Shown piece by piece: positions 1-64,000 of a stretch of 64,000 bases of DNA. The DNA comes from Ephemerocybe angulata. Taxonomy: Eukaryota; Basidiomycota; Agaricomycetes; Agaricales; Psathyrellaceae. A program made the position numbers and the translations under genes. The stretch is from assembly GCA_013368325.1 (NCBI GenBank), contig JAACJK010000163.1:992001-1056000 (forward strand), given 5' to 3'. The notes under the pieces are model-generated. The model was not told the DNA's origin. It saw only the letters and a program-made list of their open reading frames with translations, and made no database searches. Position 1 is the first letter of the stretch, and each line of letters starts with the position of its first letter.

Positions 1-2
1 CA

Positions 3-1700
3 CTTGCCAAAGAAACCCAGCAGAGTGGAAAGGTTACTCCATTCTCGGATGACAAGAAGGATTCGCAGGAAGAGGACAATGCCAAGGGGAACAACACGCC
101 GGCTCTTGGAAATCACCAGAGCGTGGGGCCTAAAAGGAAAGATTTGCACGGCCCAGGATCCCAGTCTGACGATGACCAGGCCGGGCGTCTGTTGGCTAAG
201 AAACGGAAGACTACAACCGAGCCAGAACGCGACGGACCTACCGGCCCCATCGACGAAACGACGGACACAGAACTGGAGCAAGGTTTGCCCACCCTCTACC
301 GTTCCAGGAGGACTGATGGAATGGGGCGCGCCTTCGTCGAGCCCTGCAGCCGTTGCAAGGAGAGCGGCACGGTCTGTCTCATCACAACCACCGGAAAGAC
401 AAGAATGGTAGCCTGCTTGCCATGCGCGGAAGCCAGGAGTGGTGGCTGCACGAAGTCTACCAAGGCCAAGGGGAAGGGTATTGCGAGCAATTCAGCCAGT
501 GACAAGAGGCAGGTACCTGCCAAAGACCAAGGGCCAACCCTTTCAGTCGCTCCGGGAGGCGGACAGTCCCCGCTAGCTGACGGTACTAGGCACTCAACAC
601 GCGGGCCAAGCGTTCGCCTTGCTCATACGGGTGCCACTGGTACGCGACGATCAAAGAGAGGAGAATCGGCCCGTTTGTCCCAGGTACCCCGCGCGCTTCT
701 CTCTATATCTTCTTGGCTCATGTTTTGGATTCAGGGACCCAGCACGCCCGACGAGGGGCATCCCTTGGCCGTCGTGCCCGCGGGTTCTGCAACTATCAAG
801 ATTCCCGGAAGGCGCTCAAACGCTACAAAGGCAGAGCGCAGTCAAGCCACTGCTCAGGTGGAGCGTGTTGCTCCGGGAGGGCTTGCTGAGATTGGGTCGA
901 AAACTGTAGTCGACGAAGTCCAGCGCCTTTCTCAACACAAGAGAGGTGTTGATGCCGATATGGCTGACTTGAAAGGGAGGACAGCGACGATTGAGCGACG
1001 TCTCGGCACCCTCGAGACGATTGAGCAACGTCTCGGCACCCTCGACGACCTTTCAATCAGGCTTAACGCCTTGACCGAGGATGTACACAATACACTGTGG
1101 AAAGACCATAATCACAGAATTGATCAGGGCACGGGTAAGTGTCTGGAACCGGGGGGCCTCACCAGCGCGGATACGTTTGAGCCCTCCCCCCGTGAAGAAG
1201 AGAACAGAAGCGCCCTGGAAAGGATCGCGCTTCTCGAAGCTCGACTGGATCTGCACGCTCTGGGCCTGGAGCAATCCGTTGTCAAAATTATGATGCATGT
1301 CTCTCAGGTTCGGGAGGAGTCGCTACATGCGGAGGTCGCCTCGAATGCACGACTCGGAGCTCTGGAGGGTCTTGTTGCTTTTTACAGGCGGGAGTTCATC
1401 GCGCTGAGAGAGGAAATCTTTCAAACGAAAGGGGGGAGAGTGAGGAGACATTGGGCGGCGGTGACAAATATTCTAGCGAGGATCGCGGGTCGTATGGCGA
1501 GATCGAGCGGGGGAGCTAGAGAAGCGCCCGGCGGCCCGGCCGACAACCCTGTATTCACCTGCGCGGACTTCTATACTCATCGTGGATGGAGGAGGGCCTC
1601 TAGGACAGTACTTTGCAGATTCGGCTATACACCATACACAGATACATACCTTTCAAATGCAGATTTAGCTTTGTCCATACTCAATATGTCTGGGAGATAG
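3..1700 (+). CDS. Cys6-cluster coiled-coil protein, copy A (5' end outside window)
   Basis: The reading frame is open from the left edge to a TAG at 1698-1700, so the gene starts outside the window. Near its N-terminal side is a six-cysteine arrangement, CSRCKESGTVC followed 13 residues later by CLPCAEARSGGC. This resembles a fungal binuclear Zn2Cys6 cluster with unusual spacing. A Lys/Arg-rich linker and heptad-like stretches with the duplicated motif RLGTLETIEQ / RLGTLDDLS predict a coiled coil. A likely 51-bp intron at 684-734 (GTACCC...TTCAG) keeps the frame. Copies B (5237-8288) and C (13641-16909) share the layout: basic N-terminus, Cys6 cluster, charged linker, coiled coil. A DNA- or chromatin-binding role is inference. 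The last 60 or so residues look less protein-like and the true 3' end may be spliced differently. Confidence 0.65.
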   Translation, partial: LAKETQQSGKVTPFSDDKKDSQEEDNAKGNNTPALGNHQSVGPKRKDLHGPGSQSDDDQAGRLLAKKRKTTTEPERDGPTGPIDETTDTELEQGLPTLYRSRRTDGMGRAFVEPCSRCKESGTVCLITTTGKTRMVACLPCAEARSGGCTKSTKAKGKGIASNSASDKRQVPAKDQGPTLSVAPGGGQSPLADGTRHSTRGPSVRLAHTGATGTRRSKRGESARLSQVPRALLSISSWLMFWIQGPSTPDEGHPLAVVPAGSATIKIPGRRSNATKAERSQATAQVERVAPGGLAEIGSKTVVDEVQRLSQHKRGVDADMADLKGRTATIERRLGTLETIEQRLGTLDDLSIRLNALTEDVHNTLWKDHNHRIDQGTGKCLEPGGLTSADTFEPSPREEENRSALERIALLEARLDLHALGLEQSVVKIMMHVSQVREESLHAEVASNARLGALEGLVAFYRREFIALREEIFQTKGGRVRRHWAAVTNILARIAGRMARSSGGAREAPGGPADNPVFTCADFYTHRGWRRASRTVLCRFGYTPYTDTYLSNADLALSILNMSGR

Positions 1701-1784
1701 CATGAGAAATTAATTGATGGGGCGTTGTCGTGACGTGTCACTGAAATCCCTCTCTCTTCGTACCAGCATTGTTGAAAATTCGCC

Positions 1785-2684
1785 ATGGCTGAATCTCACT
1801 CATCCCCGGCGGCGACTTTTTCCGAACTAAACCTTCACTCCCTTTCCATTCTGGGACAAGTCACCAGCCTCGGACTCCACCGTCAACAGATGCTTCTCAG
1901 CTATGCCACAAGCCGCGTTCGAGCGGCTTGTGTATCATTTATATCGAGGGAGCTCATAAAGAACGTTGCTGGGGTAGCATATCCGCTGCGCTCTTGGGAT
2001 ACATATATTCGGGCAGAGATGGTGAGTCGTTAGTTCCATTTCACTTCTGACTAGAGCTGAAGTGACCAGGAGAGCCTCGCCTGCCTGATGGGCACGATAG
2101 CCCTCGTGATGCAAGCGCCAGATGGCGCTTGTCCGATCCGCGTTCCCGAGTTTGCAAAGCGCGTTTCGGAGGCGATGATGAGGGACTCCCTCGAAGACTA
2201 TAACACCATCAATGATATTGTGGCCATCCCCGTACCTGAAGAAGAGCAGGTTCTTCGAGACTACGTCAACCCCTGGTGGAAAGAGATGACCGGGGTCTCG
2301 CCAGTGCCAAGCGCTTCGCTCATTATTCAGTACTTCATTCAGCAGGAGAAATCTATGAGGCCTGCAATTACACAGGGGGTTCAGAGGGGAGAAAACATGC
2401 TCAGAGTAATGGCGATGTCGGAAGAAGAACTTCACTCCGCCCGAAACCTTGCACGGGACACAGTCGAAATCTTGGATAACGAGGTCTCGATGAGCAAGAA
2501 GCGACTCGCTATGCTAAACAGCAAGATCGAAGCCCTCCACTCTCTCCGTTCCGATCTGTTGGCGGGTCATCAGGAGGCGGAACTCGAGTTGGCCAGTGCG
2601 TTGCTTCTTCAGGTTGAGCCGGTGGCCATTGATGCTAATGGGACTGAAGAGAACAGTGCTTCCGGATCAGCCCTCGTTTTGTAA
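1785..2684 (+). CDS. Small two-exon coiled-coil protein, family member 1
   Basis: Two exons, 1785-2021 and 2070-2684, joined in phase 0 across a 48-bp intron (GTGAGT...ACCAG). Exon 1 carries the family signature, a stretch like LLSYATSRVRAACVSF followed by an acidic end ...YIRAEM directly at the splice site. Exon 2 has the conserved WW pair (NPWWKEM) and a long heptad-like helix with alternating Glu/Lys and Leu (about residues 170-260). Four other genes here share this exon design (25759, 26750, 34568, 36196), always upstream of a convergent TET/JBP gene. Here the TET/JBP piece is the truncated one at 3245-3859. I recognise no named domain. The gene follows the Cys6-cluster gene by only 85 bp. 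Confidence 0.7.
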
Positions 2685-2823
2685 ACACTGTGTACTTCTG
2701 CCACCGTTTTGTACTTTTGAACTTCTTCAGTCCAATGATAGTTTCCCTTGCCATGCTCGGCGCCCAACAGCTGGCATCCATCCGCATCGTGGTCTGGGCC
2801 TTCCGATATTCGTCTCCGCGAAC

Positions 2824-3176
2824 CCCGTCCTCATCAGCGCTCCGCGCGGAGTCGACATTTCTTGTCGCGGAACGGAGCACCTGGTCTCATCCGCGTCGGT
2901 GACTGGTCCGGGCTTTCCGAATCTTTGTCTCCGCGCACCGCTCTCCGTCCATTGATCTCATCCACGTCGGACATATGTGCCTCCGCGCGAACCGTGAGTC
3001 ACCGACCCGTCCTCATCAGCGCTCCGCGCGGAGTCGACATTTATTGTCGCGGAACGGAGCACCTGGTCTCATCCGCGTCGGTGACTGGTCTGGGCTTTCC
3101 GAATATTTGTCTCCGCGCACCGCTCTCCGTCCATTGATCTCATCCACGTCGGACATATGTGCCTCCGCGCGAACCG
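2824..3176 (+). repeat. 182-bp direct tandem duplication, CpG-rich
   Basis: Two near-identical copies of about 171 bp start at 2824 and 3006 (period 182 bp). They contain the palindrome CTCCGCGCGGAG and many CGCG and TCCGC motifs. The region lies between the small coiled-coil gene and the truncated TET/JBP exon. Open frames across it are products of the repeat and I do not call them as genes. The same CCGCGCGGA core recurs near 39.6-39.7 kb on the other side of the 34.7-kb inserted block. Confidence 0.85.
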
Positions 3177-3244
3177 TTTACAAAGGGTATCGTTGGTTGA
3201 CTGGTAATACTGCGATAGGTACATGTGTGGTCGCGCGAATGGTA

Positions 3245-3859
3245 CTATTTTTCCAATCCCATACATCTCGCTTCGAAGTCATCATCTACATGTAAACCGA
3301 ATATCTTGTTCAAATAGCCTGCGTGGGGAGGGTCGATCTCGTCGTAAGCCTCATAAGCCCCGTGTCCGACGGATGGCCTCATGAATGAAGCTATGCAAAT
3401 TCGGTCCCCATCTACCGCGGACGCCCCATGCTCCAACAAGTATCCAGGTAGAACAAACGCTGTCCCAGGATCATATGAAAACCGGCCACCAAGTAAGGGA
3501 ACTGCCAAACGGCCATTCTCGTAGTTGCCAAACACAGATAGGATATCTTGCAGTAATTGGCCGCCCTTGGTGTCACGGTGCAAGGGTGTTTCTCGGTTGC
3601 AGATCAAGGCAAATCCCGTGAATGGCGATGACCAACTATTGAGAACCTGCGTGCTGAGCTCTCGGTGTGCCGTCTCCGCGCGCCCACTGGATAGCTCCAA
3701 TAGGACTTGGATCTGCGTGTTGAACAGCAAGGGGTTCACCAAGTACAACAACGCCCCAATTAGCGCGTTGATCTCCTTCAAGCCATCCAGGAGTTCCTGC
3801 CCTCCGGCGCCCCTTTCAGGATTCAGCGAAGCGGACGGTGCGGGAACCTTCGCAGGTGG
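3245..3859 (-). pseudogene. TET/JBP dioxygenase: isolated catalytic 3' exon (3' half of a split gene)
   Basis: This minus-strand exon begins after a clear acceptor (TTCTCAG) at 3859 and ends at the stop at 3245. It encodes the C-terminal double-stranded beta-helix of a 2-oxoglutarate/Fe(II) dioxygenase of the TET/JBP group. The HxD iron motif is in TPLHRDTKGG, the distal iron His in LLEHGA, and the GDR Arg sits where the 2-oxoglutarate-binding Arg is expected. It matches the last exons of the genes at 27596 and 36921, and the acceptor-side signature PPxxxPxPSxSxN is the same. The exons that should precede it are absent. Upstream (higher coordinates) lies the 43-bp inverted repeat at 3960. The missing exons appear at 38716-39404, so this is read as one gene broken by a 34.7-kb insertion. 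Confidence 0.75.
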
Positions 3860-3959
3860 CTGAGAATTGGGTTAGCCATGGAAACTCCGGCCTGGTTGAC
3901 TATCCACGCACCCCCTGGCCCTCACCTACTGACACAGGCCATCACATCACCTAAGGCTC

Positions 3960-4002
3960 ATCCGGGTTCACTAAAGCCCCATCAAGATGGGTGATCTGGG
4001 CC
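3960..4002 (+). repeat. Left 43-bp inverted repeat of the composite element
   Basis: It begins ATCCGGGTTCACTAAAGCCC and ends GATCTGGGCC. Its reverse complement is found without mismatch at 38654-38696. Just inside are further short palindromic pieces around CCCAGTTGGG. It lies 100 bp upstream (gene sense) of the isolated TET/JBP catalytic exon, inside what would be the preceding intron. Confidence 0.9.
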
Positions 4003-4189
4003 TAACTGGGCCCAGTTCTGTGTCAAATCTTGATGGCCCAGTTGGGCTACCGGACACCGCCACCAGGCGTAGGCCCCGGTCCCGTGGTCAAAGCCCGTCG
4101 GACTCAAATCCGACGGCGGTCGGACGTCGGTACGATCCTCGAAACGGACTGTGTGATTGTGAAAATACGTAGAAAATAGCTACAGTCCG

Positions 4190-5059
4190 TTACTCCTCCT
4201 GTGTATCACTAATGTCCAGCTCCGCATGGTGTGCATAAACAACGTGATTCAGCTTCTCCAGGGCACTCAAGCTCAAGATCCTGGTCCGGACGAGCTTCTC
4301 ATGGGCAATCAGGAGCTCGTTGAGCACGGTATTCATGATCCCGATGTGCTCATCGACGAACCCCAACACAACGATAACGGCCTCGGCATCGCGCAAGTCC
4401 CATGGGCTTGGGTTCTTGGCTTGGACGTTGGCAGAAGAGCTCCCCGCCGACGCCCCCGCTGACGCTGCCGCCCCCGCCTTAGAGGACCCTGCCTCCCCCG
4501 CCTTAGAGGACTCCGCCCCGAGCGATCTCCCCGCCGACCCTGCCGAGGTCCCCGCCTTACTGGGCTCTGCCTCAAGCGCCGTCTCCAAACCCACTGCCGT
4601 TGGAACCCCACTTGCATCCTCAACCCTTTTCTTCTCCTTCCCTTTGCCCTTCTCCGATCTTGTGTGCTTATCCTTCCGCGGCTTGGGATCCGGCGGGGCG
4701 GGGTCGAGTTTGGTCGGAGCGGGAGCGGGCAGATCGGGGGCGGGAGGAGCGGAAGCGGAGGGGTTCAATGTGTTGATCACGGCCCAGAAATCGGTGATCC
4801 CCATGGTAACTAGATCCAGATGAGAGGTGCGGAGCATCGAAAGGCTGCTGGACGTACCTGGCTGGGAGCCGTCGGGATCATCGATGTCCATGTTTACATC
4901 GTCAACCGGCTCGGTATCTTGAACTTCTACATCGTCGACCGGCTCGGTACCTTGATCGAATGCTTGGATTCAGCAATGCATTAGAGAAGGTAACGAATAC
5001 TCACCTTTCTTTTTCTTCACCTTCAACTTCCTTGGCCTTACTTTCCTCGAGCTTGACAT
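4190..5059 (-). CDS. Small Ala/Ser/Pro-rich protein with NLS-like start, divergent to Cys6-cluster gene B
   Basis: Three exons on the minus strand: 5059-5005, 4950-4858 and 4809-4190, with GTGAGT and GTACGT donors. Exon 1 encodes MSSSRKVRPRKLKVKKKKG, a strongly basic nuclear-localisation-like start. Exon 2 has a tandem TEPVDDV repeat. Exon 3 has a Pro/Ala linker, a Lys-rich patch, SSKAG repeats and a C-terminal helix (about the last 80 residues, NPSPWDLRDAEAVIVVLGF onward) that looks folded. No known domain is recognised. It is divergent from the Cys6-cluster gene starting at 5237, about 180 bp away, the same arrangement as 12737-13410 versus 13641. The shared position suggests a conserved partner, possibly sharing a bidirectional promoter. 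Confidence 0.55.
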
Positions 5060-5236
5060 GGCGGTTGGTGGTAAAGGGCAAGCAAGCATCCGAGCTGAGC
5101 CCGAAATTGGGAATGGACCCGCACGTGATGCGAAAGTTCGACCCGGCGGGATCAAACCCCGTGATGCGAAAGTTCAATCCGGCGGGATCAAATCTCCGGC
5201 GGCAATTGCTTTTCTTTCACAACTACAATCTCCTCC

Positions 5237-8200
5237 ATGTCGACCTCGAAGAAGCAGCCATCCGCCCAGGTGAATATGTCTCCAGACCCTCGCGTAAGCG
5301 TTCGAGAGGCAGCCACCGCCCTCAACAGCGCCCTCATCGAAGCCTCCACCACCTGGAAGGCCCCTTCGGAACCGGGACAGGCTCATCCGTACCTGGTGGA
5401 AAAACTCCTCTTCCTCTGGGCGCTTACAGTGAGCATTCTGCCTTTTTTCGTTCTTGTCATTAACTAACATTCTAATATTCTACAGGATAAGTTACTAAAG
5501 GAACTTGGGCAGCTCACGCGCGGCAGTGGGGACTCCTACCAGTCCATGGGCATCACTGGCAGAGTCATGGCCTGGATGCAAGAGCTTGCCAAGCCAGCGA
5601 CGACGCTCAAGGATCCGGGGGCCGCGCTCGACCTCGGTATGTTCAAACGACAACCGTACCCACCATCGTCCGTCAAACTCGCCAGTCCGACCGAAACGGC
5701 ACCGGGTCCAAACAGCGGGAGGAGTCTCAAGGGTAAGGAGAAAGAGGTGTTACCGGCTGAAGGGAGCAGCGAAGGTGAGGATGGGGGAGATAGTGAAGAT
5801 GAGGAAGGGGGAGAGAGTGAAGATGAGGATGGATCGGAGTCTAACTCCCAAGCAGAGGATGAGTTTCGACCTGCGAAGGACGATGACCCAGAGGAGGAGT
5901 CCGAGGAAGATAGCGAGGAAGAAGATGGTACGTCTCTGAGTGCCTTCCAGGGAAATTGCTACTGATTCAATCCTAGAAGGTGACGATAACATGGTCGTTG
6001 ACGCCGGCGCTTCGACAAAGCGAAAAAGGTCTCTCGTTGTCCCGGCCCCCGTACCAAAGCGGTTGAAGCTCGAGGCTCAACCAACTCCCGCCGTTTCTTT
6101 CCCCAACCCCACCAGTACCATCCCTGGCTGGATACCTCCGAACGAAGTAAACCGCGAATACTCTGAGCTGGAGGGGGTGGGGTACGTATTCGCGGAGAAG
6201 TGCCGAAAATGCCTTGAGCGTCAGTACGACTACTGCTACGTGAACCTGGGCGACAGGCCCCTGGAACCCCATCCCAACCCCGGGAGCGCTTGCGCGACTT
6301 GCAAGAGGCAGAAGGGGAAGTGCGAGAAGACGTTGACGCCTAGGCCACGTGGACCTTCAGTTGCTATTACGGTTGGGGGAAGCAGAGGGCAACAGGGAGA
6401 CGATGATCAGAAGCCGGCGAAGAAGGCGAGGAAGAGCCAAGCTGGCCCAGTACGTGAACCCAGCTGGGATGACCTTCATTCACCTGGTGGTACACTAACA
6501 CTTTACACCCCTTGTGGCAAATTCAAGTTATCGGATGAGGCCATGGCTGCTGCAGGCGCCATATCCCACCAGTCAACGTCCGCCGGGAAGGAAAAGGAGG
6601 GGGGAAAGTCCGACGGGAAGGAAAAGGAGCGGAGAAGGTCCGCCGGGAAGGAAAAGCAGGGGGAAAAGGCCGACGGGAAGGAAAAGGATCGGAAAGGGTC
6701 CGACGGGAAGGAAAAGGAGCGGAGAAGGTCCGGCGGGAAGGAGAAGGAGGGGAGCAAGTCCGACGGGAAGGAGAAGGGAGGTAGCAAGTCCGACGGGAAG
6801 GAGAAGGGAGGTAGCAAGTCCGACGGGAAGGAGAAGGATGGGAGGAAGTCCGACGGGAGGGAAAAGGAGGCAGGGACATCCGACAGGAAGGACAAGAAGT
6901 CCGGCGGGAAGGACTCTCCTCGGAAAGGGCCCGTCGGGACAGTCTCCGTCGGGACATATTCGGTTGACCCGTCCGCGGCAACAGCGTCCATGCGAGCCCC
7001 GAGAACCCCAAAGCCAACCAGAAAGGTGGACCCACTACACAGTGGGGACGTATCTGGTGGAAGCGGGTTGGAGGATCGGGTGAAGGGACTTTCGGAGCAC
7101 AGGCAGAGGATGGATGGGGAGTTGGCGGATGTGAAGGGAATGTTCGAGGCTGTGAAGTTGGCAGCGGCGGGAATCATGCCTTTGACGGACCGGGTCACCG
7201 CCCTTGAGGCGGGTATGGAGGAACGGCAGGGAGAGGAGGGCTCGGCTGGTCAGGAACTCAAGAAGAAGGTCCGGGATTTGGAGGTCCGGATTGACAACTA
7301 CAGTACCATAGCCGGCAGTGACACTCAGAGGCTGGGTGATAGGGTCAAGGCACTGGAAGACCTCACTGTGGAAGGCAGTACGGATGAAGGGAGCGACGAC
7401 GACCAGGAGGGCGCCGTGAAGGAGGAGGTCAAAGCTCTGGCGAAGTCGGTGGAAGAGCTGTCGTCAAGGGTTGGTGCGATCGAGAAGATTGGGGGTCGGG
7501 TCGAAGCGTTGGAGACCAAGGTCAAGGAAATTCCAACTAGGGCAGCTGCGAGGGTGAAGGAGCTGGAGGACAAGATCGCTCGCCAAGAAGCACAACTCCA
7601 GGAGGCTCAGGCAACTTGGGCGAGGCAGGTGGAGATCTTCAAGGGGGAGATGGTTGGCCGTATCCGGGCGGTGGATCTGGACGCTGACGCAAGGTATAAG
7701 GCTCTCAGTGAGACTTTGGCGCAACAGAGTACCACCCAGGCCGCCATTATGGAAAAGATGGCCATACCAAACCTGGTACCCGCCACCTGGACTCCTACAG
7801 CTTCAGTCAGGGAAAGCGGGGCAGAAGGGACCGGGAACCCAGAGGAGCTCAGGTTGATGCGGGATGAGGCGGAGGAGTCCGGCGGGAACACGGAGATGGA
7901 CTTTGGAGGCGGACCGGCGGTATCGACTCCGACTACGCCATCCGACGGAAGGAGTCCGGAGTGGTTCGGAGTTGTTCCAACCGCCGGGGCGGTAGAGGAG
8001 GCTCCTGCGAGTGGAACTTCGAGTTCTGCCAGACGGATGGAGTTGCCCGCACTGGAGGTCACGAATCCAGATCGGTCGACTCACGTCCAAGATCCCAGCA
8101 GCCCACTTACCCCTGCGCCCGAGGACCCGGTACGAGAAACGGAGAAAAGTCCCCAGGGCAAGGCAGCTGAAAAGAAGAAGCGAGGTGGAAAGAAGAAGCA

Positions 8201-8288
8201 AGGCTCCGCGGTTCCTAGCCGAGTTCCACCAGGAAGAGCATCAAAGGCTGGCGGCCCTGGTCCCAACACAGCGGTCAATCCTTCGTGA
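5237..8288 (+). CDS. Cys6-cluster coiled-coil protein, copy B
   Basis: Exons 5237-5428, 5486-5927 and 5977 onward; a further in-frame 78-bp intron at 6450-6527 (GTACGT, CACTAAC branch site, CAAG) is likely. The N-terminus is a short helical domain shared with copy C, then an acidic Glu/Asp/Ser tract and an NLS-like TKRKRS. The cysteine cluster is CRKCLERQYDYC and, 18 residues later, CATCKRQKGKC, resembling Zn2Cys6 with a long loop. Next comes a 30-bp tandem repeat encoding KSDGKEKE-type decapeptides (about 6580-6910), then several hundred residues of heptad-rich coiled coil (for example RVKALEDLTVEG, RVGAIEKIGGRVEALETKV), and a basic C-terminus. It runs convergently toward the Lys-rich gene at 8465-11597. 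Function unknown; a DNA-binding scaffold is inferred. Confidence 0.72.
6580..6910 (+). repeat. 30-bp in-frame tandem repeat (SDGKEKE decapeptides)
   Basis: About eleven copies of a 30-bp unit around GTCCGACGGGAAGGAAAAGG lie inside copy B of the Cys6-cluster gene. The unit length keeps the frame and gives a highly charged Lys/Glu/Ser decapeptide repeat. The unit contains TCCGACGG, the motif that is repeatedly expanded elsewhere in the 34.7-kb block. Confidence 0.9.
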
Positions 8289-8464
8289 AGTTCTGCCCCC
8301 TCCCTGCATTCACCATTCTGTACCCCTCTCCAAGTCTCTTTTGATCTGTGCATACTCATACCCGATATACGTCTCTTCGCAAATATATACCTTGTTATGT
8401 TATATGCAGGGATCGAGACCATACAGAAAATTTAAAGTCATAAAGGTATGTACGTTGGGGCACT

Positions 8465-11400
8465 TTATTCAGGGATGTATCTTTTAACAGGGACTCGTTG
8501 ACGTTTCTGAGACGTAGTTCCCCATTTCTGCAGATCGTCGTTGAGTTCTTTCCTTCGGCTGGGAGTGGTCAAGGGCATATCCTCCACGGTAAGATTCTTC
8601 TTCTTAGACTTCTCCTTGCCCTTTTCCTTCGAAGTAGACAAAGGTACATCCTCTTCGGGCACACCCTTCTTCTTAGACTTCCCCTTGCCCTTTTTCTTCG
8701 TTTTGGGCTTTACGGGGAGCCTATCAGCTACGTCTGACTCAGGTCCAGAGGCTGAGGTGGTAGCTTCCGGCATATGTTTAGCGTCCGCTGGAGTGACTTG
8801 GACGTGTACTGCCGGTGGTAGAATCTCTGCCGGAGGAGTCGGGTGTGGGTGGGATTCAGTTGTCACGTTATCCAGGACCTGCTTTGGGGTGACCTGGGCA
8901 GGGTTCATGGCAAATTGAAGTGCCATATTCCTGACATCCTCGGGAAGTGAGTTCCACTTTAAGAGAGTGTCTGCAGTTGCTACCGGTTGGCTAGATGGAG
9001 TGATTGGGCTTGGAGGCAATGCACTGAAGGGGAGGAAGGTAGTACCGTCTCCGTTTCCCGCCGGAATGGTTGACCCCGACGGGAGGAGTCCGACCGTCGG
9101 GTGGGACGACTCCGACGGACCCTCAAAGACCGACGGGTCCGTTCTGTCCGACTCAATTGTTGACACCGCCGGCTTTCGTTCCTGCGGGAGGGGTGACCCC
9201 GCCGGGACGAGTCGAACGGTCGGATGGGACGACTCCGACGGATCTTGAAAGACCGGCGGGTCTGTTAGGTCCGCCGGACTTGCTGTTACCGCCGGGTTCA
9301 GTCCGTCCGACGGGGTATGACTTTCCTGAGGGAGGAGTGCCGAAGGATTGGGGACTTTCTTCCTTGGCTTCGGCCTGCTGCTCACACCCTCTTCTCCTAA
9401 CAAATCTTCTGTTGGCACGCCAAGTTTTTCAGCATCTTCCACAAGGACTGCACTCCTAGTGGAAATCCTCTCTGCTCTCCTGTTTCCTGCAGGAGCCTTG
9501 ACCTTTGTTGCTACCTGTGCCTTCCCCTCCTTCTTTCCTGCCGGAGCCCCGGTCTTGGTTGCTACCTGTGCCTTCTCCTCCTTCTTGCCTGCAGGGGCCC
9601 CGACCTTGGTTGCTACCTGTGCCTTCTCCTCCTTCTTGCCTGCAGGGGCCCCGACCTTGGTTGCTACCTGTGCCTTCTCCTCCTTCTTGCCTGCGGGGGC
9701 CCCGACCTTGGTTGCTACCTCCGCCTTCCCCTCCTTCTTTCCTGCAGGAGCCTCAACCTTGGTTGCCACCTGTCCCTTTCCCATCTTCTTTTTTCCATTT
9801 TTCACCCTTGACTTCCTTTCCTTTCCATCCTGCTTCACACTGCTATCTTCATTTAGTTCACGGTCAGGCTCCTCCTCCTCCTGCAGCTTCCTTGGTTCCC
9901 GGACAACAGGACTGCCTTTAGAATTGGGGTAATGGTGAAACTCGAAGACCATAGCTTCACCGTCAACCTGCCTCCGATACCAGTAATAGAGGAGCTTCTC
10001 TTGCTGTCCAACATTGATTTTGGTAGGATCCACAAAGTAAGGGGAAAGATCGTCTGGAAGATATTCCTCATTGACATAGTCTCTGATTGATGACTGCAGA
10101 ATTCGCCATGGGGGGTGAGAGGCATCGGGATCACGTCCTGATGCCAAAGCTTTGAGGGGAGGTAAGATTAATGCATTCCTAAGGAGAGCAATGAACGCAC
10201 CCAAATGAAGTGTAACAAAAGTACGAATGAGGTGTGGATAATATTCCCATCGAGGGAGACCCTTTGGTAAGACGGATGGGTTTGGAAGGATGGGTTCCAT
10301 GTAGCTATTGAGGGGGAGACTTAGGAGAGGCTTTCCACGTCCCCTTAGTTTTGGGGTAGGGAGGCCAGCTAAGTTATCTTCAAATTCCCCTTGAATGAAG
10401 GTGGACCAATTCCGAAATATGCCTGAATCCCTGATGGCACTCCTGTACTCCCGAACAAAACGTCTTTTCCCCAACTCCGCCCCACAGTCTACAAAGGCTG
10501 AGCAGGCACTAGGAAGTGAGAAATGTGCCAAAGTACATTTCGGAATGGAGGGGACTTACACGAATATGGTTCCTTCCCCGGGCCTTCAAATCCCACCAAT
10601 ACAGCCATCCGGACTCCCATGGACTTGTACATGTTATGAATGAACTGACGGACAACTGGGAGAGCTCGGTCAAATGCAAGCCTAGGACATTCTCTATAAA
10701 TCCATGCTCTTCAAAGGATAGTTTAATTGACGTACTGCCTTTGAACTTCTGGGGGGGGTCCTTCCTTGTTCCAATTGGCGGCCGTATCCTGCATCTCCTT
10801 AACCTCCTCCTCGGTTAAGAGAGAAAGTTCGTAGCTCAATGCTTTCTGGAACATGTGAAATGGTGTAACCCGAACGACTGGCATGGCAGCTTTTCCCTTC
10901 TTTGTATTCCTTCTCCTTCCCTTCACATCCTTGCCTTTACTTCCATTCTGCCTCCCATCCTTCGGATTCTTCCCGTCGGGCTTTCTTCCTTTCCTGTCCA
11001 AGTCCGAGGAGTCCGACTCCGACTCCGACTCCGAGTGTGCCTCCGAGTCCGACTCTGACTCCGAATCGGAGTCCGAGTCCGAGTCCGAGTCCGAGTCCGA
11101 TTCCGCCAAGTCAAGGGAGCCATCATCAATGTCCTCCATGCTAATCTGGCACTTTGTATGGGCCTCAAATAGCATCTTCTGTCTGACTTTCACCCTCTCC
11201 GGATACATCTTGTAGAATACCTGCCTCACTGACCACTTCTTCTCCCAGAGTTCTGCACCCAACCTTTTCCGGCAACGAATACGAAACCACAGGACCACAT
11301 TCTGTGGAGAACGGTCACTGACTTTTATGTTTATAGAGGAATCTCCCAACTCACGTTGATTAAACCAGTTCTATCCCCAGTCCGAATTTTTCCCCCCTCC

Positions 11401-11597
11401 CTCTCCACTTTTTCTCGGATGCCATCCAAGAAGTGAAGGGCAACATTGATTGCAAACTCCCGCCGCTGGTGCTTGGGCAGCTCCTTGTAGTCCAGGACAT
11501 TCAGTAGATAATAGCACAAAATAAGCGGGAAATATGGGTGTAAACTATCAGTAATTATGTGGTAGGTGAGGAGGTAGAGGTCAGGCAAGAGAGGCAT
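8465..11597 (-). CDS. Lys-rich protein with conserved N-terminal region, copy 1 (HMG-like motif)
   Basis: Exons on the minus strand run from about 11597 to the stop at 8465. A first exon ends at GLIN, a second (about 11290-10730) carries an SD/SE repeat and LTEEEVKEMQDTAANW, a short middle exon has MGVRMAVLVGFEGPGKEPYS, and the last exon starts near 10512. The conserved order VxxWF...KKW...ExxKxR, LSxEDxxxYxxxAxxW, MGVRxxVL, then NSYMEPILPNP, matches the gene at 17122-20580. The LTEEEVK...AANW segment resembles the last helix of HMG boxes; that is weak. The C-terminal half is a histone-H1-like Lys/Ala/Pro tail with a 51-bp repeat (9488-9790). The start is uncertain because a minisatellite begins just upstream. 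A chromatin-binding role is inferred. Confidence 0.6.
9488..9790 (-). repeat. 51-bp in-frame tandem repeat in the Lys-rich gene
   Basis: About six copies of a 51-bp unit encode the 17-residue unit APAGKKEEKAQVATKVG on the minus strand. The copies are nearly identical, so expansion is recent. The peptide is Lys/Ala-rich like a linker-histone tail. Confidence 0.9.
11001..11103 (-). repeat. (TCCGAC/TCCGAG)n hexanucleotide repeat coding Ser-Asp/Ser-Glu
   Basis: A 6-bp repeat inside the second exon of the Lys-rich gene encodes alternating Ser with Asp or Glu on the minus strand. Such acidic SD tracts are common in nuclear proteins. The hexamer is again a TCCGA core. Confidence 0.85.
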
Positions 11598-11605
11598 ATG
11601 GAAGG

Positions 11606-12590
11606 GGGGAGGTCGGGTAGGTGGGACTAGGACGGCCGGAGTGCGGTAGGTGGGGTGTGGACGACCGGGATGGGGTAGGTGGGGTGTACATGTCCGACGT
11701 CCGGGATGTGGTAGGTGGGGTGTAGGCGCCCGGAGTGTGGTAGGTCACCGTAGATGGGACGTCGACGTTCGGAGTGCGGGAGGTGGGGTGTAGGCGCCCG
11801 GAGTGTGGTAGGTGGGAGGTGGACGTTTGGAGTGCGGTAGGTGGGCTGTCGACGTCCGGGATGGGGTAGGTGGGGTGTAGGCGCCCGGAGTGTGGTAGGT
11901 GGGAGGTGGACGTTTGGAGTGCGGTAGGTGGGCTGTCGACGTCCGGGATGGGGTAGGCGGGGTGTAGGCGCCCGGAGTGTGGTAGGTGGGAGGTGGACGT
12001 TTGCAGTGCGGTAGGTGGGCTGTCGACGTCCGGGATGGGGTAGGTGGGGTGTAGGCGCCCGGAGTGTGGTAGGTGGGACGTGGACGTTCGGAGCGTGGGA
12101 GGTGGGACGTCAACGTTCGGAGTGCGGGAGGTGAGGTGTAGGCGCCCGGAGTGTGGTAGGTGGGACGTCGACGTTCGGAGTGCGGGAGGTGAGGTGTAGG
12201 CGCCCGGAGTGTGGTAGGTGGGACGTCGACGTCCGCGATGGGGTAGGTGGGGTGTCGACGTTCGGAGCGTGGTAGGTGGGACGTGGACGATCGGGACGGT
12301 GGAGGTGGGATCCAGACGCCCGGAGTGTGGTAGGTGGGGTCAGGACGATCGGGACGATGGAGGTGGGATCCAGACGCCCGGAGCGTGGTAGGTGGGGTCA
12401 GGACGATCGGGACGGTGGAGGTGGGATCCAGACGACCGGGACGATGGAGGTGGGATGTGGGCGCCCGGAGTGTAGTAGGTGGGATGTAGGCGCCCGGAGT
12501 GGGGTAGGTGGGACGTAGGCGCCCGGAGTGGGGTAGGTGGGCTGTCGACGACCGGGACGATGGAGGTGGGGTGTAGACGACCAGGATGGG
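11606..12590. repeat. About 29-bp minisatellite, 1 kb, with 87-bp higher-order period
   Basis: Units of 28-30 bp of the form GGTAGGTGGGxxGTxGxCG followed by a variable YCGGA block are repeated about 33 times. Three unit types alternate to give an 87-bp higher-order repeat between about 11800 and 12080. The block lies just upstream of the first exon of the Lys-rich gene. The same units occur as the reverse complement at 29154-30002. Open frames through it are repeat artefacts. Confidence 0.92.
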
Positions 12591-12736
12591 GAATCTTAGT
12601 TAGGAGAAACTTCCTCCTACCCCAGGACCGTACCAGTACGGATGGGGAGACTGTGGGGGCATATAAGACAAACTTGAAAAACAGTATCATTGCAGTACGA
12701 AAGATCAATCCAAAGGGAAACAACATTCATTTAACT

Positions 12737-13410
12737 TTACTTTAAGTCCTCCCGGAGCTTCTCCGCAGACAAGTGAATGGAAATAGCCCTGTGAAGAGCT
12801 CCAGCTTGTGTGTGAAGCATAAGCTTCATCTTCTCGCAGTGGGAGTAATGCGTGAGGAGGCAGTGATAGGTCCAGCGGAGGTGGCGGATATGGTTGTTGA
12901 AGATTTCCGTCGAGACCATGGAGGCGTCGGAGCCAGGGTCAAAGACACCAGCCCACCTTTCATCAGCCATGGGGGGCTGGGCTGACACTTTGGGAAGGGT
13001 ACTCCCCTTTGAGTTCGTGGTGGCGGTGGTGGCCGGGGGTGCAATGTCTGCGGGGCAGGACGTGCATCAGCATGGGCAATCGCATCCTCCGCCAGACCTA
13101 TGGCGGTGTGACATACCGGATTCGCTCCCTGATTGAGAGACGCTCTCACTCCCCGACTCACTTTCGGAATCATCCATCGCCCCGTCCATAGCAGCTTTGC
13201 GAAGCTTCTCGTTGACCGCATTCAGGCCCTGACCTGTAATGACCTTCGGACGACCTATCGACACGGGCTGTGGGTTTTCCTCATCCTCGGAACCTAGGGA
13301 AATGGGAAGGGGTTGGATTCGAGCGCTCTGGAGATAGAGAAAGGGCTTGGAAAGGGCGTACCGGGTTCCGAGTCAGAGAACTGAACAGCCTCCCACATTT
13401 CTTTAGACAT
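12737..13410 (-). CDS. Small acidic/Ser-rich protein, divergent to Cys6-cluster gene C
   Basis: Three exons on the minus strand: 13410-13362, 13293-13117 and 13047-12737, with donors GTACGC and GTATGT and acceptors CTAG and CGCAG that keep the frame. The start MSKEMWEAVQFSDSEPGSED is acidic. A Ser/Glu repeat (SESESGSESVSQSGSES) follows, and the C-terminal 80 residues form a helical region rich in His, Trp and Leu. No known domain is recognised. Its position mirrors the gene at 4190-5059: minus strand, about 230 bp upstream of a Cys6-cluster gene. Sequence similarity between the two is weak, so kinship is judged mainly from position and size. Confidence 0.5.
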
Positions 13411-13640
13411 TGCGAGGAACGTGGGGGCAGAGTGGAAAGGGGCGTTGTGATAGAACCCTGGGCCCCAAAACCGAAAAGGGCAATGTCGCGTGACATCAGA
13501 CCGGATCCCTACCGGACCGGCACGTGGTGCGGGGTACACGCGGGGAAAACGTGGGCCGGTGTAATGGTTCTGGACGCCGGTTCGTCTTGGGAACCCCTCT
13601 TCTCTCTATACCCCTACCTTTGCCTTGGGCATTGCGGAAT

Positions 13641-16600
13641 ATGACCACCGTCAAGATCAACAGCCGTTCCGAGCTAACGAAAGCCACAGCTGAAGTGTTG
13701 GGGCTTGTCTATAATCCTAAGCACGGGAAAGACGCCGCTGCCAATGCTAGGCTTATCGATCTTCTGGTGCGTATTAGTTCTTTTGCTTCAGGGATTATGC
13801 AGATGTTCAATACCTCGGTAGGGGGAGATATTCACCTATAGCAAGGTACACAATGTGTCGAAGTCCAAGGATCTAGGCCCGCTCATCGTAGCCCTTGGGA
13901 GGGCCGCGAGGGAGCATGCCCTCCAGGATGTTCCGGGTCTATTCACAGTAGATACCAGGGCTCCTCCGTACAGCGACTATACCCTGGAGTCAGCCAAATT
14001 CACCATTCCTTCCTACCAGCCCCCCGTGAGTAGTTCATTATCTTCCCTATCCCAGACTCTCATCCTTGCTTTAGATGAAGTTCGGGCCACCCATGGGCTC
14101 GAAAAGGTCCAATAGCCAGTCTACAAGTAAGAGGAAGTCCCGAGCCGAATCATCCGAAGACAACGCCCCGGGAAAGGACGACACCACTTTGCATCCTTTG
14201 AAGCCACACGTCAAAAGGCGACGTGGTAACGACCGTCACCCCACCAACGCGCCTGGCACGAGAGCTCCCAGTACGGCCACCGCTACAAGTCGTCGCTCGC
14301 TCGCGACTGGACCACCGTCATCGGCAGCAACGGAGGATGGCGAGGAGCCGGAGGTGATAGACCTGGAGGATGACGACGGCGGGATACCCGGGAAGTCGGA
14401 TGGTGGCACAAAGCCAGCTGGAAAGGGAAGGGGTGTGAAACAGGAGAAGGCGAAAGCGAAAGCGAAGGAGAAGGAGAAGGAGAAAGGGAAGGAGAATGGG
14501 AAGGAGAAAGCGAAGGAGAAAGCGAAGGAGAAAGCGAAGGAGAAAGCGAAGGAGAAAGGGAAGGAAAAGGGAGAGGGGGAGGAGAAAGGGAAGGAGGACG
14601 ATAGCATGAGTGGTCAACAGCCTTCGAAAAGGCGGGCGAGAGGTCGGAAGCGGGAGAAAACGCCTACTGAGAGCGCGGCGGAGGATCGTTCTCTCCGAGG
14701 GGCTTCACGGGCACCATCCTCAGATCCCCCATCTCCAAACGCGATGGACGTCGACAAGACCCCAAACGCGGCAATGAAGGTCCGCGGGAGGTCAATCTCG
14801 CGGGCATTGGGTCGAGCATCCTCTAGGCAATCATCCATCGCTTCTGAGACCGGCCATGATGACCTTTCACGGTCGGAGAAGCTGATGATCGTCCGTATGG
14901 CTCGGTCTCGCGCTGTTGGCGATAACTTCCACCTCACCGGAGATGATCGTTGTACGTCGTGCGCCAAGAGGGGCGACGATGCTGAATGTGCGGCAAAGCC
15001 GGGCCTCGCTGCCTGCATGGCCTGCCGGGATGGACACTATCGTTGCCAATTCATCGATCCCGGAACATCCTTGACTGAAGCGGAGGTCGCTTCAGCTCTG
15101 GATGCCGTCCACAAGGCACAGCAACTATGGAAATCAACGCAGAAGCAAGCCGGGGCGGCCCCTAAACAAAAGGTCAAGAAGGGTGGTGAGGGCGGAGCGG
15201 GTGGTAAATCGGGGAGGGACGTACCAAAGGAGGGGGGGAGCTTGAAGAGCGGGCTGAAGGGAGGGACTGCGAGTGGGCCTGGAAAGCAGGGATCTGGGAA
15301 GCAGCAGGAGCCGAAGCAGGAGGGCAAGGGTTCTGCGTCTGGGGGTGGTCGAAAGAAATCAGAGCAGCAGAAGCAGGATGCGAAGGCGAGCGGGAAGGGA
15401 GGGGCTGGTGGGTCGGGGGGTTCTGCCCCTGGTGCTTCGTCAGGAGTGCGGGGTACACGGGCGCAAACGAAGGCAGCAAAGAACGCAGCCGCCGCCAATG
15501 TAGCAGGCGACCATGACCCTACACTTGACGATGTACGTCTTCTGTCCCTTCCCCCCGAGATGGGCTGCATCTACGGCAAGGATCTTATGACCAAATTCCC
15601 GCAGGTTGGGACAACTGTCCTCGTCGGGGCGGAGCCTGCTCGTCGAGTAGAACCTGGGAAGGAAACGGATCTCACTCACGTAAAGGCATACACTGCTCTG
15701 GCGCAGGTTTCGACTAGGGTGGCGCTGCAGGGGGATGCGCTCCGGGAGGTGGAGAGCCGATTCAACGCCAGCCTGCATCGCGCACCGCACCCAAGCATGG
15801 CCCTGGTCAATGAGGAGTATGAGGACCGGTTCGATAAGCTGATCGACTCCGTCTCTGAGATCATGCAGCATTTTGGCGTGCTCCAGGAAGAGATGTACTC
15901 CGGGGAAATATTTGTCGCGGCTGTGAAGACGGCACTGGCTCCGGTTCATGAGGAGTTGGATGAGCAGCGGGAGATGCTGGTATCATCGGCAGACAAATTC
16001 TCGGAGGCACTGACGATCGCGCTCAGGCCACTCGTAAAAGGAATATCAACTCTCCGGGAGACGCAAGACGAGGGACGCTTCGCCCGTCAGTTGACGCCCC
16101 CCGCCTCCCTCGCCGAGAATGTTCAAGCTCTCCAAACTGCCCAAGAAGGCCTTCAGGCTGCTTCCGATTTGAATGGTACTCGGTTAGCAGGGCTGACCGA
16201 GGACATGGCGTCTCTCGGCCTCCGGACGCAAGGGAACCACGAGTCGGTGATGAAGGAACTGCCCTACCTCTCGCAGCTCGTCGGGAGTGTCGCCGAACTA
16301 ACGACCCACAGCCGCCAGATGGTCGCTTCTATCAGCAGCTTGACCGATTCCGTGACGAGGATTGCCCAGGATATGGCAGAAGTGCGGCGTGATGTCTCCC
16401 AGATCATCCGATCACAGGCTGGGATCAGCACCGCGCTCCTGAACGGCGACATCGCTGCCCCTGCTCGTCCCTCTTCCACAACTTATTCCTATCCGACTGG
16501 CCCCGGGGCTACTCTGACGGGGGGTCAGGCATTCACCTACGAACCCACGACCGGTGTTCCCACCCACCAGGTCTTTGGTCTTGCCGCGCCTTCCCGCAAC

Positions 16601-16909
16601 CCCTCCACTTCCCTCCGAGCAAGCTCCTCTTCTCGTCTTACGCCAATCGATACGTCACTCTCGTCAGAGGGCCGCCCCATGATGTTCACCTCAGGGTTCA
16701 AAGACGAAACAGATATGCTTGCGGGTTACCCGGAGTTTGGAAACGAGAACCCACATATGCAGGGATATTCCAGGGAAACATCGAGACAGTCCTCCGCCGC
16801 TCCGAGCGGCTTCATTCGCCACCCGACATCCGCTGACCGCACGACCTTTAGTTCAGACTCAACCTTGACCGAATTCAGCAGCAGTGAAGGCCAAGAGACA
16901 ACGGAGTGA
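13641..16909 (+). CDS. Cys6-cluster coiled-coil protein, copy C
   Basis: Exons 13641-13766, about 13846-14025 and 14075-16909; a further in-frame 72-bp intron at 15533-15604 is possible. Exons 1-2 encode a short helical domain similar to the start of copy B (KDLGPLIVALGRAAREHA). Exon 3 has an NLS-like SKRKSRAES, a Lys/Glu repeat of about 50 residues, the cluster CTSCAKRGDDAEC plus CMACRDGHYRC eight residues later, a Gly/Lys-rich linker, and a long coiled-coil region (about residues 560-860) ending in a Ser/Thr/Pro tail. The cluster spacing is closer to Zn2Cys6 than in copy B. It faces the Lys-rich gene 17122-20580, whose stop is 213 bp away. Role unknown; probable DNA-associated protein. Confidence 0.72.
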
Positions 16910-17121
16910 GGAAACTAATTTTTACGAATGTATATACCGAATGATACATCCATGTTGACATAACTATCCTACAGTGGGGGAAGGAGTCTTTGTGGGTTGA
17001 GGTGGGGACAAGGTCAGTGAGAGACTTCCATTAACGAAACCTATAGCGTGAAACTATGGTACATTCAGAAACGTGTGCGTGCTTGCGCATGTGGGATAAA
17101 GAATGCCACTTGGTCAAAGAT

Positions 17122-20100
17122 CTATTTCCCCTTCTTCGTTCGGGAAGGCTTCTTTGGTTGCCCTTGATTGAAGGACAATCCTGGGTGTGGAGGGTACGAG
17201 CGTCCTTGCGTGGGGATCTTGGACGTTGGAATGCGTCGTTTCGATGGGGTATTCTGGATGAAGGAAGCACCGGTAAGTCTTGTATCACATTGTTTACTGT
17301 GAGATGGACTTGAAGTCGGGGAGGGGAAGTCCACATGCTGACGGTTATCCGAAGCTTCTCCCTCGCCGTCGTCATCCTCCGAAGCATCCACCTCCCCATT
17401 GTCATTCTCTGAACCATCCACCTCCTCTTCGTCATCCTCCTCGTTATCCTCCGAACCATCGCGGCTCTCGTCATCACCCTCCGAACCGTCGTGGCTCTCC
17501 TCATTGCCGGAGCCAAGCCGCGACCTTGTCCTGGATGAAACAGAGCTTGCACGGCTATCGATAGCCCATGTAACGGATTGAGATCTACGGGGAGCTCGAG
17601 CTGGGGCTGCACTCCGGAGAATTGACCGGGATCTTCCTCGTTGAGGTGTGGGGGAATCGTTGTTGCCCATAGCATCGCGCCCTCGGCGGTTTGTCTCCAT
17701 GCCAGTCTTCACCTTCTGCTTCACCCCGGACTCCTTCGCTAAGAAAGCCTTGGCTTTCTTCGTCTTTGCTGGTGGGTCCTCCTTGGCACTCTCTGCATCC
17801 ACCACTTTCTCCTTCGGGCGCCTAGGTTTCCTCCTCACCTTGTTTCCATCCTCACCTGTCTTCAAGTCCGGAACCGGCTTCGATGTGCTCGGGGAGGGTT
17901 TATTTACCTTTTCATCCTTCGCCGACTTGGACTTTGACGGCCCAGCCTTATTTGGTGACATTCCCAGGTTCCTTGGGGTACCAGACTTCTGCAACTTCTT
18001 CGGAGGTTTTTCGTTCGCTGCGACTGCCTTGGACTTTGCCTTCAACGCTCCGGGCTTTCTCTGCGCCCCCCCGACACCTTCATCCTGTCTCTCGTCAATG
18101 GCAGGTCCCTTCCCCGCCCGGGGTGTGGGGATTATGGACGGTTTTGGTTTCCCTTTGACCTCCACCACCTTCCTTGACTTCCCCTTTGATTCGGCCGGTA
18201 CCTTCTTCCCATCCTCAGTGTCCGTGTCCCTCCTAAACCTTGCCTTGGGCGTACCCTCCTTCCTTAATCCTTCCCTAACCTCCCTATCTTCTCTCTGCTT
18301 CCCGCCCTTCGCCTTCGAAGATCCTACGTTCCTCGGAGGCTCCTCGACATCCGTCTTCCTCCCTGATCCAGAGTTGGACTTCACCGATTTCTTGGCCCTC
18401 CCAGTGACCTCCCCGGTCTTGTCAGACCTCGTTTTGTCCTTCCCTTTCCTCGACGTTGTCTTGGACGTTCCCACGTCCTTCGGTGGCTCCTCAATGTCCG
18501 TATCCTCGGGTAACCTTCCCTTCGACCGTCCCCTCTTCTTCTGAGGCTCTCCAACGTCCGAATGCCCCCGCGACCTTGGCTTCGAAGATCCTGGGAGGCG
18601 TTTAACGTCTCCATCCTCCTTCCCCACCTTCCGTCCTCTGGTGGGTTTCCTCTTCTCCGACTTCAGTTTTGCTGGTCTCTTCACTCCGGATTGTTCTGCC
18701 GAAGTGTCCTCATCCTCCTGTGACCGATTCGCCTGGATGCCGATGACGTACGACTTTCGGGGCACCCGAGCATGGAACAGATTCCCTTTCCAGTATGAGT
18801 GAAATTCAAAGGCAGGTTGATCAACCTGCTTCCTATGGAAATCACCCTGCCGTTTCCACCAGAAAGTGAGTAGGGACTTCAGGCTATCAGATTCCCATAG
18901 CGAGGGATCTCCCTTCATCATTCCATAGAAACTCTCGGGTAGACATTCCTCAGAAATGAAGCTCGCTGGAGCTTCGGTGAGCCTTGCCCAGGGAACCGCA
19001 ATGCGGACGTTCTCCTCCGCCTTTCCCATGGCCACGGCTAACTCATGCCATTAGTTTATGTGATCGCGATTCAGAAGAGTCGTATTCATACCATATTGCA
19101 TTGTAAGATACGTTCGGAGGAGTCGCACAAAGAAGGACTTTGGTGTTTGCCCCAGAGGAATATCCAGTGGATTTGGCAAAATTGGTTCGAGGTAGGAGTT
19201 CTTCTGGAGAACCAGGAGTGCAACTGCGGATGGTCGAACATGTTCCGCGGTGACAGGAACCGCCGAACTCTTCCTTCCTAGCAGCTCCTTTCGACTCCAT
19301 GCATCCCAGGCTGAAAGGAGATCGGATTTTTCCACAACTTCCTTATGCCTTTGACTAAAGGAAGAAGGGCCCACGACATGTGTGAAATCCATGGGCATGC
19401 TGACTAGTTGACCTAATTTACGTTCAGTATCCTGTATTCTCCTCAGATAGGAATAATCGGAGGGCTTACCATCCTTGTCTACGTATGATGCGAGAACATA
19501 GAGACGAACACCCATGCGATTGAAAGCACGAACCGCAAATGTATCCATCTCTTTTGCGAAATTCTTGGTTGCTCTAAGATGCATTGAGTTGTCAAGTAAT
19601 AATAGCAAATGTGGTTCTCCGAACCTTTGCTGCTCCTCCTGAGAGGGCTGTGCCAGAGTCCATTCACTCGCCATTTGCTGGTACCGTTTTCGGTCCTCCG
19701 GAGAGAGCTCATCGACGATCTCGTTAAGAGCTGCAGTATATAGTGCCAGTTGCTTGGCCCCCACGTCTGACTTTGGGGCTTTCTTTCCCTCCTTCGTCTT
19801 GAGCCAGGCCTTGAGCTTCTGGTCCCGTCGCTCCTTAATCTCCTCCGCCATCTCTGCCTTAACAATCTTCTTGAGATTCCACTTCTTTCCCCCACCCTTT
19901 TCAAGAGCTTTCCCCTGCGGTGTTCGTGCGTCGAACCATTCCCGAAGCACCTACCCCGGTATTAAATTAGTCGATAATTTCCAAGTGCTCTTGTTGGTTT
20001 ATCTCACCTGCGGGAGTGCCCGTGAATGTCTATCATTCATGGCCTCGGATGGAATCTTCTTCCTCCTCAAAACAATCCGTCCGGCGCATTGCTTGACAAG

Positions 20101-20580
20101 GTCGGGACGACCAGACTTTGAGGATGTTCTATACAATGCGAGGTTCTCCTGAAGCATCTTGATATCCTTGGGAAATAGTACCAATTTGTCAGACAGGTTG
20201 GCACCATCCTCTCCCATGTCTCTGGTGTCTTCGCCCTCCCCCTCCCCCTCCTCCTCCTCCTCCTCCTCCTCCTCCTCCCCCTCCCCCTCCCCCTCCCCCT
20301 CCCCCTCCCCTTCCCCCTCCTCCTCCTCCTCCTCCTCCTCCTCCTCCTCCTCCTCCTCCTCCTCCTCCTCCTCTTCCTCTTCCTCTCTGTCACCCTCGTT
20401 ACCCGTACCCTCATAATCTCCGGTTTCTTCTTCCTCGTCGGTGTCTTCATCTTCCTCCTCATCTCCCTCATGACCCCTCTCCTCATCATCCTCGTAAGGA
20501 TTTTCAGCTTCTGTGTCCTCGTATTGATGTTCCCCTTCCTCGTCGCTACTTCCAATGACCTCTGTGCCGGAGGAAGGCAT
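17122..20580 (-). CDS. Lys-rich protein with conserved N-terminal region, copy 2 (HMG-like motif)
   Basis: The minus-strand gene starts at ATG 20580 (MPSSGTEVIGSSDEEGE). Exon 1 has a poly-Glu tract encoded by a trinucleotide repeat and ends at ALPQ with donor GTGAGA. Exon 2 starts at 19950 (VLREWFDARTPQG) and contains KKWNLKK, the HMG-like helix LSPEDRKRYQQMASEW, MGVRLYVLASY and NSYLEPILPNPLD. After a further intron (donor GTATGA near 19090, acceptor TTAG near 19034) the last exon has a domain with FWWKRQGDF and AFEFHSY, then a long Lys/Pro/Ser-rich tail to the stop at 17122. Copy 1 at 8465-11597 has the same order of motifs. Some internal junctions are uncertain. The basic tail suggests a nucleic-acid-binding protein; this is inference. 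Confidence 0.65.
20230..20391 (-). repeat. (CCT/CTC)n trinucleotide repeat coding poly-Glu
   Basis: About 160 bp of nearly pure CCT/CTC/CCC triplets on the plus strand encode an almost uninterrupted Glu tract with Gly-Glu interruptions in exon 1 of the Lys-rich gene copy 2. Length is likely polymorphic. The Arg-rich and Ser-rich frames over the same DNA are shadows. Confidence 0.9.
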
Positions 20581-20854
20581 GTTACGCCAGTGCTATGGTA
20601 GAGGGTAAGGAGAAAGTATCCCGGATTCAGATCGATTACATTCCTGATAGCACGGTGGCGACTAGATCCCCCGAGCTATCTCCGGTGTTAATTATAGGAA
20701 TCTCCTGCCTCCCTGGTGTATCCCGGCCGGGCTTTTTATGGGTCGAAATTCTTGCACAGGCACATCTGTGATGCTATAATATGGTACAGATGAATGCGTG
20801 GATAATAATTAAGTTTGTGCCTTTAGTCTCTGAAGTAGCACAAGTCAGGAAAAG

Positions 20855-21470
20855 GTTAAGGAGGGATGGAGCTTAATCCGGTGTGGGGCAAAGGTTACGG
20901 AGGGATGGAGCTTAGTCCGATGTGGGGCAAAGGTTACGGAGGGATGGAGCTTAGTCCGATGTGGGGCAAAGGCTAAGGAGGGATGGAGCTTAGTCCGATG
21001 TGGGGCAAAGGTTACGGAGGGATGGAGCTTAGTCCGGTGTGGGGCAAAGGTTACGGAGGGATGGAGCTTAGTCCGATGTGGGGCAAAGGCTAAGGAGGGA
21101 TGGAGCTTAGTCCGATGTGGGGCAAAGGCTAAGGAGGGATGGAGCTTAGTCCGGTGTGGGGCAAAGGTTACGGAGGGATGGAGCTTAGTCCGATGTGGGG
21201 CAAAGGCTAAGGAGGGATGGAGCTTAGTCCGATGTGGGGCAAAGGCTAAGGAGGGATGGAGCTTAGTCCGATGTGGGCAAAGGTTACGGAGGGATGGAGC
21301 TTAGTTTGGTGTGGGGCAAAGGTTACGGAGGGATGGAGCTTAGTCCGATGTGGGGCAAAGGCTAAGGAGGGATGGAGCTTAGTCCGATGTGGGGCAAAGG
21401 TTACGGAGGGATGGAGCTTAGTCCGATGTGGGGCAAAGGTTACGGAGGGATGGAGCTTAGTCCGATGTGA
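20855..21470. repeat. 39-bp minisatellite, about 16 contiguous units
   Basis: The unit GGAGGGATGGAGCTTAGTCC continued by GATGTGGGGCAAAGGTTAC repeats about 16 times with few differences; GTTAC/GCTAAG variants alternate. The unit length is a multiple of three, so repeat-encoded frames stay open, but there is no start, splice or conserved protein signal. It lies between the 5' end of the Lys-rich gene (minus) and the KDZ gene (plus). Confidence 0.93.
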
Positions 21471-21589
21471 CGAAATGGGGAGTTTGGCTTGAGATTGGGT
21501 CATGGCTGGAGGATACTCAGGGCAAGGAGAGAGATGAGTGATGAATCGACCAGATTGATACGCTATGCTCCCGTGAGCGTAGAATAGAT

Positions 21590-21870
21590 CCAGTTGTGGC
21601 GGGCGCTTGTGTTGCAAATAGACGCCCGGACAACGTAACAGCCTTGGTGGGCGCTTGCAGTGCAAATAGACGGCCCAATAATGTGGTGACTCACCGTAGG
21701 AACCGGGATCCAGATGGATTGACCGCAGGGGGGTTTCTATATCTGGAGTTTGCTTCCCAGACACTAGGTAGTTCGGAGTTTGCTTCCAAATACGAGGTAG
21801 TCCATAGTTTCACTTTCCTCCCAAACTCCATGTAGTGCGGAGTTCACTTCCAAACTCCTGGTGGTTACAG
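21590..21870. repeat. Degenerate short repeats upstream of KDZ gene 1
   Basis: Two copies of GGGCGCTTG..GTGCAAATAGACG lie about 57 bp apart. They are followed by four degenerate 35-40-bp units around GGAGTTTGCTTCCAAA. No gene is seen between 20581 and 22012 apart from these repeats; the last 140 bp before 22013 should hold the KDZ promoter. Confidence 0.6.
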
Positions 21871-22012
21871 AGGGATAGTGGCTCCCTGGTATGAGTATAA
21901 ATATAACCTCCCCAGAGATTGGAAAGGCATACCAGCACCTGGAAACTCGCCCTCCGAAGCCTCATACCCCTCACCCTTTCCAGCGCCCTTCCCTATCCTT
22001 CATCGATTCACA

Positions 22013-25000
22013 ATGATGCGCCCCCGGAAGCGGAAGGTTCAAAGTCCTTTAACGGGCGGCTCTACCTTCTCTGTGTCGATCACTCCGAAGGGAAAGAGAC
22101 TATCGATTAAACCTTCGACCCGGACTAAACGGGCTCTCCCGGGCCCGACGGCCAAGAAACGGGCCAGGATAGGAAGCCCAGCCCTGTCGAGTGACAGCAA
22201 CTCTGAAGTCGAGAGCGACGGGCATGGGCCGATACAATCTTTAACCATCGACATCTCAAACATGAACCTCGGCACAAGCAAGGTAGGATATAATGCTCCT
22301 CGTACCAGAAAATTAGGGCTAACACCATCCATTATTTAACAGTCTCAGCCAGACTACATGCGGAGCTGGATGCTGAACTATAAACAATATCTCGCCATTA
22401 TGCTTGAAGGGGAGGCGATACCAAACAAGCTGAAATGTCTATTGTGTGGAAAGAGGCCCATCACCTTCCGCTGCTTAGAATGTATCGGGCCGTCCTATCT
22501 CTGCACGGCCTGCTGCGAGTCTGCACACCACTCCCATCCCTTCCACCGGATCGAACGTTGGCGGGGCTCAAGCTTTGAGCCCTCTTGGCTCTGGTCAACC
22601 GGAGTTGTTATCCACCTGGGGCACAACGGAGCTGCATGCCCATCCCAGTCCCCCACGGACCATCGTGGCAATGCAGTCCCCCTCCCATATACCCCACCCG
22701 ATGAGGATGTAACCTACGGAGCAAGCCCCCCGGGAAGTCGGACGCTGAATGGAAATCCCATCATCATTATCGTCCATATAAACGGTATCCACCACCTTCC
22801 CATTTCCGAGTGCAAGTGTGTAGGCGCCGATCCATTCGCCTTCCAACTCCTCCGTGCTGGACTTTACCCCTCGACGGAAGAAAGACCACGCTCTGTTTTT
22901 ACCTTCCAACTCCTCGATTATTATTTGACAGAGATCCTTGAATCTCGGACGCCGACCCACAGTTTTTATGCCAAGCTCCGCCGGCTCACAAATGAACCCT
23001 TCCCTGGCTCCGTTCCTGTAAGTCCCATATATCGTTGTGGAGCCTACACTCTGCTTACCTTTACTTCAGGATCGTTACCGTGAGCTCCTACGGGTGGGGC
23101 GCCAATGGAGGCATCTGAAGGAGCTTGCATCCTTTGGATTTGCAAGTTCCCCCGGGCATCCTCAGGCAGGTGAATTGGCCCTATTCTGCGCTGCTTGCCC
23201 ACAACCCGGAATCAACCTTCCGCGGGGCTGGCAGGATGACAGCCGGAAGTGGCTGTTTACCCGGGGACTGGTAATGGATGGAAACTTCAAGTCCATTCAC
23301 CGGATGCAGAAGACCGCCATGAGGGATGTCTATTTGAAGGCCGGGGGGGAGGGGTATATGACAGCTCCCGGGCCATATCAGGAGCATATTGCATCAACCG
23401 TCGAGAAGAAGGAGGTATGCCTGTTGTCGAATTTGTAATGAATTACTTCCGCCAATCTGAAATCTTGCTTTTTTGAAGCGCTCCCATTGCTATGATCATC
23501 GTGCAATTGCGGACCGGGAAAAACCCCACAAAGGCTGCGACGTGAGTGGAATAGGTGCGCTGGCCTGCAGCCGCCATGGAGCTTTCGTTCCCACCTCTGT
23601 GGTCGATTTCCAGAAGGGAGAAAGGCAAGTCATTTGCAAAAGATCCACCTTCCCGGTAAAAGTTAACCCTCATTTCAATCTTCAGACAGATGAATGTGGA
23701 CTATGCAGTCACACAGGCACTCCGGTATGGCCCAATTTCACAAGCGCCATCCATCCTGCTTCTATACGACATCGCCTGCCAATACAGCAAAAATGTCTTG
23801 AAAAGGATGACAGCCGGGAATCACCTCCTCCGCCCTGACGAGCTGTCGAAGATTAGCTGGGGCATTGGCACTTGGCACGTCCATGGACACAAAGAGGAAT
23901 GCATGGTTCGGTACTCCCCCAGCTTCATTCCCGGGGCTGGAATGACAAGCGGGGAGATCTTAGAATCACTCTGGTCAACCCTAAATGAAGTGGGCCGGGC
24001 AACAAGTGTTATGACGCTTCCACATCGCATGGAGGTTCTCGATTCAAACATGATGGACAGTAACTGGAAAAAGATGCTGGGGCTAGGTAAGTCAATTAGG
24101 TATTGTCGTTCTTGGGATCACCGACTCATCCTGTGCCCAGTCCCATATCTCAGCAAGAATCTCATTCAGTCCAGGAAGGAGGCGGACAATGCCCGGGGTG
24201 ATTTCGACACCTTGTCCAAGGCGGCTTCGGCGGAGCAAATCACCGAGTGGTCAGCTCAGATGGATGATGCAGTGAAAGGTCGGGAAAAGAATGTTTCGTC
24301 CATGGATATCTTCAATGTTGCAACGACCAAAAGTATGTTCTTCAACATTGGCTCCTCCGGGGTAATACCATTAACCATCCGGATACGTAGGGAAGACACG
24401 GAAGGGAACTCAGGCCACTTTGATGAGCGACGAGCAAGTTTCCGGGGGTCAGACAATTGGTGCCACGAAATGGATTGCTCTCGGACTGGATATACAGGAG
24501 CAGCAGTAGGTCTTATAGTTGGTCTATCTCCGCCAATGCTGACAACCCCGTTTTATCGGATTCTGCTACCCCCAAAGACTTTCAACCCTCCTTCTTGTGC
24601 GGAGGTTTGGGAAGTTACCAACAGAGGCCCAGGGTCTCGAGATTGAAACCCGTAGGGAGCGCTTGGCCCGCCGGGTGAAGGAGTTCTACAAGATCGCGGA
24701 CCTTCTCTTCCCGCTCCTCAATGTTTCCGAGTTGGAGACGATGTCACCCCCATATCCTCACTGCACATGCGACGACGAGGAGTGTTCGCATTCTGGTGAA
24801 ACCTCAAACCCCCTATTCGAAGACGAGGGTCTCCCGGAATATGTCCAGCTAGCCTTGCCCTCAACTGTCAAAGACCGTCCCACCAATTGGAAGAGCGTAG
24901 CCAAAAAGGAAAGGGAGCTCCGAGGCGCCCAGGCGTTTGACTGCCTCGAGAAGATACGTCTTGAGGTTGGGCACAAAACGTTTTTATTCCGCGCCAACAT

Positions 25001-25656
25001 CCAACTGGCATATGGGAAGAAGGAGCGACTCCGTGGCTATTCGGCGGTAGCTTCATCAAACCGGGCTATTAACTATCTCCGGGCCGTCTATCGTCAATGC
25101 CGATGGGCGCTTACGGAGCTTGGTGGCTCAGAGAGATTACTCCAGGAGCTCCGGCCACTGGCTCCCACGGATGTCAAGGCAATCGTACGCCTCTACGACA
25201 ACTCAGTTAGAAATCAGCGAAATTCTCCGCCGCCCTGGATCTGGGCCCTGAAGCTAGAAGGCGATCCAAATAGCCAGCGCTACCTCGAAGAACGTGAGCA
25301 TTTCGATATACTCTTTGCGCTTTGAGCTAATATCCCCCTCAGTACACAGGGTGAACTGGTTCCGCGCCCGGGCACGTATGATGCGTTGGGATGAAGAGCA
25401 CACCCTGATCTCGGAGGAGATGGGCTGGGTGCTGAACTATTTCCGATATCAAGCGAAGAAGTCCCTTTCCTGGGCATCAGGAGAGGAACAATCACCCTCG
25501 GCGGCTGCGTGGTCTCACCGCCGATCGGAGATGTGGAAGCGCCTGGGGAGTCATGCGGAGGCTAGTTTCAAGGACGCCAGGCATAGGCTGGACATGTATA
25601 TGGCCTCTGTAGGTTCCCGGGATGAGTCCGAACATTCGGCGGACTCCGAATCTTAA
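22013..25656 (+). CDS. KDZ transposase with N-terminal CxC2 zinc cluster, copy 1
   Basis: The gene starts at ATG 22013 (MMRPRKRKVQ, basic) and splices through about nine exons to the stop at 25656. The CxC2 cluster is in exon 2: CLLCGKRPITFRCLEC, then CTACCESAHHSHPFHR. The KDZ catalytic core follows with all expected acidic residues: first Asp in VMDGNFKSIH, the GIGALACSRHGAF motif and QKGER, second Asp in LLYDIACQYS, and the Glu in GAGMTSGEILESLWSTLN. After the core a helical region (EFYKIADLLFPLL) with a small Cys motif CTCDDEECSH is shared with copy 2. The frame is intact by eye, so an active enzyme is possible. It would cut and move DNA of the KDZ element in the nucleus. One intron (23625-23685) appears to start with GC. 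Confidence 0.88.
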
Positions 25657-25758
25657 ATTAGAACATATGAAAACGGATGTATTTTGATTGATCAAATGCT
25701 GATAACACCCGTTGATTCGCGATTGCGCTTACCGTCCTTCCTCCCTTCCTCCCACCTC

Positions 25759-26560
25759 ATGATCATAATGAACCCCTCTGCAAAAGGGATCTACAGCTTT
25801 ACCGCCAAAGTCGATGCAGACGAGGCACAATACACCTGCAACTGGCTATCCAGCCGTCTCCGTGCTGCAACCCGCCGTTTCATTGAGATCTACGACGAAG
25901 AACAAGATGAAGCAATGAAAGCCTTCCGGGACCATCTATGGGCCGAAATTGTGAGCCTTGCCATAGCACGTATACCTTCCCATTGACTCTCCCTTGTTAC
26001 CCCAGCTGTTCGCCCATACATCCATCGGCTTATTAACCCTTCGATTTCCGACCCACGTCGTACTCCCGGAACTATACAAACGCATCACCTTGCTCGCCTT
26101 CCGCTGCCCTTACACCCTCGACGAATTCACGGTCGAGAATCTTGCCCCAATCGCCGCCCTCAACTCGTTGCACGACCCGTGCATCTCCCTCTACAGCCAG
26201 GATTGGTGGAACTACCCGCTCGCCCGCCTCAGTGGCATCATGGGCGCCAACGTGAACTACACAAACGTTGCGTATGGCTGGAGGGATCAACTGAAGCTAT
26301 TTCCATTCAGGCCTCCTCGGGCGCCAGCCGAGGTCCTGAGTATTGCAGCGAACATTGATCTCCTTGCTTTGAAGGAGCTACAGGACTTCCGTGCGGGCGT
26401 CGCGATGGCAGAGGCGAGTCTCGAGGAGGAGCAGAAGCTAACGCGGGAAGCTTTGCGCACAATATGGTTAGACCTCCAACGCTGTGAGGCTCTGCGTGAC
26501 TCTCTGAGCAACGCAGGGATCGAGTCCCCGATTCTTGACCTCTCTCCCCCGCCGGCGTGA
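25759..26560 (+). CDS. Small two-exon coiled-coil protein, family member 2
   Basis: Exon 1 runs from ATG 25759 (or 25768) to 25950 and exon 2 from 26006 to 26560. Exon 1 carries the family signature WLSSRLRAATRRFIE and ends ...LWAEI at the donor GTGAGC. Exon 2 has QDWWNYPLARL, matching the WW position of the other members, then a C-terminal helix with Glu/Leu heptads (about the last 75 residues). No known domain. It follows KDZ copy 1 by 100 bp on the same strand and precedes a second member at 26750, so the order KDZ, member, member, convergent TET/JBP is repeated at 30.6-38.5 kb. Confidence 0.72.
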
Positions 26561-26749
26561 CCGTCTACCCCACGATTAGCACTAAATTGGCATCTCCAGA
26601 TGACCGTGTACCTGTATATCCCCGTTTTGATTGTATTCCTAATCGAACGAAGCCCTGTCAATTTTAATATTCTTTGCTTCTTCCCACTTCCCACTCTCCG
26701 AACGTCGAACATATCCAGCCAGCCTGAAAGCCCAAAGGACTCCGGAGAC

Positions 26750-27497
26750 ATGGAGTTCCACATCCCGCCGGCCCACTGGGGCTGTAGCGGCGCCGAGGAA
26801 TGGCACGAACTTCTTGACATGCTCTCGGTCCGCACCTATGAAGCAATGAGGTCTTTCGAACGTTACGACGGCGACGATGCCTTTGAGATTTGGCATGCGT
26901 GGCTCGAAGCAGAACTGGTACGTTCTCCTCTGGCTTTGAGGCCCTCAGTGGTATTCACATTGACCTTCGCCACTGCCCGTCGAACGACAGGGTGTAGCTC
27001 AGTCAGTTTTCGCGTTCGCGATGCTCTATGCGGAGGGAGCCATCAGGCATCCCCCGTGGCTGCGAACAGCCATGGAGCTGCTCGAAGGGGAGCACCGGGT
27101 GAAGATGGACCGAGTGGCGTTTCGCAGGAATCACGCCCGCTATGCCACAAAATTCTTCAGCCAACTCCCGGCGGATAGCACACCTCCTGGCCTTTCGTGG
27201 TGGCGTTGGCACGCGGAGAAACTGAATGACTTACCTCTCCCCCAGAAGGTTATATCAGAGCAGGCATTGGACACCTGGAGGAACCACGTTGAGAGGAGGC
27301 CGCCAACGAAAACGGGTGCAAGTTTGCGCCGTGATTTGGAAGCCGTACAGCATGGGGAAATACTGGTGGATAATCACCTTGGGTGGTTGAAGAAGTCCCT
27401 GGAGTCATTGGAAGCGTGCCTCCGGAGGGCGGAGGTCCATCGAGACGGCCATGAAGAGCTCCTGGTTTCTACGTTATTCAGCAGCCCCTGGCTTTAG
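26750..27497 (+). CDS. Small two-exon coiled-coil protein, family member 3
   Basis: Exon 1 26750-26917 (MEFHIPPAHWGC start) ends ...WLEAEL at donor GTACGT. Exon 2 27003-27497 opens SVFAFAMLYAEGAIRHPP. The WW position is present as LSWWRWHAEKL, and the tail is a charged helix. An upstream in-frame extension to about 26600 lacks a family match, so 26750 is preferred as start. It ends 99 bp from the stop of the convergent TET/JBP gene. Within the family it is closest in layout to the member at 36196, which holds the same slot in the second KDZ module. Function unknown. Confidence 0.7.
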
Positions 27498-27595
27498 CCC
27501 CTTAGTTTGTAAATCGCAGCAAGGAATGTGGATTTTGGAAGAATATCATATCTATGGACTACAAAGTTTCACCCCAGGCGCCAATCACCGCAAAA

Positions 27596-29015
27596 TCATT
27601 CCAATCCCGGCGTACCCTCCTTCCCTTTACCCTTCCACCCTCCCGTTGCACCAAGATAGTATTCCCGGTAACTCTGGATTGTTGGTAGAGTCTCTGCGTC
27701 CTCGGATTTGTACCCTCCGTGATTCTGCACCACGTCCGGACGGAAGAATGAAACAAGGCAGTACCGTTCCCCCTCAACCCTGGATGCTCCGTGCCTGAAT
27801 GTATGTGAGTTCAAGAATACGGCCGTCCCGGGATTATAGCGGAACCTCATCCCAAGTCCATCGATCTCGAAACGCCCGTTCGCATAGTTTCCGAAAGTCG
27901 TGACCGCGTCGAGATAAAACCTACCTCCTTTCCTATCCTTATGCAGTGGTGTCTCCCGGTTGGTGATCAAGGACACTGCAGTGAAAGGAGACGACCATGT
28001 TCCAAGGAGGTCCGCGACCAGTTCCGGCTTGGAAGTGCAGGAGGGGTCGGCATAGATTGCCTTCCATGAATCCATTGCAGTCTCAAAGAGAGCCGGGTGG
28101 ATGATTGCAAGGACGCCTCCCATAATAGCATTGTACTCCTGGATATCCTCAAGGAAACTTACGTTGGCCGGGTCGTTCATTGACTGCGACGGAGTGGGCT
28201 GGTATTCGGGGGGCTGGATAAGAAGGGCATCAGGGGCAATAAAAAAAGGGAGGTTTCATACTCACCGGATGCGCTTGGCTATACCAGCATGGGCTGAAGC
28301 ATACGCAGCCAGGGTTGACCTGACACTCCTCGGGCTCCCGGAAGAAAAAGGCATTCGTTCTCCAAGGACTTGACCGGCTCCCGTCGAGTGGGAGACCCTT
28401 GGCTGAGTCTCCATCCAGTTGCACGATGCTCTGTTCAACAGCAGCCTACAATGAAATCATACGTGTGAGGGAGGGAGAAGGGGGCGCTGTAATATAATAT
28501 TCTCACCTGTCTTCGCCTGGATATCAACCCGGGCAGATACCAGGCGAGCACCTTTCCCTCCGAGTCACTAACATGACAAGGAACCTCCACGAGAGTCGGT
28601 TGTTCGTTGACCCTAGGGCTGACTGCGGGTGAGAAATCAGGATTCCCCGCATTAGTCTTCCCCTTGGGAGCATCCTGCGCAGCGATATATTCTTCAAGGG
28701 TCCATTGGGTTGAATCTGGAAAGGAGATTGATATTCAGCGAGGTTAGTGGTTAATTGGTACACCGTAGGGGGCCACGAACATTCATTCCGGCCCCTTGCC
28801 GCCTCATAAACTGTATCGACTGCCAGATAGCAGTCTTCGAGGAGTTCCCGGCTGAAGTGCTCTGGAATGAGCACCCTTGTAGGATCGGTGTCGTCTAACC
28901 GAGTGTGGAAGAGAGACCGCATGACATGAGCGACAGCTTCACAGAGAGCAAGTCCTTGTGAAGGACACTCCAATGAGCCGTCGTCATCGAGGGTAGGGGT
29001 AGGAGAGGCCATCAT
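27596..29015 (-). CDS. TET/JBP-type 2-oxoglutarate/Fe(II) dioxygenase, intact copy
   Basis: Four exons join in frame: 29015-28781, 28715-28507, 28445-28266 and 28213-27596, giving about 413 residues. The N-terminal half has a conserved segment DSEGKVLAWYLPGL and, in exon 3, WRTNAFFF...NPGC...WY. The last exon is the dioxygenase core: HxD in TPLHKDRKGG, the distal His in FRHGASRVEGER with the following Arg as likely 2-oxoglutarate ligand, and CLVSFFRPDV strand. TET/JBP enzymes oxidise 5-methylcytosine or thymine in DNA; fungal copies have been linked to KDZ elements. Exon 1's donor (GTTCGT) is weak but required by frame and homology. It is convergent with the KDZ-side genes. This is the only one of the three loci without a visible lesion. 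Confidence 0.82.
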
Positions 29016-29153
29016 GCCAGAATTCTCAAGAACCGACCCGTTTTATGTACGCACCGCATTCTTGCAACAACCCGCTATCACCGCAGCACCTCCGAACATT
29101 TTCCGCGTGGTTCTGAAACCTAAATCCACGCTACATCCCTTGGTATTCTCCTC

Positions 29154-30002
29154 ACACCTACCCCACTCCGGGCGCCTACATCCCACCTCCACCGTCCCGA
29201 TCGTCCACGTCCCACCTACCACGCTCCGAACGTCGACACCCCACCTCCACCGTCCCGATCGTCCACGTCCCACCTACCACGCTCCGGGCGTCTGGATCCC
29301 ACCTACCACGCTCCGAACGTCGACACCCCACCTCCACCGTCCCGATCGTCCACGTCCCACCTACCACGCTCCGAACGTCGACATGCCACCTACCCCATCC
29401 CGGACGTCCACGTCCCACCTACCACACTCCGGGCGCCTACACCCCACCTCCCGCTCTCCGAACGTCGACGTCCCACCTCCCACACTCCGAACGTCCACCT
29501 CCCACCTACCACACTCCGGGCGCCTACACCCCACCTCCCGCTCTCCGAACGTCCACCTCCCACCTACCACACTCCGGGCGCCTACACCCCACCTCCCGCA
29601 CTCCGAACGTCGACGTCCCACCTACCACACTCTGGTCGTCCACCTCCCACCTACCACACTCCGGGCGCCTACACCCCACCTACCACACTCCGGGCGCCTA
29701 CACCTCACCTCCCGCACTCCAAACGTCCACCTCCCACCTACCGCACTCCGAACGTCGACATCCCACCTACCCCATCTCGGCCGTCCTAGTCCCAGCTCCA
29801 CCACTCCGGGCGCCTACATCCCACCTACCACACTCCGGGCACCCACATCTCACCTCCATCGTCCCGGTCGTCTACACCCCACCTCCATCGTCCCGGTCGT
29901 CGACAGCCCACCTACCCCACTCCGGGCGCCTACATCCCACCTCCACCGTCCCGATCGTCCTGACCCCACCTACGTCGTCCCGGTCGCCCACCCCTACTTA
30001 CC
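29154..30002. repeat. About 29-bp minisatellite, inverted relative to 11606-12590
   Basis: Units such as CCCACCTACCACACTCCGGG with CGCCTACA or CGTCGACG cores are the reverse complement of the units at 11.6-12.6 kb. About 29 units are present, degenerating up to about 30125. The block lies upstream of the intact TET/JBP gene. A long open frame runs through it (29014-30138) but encodes only the repeat and is not a gene. Confidence 0.92.
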
Positions 30003-30217
30003 ACATTCCTTTTCCCTACCACCCACCTACCGCACCCCGACCGTCAAGCCTCCCTACCTCCATCTTCTGTTCCCAACTCCTGCGCTCCGCACGTCTCCTT
30101 ACTTCCCACCTCCCACGTCCCGGACGCACTGCAATTGACCTCCCACGTATATTCTATGCCACTGTAACAATGCAGCTGCTGCGTAATATACGTGTATTTA
30201 CATCTGTCTTTCTCGCG

Positions 30218-30445
30218 CTATATACGTCTCAACCCTATGGCAAGTAGTGTGTAGTCGTCCTTCCTATCATCCATGTATTCTAGCTGAAGGGTGGTGAATT
30301 TCGAGTCAAGGGCCTCAGCAGGTCCCTTCGGCTGGTCCTCGGAATCCGATAGCCCGTCATCTTCGTTTTCTTCTCCTTTAATCTGGCCACCGGCGAGGTC
30401 TGGAGTATTAGAGTTTCTTTCCTTGACTTTGGCAGGGAGAGACAT
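30218..30445 (-). CDS. Possible small acidic protein, divergent to KDZ gene 2
   Basis: A 75-codon frame starts at ATG 30445 (MSLPAKVKERNSNTPD) and contains an acidic stretch EENEDDGLSDSEDQP. It lies minus-strand about 190 bp upstream of KDZ copy 2, the position that small acidic genes hold before the Cys6-cluster genes at 5237 and 13641. No intron or domain is evident. It may be an exon or chance; confidence is low. Confidence 0.3.
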   Translation of the reverse strand: MSLPAKVKERNSNTPDLAGGQIKGEENEDDGLSDSEDQPKGPAEALDSKFTTLQLEYMDDRKDDYTLLAIGLRRI

Positions 30446-30632
30446 TGCGTCAAGTAAGTGAAGAGGAACAAACAAGATAATGACCCCAATATCAGACCAA
30501 TATCAGAAAGGGTCCCAGCCGGATCTTTGGAGCATATGATAAATCTGGGACGTTGTCTATTTCAGGCTGATCAATCGATAACCACCACTGTTCCCGCAAG
30601 AAGCCTCTCCTGTCTTCCTCCACCTAACCACC

Positions 30633-33600
30633 ATGGTCAAGCATAAGATCGGTAAACGCAAGGTCACCGAACTCGATATCTCTGTCAAGACCACAAAACG
30701 GGGAAGACAAGTTTCCTCCGTTGCGGTTCCTGCCGAGAAATCCCTCTACCGACCATCGAAACGGAGGAAGATCATCCCGGTTATCCCTGCAGACAACAAA
30801 GCACAGCGGGGGTCCAGCAGCTCTTCCTTACCAGAGCCCCTCTACTACGAATCCATCTTTGAAACCATTGATGGGAAGACGTCCCAGGGAAAGGTCAGCC
30901 ATATTGAGGCTTAAGAAGCAGGAAATGATCTGATTATCTTCCTTCCAGACAACCCATGACTATCTCAAGGCATGGCTTGATCAAGGGAAGTGTGGGGCAT
31001 ATCTGGACAGGCTTCTCATCACCGAAGCAATGCCCAAACCCACATGTGTGCGGTGCTTGAAAGGAGTAGCAACTTGGAGATGCCTGGATTGCGGTAGCCA
31101 GCCTCAGTACTGCGGAGTGTGCTGCCGGATTTCCCATCGGCGGACGCCATTTCACCGGGTTGAATACTGGAACGGAAGGTACTTCCAGCCTGCCTGGCTC
31201 TGGCAGGCGGGGACCATGATATGCCTTGGGCACCAAGGGCACATGTGTCCCGAGTACCAGAAAAAGATGTCTGATCTGGAGAAACGTTCACTGAAGGTAA
31301 ATGGCTGCCTCGACTCCCCTCCCCTGGAGGAGGATGATACCACATTTGGGGCAAAACCAGCAATCACTCAGCTCGGATCCGGGCGCTTTGTTCTCTTCGT
31401 GCACCTCAATGGTTTCCATTACCTACCCGTCTACCCCTGCCTCTGTGGTGAAAAGGTCCGGCTACCTGAAGATGAACAATTTTTGGAAGCTGGCTATTTC
31501 CCTTCTACTTGGACAACAATTGAGACAGTGTTCACTCTGGAACTGCTCAAGGATTACCATTTAACCAAGACCGAAACAAAGATGTCAACGGAAAACTACT
31601 GTGATATTCTGAAGCGCAAGACCAATTTCGCCTTTCCTTCCAAAATTGTAAGTTCTTCTTTACATCCTTGTATTCTAAGCTGACAATAGTTGGGTTGTAG
31701 GACAGAGCTCGAGAGCTTTCACGGGTCTGGCAAATGTACAACTATATGATTCTTCTCAAGAGGCATGGATTTGGTCATGAAGGGAGGGGAAGGAAACCTG
31801 AAAAGGGGGAGCTGGCTTTATACTGTGCAATATGCCCCCAGCCCGGAATAAACCTACCTTCAAATTGGGAAAGCCTAACAGAGCTGTGAGTTTGCCAATC
31901 TTCACCCATACTTTGATGATTAAGGGAGTCATAGATGGCTTTATAAACGATATATAGTGATAGACGGCAACTTCAAGCTTCATCATCTCATAATCCGTGG
32001 TCAGGATCGGGGCATCTCCTTGATAGCTGGGGCTGCTTATATGATCGAGAAGGCCTACCAAGACAAAGTCCTCAAAAACGCCCCAGAAAGCAAGCAGGTA
32101 AGTTTCTGGCATGATAGCTAAACCAGTGCTAATAGGATCTCTGTTTTATAATGCTACTCATGAACTAATGAACTATTCCCTGTGTCATCGGAATCGGCGA
32201 CACCGTCGGATCGACACCGTCGGATCGACACCGTCGGACGGGACGGACGTAACTATGTCTATCCGTCGGATCGTTACCGTCGGACGGTATGGTCGGAACT
32301 ACCTCCATCCGCCGGACCTTATCCTCGGACCTTACGCTCCGCCGGTTTCTCTCTACCGTCGGAATCCCTCCGTCGGGAAAACTCAGGCTGCGACGTGCTC
32401 TGAATACAAGGCTGTCCAGGATAAGGATAAGATGAAGAAGGGCTATGATGCATCTGGGTTATTTGGGAGTGCCTGTGCCCGTCATGGCTGCTTTTGCGGT
32501 GGAGCTCTCGTGGACATGCAGAAAGGAGAAAGGTGAGTGCCGCCACCTTACAGAGGACTGTGCTTGAACTCACTATATTTCCAGACAGGCAAATGCAGAC
32601 CTGTCAGTAAACGAAGCCTTCGACACCACCAATGCAGCTGGGACACCTGGTGCTTTGCTGGCCTACGATATCAACTGCCAGTTTTGTATACATTTCCGGG
32701 AGAGGATTGATAAAGCCCATCACCTTACCATCCCAGCGGACCTGGATATCACGTACCTCATTGGACTCTTCCATATTCATGGCCATGGCGAGATATGCCT
32801 GCCTCGCTTTGCCAGTACCTTTCTCCCAGGTGCTGGGATGGCCAGTGGGGAGATCATTGAATCCCTCTGGTCTATACTCAACCAAGCAGCAAGGATAACC
32901 AAAACGATGACTCCCGCTCACCGACGGGAAATGATCGATGCATGCGTAACAGACATTAATTGGAAGAAGCTGGTATCAGTTGGTCTGTGCTTTTCCATCC
33001 TGTCCTCGGCATATGCTTATTAGAATTACTTTCAGATACCTACATCACCACCCAACTGCTTAAAGCTAGGACTGAGAAGGAGAAGGCAGATGATGACTTT
33101 GCTCTACTCAATGACACAGTGAGCCCCGCCCAGAAGGAGCTCTGGCAGGAAGAAATGGAGACCGCAAACGACGAGAGGAAGGGGTCTGACGTTTCATCCA
33201 TGGATTCATATCTTCCGAAACTTGAAAAAGGTAGCTATCCGTTCTTCGAACTGAGAATGGTAGGCTCACTAGGGTTAACTTCTTCTTTTAGTTAAGAACA
33301 CAAGAGCAATTCGATCTAGCCTCATGGCTGAAGAGCAGAAGACAAGGAAAAATGTGGGGCTAGCAAACTGGGTTGCAACAGGCATGGAAATTCAGGAAGC
33401 ACAGTCTGTCTTTCTCTCTTGCATCTCAGGACAGTTGTACTAATATCGGAAATAAGATCAGCATTACGTTCAACTGCAATGGCAATTAGAAATGCAACGG
33501 AAGGGTCCGTAACAGACCTGGATGTACAGAAGAAACGGGAGGTCCTCATCAAGCAAATAGACAACTGGTATAAAATCGCGGATACTCTTTTCCCCGGTTT

Positions 33601-34509
33601 GGACCCGACAGCCGAGACATCCAAGATGACGGATAAACAAGACCCCTGTGTTTGCGAGAACGAGTGCCAATGCCCACCACATATTCCAGATCCAGACGTC
33701 GACTTTGAACTGGCCGAAAATATAGTCCTTTCCCTTCCCTCTGACTTCCACGATTTACCCGAGGAGCTTTCAGCAGCTGCAATCACAGAAGGGGAATTGC
33801 GGGTAGCCCAGGCAAACGAGGCACTCGATACCCTTCGGAGTCTCATCACGAAAAAATCAACATACTACCGGGCCAACAGGGAACTGGCCAATGGAACGAG
33901 AGACCGTACAAGATCGTACGACAGTATCAATGCCTTGGAAAAGCTCATGGTTGCAGCCAAGAGAACATACGCAAAGGCTAGGTCCTCCTTGGAGCGGCTC
34001 GGGCTCCTTCCTGAACACCCTCAATTCAAAACCCTTCAAAAATCAGACACGAAGGCGGTAACAGCAATTTACAGCCCAAATGCTAGGGGCCAGAGGAATG
34101 AAGGCCTTTCTTGGATTTGGACAAGCCTAGGTATTGACCCTACAGAGGAAGGGTATTTAGCAGAAGGTGAGCTTTGTCAAGAAAAAACCGTCCTCTCCGC
34201 TAATTGGCTGTAGTCTACCGGGTCAATTGGATCAGGGCCAAGTCCAGGGCAGACCGTTGGATGGAGGAGGTAATCATCCTGGAGCATGAGATGGAATGGT
34301 TTGTTCGTTTCTGCTTATACCGGCAGAGGAAATGTCTGGATTGGGCACAATCAAACGAGGAGGGTGTGTCCGCCGGACATATGGCATACGCATTCCGACA
34401 GGCGGACATGTGGGCCCGCCGGGCCTCCGCGGGAAAGAAGCAGTTCATGGAAAAATGCGGGGTTAGGGTTACCATCGAAGATCCGATTATCAATGATCCT
34501 ACAACTTGA
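30633..34509 (+). CDS. KDZ transposase with N-terminal CxC2 zinc cluster, copy 2
   Basis: Start ATG 30633 has an excellent context (ACCACCATGG) and a basic N-terminus MVKHKIGKRKV. The exon chain parallels copy 1. CxC2 cluster: CVRCLKGVATWRCLDC and CGVCCRISHRRTPFHR. KDZ core: VIDGNFKLHH, GLFGSACARHGCF with MQKGER, LAYDINCQFCIH and GAGMASGEIIESLWSILN, so the catalytic acidic residues are all present. The C-terminal region NWYKIADTLFPGLDP and a Cys patch CVCENECQCP correspond to copy 1. One intron (about 32101-32384) is enlarged to about 285 bp by CCGTCGGA-rich repeats. The two copies share architecture and motifs but are clearly diverged, so they are not a recent duplicate. It probably acts in the nucleus on element ends. 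Confidence 0.88.
32200..32375. repeat. CCGTCGGA-motif cluster inside a KDZ intron
   Basis: Within one intron of KDZ copy 2 the octamer CCGTCGGA and one-base variants occur about ten times in 175 bp, several as contiguous CGACACCGTCGGAT units. The corresponding intron of copy 1 is only about 60 bp and lacks them, so the cluster was added later. The flanking donor GTAAGT and acceptor ACTCAG are intact. Confidence 0.8.
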
Positions 34510-34567
34510 ACTTGAACCACCATCATCCCCTACTTGTACACTCTTTCCATCCATTTTTATAGCACAA

Positions 34568-35656
34568 ATGCTTGAAGACCTTGCCATCCTCGCTAAATTA
34601 AACGCCCTTACTCCGAACGGCATGCAATCGGTGTTGTCGTACTCCGCAAGCCGCCTTCGGGCTGCGCTGTGCATCCAGGCCGTTGTCCCGATGCCTGAGG
34701 AGTACATGGGTACATACCACGACCACCTGAAGGAAGAGCTGGTATGTATTTCTCAATTCAGAGTTCTATTCTGACCTGTCTGTTAGTTTGCCTATTCCTT
34801 TTTGCTCGGTTCAGTCATGCTGCTCCATCCCAACCCGAAAGACCTCACAATTTCGAAAATCGCTACGACGGCGAGTCTGCTATACATCCGCGGCACCCTT
34901 GTGGATAGAGAAGAGCTCAGGCGTATTGCCAATACCTACGGTAGCGCTGGTGATCACATCCTTGTGCATTACGAGGGCGAATGGTGGGAGAAAATGGACG
35001 AGCCCGTGCAGGCAATCCATCCGAGGGACGTGTTTGGCTGGTGGGAAGTACAGAAACACAGGATCGCCCCGGTCTTCCCCCGGGTCCGGAACGTCATCAA
35101 CCTCGCCGAGATGAAGATCGAACAGCTAGACCAGGCCCGTGACCTCGCCGTCTCATCCGTCGAGCTTATGGATTCCCAGCTCGCGACCAGCGCCGAACGG
35201 ATTGCCACACTCACCCGCCGGCTCAACAATGCGAAAAGACTCCGCGGGGAACTCAAAGGCCTTCTCGCCGACAAGGAGGACATGACGATCCATCTCGGAA
35301 AACTTCACATTCGGAGCATGACGGAGGAACTGCCGGCCAATTTAACGGGCGATTTAACGGAGGACCTGATTCGACCCCTGGAACCTGAAGTGGTCCGCGG
35401 CGAACAGACAGCACGAAACAAGCATGACAGGAAGCAGAAACGAAAGGGTAGCGTCAATGAAGCAGACAGCGTGAAAAAGCCGAAGACCGTTTCATTCCAC
35501 GACGACCTTGCCAACCAGATCAATGCCGCCGCAGACGCGCAAGCCGCGGAGGAAGAAGAAGATGAGCAGGCGGCCGTAGAAGCGGGCAGCGGAGAGGAGG
35601 ACTCCAGTGAAGGTGATGATGATGGTGGAGAAGATGACAGCGATGACGACCAGTAG
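34568..35656 (+). CDS. Small two-exon coiled-coil protein, family member 4 (acidic tail)
   Basis: Exon 1 34568-34741 (MLEDLAILAKLNALTPNG) contains the family signature LSYSASRLRAALCIQ and ends HLKEEL at donor GTATGT. Exon 2 34787-35656 opens FAYSFLLGSVMLLHP and has the WW motif EGEWWEKM. A long heptad-rich coiled coil follows (IATLTRRLNNAKRLRGELK), then a basic patch NKHDRKQKRKGSVNE and a very acidic tail. It is the closest match to member 1 at 1785-2684, which has the same exon phases. It lies 58 bp after KDZ copy 2. The basic plus acidic ends suggest a nuclear or histone-binding protein, but that is inference. Confidence 0.74.
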
Positions 35657-35747
35657 TTAACCATGAGTCCCTGTCCTCTATCTCCATGCGAGAATTTGTA
35701 TTTTATCTCCACTATGCCTGTATTGATGTATTGCTCTCCTGTCTCCG

Positions 35748-36090
35748 TCAAGTCCGTCGGACTCACACACCGTCGGGTGAAGCACTGTCTCCTGCCGCGA
35801 GTGTATTTCATCCCGCCAACCGTCCCCATTCTACCCGCCGGGAGCTTGGACCACAAATTGTGAATGCGACCCGACGGACTTAGACCGCAGGGGCTCTATC
35901 CGTCGGGACCCTTCCGCCACCGGGTTACACCCCGGTTTGTCTGCCACCCGCCGGCTTGTGGTTCAATGCGACCCGACGGGTTAGCCCGCAGGAGTTATGT
36001 CCGCCGGGTCCTACCCCGCTTTAGCCGCCACGCCGTCGGAGTGTGGCCCAATATCGGATGAGTGTAAACCCGTCGGACTGTTTGTGCTGG
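35748..36090. repeat. CCGTCGGA / CCGCCGGG motif cluster, intergenic
   Basis: The intergenic stretch between two small two-exon genes holds at least ten copies of CCGTCGGA, CCGACGGA, CCGCCGGG and similar octamers, partly in two related blocks of about 85 bp (GCGACCCGACGG...GGTCC). There is no gene in this interval. The same motif family fills 4110-4140, 9080-9320, 32200-32375 and 37640-37750. Confidence 0.75.
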
Positions 36091-36195
36091 AGGACTCCGA
36101 CAATTTGAAGCTGGCGTTGGCAGGTATTGATCAGTGGATTAGTCATTGATCCACGGATCTTCATTCCCGCACAGCATTCTTCCTTCTTGACCACC

Positions 36196-36890
36196 ATGGA
36201 GACATCCACAATTTCTCCCCCCTCTATTGATATCTGCACTACAGCAGAATGGATGTCCTTGCTGGGCTACGTGCATGGCCGAATGCACAAACTCCTTGAT
36301 TTCTTCCAACTCGAATGCGATACTCCCTACCATCAAGAGAATTGGCGGACTTGGGTTAGTGTTTTTAGCAATGAACTTGTAGGTTTAAGTTCCTGTGATC
36401 CGCTGCTCCCACAACCTGACGGGCCATCCAGAATATTGGTCTCACCCTGCAAGGATTGATGACAGCCAGCGATCTTGGAAGGAGGCCCGGTACCTTCTAC
36501 CAGTCCATCATCAAGGAGGTCGTCATCCACACTGATGACTGCAAAGGCGTCTGGTTTGCCCTAACCGGTGGACTGATTACCAGTCCCGTGTACCCCGAGG
36601 ACGAACTTCTCAGATCGGACAGTAACCGCTGGTGGGAAGATAAACCATATGCTACTATTTCTGACGTCGCTCGGCTTTGGAGGGAAGGGGGAGGGGCTTT
36701 GAGGGATGGTGGAAATCGGCCCAGGGATGAGAAATCACGGGGTATAGATGAAGCTGACTTGCAAGGTGTCTTGAAGGGATTGATTGAAGGTTTAGATGCC
36801 TCGATCGCCAATGTTGAGGAGAGTAGCCGTGACGTAGAGGAAGCCTATCAAGCAGCATATCAAGTTCGAAAAGCTTGGAATAGGTTGTAG
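36196..36890 (+). CDS. Small two-exon coiled-coil protein, family member 5
   Basis: Exon 1 36196-36378 starts METSTISPPSIDICTTAEW with a good ATG context (CCACCATGG). It ends ...VFSNEL at donor GTAGGT. Exon 2 36432-36890 opens NIGLTLQGLMTAS, carries the WW motif SNRWWEDK and ends with a helix of repeated Glu/Ala heptads (EADLQGVLKGLIEGLDASI). It ends 31 bp before the stop of the convergent TET/JBP gene, so the 3' UTRs of the two must overlap. No known domain. The slot matches member 3 at 26750. Confidence 0.72.
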
Positions 36891-36920
36891 TATATCAGTA
36901 TAACAGCCGATCGATGTAAT

Positions 36921-38508
36921 CTATGCCGCCGGGTGAATGGATGCCAGGAGATCGGCAAGGAATGGGGGTGAAATCTCTGCATACTCAGTTAGAGCTCCCC
37001 AACCCACAGAAGGCTTAATAAAACTAGCAATACATATCCTATCCCCCTCTGTTCTTGCCGCACCATGCTCCAGGAGGTAGCCAGGGATAATAAAGCTTGT
37101 CCCTGGATTGTAGCTAAACCTTCCACCTAGAAGTGGGACCTCCAATACGCCGTTTCCATATGTCCCAAAAACTGAGAGTATATCTTGGAGAAACTTGCCA
37201 CCACGGTTATCACGATGGAAGGGGGTCTCTCTGTTGCAGATGAAAGCAAATCCAGTGAAAGGTGAAGTCCAGTACTTGAAGGCTTCTTGTGTCAATTCGG
37301 TATTTGACGTTTCAGCCCTACCTGATGACAGTTCTATGAGAACTTGCAGTTGCATCTCATACAGCTTTGGATTCACAAGGGAAAGGAGGGCGCCAATAAG
37401 GGCATTTGTTCCCGATAGCATGTCAATCAGCTCCATGCCGCCAGCCCGTTTCTTTGAGTTCAGGGATGCGGATGGGCCGGGAACTGAAATCGGAGGCTAG
37501 GTGTTGAATCAATAAACTTTCCGCAAGTTAGAGGCCTCTATCGCTTACCCCATGACCTTGCTCATACCAAGCGGCAGCCAGGTTTACGAGGCCGGGAGGG
37601 ATTTGGCCATGATCCGGATTTGCAAAAATTCCTGTTTCCGTCCGCCAAGCGCCCGACGGACGTTGCAAGTCCGCCGGATCTTGAGAGTCCGCCGGAGCTT
37701 GAGAGTCCGCCGGACGTTTATAATCCGACGAATATCCAGAATCCGACGGACACATCCGAATCACGGATTTCGGTAATTTGCCAACGGTCTTGGCTGCGTC
37801 AAAAACGGCAGACTGCCACTTTATGAGGATTGCAGTGGCATAAAATATGATTCAATGGACTCACGCATCTCCGAGATGTGAAAATATTGGGCAAGTACCA
37901 CGCAATGGCCTTACCGGCAGAGTCAACGAAGACCATTGGGGCATCCTTGAAATTTCTAACAGATTCCGGAGCCTGAAACGTCCTCCGCAGGTAGTCTTCT
38001 CGAGTCCCTTCTTGCAGGGGGATAGAGAGACCTTCAGCAACATCCTCAAGGGAATAGGAGAGATGGACTAAAAAAATGCAATCAGAAAGAAGAACAAGGC
38101 TGTGCTAAAAAACCTGGTTGACCGACCGGGGTGCTTGAGTGCTTGAAATAGAACTCCCACAATTGTCCCTATTTCCCCTTGGACATCCAAGGGAACTCTT
38201 GAGGGCGTTACAGCAGGAGATGGACACGAGCCTTTTTGAGCCCAATATAACTTCGCCAGTCCAGCGTATTCTTGCAACGTCCTGAGACCTGGGGGTAGAT
38301 CTTGGGACATTGCAGCTGCTGTAGTTAAGAAGAAAGGCTCCATGCATTGTTTGGGGGTCACAATATACATCCGTGGGGCTTGGGGCAACATGAGGCCAAA
38401 TTGATGGTCCGACACATGGTCCGCCGGAAGTGGCAAATCCCCAAAATTAGGAACGACGGAATGGCCCGCCTGACCCGCCGGCTCATTTTGGCTTTTCTGC
38501 CTTTCCAT
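36921..38508 (-). pseudogene. TET/JBP-type dioxygenase with frameshift, inner right copy
   Basis: The exon plan follows the intact copy: 38508-38127, 38067-37863, 37812-37549 and 37496-36921. The last exon is a complete dioxygenase core with HxD in TPFHRDNRGG, distal His in LLEHGA and the GDR Arg. Exon 2 carries an extra AG (CT on the coding strand, near 37920) relative to the paralogues. It shifts the frame just before the conserved WYLP segment and leads to a stop, unless the in-exon donor GTAAGG there is used and the segment is lost. Exon 3 is lengthened by about 20 residues of ADSQ/PAD repeats made from CCGGCGGA units. It may still make a shorter protein through alternative splicing; otherwise it is a recent pseudogene. 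Confidence 0.65.
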
Positions 38509-38511
38509 CTC

Positions 38512-38696
38512 CCGGCGGGTTTATTCCGCAATGTGTTTCCCAGCTGGGCTATTGATCTTGGGCCAATTCACCCCAGTTGGGCCATCCCACATTGGTCCTT
38601 CCTTATTCCCACCTGGGCTTTCCACTATGATTGCTCCCACAGGTGCCCAACTGGGCCCAGATCACCCATCTTGATGGGGCTTTAGTGAACCCGGAT
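38512..38696. repeat. Palindromic right end of the composite element, including the 43-bp inverted repeat
   Basis: The last 43 bp (38654-38696) are the exact reverse complement of 3960-4002. Just inside, several copies of CCCAGNTGGG and a degenerate inverted copy of the terminal sequence (GCGGGTTTATTCC near 38513) give a foldback, MITE-like structure of about 185 bp. The left end has similar but shorter sub-terminal palindromes. Confidence 0.75.
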
Positions 38697-38715
38697 CGCG
38701 CATCATCAACCTGTC

Positions 38716-39404
38716 ATCTTGCTGAATGGGGTGGTTATACCAACTTGATACAAGATTCACACAGCCGGGACTGATGTCGCAGTCATTGGGGTTCGTGAAC
38801 GTGGAACCGTCTGTCCTCCAATCATCTGACGCCTTGGTGCGGATGATACTGTTGGGAAGCAAGGCTACTTGCTCAATGATCTCAAAAACCTGTGTCTGTC
38901 TCGACTCAGGGTAGTGAACAACGCGAGTGCTTGAAAGAATAACGCACCCTCCTTCGAGCGGTCCAAACACCTGGCAAATACCAAGAAAGGACTTTCCCCT
39001 CACTATCTATGAACACGCACGGGGTATCGATTAGACGCCCAGTGACGTGCTCAGGCGCGGGAAACTTTTGCCGCAGATGGTCGCTTCGGTTAACCCCTTT
39101 TAGAGGCACTTTGCTGGCGCTTGCAAGGTCATCCAAAGAGAAGGTAAGTTCCACTGCGGAGTTATATTCAATTATGTACCAGTGTTCATTCGAAGGACTT
39201 ACCGGGATTGGACCAGGCTGTGTGGACAACCTCGACTAGCGTCTGAATCTCAGCCTGAACAGGCAGGGAGACATCCGTTAAGAAGGAGACGGGGGGTCCA
39301 ACTCCTGTTTTCTCCTGTAGAAGATGTCCAGCATGTTCAGCATACTGCATACAGAGTTTCAATCCCGAGGGTATCGATGTATCGGTTCGAGGATTGTGCC
39401 ACAT
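38716..39404 (-). pseudogene. TET/JBP dioxygenase: upstream exons only (5' half of a split gene)
   Basis: Minus-strand exons starting at ATG 39404 encode the non-catalytic N-terminal part of the TET/JBP family. Exon 1 ends AWSNP, exon 2 has FSLDDLASASKVPLKG and DSEGKVLSWYLPGV, and exon 3 has WRTDGSTFTNPN...SPGC...SSWY. These align exon by exon with the genes at 27596 and 36921. The exon encoding HxD and the distal His should follow, but the sequence runs into the 43-bp inverted repeat at 38696. The missing exon type is found alone at 3245-3859. The visible donor (AGGTTGAT near 38716) leaves phase 2 whereas the 3859 acceptor needs phase 0, so some extra decay is implied. Confidence 0.7.
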
Positions 39405-39823
39405 AAGTGATGAGCCTGAACGTTGTTAACCAGAAAGTTGTGTTCAAGTTGTGTTACAAAACAGAGTGTTATGTCCCGAAATCATTTGTTTGTCTACATT
39501 TCCCTCAAGGGACGTCATCATGATCGGTGCCGACCGCCTCCGCTCCGCACTCTTTGAAAGCACAGGTGTTTTCAGTTTCCACGCTGCTGATTGGACAGCA
39601 CTCCGCGCGGACCAGGTCCACGGAGATGCGCGACGGGGATGACGGACATACATTCCATGCCCCACCTCCGCTCCAGCTCAAAAGATGTCCGGTCCGCGCG
39701 GAGGGGATATTCTTCCGCCAGAACAGCGCGCGCTGGCTGTCTGGTGGATTCTGGTGTACGATCAGGTATATCAAACATTGAATGTGTCGCTTTGTAAGAT
39801 CATCATTTATCTATCTATTTTGT
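39405..39823. other. No confident gene; CGCGCGG-rich stretch
   Basis: Short plus-strand frames (for example from ATG 39521) have no recognisable product. CCGCGCGGA-type motifs at about 39605 and 39693 resemble those of the 182-bp duplication at 2824-3176 and are the main point of interest. The 3' end of the sirtuin gene follows. Confidence 0.5.
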
Positions 39824-41637
39824 CTATAGAAATTCCATATACCACCCATCCCCAGAGTCTCCAGGAACGGCTGGTTTCGAGCCTAATGACTCGAAAATCC
39901 TGGAGACATACGTTGAGTGTGTTTTAGCCACGGCATCTGGAAAACACTCCGTCCGCTCATCATCCTCCAGCGTTGACCGGATCGACGACGTCAGAATATT
40001 GAGAGGCGGGTACGTAGAGCGGTACGGTGCCCAATGCGCCCCCTCATACTCATACCTCCGACTCGGTCCTAACGTTTCATAGCCGAGCGGGGAGATCGGA
40101 ACGACAGTGTACTCAGTCCTGCGCCATGACGACGGGGGAGATGCGATAGGCAACGGGGGCGGTGGCACCTCCGGGAGCGCTTTGACCTTCCTCCGACCGA
40201 CCTCATCCTCTGGTGTGGGAGGCAGATATATAGGATCCGAACTCGCCATCTCCACATCCAAAGGTTCACCTGCAGCTGTGGCAGCCGCTGCAGCTTCCTC
40301 TTCTTTCCTTCTCTTCCTCTCCGATGCCAGCTCCTTCGCCTTCGTCTCCTTCTTAATCTCATCCCTCAACATATCCGCAAATGTCTGCGCATCACCCTGC
40401 ACCCACGCGTCGAACACGCCCTCCCACTCCCTCGTCGGGACCGCGAAGTCAAGGTTGAGGTACACGGCCTTCATAGGTGCAGGTGGAGGATCCTCGTCGA
40501 TCGAGGACGAATGCCGAGAAGAATCATTCCGCGTTGTAGATCCCGACCCTGACGCTTCCTCCCTTATCGAAGGCCCTGCACCACGCGATTGAACCGCTTT
40601 CGCGAACTCGCGTACCATCCTCTTCGTCCCCGGTATCCGAAGACTCGTCCCAACAACCAACAAAAAATCAGCCCCGCTACGTCCCTTTCCCTTTGATGAT
40701 CCTATGAGGTCCTTCTGCACAACATTCCCTACGCCTTCCCCGTTATTGTGTGCTTCGTTGTAGAGTACGACGCTCGGTCGCAGTTTGCCCACCCCTCTGG
40801 GTCGCTTACCAAGCACCGCCCGGGTCCGTTCGAGGTTGGTGCACTCTGGACAATGGGGCGGCTGGCCCGCGTTCAGCGAGGGTAGATAGTCCTGAAGCGG
40901 AAATGAATGGCTGCATATTTGGCAATGCATCATTTGCAGCGTTCCATGGAGGGGGATGCACCGCGGAGTCTCTGGCGTAGGCGTAGGAAGTCTGGAAGAC
41001 GCGGTGTCCTCTTTAGTCGCCTTGTTTTTCCTCCCCCGAGACTTTTTGCTTCCTATATCAGGAACGCCGAATGAAAGACCGCACTTCTGCTCTATCGCAT
41101 CGATGTTTTGCGTATAGACCCGTAGCAGTCGCCCGCGATCATCGAGGGCGCGGAGGAGCTGATGGAACGCTGTCGGTTCTGCGTTCTGCGACATGTCTGA
41201 CAACTGGGCCATCATCTGGCAGAAGAGGGACGTAGTGTGCTCAGACTGCAGCATCGTGAGCTTCGTGTGCTGTAATGGCGCAGTAAGAGGACGGCTCACA
41301 TTGAAGACGGATGCATCGAACAGGTCCTTCCCCGAGCCCAGCCCCTCTCTAGGGTTGTTTCGCTTCAGGGTTTTGAAAAGGCCGTCTGTTGAGCGGAAGT
41401 CGGGAATCCCCGCCTGCACGGATATGCCAGCACCTGGGCGAACAGCAATCTGGGGTTCAGAGCCCGGGGGACGGCACCATGAGGTTGCCACGCACCACAA
41501 ATCACCACAATTCGCTTCGCTTTCAGTACCGCCTGAACCACTTTAGCCAACCCCGCACTTCGATCGGCTGGCTCTACCAAGAACGGCGGTGTCTTTGGGA
41601 TTGGAGTTTCCTCTACGAGGGGCAGAAAGACCGTCAT
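39824..41637 (-). CDS. Sirtuin (NAD-dependent protein deacylase), Hst3/Hst4-like
   Basis: Two exons, 41637-41496 and 41433-39824, restore the canonical motif VVICGAGISVQAGIPDFRS across a 62-bp intron (GTGCGT...CCCAG). Further sirtuin motifs follow in order: TQNIDAIE, the catalytic His in PLHGTLQ, two zinc pairs CQIC and CPEC, and the NAD-pocket VVGTSLRIPGTKRMV. A long C-terminal extension is Glu/Lys- and Pro-rich. The GTSLRIPGTKRMVREF segment resembles fungal Hst3/Hst4, which deacetylate histone H3 Lys56 in the nucleus, but subgroup assignment from motifs alone is tentative. The gene flanks the TET/JBP island on its right. Start chosen at 41637 because the sirtuin fold begins about 30 residues later. 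Confidence 0.88.
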
Positions 41638-42277
41638 GGTGGGCGGGACCGGCCACTGGTGCGGTGAGCACTATGAGAGTCTGTGAGTTGTCTACTACCG
41701 TCCCCGTTCCAAAGCGAAGGCACGCAGTGGCCTTCTCTCTGAGTCGTACTAATCACTGTCGAGGGAGTTTCGACTTCTATCCGCGTTCGCTTGTTGCTAG
41801 GACGGCGATTCGGTCTTGTTATGTCCTCCCGAAGGACCTCTGAATGACAGCCTGACGCCCAGCACCTCCAACGTACCTCAATCTCAGGAACGGTGAATCC
41901 AAATTCACAAAAGAGGCAGGCGCGTGTCTGCATAACCACAGCTCCAGCCATTTGTGCCCCAGATTTCGCTCGCCTCATGATACTGCCGGGAAAGCTGGAA
42001 AACGTAAGGGTTTGGGGGGCGTGGTGTCGGGAGTTGCACTTCGCATCGTCGCGAACTTCCTTCGTCATTCACCGCCCGTCAGTCAGGTCGTGTTCCCCTC
42101 AGGTGAATGTCGCCGTCCGTCGAATTCGAGAAGGAAATCAGATTGCGAAGCACACTGAGACGTTGCCTGAGCCTGGAAGGGCGGGAATTAGCTGAGGACG
42201 TGGCCTTTGGGCCTTGCAGACTCCCCGTCCTTGTTTCTTGTGGCCTGCACTGTTCCAAGTTCTACCCGCACTGTTCG

Positions 42278-45200
42278 ATGAACCCAGTTAGTGGTCGCCT
42301 TTCCCATTTCAAAGTTTGTACTAACGTCGCCCTCAGACTGGTGCTCCAGCAACGGTGACCCCTACTCCAATGGGCGTGTCCAACCGTACCCTGAGAGCGC
42401 AGCGGCGGGAACAGGGCGTGTCAGCTTCCCCTGCAAAGAGCCCGGCGAGGCGAGGCGTCATTCGAAATGCTACGGCGACCCCATCTGGACAGGACCCTCC
42501 AGCCCATGGGGAGGATGATGATCATCCTCCCAATACCATACCAGCTCCCCAGTTTGGACCTCCACGCCAGAACCGTGTCCCCGCGCCCAGTCACTTTCCT
42601 CCTGCCTCCTCGGGTGATGGAAGGGATGAAACCTTCTGGTTGGAAACACCCGCAAACCATGGCCAGCCGGTTACACGAACCAACAGGATTGAAGACCAGG
42701 GTGAAGAAAGCCTTGACGAAAGCAGCGACGACGATACAGCGGAAACTCCCCAGCGTCAGAAGAAGGGAAGAATATCCAACAAGGACCGTGCTCTGCTGGA
42801 CGCCTGCTTTGAAACCCTCGATCAAACGGTCAGCGACACGTCAGCAAAAACCGGCCGACTCTTTTCCAATGTCGTTTCCCTTTGGCAGGCAACAAAAGCT
42901 GTTCCACGGGCACAAGGATCGTGGAACAAGTACGAGCGCTACTTCTCTAGGAACAAAGCGCAGGAGCGTGAGCTGACTGGGAACTCCAAGGCAAGCTGTG
43001 AGTGTTTTATCCCACCGGATTCGACTTGTTATTCAATTTCTTCAACCTTTCCAGGTAACACTTGCTTCGAATCCTTCAAGAAGCGGTTCAAAACACGATG
43101 GCGCCAAGTTCTTGACCTCGAAGACTCCATCATAGTAGAAGAGCAGGGAAACGTCAGCCTTCTCAAGCGTCGCTCTAACTTCAGAAAGTACAAACAATCC
43201 GTGAGGAGATCAGCTGATGCCGCTCACTGTGAAAACGCCTTCGAGACAATAGCGTTTGGTGTTGGTGGCGCAGCTAACACCGACAATGTCCTCCATTTCA
43301 TCTATGAGTCGGAAGGAGCCAAAGGAGTACGTAGAGCCGCCCATGAAAATCGCCTATAGTATGAACTCACATGTCCAAATTCAAGTTCCTCGAACGCCTA
43401 CCAATCGACGCCGAAATAATCAGTTCTCTTCTGCGCACATACGTATAGTACGTCATCGTCGCTTCCAAGTATGTCTTGCAAGAAAGCTAATAATGCCCTT
43501 TCTTCTAGTGGCGAAGTTGCGAAAGAGGCCCAAAACATCGTTCTGACTAGCCTGCTCGAGAGGTGCCCTGAACTCCTTAAGGAGGAGTTCAGGATAGGAG
43601 ACGTCCAATCCCAATCGGCGGCCGGGAATGAGGGAGGCAACGGTGGAAAGTCATCCCCCTCAGTGACATCTTCTCGGAAGAAACGGCCCCGCTCCGCCTC
43701 TGACAGTTCCCTATCGAACGGCGTCAGGGCCGAGGAGTCGGCTGAAGCGGCTAAGGCTCGGATACAAGAATTCTTCTCTGCGTCCTGTGGTATGTTGGTC
43801 TCGTTAGTCTCTGCCAATCTTCTAGGCTCACGCAATTAGACAAACTGGCCATCCGCATCTCCCCCAAGAGCCTTCCCTGGCGAAACCTCAAGGACAAATT
43901 GAAGCCACATGGGATCGTCATCAAGAACTTCCCCGAAGGCGTCCCGTTCCCTGTTGGCACCGACCCCACCTTCATTCCCGCCCCTGGCATCCCAACTCCT
44001 CGGAACAAAAGAAACAAGACCGAAACACCGACGGCAAATGGCTCAGGGATACGAGACATTGGCACAGTTGCCCTTCGCATACTTGCGAAAGCATGCTACG
44101 CGGAGGATGGATATGAAAAACTGAGAATTGAAGTGCACCCAAACAAGAACGAACTGAGAGATAACAAACACCCATGGATAGTAGGAGCACGTCCCAGCGT
44201 TCCCGGGCTGGGATACCGCCAGTGTTTCCTAAACGACGCGTGTACTCGTACATCAGGCGGATCCCCCACGACTGCGCCCTCCGCCGGTGGATCGTCCTCC
44301 GCCGTTGAATCGTCCTCCGCCGTTGCATCGTCCTCCGCCGGTGAATCGTCCTCCGCCGGTGAATCGTCCTCCGCCGGTGAATCGTCCTCCGCCGGTGAAT
44401 CGTCCTCCGCCGCGGATTCGTCCTCCGCTGCGGGGCCGACAACTGCCGGGGAGTCGTCCTCCGCTGCGGGACCGTCAGCTGCCGCGGAGTCGTCCTCCGC
44501 TGCGGGGCCGTCAACTGCCGCGGAGTCGTCCTCCCGTGCATCGTCCTCCTCCCGTGCATCGTCCTCCGCCCGTGCATCGTCCTCCGCCCATGCATCGTCC
44601 TCCGCCCGTGCATCGTCCTCCGCCCAGGCCGATTCGTCGTCTATAAATGCAACGCCATCCACATCGACATTTGTATCAACCGCATCGTCATCGTCGTCAA
44701 GTATATCGTCGGCATATGGGACTACATCATCATCCCACAGCGCGTCAACCCTTTCGACCACTGCTTCATCATCCTCCACGGCTCAGACACCCTCTCAGCC
44801 TCTTCTTCAAGACTCAATGATTGTCGATGATGGGCTATCCCCCCTAAGGCCTACTGGTCCGCCCAAATCATCTGGACAGTCTCCCCCCCGGCGGTACACT
44901 CGTTCCAGGGTGTCTGCCAAAAAAGGTGCGGCCATGGCCTCTCAGCCAGCTCCCCAAGCTATTCCACCCCGATTGCCATATCAGTACCCCTATTCGCCGT
45001 ATGCTATGGTGCCTGGCGTCCGACCTAACTATTCACCATCTCACCCGTCGTATGGTATGGTTCATGCTGGCCTTTCAACAAACTTAGACGGTACACAAGG
45101 GAGTAACTCCTATAGTTCTGTGACTCCTCCAACTCAGGTGGAGGTTCCCCGTGCATTGGGGGAGCAATCTCAGCTCCAAAACCCTTACAACTCATACTAT

Positions 45201-45386
45201 GCCACCCTGTCCCAACATTACCCTCCACCTCACCCTGGTATATACGCATATGGCCCTCCCCACGGACCAGGCGGGCCCCCTCACCCGGGGTATTATACGC
45301 AGCCACCTCTGGGACACGGTTATCAGCCATTCATGAGTCAGCCGCCCCCATCTGGGCCAACCAACGTTGAGCAGGGCGCCACCTAG
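42278..45386 (+). CDS. Unrecognised basidiomycete protein with Ser/Ala repeats and Pro/Tyr-rich tail
   Basis: A likely start at ATG 42278 (MNP) splices to TGAPATVTPTPMG at the acceptor near 42339 (TACTAAC branch site, CCTCAG). Further introns lie near 43000, 43330, 43450 and 43790; the exons join as ...SSLLRTYVY then GEVAKEAQNIVLTSLLERC, and ...FSASC then DKLAIRISP. The N-terminal half has a helical domain (ACFETLDQTVSDTS; WNKYERYFSRNKAQERE; FKKRFKTRWRQVLDLED). A conserved-looking block LPWRNLKDKLKPHGIVI follows, then 18-bp (SSSAGE) and 15-bp (RASSS) repeats, and a Pro/Tyr/Gly-rich tail. I recognise no catalytic domain. Such a tail suggests a disordered, possibly nuclear protein. It lies between the sirtuin and a satellite region. 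Confidence 0.6.
44277..44640 (+). repeat. 18-bp and 15-bp in-frame repeats coding SSSAGE and RASSS
   Basis: Units such as TCGTCCTCCGCCGGTGAA repeat about a dozen times and then give way to CGTGCATCGTCCTCC units. Both keep the frame of the host gene. All other frames here (Arg-rich, Asp/Glu-rich) are shadows of the repeat. Confidence 0.9.
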
Positions 45387-45502
45387 TGTGTTTTATTACC
45401 AGCCTTGGTTCAGTTCTATTGACCCCCAAGTGAGAGATGACCTCCCATCTCCCGGGTCCAGGCCATTTTTTCACAGCATCCGTGCTGTTCCTATCCGCCT
45501 CC

Positions 45503-46095
45503 GCTTCCCCGGACTTCTCCGTATTCTTGTCCGCCTCCGCCTTCCACACCCCTCCGTATTCTTGTCCGCCTCCGCCTTCAAACTCCTCCGTATTCCTGTA
45601 TGCCTCCGTCTTCCAGATCGGTCCGTGTTCTTGTCCTCCTCCGCCCCTGCCTCCGCTTCTTGTCCCCTCTTCCTTCTGTATCCCGTCTGTATTTGTGTCC
45701 GCCTCCGCTCTCCGCACTTCCCCATATTCCCTCTCCGTATTCTTGTCCGCCTCCGCCTTCCACACCCCTCCGTATTCCTGTCCGCCTCCGTCTTCCAGAT
45801 TGGTCCGTATTCTTGTCCTCCTCCGCCCCTGCCTCCGCTTCTTGTCCCCTCTTCCTTCTGTATCCCGTCTGTATTCGTGTCCGCCTCCGCTCTCCACACT
45901 TCCCCATATTCCCTCTCCGTATTCTTGTCCGCCTCCGCCTTCCACACCCCTCCGTATTCTTGTTCGACTCCGTCTGGAAGACTGGTCCGTATTCTTGTCC
46001 CCCTCCGCCCTCCGTCTCCGCTTCTTGTCCCCTCCGCCTTCCGTATTCCTTCTCCGTATTCCTGTCCGCCTTCCTGTCCGCCTCCGGCTTCCTGA
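45503..46095. repeat. Satellite with 181-bp higher-order period, CTCCG-rich
   Basis: Blocks of TCCGTATTCTTGTCCGCCTC with interspersed CTTCTTGTCCCCTCTTCC recur. Two nearly identical 181-bp copies start near 45590 and 45771 and a third is partial. The region begins about 110 bp after the stop of the preceding gene. No codon or splice structure supports a gene here despite long open frames on both strands. Confidence 0.88.
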
Positions 46096-47361
46096 CTTGC
46101 CCGCATCCTCTTATCCGTGTTCTCTTCCTGTTTCTGTCCGCACTCGACCATTTGATCTTACCTATGCCCCCTTCCCATTCCTGACATTTATCCCCGCACC
46201 CCCGCCGTTGTTGGTCACGTCGCCGCCCATAGCAAAGGCTGCACTGCGGAGAATACCTGACCCTCCACAAATATTTCATTTATTTCGCCCATGATTCCCG
46301 CTCCCAAGGTGGATATCCACCCCATGCGCTTCCTTACTCACTGTTCCTCCTTCTGGATCGGAGTGATCATCACTTGCGAATTGAACCCACCATATTCAGC
46401 TATCCCGCCTATACAAATGAAGACACAAGTATTGAAGATCTAAGAATACCACGTTAAATTACAACAAACTTCCATTCTGTCGTTGTAGGGTTCAGGTGTT
46501 CTAGCTACCAATTAAATAAGGATTCTCCAGCATGCCATCCTGTTTGAAAGCCTTCCAGCTCATTCACCTGGCCATAGCCGTTCGCATGTTCCCCCAGCCT
46601 CTTCGTCATTGCCCGTCATTCCTGCCTCACCGCTCAAGGCTCGTACATTCCAGTCCCCGTTACCCAATGCAATGTCTGCACTCCCGCACAGCTTCCTTTC
46701 CTATTCAGACTGTCCCTCAAAATTTACGCAACCGCGTATCCGCATACCCCGTTATCCCGTGTCCGCACATCCGCGTATTTCCATACCTCCGTCACCCCGT
46801 GTCCGCACATCTGCGTATAGTCCGCGTCCGCATATCCGCTCCAATAACACATAGACGAACCCTTTCCCGTTTTCGTTTTCACGGACTGAACAGTAAGTAC
46901 CACAGGCCCCACTGGCGGAAGGTCACCCGCCGCTCTCCCTTGTATTACCTGGAATCCATTATGCGTGACAGTTCTAACCCCCCAAGGTATAGACACCCAA
47001 AAGTACGACCCCGCACCGTGCCGCACGCCGCATCCACAGACGGTGGGAAAACGCTAACTGCCAGAGCAGGCTTCCCTCCCGATTCGTATATTGGTGATCG
47101 GTCCTCCTTCCCCTTTCGTACTTTGCAGAGACTGCACTACAACTGCAAACACCCCAAGGCCTTTTTTCGCTTACATCAAAAGGGCCCTGGTGGTTCACAC
47201 GTGACTGCAGATGACGGTGCCCAGGGTGACTCATTGAGCTCTGATAAGATTGAGTTCAAACTTCCACAAGACTTGGGTCTCCACCTTTGTCGAGTCACCC
47301 AGGCGAGGTGTCCTCCATATAAACCCCTATAACTCCCCGTATTACATCCAAAGCTTCAGTC
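46096..47361. other. No confident gene; short repeats and 5' region of isoleucyl-tRNA synthetase
   Basis: A degenerate repeat of CCCGTGTCCGCACATCCGCGTAT type occupies about 46727-46850. An open frame at 46532-47332 is compositionally odd, has no recognisable protein similarity and includes the repeat. The last 100 bp before 47362 should carry the promoter and 5' UTR of the synthetase gene, but no sharp TATA box is seen. Confidence 0.5.
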
Positions 47362-50300
47362 ATGTCTTTTCCTGAGCACGACAGTGAGTCTGCCTTTTTT
47401 CCGTGACTCCAAGCGCCTGATCCAAGCTTCCATCTGCAGTCAGTGCTCCCTTCAACTTCCCCAAGGAAGAAGAGAAGGTGCTCGCATTCTGGAGGGAGAT
47501 CGACGCATTCCGCACCAGCTTGAGGCTCTCCGAGGGCAGACCTGAGTACTCTTTCTACGATGGACCCCCCTTCGCTACTGGTCTTCCGCACTACGGACAT
47601 TTGCTCGCGGGTACGATCAAGGTGCGCACCGAGCCCTTCATTGCCCTTGCAGAGGGATCTAATCCCTCCCAAGGACATCGTGACGCGCCACGCCCATGTC
47701 AGTGGATTCCACGTCTCCCGCCGCTTTGGATGGGATACCCACGGCCTCCCCGTTGAGCACGAGATCGATAAACGCCTCGGCATCACCGGGAAGGACGATG
47801 TGCTCGCCATGGGAATCGACAAGTACAACGAGGAGTGTCGCAGCATTGTCATGAGGTACTCTGGCGAGTGGCGCTCCACTGTCGAGCGTATGGGCCGCTG
47901 GATCGATTTCGACGACGATTACAAGACCCTCAACACCTCCTTCATGGAGTCCGTGTGGTGGGTCTTCGGCCAGCTTTTCGAGAAGAAGCTTGTCTACCGC
48001 GGACTGCGCGTCATGCCTTACTCTACTGGATGCACGACGCCCTTGTCCAACTTCGAGGCTGGTCAGGCTTACAAGGACGTCAATGACCCTGCCGGTTAGT
48101 GGAACTATCTTCGACCCTCGTAATCAGGGCTGATTTATTGGGCTGGGTAATTAGTCACCGTTGCCTTCCCTCTGGTCGACGATCCCAAAACTTCCCTCCT
48201 CGCGTGGACGACTACCCCCTGGACCCTCCCCTCCAACCTTGCACTTTGTGTCCACCCCGACTACATCTATGTCAAAATCCACGATATTGAGCGCGATCAG
48301 AACTTCATCATCCACGAAAATCTCCTCCGAACTCTTTACAAGGATCCCAAAAAGGCCAAGTTCAAGAAGCTTGCTCAATTCCAGGGCTCCGACATGAAGG
48401 ACTGGAGATATGTCCCGCTCTTCGAGTACTTCACTGAAAAGGTGCGCCTTTCTCAATTAGCGGTTTATTCTGTATGCTTAACGATCGCATTACTATTACA
48501 AAGTTCGAGGACAAGGCGTTCAAGGTGCTGGTAGACACCTATGTCACCGATTCTGACGGTACCGGTATCGTACACCAAGCCCCCGCCTTTGGTGAGGACG
48601 ATCACCGCATCGCCATCTCGCACGGCGTCCTCAGGCCCGACGAGATGCCCCCCTGCCCCATCGACGACAAGGGCTGCTTCACCAGCGAAGTGCCTGACTT
48701 CCAGGGCCAGCACGTCAAGGTAACTTACCGCCCTTCACCTACACTAGGAGAGTCCAAGCTGAAGGTGACTGTAGGCCGCGGACAGCCCCATCCAGAAGGC
48801 TCTGAAGGCCAAGGGCCGCCTGATCGTCCAGTCGACCCTCAAGCATAGTTACCCCTTCTGCTGGAGGTACCTAACTTTTCTAGTCTGGAAGTTGCAGTGG
48901 CTAATCGTCTACAAGATCTGGTACCCCTTTGATCTACCGCGCCATCCCCGTGTGGTTCGTCAAGGTCACCCCCATCGTTGACCAGCTCGTCGCGAACAAC
49001 GAGCAAACCCGCTGGTACGTCGCCGCTTCGGTTTCCTTCTGTTGTGATTGCTGAACAATTCGTCGCTTTAGGGTCCCTCAGAGTGTTGGAGACAACCGTT
49101 TCGGAAACTGGCTCGCCAACGCCCGTGACTGGAACATCTCGCGTAATAGGTACTGGGGAACTCCCATTCCTCTCTGGGTCAGCGAAGATTACGAGGAGGT
49201 GCGCATCATTCTACTCGCACAGTAAGGGAAGGGCTTGCGGACTGACATTCCTTTACCGCAGATCGTCGCCATCAGCTCCGTTAAGGAACTGGAGGAGCGC
49301 TCTGGTGTTACTGGTATCACCGACTTGCACAGAGACAAAATCGACCACATCACCATCCCCTCGGAGCAGGGCAAGGGAGTCCTCAGGCGTATTGATGAGG
49401 TCTTCGATTGTTGGTTCGAGTCTGGAAGGTGAGAATCAGCATCTCGAGGTGAGAATAGAATGTCATTGACGGACTGGAAATTGTGCAGCATGCCTTACGC
49501 TCAGGCCCACTACCCATTCGAGAACAAGGAGAAATTCGAGGCTACTTTCCCTGCTGACTTTGTGTCGGAGGGTATCGACCAGACTCGTGGGTGGTTCTAC
49601 ACCTTGCTCGTCCTTTCGACGCATTTGTTCGGGACGGCACCATGGAAAAACTTGATCGTCAACGGTCTCGTTCTTGCTGCGTGAGTTCAGAACTACAGCA
49701 GTGTAACCCTTGGCCTAACATGATCTTCAGCGACGGCAAAAAGATGAGCAAGAGCTTGAAGAACTACCCCGACCCAAACCTCATCATTGACCAATACGGC
49801 GCCGACGCGACGCGCATGTTCCTCGTCAACTCGCCTATCGTGCGCGGCGACAACCTGCGCTTCCGCGAGGAGGGCGTCCGGGAGGTCATCTCGCGCGTGC
49901 TCCTGCCATGGCTGAACTCCTTCCGCTTCTTCCTTGGCCACGCCGCCCTCTACAAGAAAGTGCACGGCGAGGAGTTTGTATACAACGCCCAGGCTCATGT
50001 GCCGAACAATGTTATGGACAGGTGGATCTTGGCGAGGTGCCAGTCCCTTATCAAGCTGGTGAGGGAGGAAATGGCGGCGTATAGGCTTTATACGATTATC
50101 CCGAGGTTGCTGGATCTCATCGATGAGCTGACGAACTGGTATATCCGGTTCAACAGGAAGAGGTTGAAGGGAGAAGATGGCAAGGAGGACACGTATGATG
50201 CGCTCAATACCCTGTTTGAAGCACTTTTCACGCTATGCAAGACCATGGCACGTAGCTCCTTTTTCTCTTGTGGGGTGCTGAAGCTGATGACTGGATATAG

Positions 50301-51291
50301 TCGTCCTACACGCCGTTCTTGACCGAGAACTTGTACCAGTCGCTCCGCAGGTTCATCCCCGAAGATCCCTCTGCCGGAGATGTGCGCTCGATCCATTTCC
50401 TGAGCTTCCCTGAAGTCAAGGATGCCTACTTTGATGAGGACATCGAGCGGCAGGTGAAGCGCATGCAGGCGGTCATCGACTTGACGAGGAACATCCGTGA
50501 AAGGAATAACCTCTCCCTGAAGGTAAGGGCCGCTCACACGACCAGTTACTCGAGAATGAAGAGCGAATCAGCTAACGGCGACTGCTATCAAATTCTAGGT
50601 CCCCATGAAGGAGCTTCTCGTCTTCCACGCCGATCCCGCGTTCCTTGCCGACATCCAGCCCCTTGAGCGGTACATCAAGTCGGAGCTTAACGTGCGCGAC
50701 ATCATCTTCACCTCGGAGGAGGAGAAGTCGGGCGTCAAGTACAAGGCGGTTGCGGACTGGGGCGTGCTGGGCAAGAAGCTGCGTAAAGACCTCGGACGGG
50801 TGCGCAACGCGCTGCCGCAGGTGCCGAGCGCGGACATTAAGGCGTACGTGGAGACGGGCAAGATTTCCGTGGACGGCATCGAGCTCGTTGAGGGCGACCT
50901 GACGGTGCAGCGGTACCTCGAGCTGCCGGAGGGCTCTGAGGGCAAGTACGCGACACATACCGATAACGATGTGGTTGTGCGCCTCGAGATCCAGATCCAC
51001 GCAGATCTGCAGAACGAGTGGCTCGCGAGGGAGGTGACAAATCGTGTGCAGAAGCTCCGCAAAAAGGCCGGTTTGCAGGCCGTCGACGAGGTGGATGTCT
51101 TCTACGCGTTCACGGAGGGCACTGGCGCCGAGATTGTGACTGCGATTCAGGAGTGCAAGGAGCTCGTGGCGAAGACCATTGGCGGCCTGCCGCTGGATGT
51201 GAAGGAGCGCAAGGCGGCGGCGAAGGTTCTGATTGAAGAAGAGCAGGAAATCGCCGACGTCAAGTTCTTGCTCTCACTCGCTCGATCGTAA
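47362..51291 (+). CDS. ILS1: Cytosolic isoleucyl-tRNA synthetase
   Basis: Exon 1 is only 47362-47383 (MSFPEHD); exon 2 47440-47621 carries the class I HIGH signature as [14 protein letters not shown]. Exon 3 starts at 47674 with [19 protein letters not shown]. About ten further exons follow. They contain the editing-domain TTPWTLPSN, the [16 protein letters not shown] motif, CWFESG and GWFYTLL, and the KMSKS loop as [11 protein letters not shown] near 49734. The long C-terminal exon (from about 50600) is the eukaryotic extension, ending LLSLARS at 51291. Eukaryotic cytosolic organisation and length (about 1070 residues) fit yeast Ils1-type enzymes; no mitochondrial leader is seen. The enzyme charges tRNA-Ile in the cytosol and is essential. 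Confidence 0.96.
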
Positions 51292-51440
51292 TCATGGGTC
51301 GTGTGCTCACGAACTGAGGTAGAAGACTGTAGCAGAATTAGAAAAGTGAATGTAATACATACATAGTGGTATCATGATAGAGTACAACGCACGGCACCTG
51401 CGCTAATTACCTGCCGAGCTGAAGCTAGTCGCGAGAAAGC

Positions 51441-52235
51441 CTATTTCTTGCTAGTGCCGAAACCCGCAAAGCCCATCATCTGCGCCATCTCAACGTCTTC
51501 GCCTGTAGGCTCCTGGATGAGCTCTAACCGCGCCTTCTCCTTTTCGGCCTTCTTCTCGGCCTTCTTCTGTTCCCGTAGCTTGCGTTCCTTTTCGCGGATT
51601 TCCGCTAGACGCTGAGCAAAATCGTAGTCTTTCGCTGACGAGGCGGCCTTCGTCTTTTCCCGGAGATAGGCTATGCGGGCTTGCACCTGCGCAAGGGTTG
51701 ATCGCTCGATTTTGGTCGTCTGACCCAATGCACGCAGATCTGAGATGCAAATACGAGTTAGGAGGGGGCGTGTGGCGGCGCCTATTAGAAAAGCGAGACT
51801 CACGGGCTCTGCTGTTTATGTGGTCTAGATACGCGATGGTATCTTTGTATGTTCGGTTACAGGTCTCGCAGAAGAAGCCTGGCTGGCCGGCGCCTCGGCC
51901 GCCAGGGTTCTGCACGACCATGGTCTTGTTGAGGTTCTTGTCGAGCTCGAGCGGGCCTTCGCGGGCTTTCATGAGCTCCGTCGGCTTTGGGAGGTCGCCC
52001 TTCACGCCCTTCCGCGGCCTTTTGCCTGGGGGTCAGTGAGATGGCCATAGCAATGGGGACATATGTCGGGGCGCGCACCTTGTTTTAGGCGCTCCTCATT
52101 CTCCTGAAAGCGCTCGCGCTCTTCCTGGTCCTTTGCCTTTGCCTTTTCGGCAAACTCCTCCTTGTCCCATTTCTTGCGAAAGTCGGTATCAGAAGCTCTG
52201 TTAGCGCCATATGCGCCGCCTGCGGGAGTAGCCAT
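51441..52235 (-). CDS. SNU23: U4/U6.U5 tri-snRNP component Snu23 (ZMAT2-like)
   Basis: Three exons on the minus strand from ATG 52235. Exon 1 encodes an N-terminal charged helix (DTDFRKKWDKEEFAEKAK). Exon 2 has RKGVKGDLPKPTELMKARE and the first half of a U1-type zinc finger, FFCETCNRTYKDTIAYLDH. Exon 3 completes it across the intron (HINSRAHLRALGQ) and carries a Lys/Glu-rich helix. The protein ends MMGFAGFGTSKK. The C-x2-C...H-x5-H finger and the LDKNLNKT segment are diagnostic for Snu23/ZMAT2, a spliceosomal B-complex protein. It is convergent with the synthetase gene (150 bp between stops) and divergent from the EXS gene (147 bp), suggesting a shared promoter. Confidence 0.93.
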
Positions 52236-52381
52236 GGTGGTGGTTTGAGAGCAAGAATGGAGGGTGTGGCTGTGCAAGAATTATGGGATTTGGACCGAAG
52301 TGTCGGGACGGAATGTACATTCTTGTACCGTCGACCCTTTAACTGGATGCCCTCGCGATCTCATCTCGCCCAGCGCCCCCA

Positions 52382-54058
52382 ATGACCCTCCTCGACGCTG
52401 GCTCAGATTTCCACCAGGCCGTCGACCTCCCGCTCCCCTACCGCATCTTCCTCCTCCTCGGCCTGGGCATCCTCGGATGGGCCACAAACCTCCACGGCCT
52501 CGAGGCCCTCGACGTCGACGTCGTCGCGGCCCTCGATCTGCGCCCTGACGACGCCGCCAGCCACGTCCGCCTCCCCCTTTCCGCCCGCGACCACCCCGCA
52601 TCGGCCGCCCGCAGCATCATACGAGCGACGTACCACGTCTTCCTCGCCTACTCGGCGTTCTGCGTGGGCTCATGGATGATGTATCGCCTCGGGACGAAGG
52701 GCGACCCCCTGCTCGTCGACACCTACGGCCATGTGCCGTTGCTCACGGGCATCGCGCTCGTCTTCCTCGTATGGTGCCCATACGACTTCTTCTTCAAGGC
52801 CGAGCGGGACAAGTTTGTTCAGTACGTCACACCCTGCCCCATAATCTCTCCTCTACAGTGCTCACACGAGCGTATAGTGCTATTCGGCGATGTCTCTTTT
52901 CATCTCTCAATACCCCAGTTCTCTTCTCGGACGTCATCTTTGCGGATATCGGAACCTCCTACGCAAAAGTGTTCGGCGACGTGTGGTTGTCGCTGTGCAT
53001 GCTATTCCCTGGAAACACGATGTTGAGTCCCCCTATCGCCGAGGGCGCAGCGAGATGGATACTCCCAGCTATCATGAGGTATGCCATTCATTACCCTCCC
53101 AACCACCTCTTACCTGATCACCACCCCGCACAGCTTCCCCTACTTTGTTCGCTTCCGCCAGTGTCTCATCGAATACAACCTCCCCCAAAATGATAGTCGG
53201 CGACCATTCTTCAACGCGGTCAAATATGCCACTTCGTTCCCCGTAATATTTCTGTCTGCGGCGCAGCGCGTCCCTACGGCCAACCAGGTCTCTTTAGAAG
53301 ATGGCCAAGCACCTGTCTCGACGGATTCTTGGCACGGAGACCATCAGATCTTCAAACTATGGTAAGATTCGATCGATCCCACATACCCCGCGTACTGCGC
53401 TGACGTAGATACCAGGCTACTAGCTGTCTTCGTCAACTCCGCGTACTCCTTCTGGTGGGATATAACCAACGACTGGGGATTCGACCTCCTCCGACCCGCC
53501 GCGACCTCGACTCGCCAGCCTGCTAAGCGTCTGTTACTTCCCCTCCTCCACTCCAGGACACCTCTGTTAACCCGGGAGAATTCATTAGAGTCCCAATCCT
53601 CTACGGAGTCTGAGCCATCCCATCGGCGGTCATACAGTAATGGCAATATCATGCACAGGCCCAGTATGAGCATCAGCATGAGCGACGTGCCAAAATCACT
53701 GCGCAAAAGCTATCCATACGGCCTGCGGCCTATCTTGCTTTATCCACTGACTGTCTACCCCCTCTTGATTTTCCTTAACCTTGTCCTGCGCATGTCCTGG
53801 TCCGTCAAACTCTCGTCGCATCTGCACTCCGCGCGCGATGGGAGCATGGCGATATTCTGGCTCGAGGTTGCCGAGCTTGTGCGACGGTGGCTGTGGGTGT
53901 TCATCCGCGTCGAGTGGGAGATGGTAAAGAGGATGCAGGCAGCACCTTTGCACACTGGCAAAATAGAGGTGGATGGGATATCGGGCGACGAGGCGGTCTC
54001 GTTCGAAGTGCTCATGCCCGAAGTGGTTGCACAATCACAGGTATTGCCTGACGCTTGA
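52382..54058 (+). CDS. ERD1: EXS-domain membrane protein, Erd1-like
   Basis: Four exons from ATG 52382. Exon 1 carries several hydrophobic helices (YRIFLLLGLGILGWA; GIALVFLVWCPYDFFF) and ends KFV. Exon 2 reads HAIRRCLFSSLNTPVLFSDV and contains the EXS signature FADIGTSYAKVFGDVW. Exon 3 has FRQCLIEYN and NAVKYATSFPV. The last exon has NSAYSFWWDITNDWGFDLL, a Ser-rich loop, another membrane helix and the closing RRWLWVFIRVEWE. EXS domains occur in Erd1 and in the Xpr1/Syg1 phosphate exporters; the absence of an N-terminal SPX domain and the length of about 455 residues favour Erd1. Yeast Erd1 acts in the Golgi in glycosylation, retention of resident proteins and phosphate recycling. Confidence 0.9.
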
Positions 54059-55095
54059 TTTTCTGGACTATGGACTATGCATTGGATTGGAAAAAATACC
54101 CTCTCCCTTATTTATCTTACTAGTAAGGTCGCATTCGTTTGGCTCATCGTCGCATATGCATGTTGTAATGACTCTCACTATGTTTCCCCCCATACAGGAT
54201 TAGAATTTTATTGTACTACCAGCACTCCTATTCATTAATCGGGGTCTATCGATTCAAGAATAGACTGCATGGCCGGCCCTTGCAGTTCCGTTGCGCTTCT
54301 TCAAGAAGGAACAAGTTTGGCTCGCAGATGCCTCTTTCGGTTGCTTGGATATTATATTGTCCGGGTTCCGGGATGCTGGTGTTCGGTTTCTTAGAATTGC
54401 ATGTCTTCGCATTCCGTGTAGTTGGGTTCTTTGACTTCTGTGGGTGAATTATTGACCTTCGACAGGGGTACACTACGCCCATCGCTCCTGAGGGCAGATC
54501 GTCGGAAAAGACTCTAGGTGCGTTTTGTTTTCCTCTCCTTGCTTTTGCAATCTTATCGAGTCATTTAGGGTCCGGAACTGCGCCTGTTACTCGGTCGTAC
54601 CCTTCCCGCAAGCTTCCCGCCTTCATATAATTGTCATAGTCTCTTTTGGTGAAAAGGGTCCTCAATTCAAATTCGGTACTCTCCACACATGACATTGGGA
54701 AACACCGGATAGACCAGGTCACAGGTCGCGCGGACCACCCTTAAAGAACCGCACTGGGTGTCGATGTGCACCAACAGGGCAACTCTCGCTGATGCAAGAA
54801 CGCGAAGGCCTTCCGCTTCGCCTGCCGAATGTGAAGTTTTACTAAGCTTTTGGTGAGGGGTTTATATTTTTAAGCAAGTCCTTCCCGACGTTTGGGAACG
54901 CGCCGGGCCTGCAGTGGAGTGTCAGCTGAATGATCGTGACGGTCCAAGCCTCCGCTTCCTGCCTTCTGTGAAGGTATAGTGTCTTGGGTATATAAGGCAA
55001 GGCTGAACCTGGGGGATGTACAGCGTCCCCCCAGTGTACTTTCTCTCACACAAGCGCAGACCCAGGCCTCGTGTTTACCTATACTCTAACTCGAT
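54059..55095. other. Intergenic region with formate dehydrogenase promoter
   Basis: About 1 kb without a gene. Short frames at 54211-54482 have no recognisable product. The distal part is unremarkable single-copy sequence; the final 110 bp contain a TATA-like element and a CT-rich stretch (CTTTCTCTCACAC) next to the start codon of the formate dehydrogenase gene. Confidence 0.6.
54988..54996 (+). promoter_or_regulatory. TATA box of the formate dehydrogenase gene
   Basis: GTATATAAG lies about 105 bp upstream of ATG 55096, with a CT-rich initiator-like stretch between. This is the typical layout of strongly or inducibly expressed fungal metabolic genes. It is the clearest TATA box noticed in the window. 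Confidence 0.55.
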
Positions 55096-56740
55096 ATGAA
55101 GGTACGCCAGCGCTGTTAGAGCGTTTTGGGCGTTTTATCAAATGTACAGATGCTTATCGCCTTTTTGGATTGACTTGGCCGGTGTGTTGGGCAGGTCCTT
55201 GCTATATTGTATCACGGTGGAAAAGCTGCTGAAGAGGAGCCGAGGCTCTTGGGCACTGTCGAGAATAAGGTCTGTGGGCTCCCGTGCTGCTGCCCCCATC
55301 TGCGTTGTCGTTTAGACTGCTGATTGCGACATCGTATGTACAGCTTGGGATCGAGGCTTGGTTGAAGGAGCAGGGTCATGAGCTCGTCGGTACGTCACCT
55401 ATTTCGCGTAGTGGCTCCGATGTGGCGCATTTCGCTGATTCCCTTTGGCTGGATTAGTATGTGCCATACCTTGATTTTATCTTTCGGGATCTAGGGTCGT
55501 GTGACCAACCCGATTGGTTTTTAGGTGTCGAGTAGCAAGGAAGGCGCCGACAGTGACTTCCAGAAGCACCTCGTCGATGTGAGCGCCTAACATACCACCC
55601 CTTGCCGCCCTTCACATTCTAATATAATGCCTCACCCAGGCCGAAGTCCTCATCACAACGCCCTTCCATCCTGGATACCTCACTAGAGATTTGATCGAGA
55701 AGGTAAATAGCTAAAATCCTCGTCACATGAACTGTGAAGGGGCAGCGGCTAACGCATGATCATGATTAGGCGCCAAAGCTCAAGCTCTGCATCACCGCAG
55801 GCGTCGGGTCCGACCACATCGACTTGAACGCGGCAGTGGACCATCGCATCCAAGTCCTCGAGGTCTCCGGATCGAATGTTGTCTCCGTCGCGGAGCACGT
55901 TGTTATGAGCATCCTCCTCCTCGTCCGCAACTTCGTCCCTGCTCATGAGGTCCGTATTACCCCCTGACCCGCACCCTTCCTCATTCCTTCGATAAAGTGA
56001 CTAACCTCTCTCCCTTTCCAAAATCCACCAGATGATCGAGAGGGGCGACTGGCTCGTCTCCGCCGTCGCGCGTAACGCGTTCGACCTGGAGGGCAAGGTC
56101 GTCGGCACGATCGGTGCTGGACGTATCGGATACCGCGTTCTGCAGCGCCTCGTTCCCTTCGACTGCGCCGAGCTTCTCTACTACGACTACGCGCCCCTCC
56201 CACCCGCAGCTGCAAAGGCCGTGAACGCGCGGCGCGTCGAGGACCTAAAGGACTTCGTATCCCAGTGCGACGTCGTGACCGTGAACTGCCCGCTGCACGA
56301 GGGCACGCGCGGGCTCGTCAACGCCGAGCTGCTCAAGCACTTCAAGAAGGGCGCGTGGCTCGTCAACACCGCGCGTGGCGCGATCTGCGACAAGGACGCC
56401 GTGGCGGAGGCGCTCAAGTCCGGCCAGCTCAACGGGTACGCGGGCGATGTGTGGAATGTGCAGCCCGCGCCGAAGGACCATGTGTGGAGGACGGTGAAGA
56501 ACCCGCTTGGCGGTGGAAATGGGATGGTGCCCCATTATAGCGGGACGACGCTTGATGCGCAGAAGAGGTATGCCGATGGCGCGAAGAAGATTTTGGAGAA
56601 CTATATCAAGGGTGATGCCCAGGATGCGCAGAATATTATTGTGGGTCTCGGGAAGTATGAGACGACTGCTTGTGAGTGTCCAATTGGCTTTAGCCACTGG
56701 CAGAGTACTGACTTCTTACGCTTTAGACGGCCAGCGTTAG
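55096..56740 (+). CDS. FDH1: NAD-dependent formate dehydrogenase
   Basis: The first exon is a two-codon mini-exon (ATG AAG, donor GTACGC). Seven further exons follow, and the last supplies only YGQR and the TAG at 56738-56740. Motifs in order: [11 protein letters not shown] start, [11 protein letters not shown] (substrate-side loop), [32 protein letters not shown], the Rossmann motif [15 protein letters not shown], the catalytic Arg in [12 protein letters not shown], and [19 protein letters not shown], in which the His is the active-site base partner. Total length near 358 residues is normal. No mitochondrial leader or peroxisomal SKL is visible, so a cytosolic enzyme is likely. It oxidises formate to CO2 with NAD reduction, used in detoxification and oxalate/formate metabolism of wood- and litter-decaying fungi. 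Confidence 0.95.
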
Positions 56741-57439
56741 AGCCTTCTTTCAGAGCACAAGTTGGTGCGTTTTAAGATCCAGAGAGAATTGGAGATGTCC
56801 GTTGAGGCTGAAGAGAGATGTCAACGTTGTATATATCTGTATGTACTATGTAAACGATGAGAAGGTGTTATCTATGTCTGTATATGTGTCTATCACCCAG
56901 GCCCGGTTCAAGTTCGTCATCTATTTATTCTCTCCTCCTCGCCCTCGGATTACGGTTGTCTCTCGCGACGAGAGGCTGGTTTTACTAGGAGCCTGGTTAG
57001 ATGTCAACCACATATAGCTAGCTGTATGTATAAGAACATTAGACGAGTACTCAGCATAAGAGACGTAAGTGAGATGAGCTGATTGCCGCGCACCACTCAA
57101 GCGAACAATGACCGCACGACAGAAGGTACACGGACATCCCTCAGCTCCATTGTATTCCCCTAATCCAGCTTCACGGAAAGCATCGTTGGTACTATATAGG
57201 AGAGTAACGATAGATATTTATTTTGACTGCATATGTAACCAATGAAGAACGGAATTTGAATAGCGATTTCGTAGCAAATACAATGTGGTGGTTCTGTACG
57301 ATATGTTGAGTTATACAAGGTAGCGAAGTGTGAAATGATTATCGAACAACCACGGGGTAACATACAGAGATGAGGAACGAAACCCAAGAAAAGTCATATG
57401 CTGGATCGTATGCGATAAAAAACGCGGGACATGATAGCT
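56741..57439. other. Intergenic region between convergent genes
   Basis: About 700 bp of AT-richer sequence separate the stop codons of formate dehydrogenase and the Bud4-like gene. It should hold both 3' UTRs. I see no RNA gene or repeat here. Confidence 0.6.
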
Positions 57440-60400
57440 CTACTGGTGCGCCTGCGCTGAAGATGACGGCGGGTCGTAATTCGTAGCCATCTGCCGTGCA
57501 GCCTGCGCACGTTTCGTGATTTCGTCCTGCCGCTGCCAAAGCAGTTCTGCCCAGAGAGGATGAGGTGGGATATGCCCGACAAGCGCCCGAAGGACCTCGA
57601 GCCTAGCAACCAGTATCAGTATTTTATAGGCCAGCAGAGATAGGGAAAACGCACCATTTAGCCTTTTCTTCATCCGTGTCAGCGAAGAAGACGATCTCTT
57701 CATGCGGGAAGACCAGTCGGAAGGATCGCTCGACTCCATACATGGCCTCGTCATCCATATCTTGATCGTCATCAAGACGGATGGCCCGCCTGAGCTCAAT
57801 GGTAGATGTTACTTTCTTCGTAACATCATTGAACGCAATGAGCTGACCGCCCATCACCCTGAATTGCCTACGACGCCATGTCTACGGGGAAGGATATTGT
57901 CAGGTGAAAGGGTTAGACTTTGCAAAAATAGGGCGACGTACACTGCAATCACCGCCGTTCTGAGTAAGTGTTCCCTGGTAGTAAGTGACCTTGTGCCAAT
58001 TGATGTGCCTGAGGCCCTTGTGGCAGTCTTCCAAGCTCTGGGGGAGCTCGTCCTGAGGTACGCCAGGGAGAGGGGGAAGCCTGAACATTTGAACCACGAT
58101 TTCACCAACTTGCTGCGTCGAGTACTTGCCACCAAGCTCAGCCCGCTGGCCAATCAGAGGATAGCTAGTTTCGAACAAGCGGGTGTCACATCGGTGAACG
58201 ACGTCCTTGAACGCAATGAAGGCGCGGGCAAGAGTGCCATCGGGCTTGAGGTAACGGCCAAGGTTTTCGGGTAGTCGATGGGGTTGCGCAGTTTGAGACG
58301 GAGGGGGCATCGAGACGGGGATGTGAGAGTGTCGGTCCTTTTCTTTCTCCTTGATCTTCTTCGGTGACGAAGAGAAAAGGCTGAATCGGCTACTGCTCTT
58401 GGAATGGGTTTGCATGAGGGGAGGGAGGGGGGTTACTACTGGCGGGGGAGGGCGAACTGCAGGCGCAACAAGGGCCTGCATCTGAGCTTTGATGTGGGGG
58501 TCCATGCGAACTTTAATAGCCAACGTGAACTCGAGTTTGTTGTGCTCGATGCTAATTTGGATGTCAGCCAGTCCATCGAGAGACCAAGGGGTAAGATACG
58601 TACAGTTCGAACTCTTGCTCAATTGCGGTGCTCTCGGCGAAAGGGCAGTCAGGGGTGGACACGAAGTGAATGCCGTTGTTCAATGTGCATGACACAGCAG
58701 TTGGTTCGCGAGGCATAGGGACGTGGATATGCTTGATTCCAAGCACTGTGCATATGTTAAGAGGGGCTAGCGTAATGTGGACAATGATACGGACCTTTGA
58801 CGAAGACTTTCCCATATGCTTTGCTCTTGTCCTCAGCACGCCACGCTCGAATCTCTCGGGCGTATTGATTCTGAAAACGGTGTCAGCCCAAAATTTGAAT
58901 TGAAGCGACTAGATCACTCACCATATCGGACTCTCTACGAACAGGGCGCCAAGGTCGATCAGTGTGGACGTCACCAACGCCATGCAAATGCTGAACTCTA
59001 TCATCGGAAGAAGACGCGACAATTGTATTTGCCCTTTCGCGAATTTGATAGCGCTAGCGTCAACAGTTAGTAGATGCTGCAGGCAAGGGAGATACTCGCT
59101 CACCTTCTTCTTCGGCGGCTCCTGCATCTTGTTAAGCTCCTGTTCGATGTTGCCAAGAAGGGTATCCGAGTGAACCTGCGAAAGCTCAAGCATAGCCGTT
59201 TCCTTTTGATGCTCAGTGAGGTCTTCCACGTCGCCAGTGCTCATGCTGCGGCGATGGCTAGGTCGTCCAACCCCAAGGCGTCTCTGGTGCATCTTGGCCA
59301 AAGGCCCGATAGAATCGTCTTCGCCGCTGTATTCGCCCTCGCTTTGGTCATCGTCAAGGCCTCGCGCCTGTCGACGCTTCTGAAGTATCATTTGCTCTCG
59401 AGCCTTAATGTTTTCCTTGGGTGGTACGGGAGGGGGCATGGCTGAGGAAGAAGAACCACTGACACTCCTGCTGGTGATCCCAGATGCGGAAGTGGTCTGG
59501 ACCAGTGTGTCGGTGGCAGCGCGTTCGAGGAATTTGGGACGCGAATTGGTCACGGGTTCGAGGAGTGACAAGTCGGTCGCTTGCGAGTCTTGAGAAACAA
59601 AGGAGTCGTCAGTGAGCATAGAATCGTCCACCCGGCCGCCGGCAACATCCTCCATAAGCCTATCGAGAGCGCTCTTCATATCCATATCGACATCTTGATC
59701 GCCCATCCTCATGCCTGCGCCTTGTGGGAACCCGGCGCCTCCTCCCGTCTGTTGAGGCGTCGTAAGATCGGTAGAATCGATGTCTTCCTCGTCGTCGTCC
59801 TCTCGACTATGAGTCACCCCCAAGCCCCCTATGCTAAACTTGCTTCCGAAGTCGAATTTGAGGCGGTCTTCAGATCCAAGCACACCGAATTCGTCATCTT
59901 CATCCGCCTCGCAAGGAGAGACAAGGGACGCGACCGCCAGGCTACCTCGTTCAGCGTGGCCGACGATTGCAGTGTCCGTGCTCATATCCGTCATTCCAGT
60001 CATGATCGACATCCGATCGCGGTCCTTGTCGCGATCCTGCTCCTGAGGGATGAATGAAGGGGTAAGGTGGGAGTTGGCTTCGGAAGAGAGGATGGGGGAT
60101 GCGCGATGTTCTGTCGACCGTTCGGGGGATCTCGGTTCTGGGCTGGGACTGCAGAGGCTTCGTCTTCCCATCAGTCGACGCTTGACATCGTCCTTATTTA
60201 TGCGGGGGCGGTTGGCGACTTGGAGCCCGCTTGTCGAGAGCGGAGATGATAATCTCGTCAGGGGAGAACCACTGCGAACCATCGGTGAACCGGCACGCGC
60301 CCCAGGGGAACCGGACGAGACATGCAGGGGCGACGCGGCAAGAAAATCGTCGGTCGACGTGTTGAGCTTATGATCGTCGTCGTCGCCAGAGTCCGCGTCG

Positions 60401-62247
60401 TGGTATGCCGACTCCTGGATAAAATGTAAGTAGGGGTCCATTCTAAGGAATAAAGTACATACATCGATTCTGGAGGGTTCGTCCAGGGTCGAGCGATCAT
60501 CAAAATACGAGCCAGGAGCGGACAGGTCGGCGGGATTATCATTTTCCGCTGACGCGTCAAGATCAGCGGGGGGCGCTTCATCCAGTGGCCGTGATCGAGC
60601 GAACGGATCGGGCACAGCGGTGAGATCAGGAGTCGCGCCGGGAGCAGATGAGCTCACGTCTACGGCGCCTATGAGCTCACAGTCTGCGGGGGTTACAACT
60701 GGTGACGCACCTTGGGCCAAGTCAAATCGAGGGATCAACGCATCTTCCGTACGTTCGCGTGCGCTTGGAATCTTCATCGGTGAAGGACTGGGAGGTAGAT
60801 TGTTGACTTCATGGGCAATTTCGTCATTCTCTTGTTCCCGGACCTCCTTGACCCGCTCAGCATGGGTGGATCTGCCCAGCGGGGGTGTACTGTGCGTCAT
60901 ACCGGGAGATCGTCTAGGAGGTGTCGCTGGAGGGCCATTGGGAGAGGCTTGTGTAGGTAAATTGAGATTGAATGGATAGCGTCCTGGGCTATGTCCAGGG
61001 GAGTTACGTGGGGAGATTCGCTGGGGTCCAAGGTGAGGGGAGTGGTGCTGAAGGAAACGCTCGACGTGATGGCTACGACCCAGAGGCACGCCATCCTCTG
61101 TTTCGAGGTCAGGGGGAAGGCTGCTTTGCCTCGGAGGAGTACTCGCTACTGACGCAAGACTGTTATCGGCTAGAGAGGACGCTCCCTCGGAAAAGAACAG
61201 GTTGTCAACGATACCGGTGATGCTAGCGTCAGGGTCCAAGGCCATCGCAGAGTCGTCCTGCTTGTCCTCAAGTTCAAGGGGAATACTCTCGTATGAATCT
61301 TCGGGAACATCCTCGTGATCAGCTGCATAACTGTCTTCTTCTTCACCCGGCATAGCGGTTTGTTCATCGTCGTCATAGCGCATCGAGTTGTCGTCTGAAG
61401 CATCCTCCTCCTCACTTGTGCTCTCGAAGACACCATTATCCGAATCGTCATCACGGTCGAACTCCACAACATCGCAGCGTTCGTCGAAAGTAACTGTCTT
61501 GCGCCGCTCCCGTCGCCCGCTCCCGCTGAGGCGGGGACCGTGCATGCGTCTAGAGACGAGCGCCGGGCGCCCAGGCGAGGGGCTCTGCCGCGAGGGCGAC
61601 GGCGCGGAGCTGGGAACAAGTAATTCTGGCGTCATTGACACCGGCCTGCGCGTGGGGATGGGTATAGGGAGGGACGCCGATTTGAAGTCTTCCGAGTCGG
61701 GCGCGTTGTCGGGCTGGCGGAAAGGGCTCTTGGAAACGGGTTCCCGTTCCAGTAGAACCTCGAAGGCCTTGCTCTGCTTTCTCTCCCTCTTCAAGGCGAG
61801 TGGGCGAGAATTGTCGGTCTCTGCCATTTCGTGCATCGACGACGGTCGCTGTCGCTTTTCCCCCGAGACCCGGCGTCCCGGGCTCATGGGGAAGCTGATC
61901 GCTATGGGCGTGGGTTTGCTCGACTTTGAGGGTGTGGCAGGGGTCGGGATCTGGGATTTGAATGGCGACTTGGAGACAAGATTGTTGCTGTGCATATGTT
62001 TGTAACTTGAGGAGGTTCGCCTAGGAATAATTGGGCGGGCCCGGACTGGTGTATCGCGCTTCTCGATTCGCAGGGGGTTGACGAGGGAGTCTGAGCCAGA
62101 GCTGCTCGTCGACGAGATAGACCCAGTGTTCTGGACTTGTGGATTGGGATTCCACCCCATGCCTGACTCGCGCAGAATGGATGATTTAATGGGATCCGGC
62201 GAGTTCGAGAGCAGGCGGTCCTGCAAGGAGGGTTTGCGTTTGGACAT
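57440..62247 (-). CDS. bud4: Bud4/Mid2-like protein with anillin-homology and PH domains
   Basis: Minus strand from ATG 62247 (MSKRKPSLQDRLLSNSPDPI) to the stop at 57440. The first approximately 1,000 residues are Ser/Pro/Asp-rich and probably disordered, with an in-frame intron near 60460-60411. The C-terminal third is conserved: RPWRPVRRESDMNQYAREIR, then the anillin-homology segment AYGKVFVKVLGIKHIHVPMP, CTLNNGIHFVSTPDCPF and IEQEFEL, and a PH domain (TYYQGTLTQNGGDC; WRRRQFRVMGGQLIAFND; FRLVFPHEEIVFFADTDEEK). The domain order matches Bud4/Mid2/Int1, scaffolds that organise septins and the division site at the cell cortex. Several short introns cut the C-terminal part. The start could lie further upstream, but 62247 gives the most plausible N-terminus. 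Confidence 0.8.
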
Positions 62248-62560
62248 TGTCCACGACGGGCAGAGGGTGTTGGAGGACGGGGGAAGGGAGCTCGACGTCG
62301 GCGGGGACGATGATGAGGGCCGTGGTGTGGACAAGGAATTCAAAGTTGGAACGAAACGCCGTGACTTGCTCGACCACAAACTCAACAAACCCCGTGGGAA
62401 TACCTCCGTCGCGTCTGCCACGTGACGGTGTTCCTGGTTCAAGCTCCGCACAGCCCCTAACGGTAGTAACGCCGAATCAGATGCAAACCCCAGCCGGCAA
62501 CTGGCGGTCCGACTGGGTAGGAGAGGAGGTCGAGTCTTTGCTGCTCTTCCGTCTACAATC

Positions 62561-64000
62561 ATGTCGTTCCAGGGTCTTATTTCTGCGTCGGACTGCGGCA
62601 CATCTGCAAATCCTTTGGCACAGGTCTTGAAGCATACTGAAGGAGACCGCAGCCTGCAGCAGGTAGGTCTCCTCACCCTCTACACGTTGGGATGAAACTC
62701 AGATTTCATTAGGATAGGGTTGCCGGGCCTTCAGGCTCAAGGGTATGGACGTTTCTCCTCTGAGATATTCTTTAATCTTATTTGACGCTCTAGCTCTACC
62801 AATTACCTACGGCTGCGAACCCAGTTGCCGCCAACGAGCAAGATCTCGCACATGCCCGACAATTCTTTGAAGCCAAAGCTCAGGAGCATGGATTTGGGCC
62901 AGGATTCTCGATGCATCATGCCCACGACATGGCCAAGCTGGACGCTCGCCCCGATCTTCAGGAGGCTTGGGCCAAGGAGCAGAGCCTTCGATCATTCGAG
63001 GGGCCCGCGGCTCAGCATGCGGCTTGGGCGTCAGAGTTCCGTGCAGCATCCCAACATAGCGCTCAAGGGCCTTCGATGCAAGGAAATGGGTCGTCGGGGA
63101 TGCAAGGTAGGTCCCACGACTGCTTTACACTTCCGAAATTAACCTATTTCCTAGTGCAACCCCGGGCGTCTTATATGCCCTCAATGAACATGTACGGATC
63201 ATCTATGCCCTCCGGAATGTACGGAATGGGGATGCAACAGTACGGCTACAATCCAGGGATGCAAATGGCGGACCAGGGCAAAGGAAAGGGCAAGAGCAGG
63301 GAAGCAGACTTTGAAGCTGCGTTTGCACAGATTGCCGAGTCCTTTACTTCTGCACAGGCAGAATCGTCGAAAGAGGCCGAAGATCAACTCAGCAACTTGG
63401 AAGAGGCGCTGAAGAACGCGTCGCTAGACTCGAAGGAAGGGGACTCGCAGGCATCGGATTTCAAAGCGTGAGTGGCATTTCAGGCCGTCAATCTAAGCCT
63501 CGCTAACGTTGTCAAAGAGTATGGGAGGACTTGCAGAAATCGGAGCTACCCCCAAAGGAGGATGAGCTAGCTAAATGGGAGTCCGAGTTCACCCAGCTAA
63601 TGAATGCTCAACGCGACGAACTGGACTACGGCGATTCTATGCAAAATGCATGGGAGAGCGGAATCGGGGATTTCCAAGAAGGGACAAGTAACGATAGACC
63701 CCTTCAGTTTGACCCGGAAGGTGTACCACAGTTGGGGGAATATGTTTTCGGTATGTCCACCCCACAGCCAGAAAACTGTATATTGACTTATATATCTAGA
63801 GAAAACCAACCCATATTCACAGTCGCCTTCCCGGTCATTGCTGGGAGATGCAAAGGCCCTCCTGGAACAGAATGGATCATTGTCCGAGGCGGCGCTCATG
63901 TTGGAAGCCGCTATTCAACAAGGCGACCTTGGTGAGGGAGGGTACGAAGCCTGGGTTCTCCTGGGAGAGACCCGGAATATGGATGAGCGAGAGGACGCTG
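62561..64000 (+). CDS. PEX5: Peroxisomal targeting signal receptor PEX5 (N-terminal part, 3' end outside window)
   Basis: ATG 62561 opens MSFQGLISASDCGTSANPLA, with the conserved near-N-terminal Cys that is mono-ubiquitinated for receptor recycling. Exons then encode DRVAGPSGSR, LYQLPTAANPVAANEQDL, and WxxxF pentapeptides such as WASEF and WESEF that bind PEX13/PEX14. A Met/Gly/Tyr-rich segment and FEAAFAQIAESFTSAQAE follow. The window ends inside the region leading into the TPR repeats (GEYVF, EKTNPYSQ, then LLEQNGSLSEAALMLEAAIQ). The TPR domain, which binds the PTS1 tripeptide SKL, lies beyond the edge. It is divergent from the Bud4-like gene, 313 bp away. Confidence 0.93.

Follow-up and report, generated by a model that had tools for sequence, protein, structure and literature searches.

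The TET+ Kyakuja transposons of Agaricomycetes are characterised, in the accessible part of their description (Kojima 2025, PMC12730594), by 7-bp target duplications, CA..TG termini and the absence of terminal inverted repeats, and it is proposed there that their TET enzymes relieve silencing by methylation. The KDZ1–KDZ3 elements of Cryptococcus neoformans, according to extracts of a second account (PMC12810828), are ~9–11 kb long and end in terminal inverted repeats of 139–241 bp, while their fresh insertions are accompanied by duplications of 8 bp (KDZ1) or 4–8 bp (KDZ2 and KDZ3).

The DNA considered here, referred to as the window, is a stretch of 64,000 nucleotides of Ephemerocybe angulata located on contig C117 of a 58.67-Mb assembly. 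In agreement with this origin, the E. angulata protein P0005 (D9611_011251) matches contig C112 of the assembly with 100% identity over 49 residues and 96% over the following 95. It contains a block of ~35 kb that a first-pass annotation had taken for a single mobile unit, namely a giant cargo-carrying element with perfect 43-bp inverted repeats at its ends. Very probably, the block is instead a nest of two TET+ Kyakuja (KDZ) transposons inside a third TET/JBP gene. The transposon family is ordinary in kind and useful in detail: the tempting reading as a giant basidiomycete cargo element is corrected, the ends of two TET-carrying KDZ families are defined to the base, together with their target duplications and empty sites, and two uncharacterised genes are found, within one genome, to accompany the transposase and TET genes at the majority of these loci.

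The outer element, its copies and its insertion site

The 43-mer was searched in the assembly (58.67 Mb in 232 contigs) with up to three mismatches allowed. Its two arms in the window (3960..4002 on the + strand and 38654..38696 on the − strand) are, as first described, exact reverse complements, far beyond what chance would yield. At this threshold the whole assembly contains 10 matches (six forward and four reverse), which form five widely spaced pairs with no single, unpaired or closely spaced match among them, and the reversed pattern, used as a control, gave 0 matches in the same 58.7 Mb. KDZ and TET/JBP genes lie within three of the five pairs, as expected for paired copies of such an element; these three correspond to full-length elements: the window pair on C117, the pair at C22:387539/421136 and a pair split over two contigs (C125:3696743 and C232:287875). 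The other two pairs, at C47:76529/80316 and at C117:3248917/3252744 (3.25 Mb), correspond to short, non-autonomous elements of ~3.9 kb. Contigs C125 and C232 both terminate within the element, and they are treated as one copy because they overlap over 5,893 bp (with three mismatches and 20 gaps) and carry an identical 7-mer in their outer flanks. Proteins of strain DFP72 are 91–97% identical to frames of the outer element, and the outer family is therefore present in this strain too.

The two short copies, of 3,902 and 3,862 bp, contain none of the element's genes between their ends and retain no more than 202 bp from the left end of the full element (92% identity) and 94 bp of its right end (96%), so that these natural deletion copies narrow the minimal cis ends to about 202 and 94 bp. 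Copies that are short and devoid of the element's genes would suit a view in which the 43-bp repeats are the ends of short MITE-like elements that flank the genes by chance. The probability of this view is practically negligible given that all 10 matches fall into widely spaced pairs and that the full-length copies share their interior, with 98–100% identity over long stretches.

The first-pass annotation had placed the ends of the element, and hence the predicted breakpoints, at the outer edges of the arms (3960 and 38696). No breakpoint was found there; identity between copies begins at 3923 and stops at 38733, that is, 37 bp beyond each arm. The outer TET+ KDZ element (3923..38733, + strand), delimited by the ends of its identity to the copies on C22, C125/C232, C117 (3.25 Mb) and C47, is 34,811 bp long as found. 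Outside the 43-bp repeat, its left terminus (CACCTACTG..., 3923..3959, + strand) has the same first bases and its right terminus (...GGGGTG, 38697..38733, − strand) the same last bases in all five copies, with one internal mismatch on the right in the two short ones. The termini, CACC..GGTG, are of the CA..TG type. Because identity extends 37 bp outside the repeat and because these terminal 37 bp, compared left versus right, have CACC alone in common and are otherwise unpaired, the 43-bp repeat is subterminal.

Beyond 3923 and 38733 the flanks are unrelated between copies. Target duplications were found for the copies on C22 (CTTCTGAC, 8 bp), on C125/C232 (CTCCACC, 7 bp) and on C47 (ACATCTG, 7 bp) and for the short copy on C117 (AAACCCG, 7 bp). 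The duplication is thus 7 bp long in three of the five copies and 8 bp in one, and it is missing from the window copy, where the left flank reads ..GGCCCT and the right flank GTTATACC... The 8-bp duplication on C22 is unremarkable, since live KDZ insertions show 4–8 bp in the extracts of the Cryptococcus study (PMC12810828). Since the repeat is always paired, flanks differ between copies and duplications of 7–8 bp accompany four of the five, the 43-bp sequence marks a mobile family, as originally supposed, and not dispersed unpaired MITEs. The palindromes noticed near the arms are also borne out. The motif CCCANNTGGG occurs seven times in the window, against 1.45 expected (mean of 20 order-1 Markov shuffles of the whole window), and five of the seven occurrences lie <200 bp from the two ends of the outer element: four, at 38539, 38572, 38608 and 38646, form a strandless cluster (38539..38655) within 195 bp of the right end, and the fifth, at 4037, is near the left end.

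The first-pass annotation makes no mention of a third TET/JBP gene, which is split around the block. Its dioxygenase-domain exon (3248..3871, − strand) lies to the left of the outer element; its upstream part (38734 to about 39235–39316, − strand), which shows exon similarity and is colinear with loci on C112 and C18, lies to its right. A relative of gene C (see below) adjoins it (2061..2681, + strand). The window flanks, over 973 bp on the left and ~600 bp on the right, match the continuous segments C112:484833-486091 and C18:734845-736157 with 66–72% identity and, once joined, they are colinear with C112 through the junction with one base missing. Judged from the sequence of these two uninterrupted, colinear paralogues, the outer element is an insertion into the third TET/JBP gene. 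An origin by segmental duplication, or by ectopic recombination of one copy with another, in place of transposition, would agree with a window copy that has no target duplication and with the rearranged paralogous segments on C112, where a sirtuin gene and another block are inverted relative to the TET gene. Nevertheless, this explanation is very improbable: the five copies have unrelated flanks and lose similarity abruptly at one and the same pair of bases, four of these copies have target duplications, and colinearity of the window flanks with one uninterrupted locus is not expected from an exchange between two copies.

The window also contains a sirtuin gene (39827-41542). The gene is present in multiple copies in E. 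angulata, and one relative lies in the neighbourhood of the C112 TET gene. No claim is made that it is the cargo of a third element; its C112 relative is inverted and ~6 kb from the TET gene. No tie was established between the third TET gene and a KDZ match at C117:972233.

The nested inner element

Two KDZ and two TET/JBP genes are indeed present between the 43-bp arms, but the two sets come from different elements and not, as had been assumed, from a single one: the segment 11493..30249 (+ strand) is a separate insertion. This inner TET+ KDZ element is 18,757 bp long, with ends CAGGACATT.../...AAGTAGTG (first bases CAGGACAT, last bases AAGTAGTG), and is bordered by the two copies of a 7-bp target duplication, TGTAGTC, at 11486..11492 and 30250..30256 (both on the + strand). 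In the C22 and C125 copies of the outer element, which are without 11493-30249, the alignment passes from 11492 directly into 30250 with a 7-bp overlap, and TGTAGTC is single there and double in the window. Because both other full-length copies are without the insert, the enclosing element is 16,047 bp long once the nested element and one copy of the 7-bp duplication are subtracted. The unit that had been described as 34.7 kb long and larger than a normal KDZ transposon is accordingly one of 16.0 kb. The insertion has split exon 1 of the outer element's gene B, a gene that is uninterrupted in C22 and C125 and in the E. angulata proteins P0001 and P0002.

The inner element belongs to a different family from the outer one. 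Its termini, CAGG..AGTG, are again of the CA..TG type in the window and on C67, with no pairing beyond CA. C67 carries a 2,575-bp non-autonomous relative with the same two termini and a 7-bp duplication (AAAGGTG), so that the 7-bp target duplication is found in both known copies of this family. Subterminal arrays of 29-bp units lie near the left end (11587..12600, + strand) and the right end (29063..30087, − strand) of the inner element, the right array being inverted with respect to the left one.

It might still be argued that a single giant element of 34.8 kb has gathered its genes, two transposase and two TET genes among them, by capture and moves them together as cargo. The composite has retained both outer ends and carries a transposase gene, and is in principle mobilisable. 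However, the inner 18.8 kb are missing from both other full-length copies, the insert, which breaks up gene B, comes with ends and a 7-bp duplication of its own, and searches of the assembly brought up the composite at no other locus; a giant element is therefore decidedly unlikely. The C22 copy, 33,672 bp long, was also considered in this context. It contains a 15.9-kb LTR retrotransposon (666-bp LTRs that are 99.1% identical, TATAT repeats at the ends) and is further enlarged by a 1.7-kb expansion of a tandem repeat. These two features explain its length, which was rejected as support for a 34-kb unit; the similar lengths of the C22 and window copies would mislead because the insert in C22, an LTR retrotransposon, is unrelated.

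Genes of the two elements and their recurrence in the genome

The KDZ transposase exons extend over 30934..34506 (+ strand; CxC2 and KDZ domains) in the outer element and over 22340..25653 (+ strand; B-box-like, CxC2 and KDZ domains) in the inner one. In a Pfam scan, the KDZ domain (PF18758) was found with E-values of 2.5e-25 (outer) and 5.9e-29 (inner), with CxC2 upstream of it in both elements. The TET/JBP genes are located at 36924..37851 (outer) and 27599..28445 (inner), both on the − strand. Including the domain of the third gene, all three TET domains have CcTet (7vpn/8jkk) as their best solved relative (E 1e-28 to 1e-31), and each of them, when aligned with CcTet, retains its HxD motif (HRD/HKD/HRD) and its distal His.

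The remaining genes are less familiar. The left arm of the outer family holds a 782-codon open frame (5940..8285, + strand) with no Pfam match above cut-off, and sequence related to it was found elsewhere only at C207 (41–43%). That of the inner element holds a 944-codon frame (14075..16906, + strand), also with no Pfam match, which has relatives at C75 and C97 and a weak match at C116. In the outer element, gene B, represented by the E. angulata proteins P0001 and P0002 (942 and 910 aa), is severed by the nested element into later exons (8468..11485, − strand) and the start of exon 1 (30257..30445, − strand): amino acids 1–74 of P0001 match window positions 30445-30224, and amino acids 1–114 are unbroken in C22 and C125. 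The inner element has a relative of gene B (17125..19950, − strand) with 27% identity to the outer gene (E 3e-7) and 25% to P0001 (E 5e-17). Gene C of the outer element (34568..35653, + strand; E. angulata P0003, 347 aa) had no match in the inner element. Nothing convincing or recognisable was found in Pfam for genes B and C, and structure predictions were poor, with a mean pLDDT of 32.7 for B (five sequences) and 43.6 for C (three sequences). From the sequences compared, this organisation is read as a core that is conserved next to a left arm that varies, the left-arm genes differing between the two elements.

The recurrence of this core was assessed by searching the assembly with P0001 (47 matches), with the relative of gene C at 2061-2681 (20 matches) and with P0003 (18 matches). 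The count used the 25 of 30 TET matches above the family cut-off, one row per B locus and 104 KDZ rows, taken from the best 150 of 170 matches after omission of rows that correspond to the N-terminal half of the same genes. A convergent KDZ gene lies within 12 kb at no fewer than 19 of the 25 TET loci, 17 of them at 3.8–4.6 kb, against ~1% by chance; the copy on C125/C232, being on two contigs, is counted twice among these 19. No convergent KDZ gene was found within 12 kb of six TET loci among the KDZ matches listed. On the same basis, gene B lies on the opposite strand upstream of KDZ at 15 of the 19 KDZ/TET loci, and gene C on the same strand downstream of KDZ at 11, a number that rises to 14 of the 19 with the P0003 query, which adds C66, C214 and C120. 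The order and strands of the core are B(−)-KDZ(+)-C(+)-TET(−). Among the matches listed, B or C also accompanies KDZ at six additional loci that have no TET match. In the assembly search gene B was not found at C97, C120 and C179, and many of the matches to gene C are weak (20–30% identity, E 1e-3 to 1e-7). Away from KDZ/TET pairs, gene B has matches at C75 and C117:16903, and gene C at C18, C112 (twice), C117:989187 and C209.

Because B and C recur beside most KDZ/TET pairs, at least two of the accessory genes are element genes and not captured host cargo. Their fixed places in most of these loci weaken the cargo reading of the first-pass annotation. Additional proteins, including one with an HMG-like domain, were reportedly mentioned by Iyer et al. 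in 2014. A broader proposal, put forward only tentatively, is that the TET+ Kyakuja of this genome are standing four-gene machines (B-KDZ-C-TET), the ends of which are recognised through family-specific subterminal inverted blocks. In such machines, B and C might be uncharacterised, fast-evolving proteins dedicated to partnering the transposase or the TET enzyme, and could, for example, guide TET to the methylated ends of the element itself. The blocks, which would replace terminal inverted repeats, might be the 43-bp repeat with the CCCANNTGGG palindromes in the outer family and the 29-bp arrays in the inner one.

Movement of the elements and their place among known systems

Each element would have moved independently by cut-and-paste, with its own KDZ transposase acting on its ends. 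The transposase of the outer family probably reads the 43-bp subterminal repeat and the adjacent palindromes rather than a terminal inverted repeat, and may cut 37 bp outward of the repeat, at CA/TG, with a stagger of ~7 bp. The 3.9-kb copies would be mobilised in trans, and genes B and C may be permanent components of the element. The TET/JBP protein, through its predicted activity, would oxidise the methylcytosine of the element and relieve its silencing, in line with the proposal of Kojima (2025). The way in which TET assists these transposons can now be tested, since the minimal ends have been narrowed and candidate partner genes named.

With the Starships of Pezizomycotina, to the extent that the material at hand covers them, the block has in common no more than the notion of a large element, in a fungus, that carries accessory genes. 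The Starship enzyme is a tyrosine recombinase, whereas the elements described here are 16–19 kb long and have a KDZ transposase; a Pfam scan of 29 open frames inside the block found no tyrosine recombinase (the Starship captain). The likeness to KDZ1–KDZ3 of C. neoformans includes KDZ transposases with cysteine-cluster domains and duplications of variable length; the extracts of that account (PMC12810828) mention no TET/JBP gene.

The closest correspondence is with TET+ Kyakuja, within what the accessible part of their description covers. Both elements combine a KDZ transposase with a CcTet-like TET/JBP enzyme (AG-type, HxD), have CA..TG termini and no terminal inverted repeats, show the 7-bp duplication at the family level and reside in a host of the order Agaricales. 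Both fit TET+ Kyakuja, being placed there by gene content, termini and duplications at the level of the family. In contrast to the elements described in that source, a perfect 43-bp inverted repeat is set back 37 bp from the ends of the outer family, and 29-bp arrays in inverted orientation lie close to those of the inner one; neither of these features, nor the recurring B and C genes, was met in the portion of Kojima 2025 (PMC12730594) available for comparison. A conserved subterminal repeat with palindromes and a recurring B(−)-KDZ(+)-C(+)-TET(−) core are the less expected traits for members of the TET+ Kyakuja class.

Insertions and repeats in the outer-element family

The copy of the outer element (the TET-bearing KDZ transposon) on contig C22 hosts an LTR retrotransposon of 15.9 kb, inserted between the positions that match window 8401-8405, with LTRs of 666 bp each that are 99.1% identical and with TATAT target repeats. 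In the two short, 3.9-kb copies of the family, L019 and L020, repeats some 14-160 bp long, both tandem and inverted, make up most of the interior, which bears no relation to the full-length element. Tandem arrays are also numerous in the window, within or close to open frames, as at 6515-6934 (30-bp units), 9432-9839 (51-bp), 20769-21595 (39-bp), 44222-44660 (18-bp) and 45481-46126 (35-bp).

Surroundings of the split TET gene

To the left of the third TET gene, which the outer element splits, lie two relatives of gene C, the uncharacterised gene found between KDZ and TET (C117:989187-989708 and window 2061-2681); no KDZ match was found near either, and both are perhaps leftovers of additional elements. 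To the right of the outer element is an HST3/HST4-like sirtuin gene (39827-41542, minus strand), multicopy in E. angulata, with six proteins from two strains forming a single clade in the tree.

Comparison with the paralogous region

The neighbourhood of the TET gene looks rearranged between the paralogous C117 and C112 regions. One sirtuin copy lies ~6 kb from the C112 TET gene in inverted orientation; a 2.9-kb segment (C117:979878-982790 and C112:486239-489187; 93% identical) is likewise inverted with respect to the TET gene.
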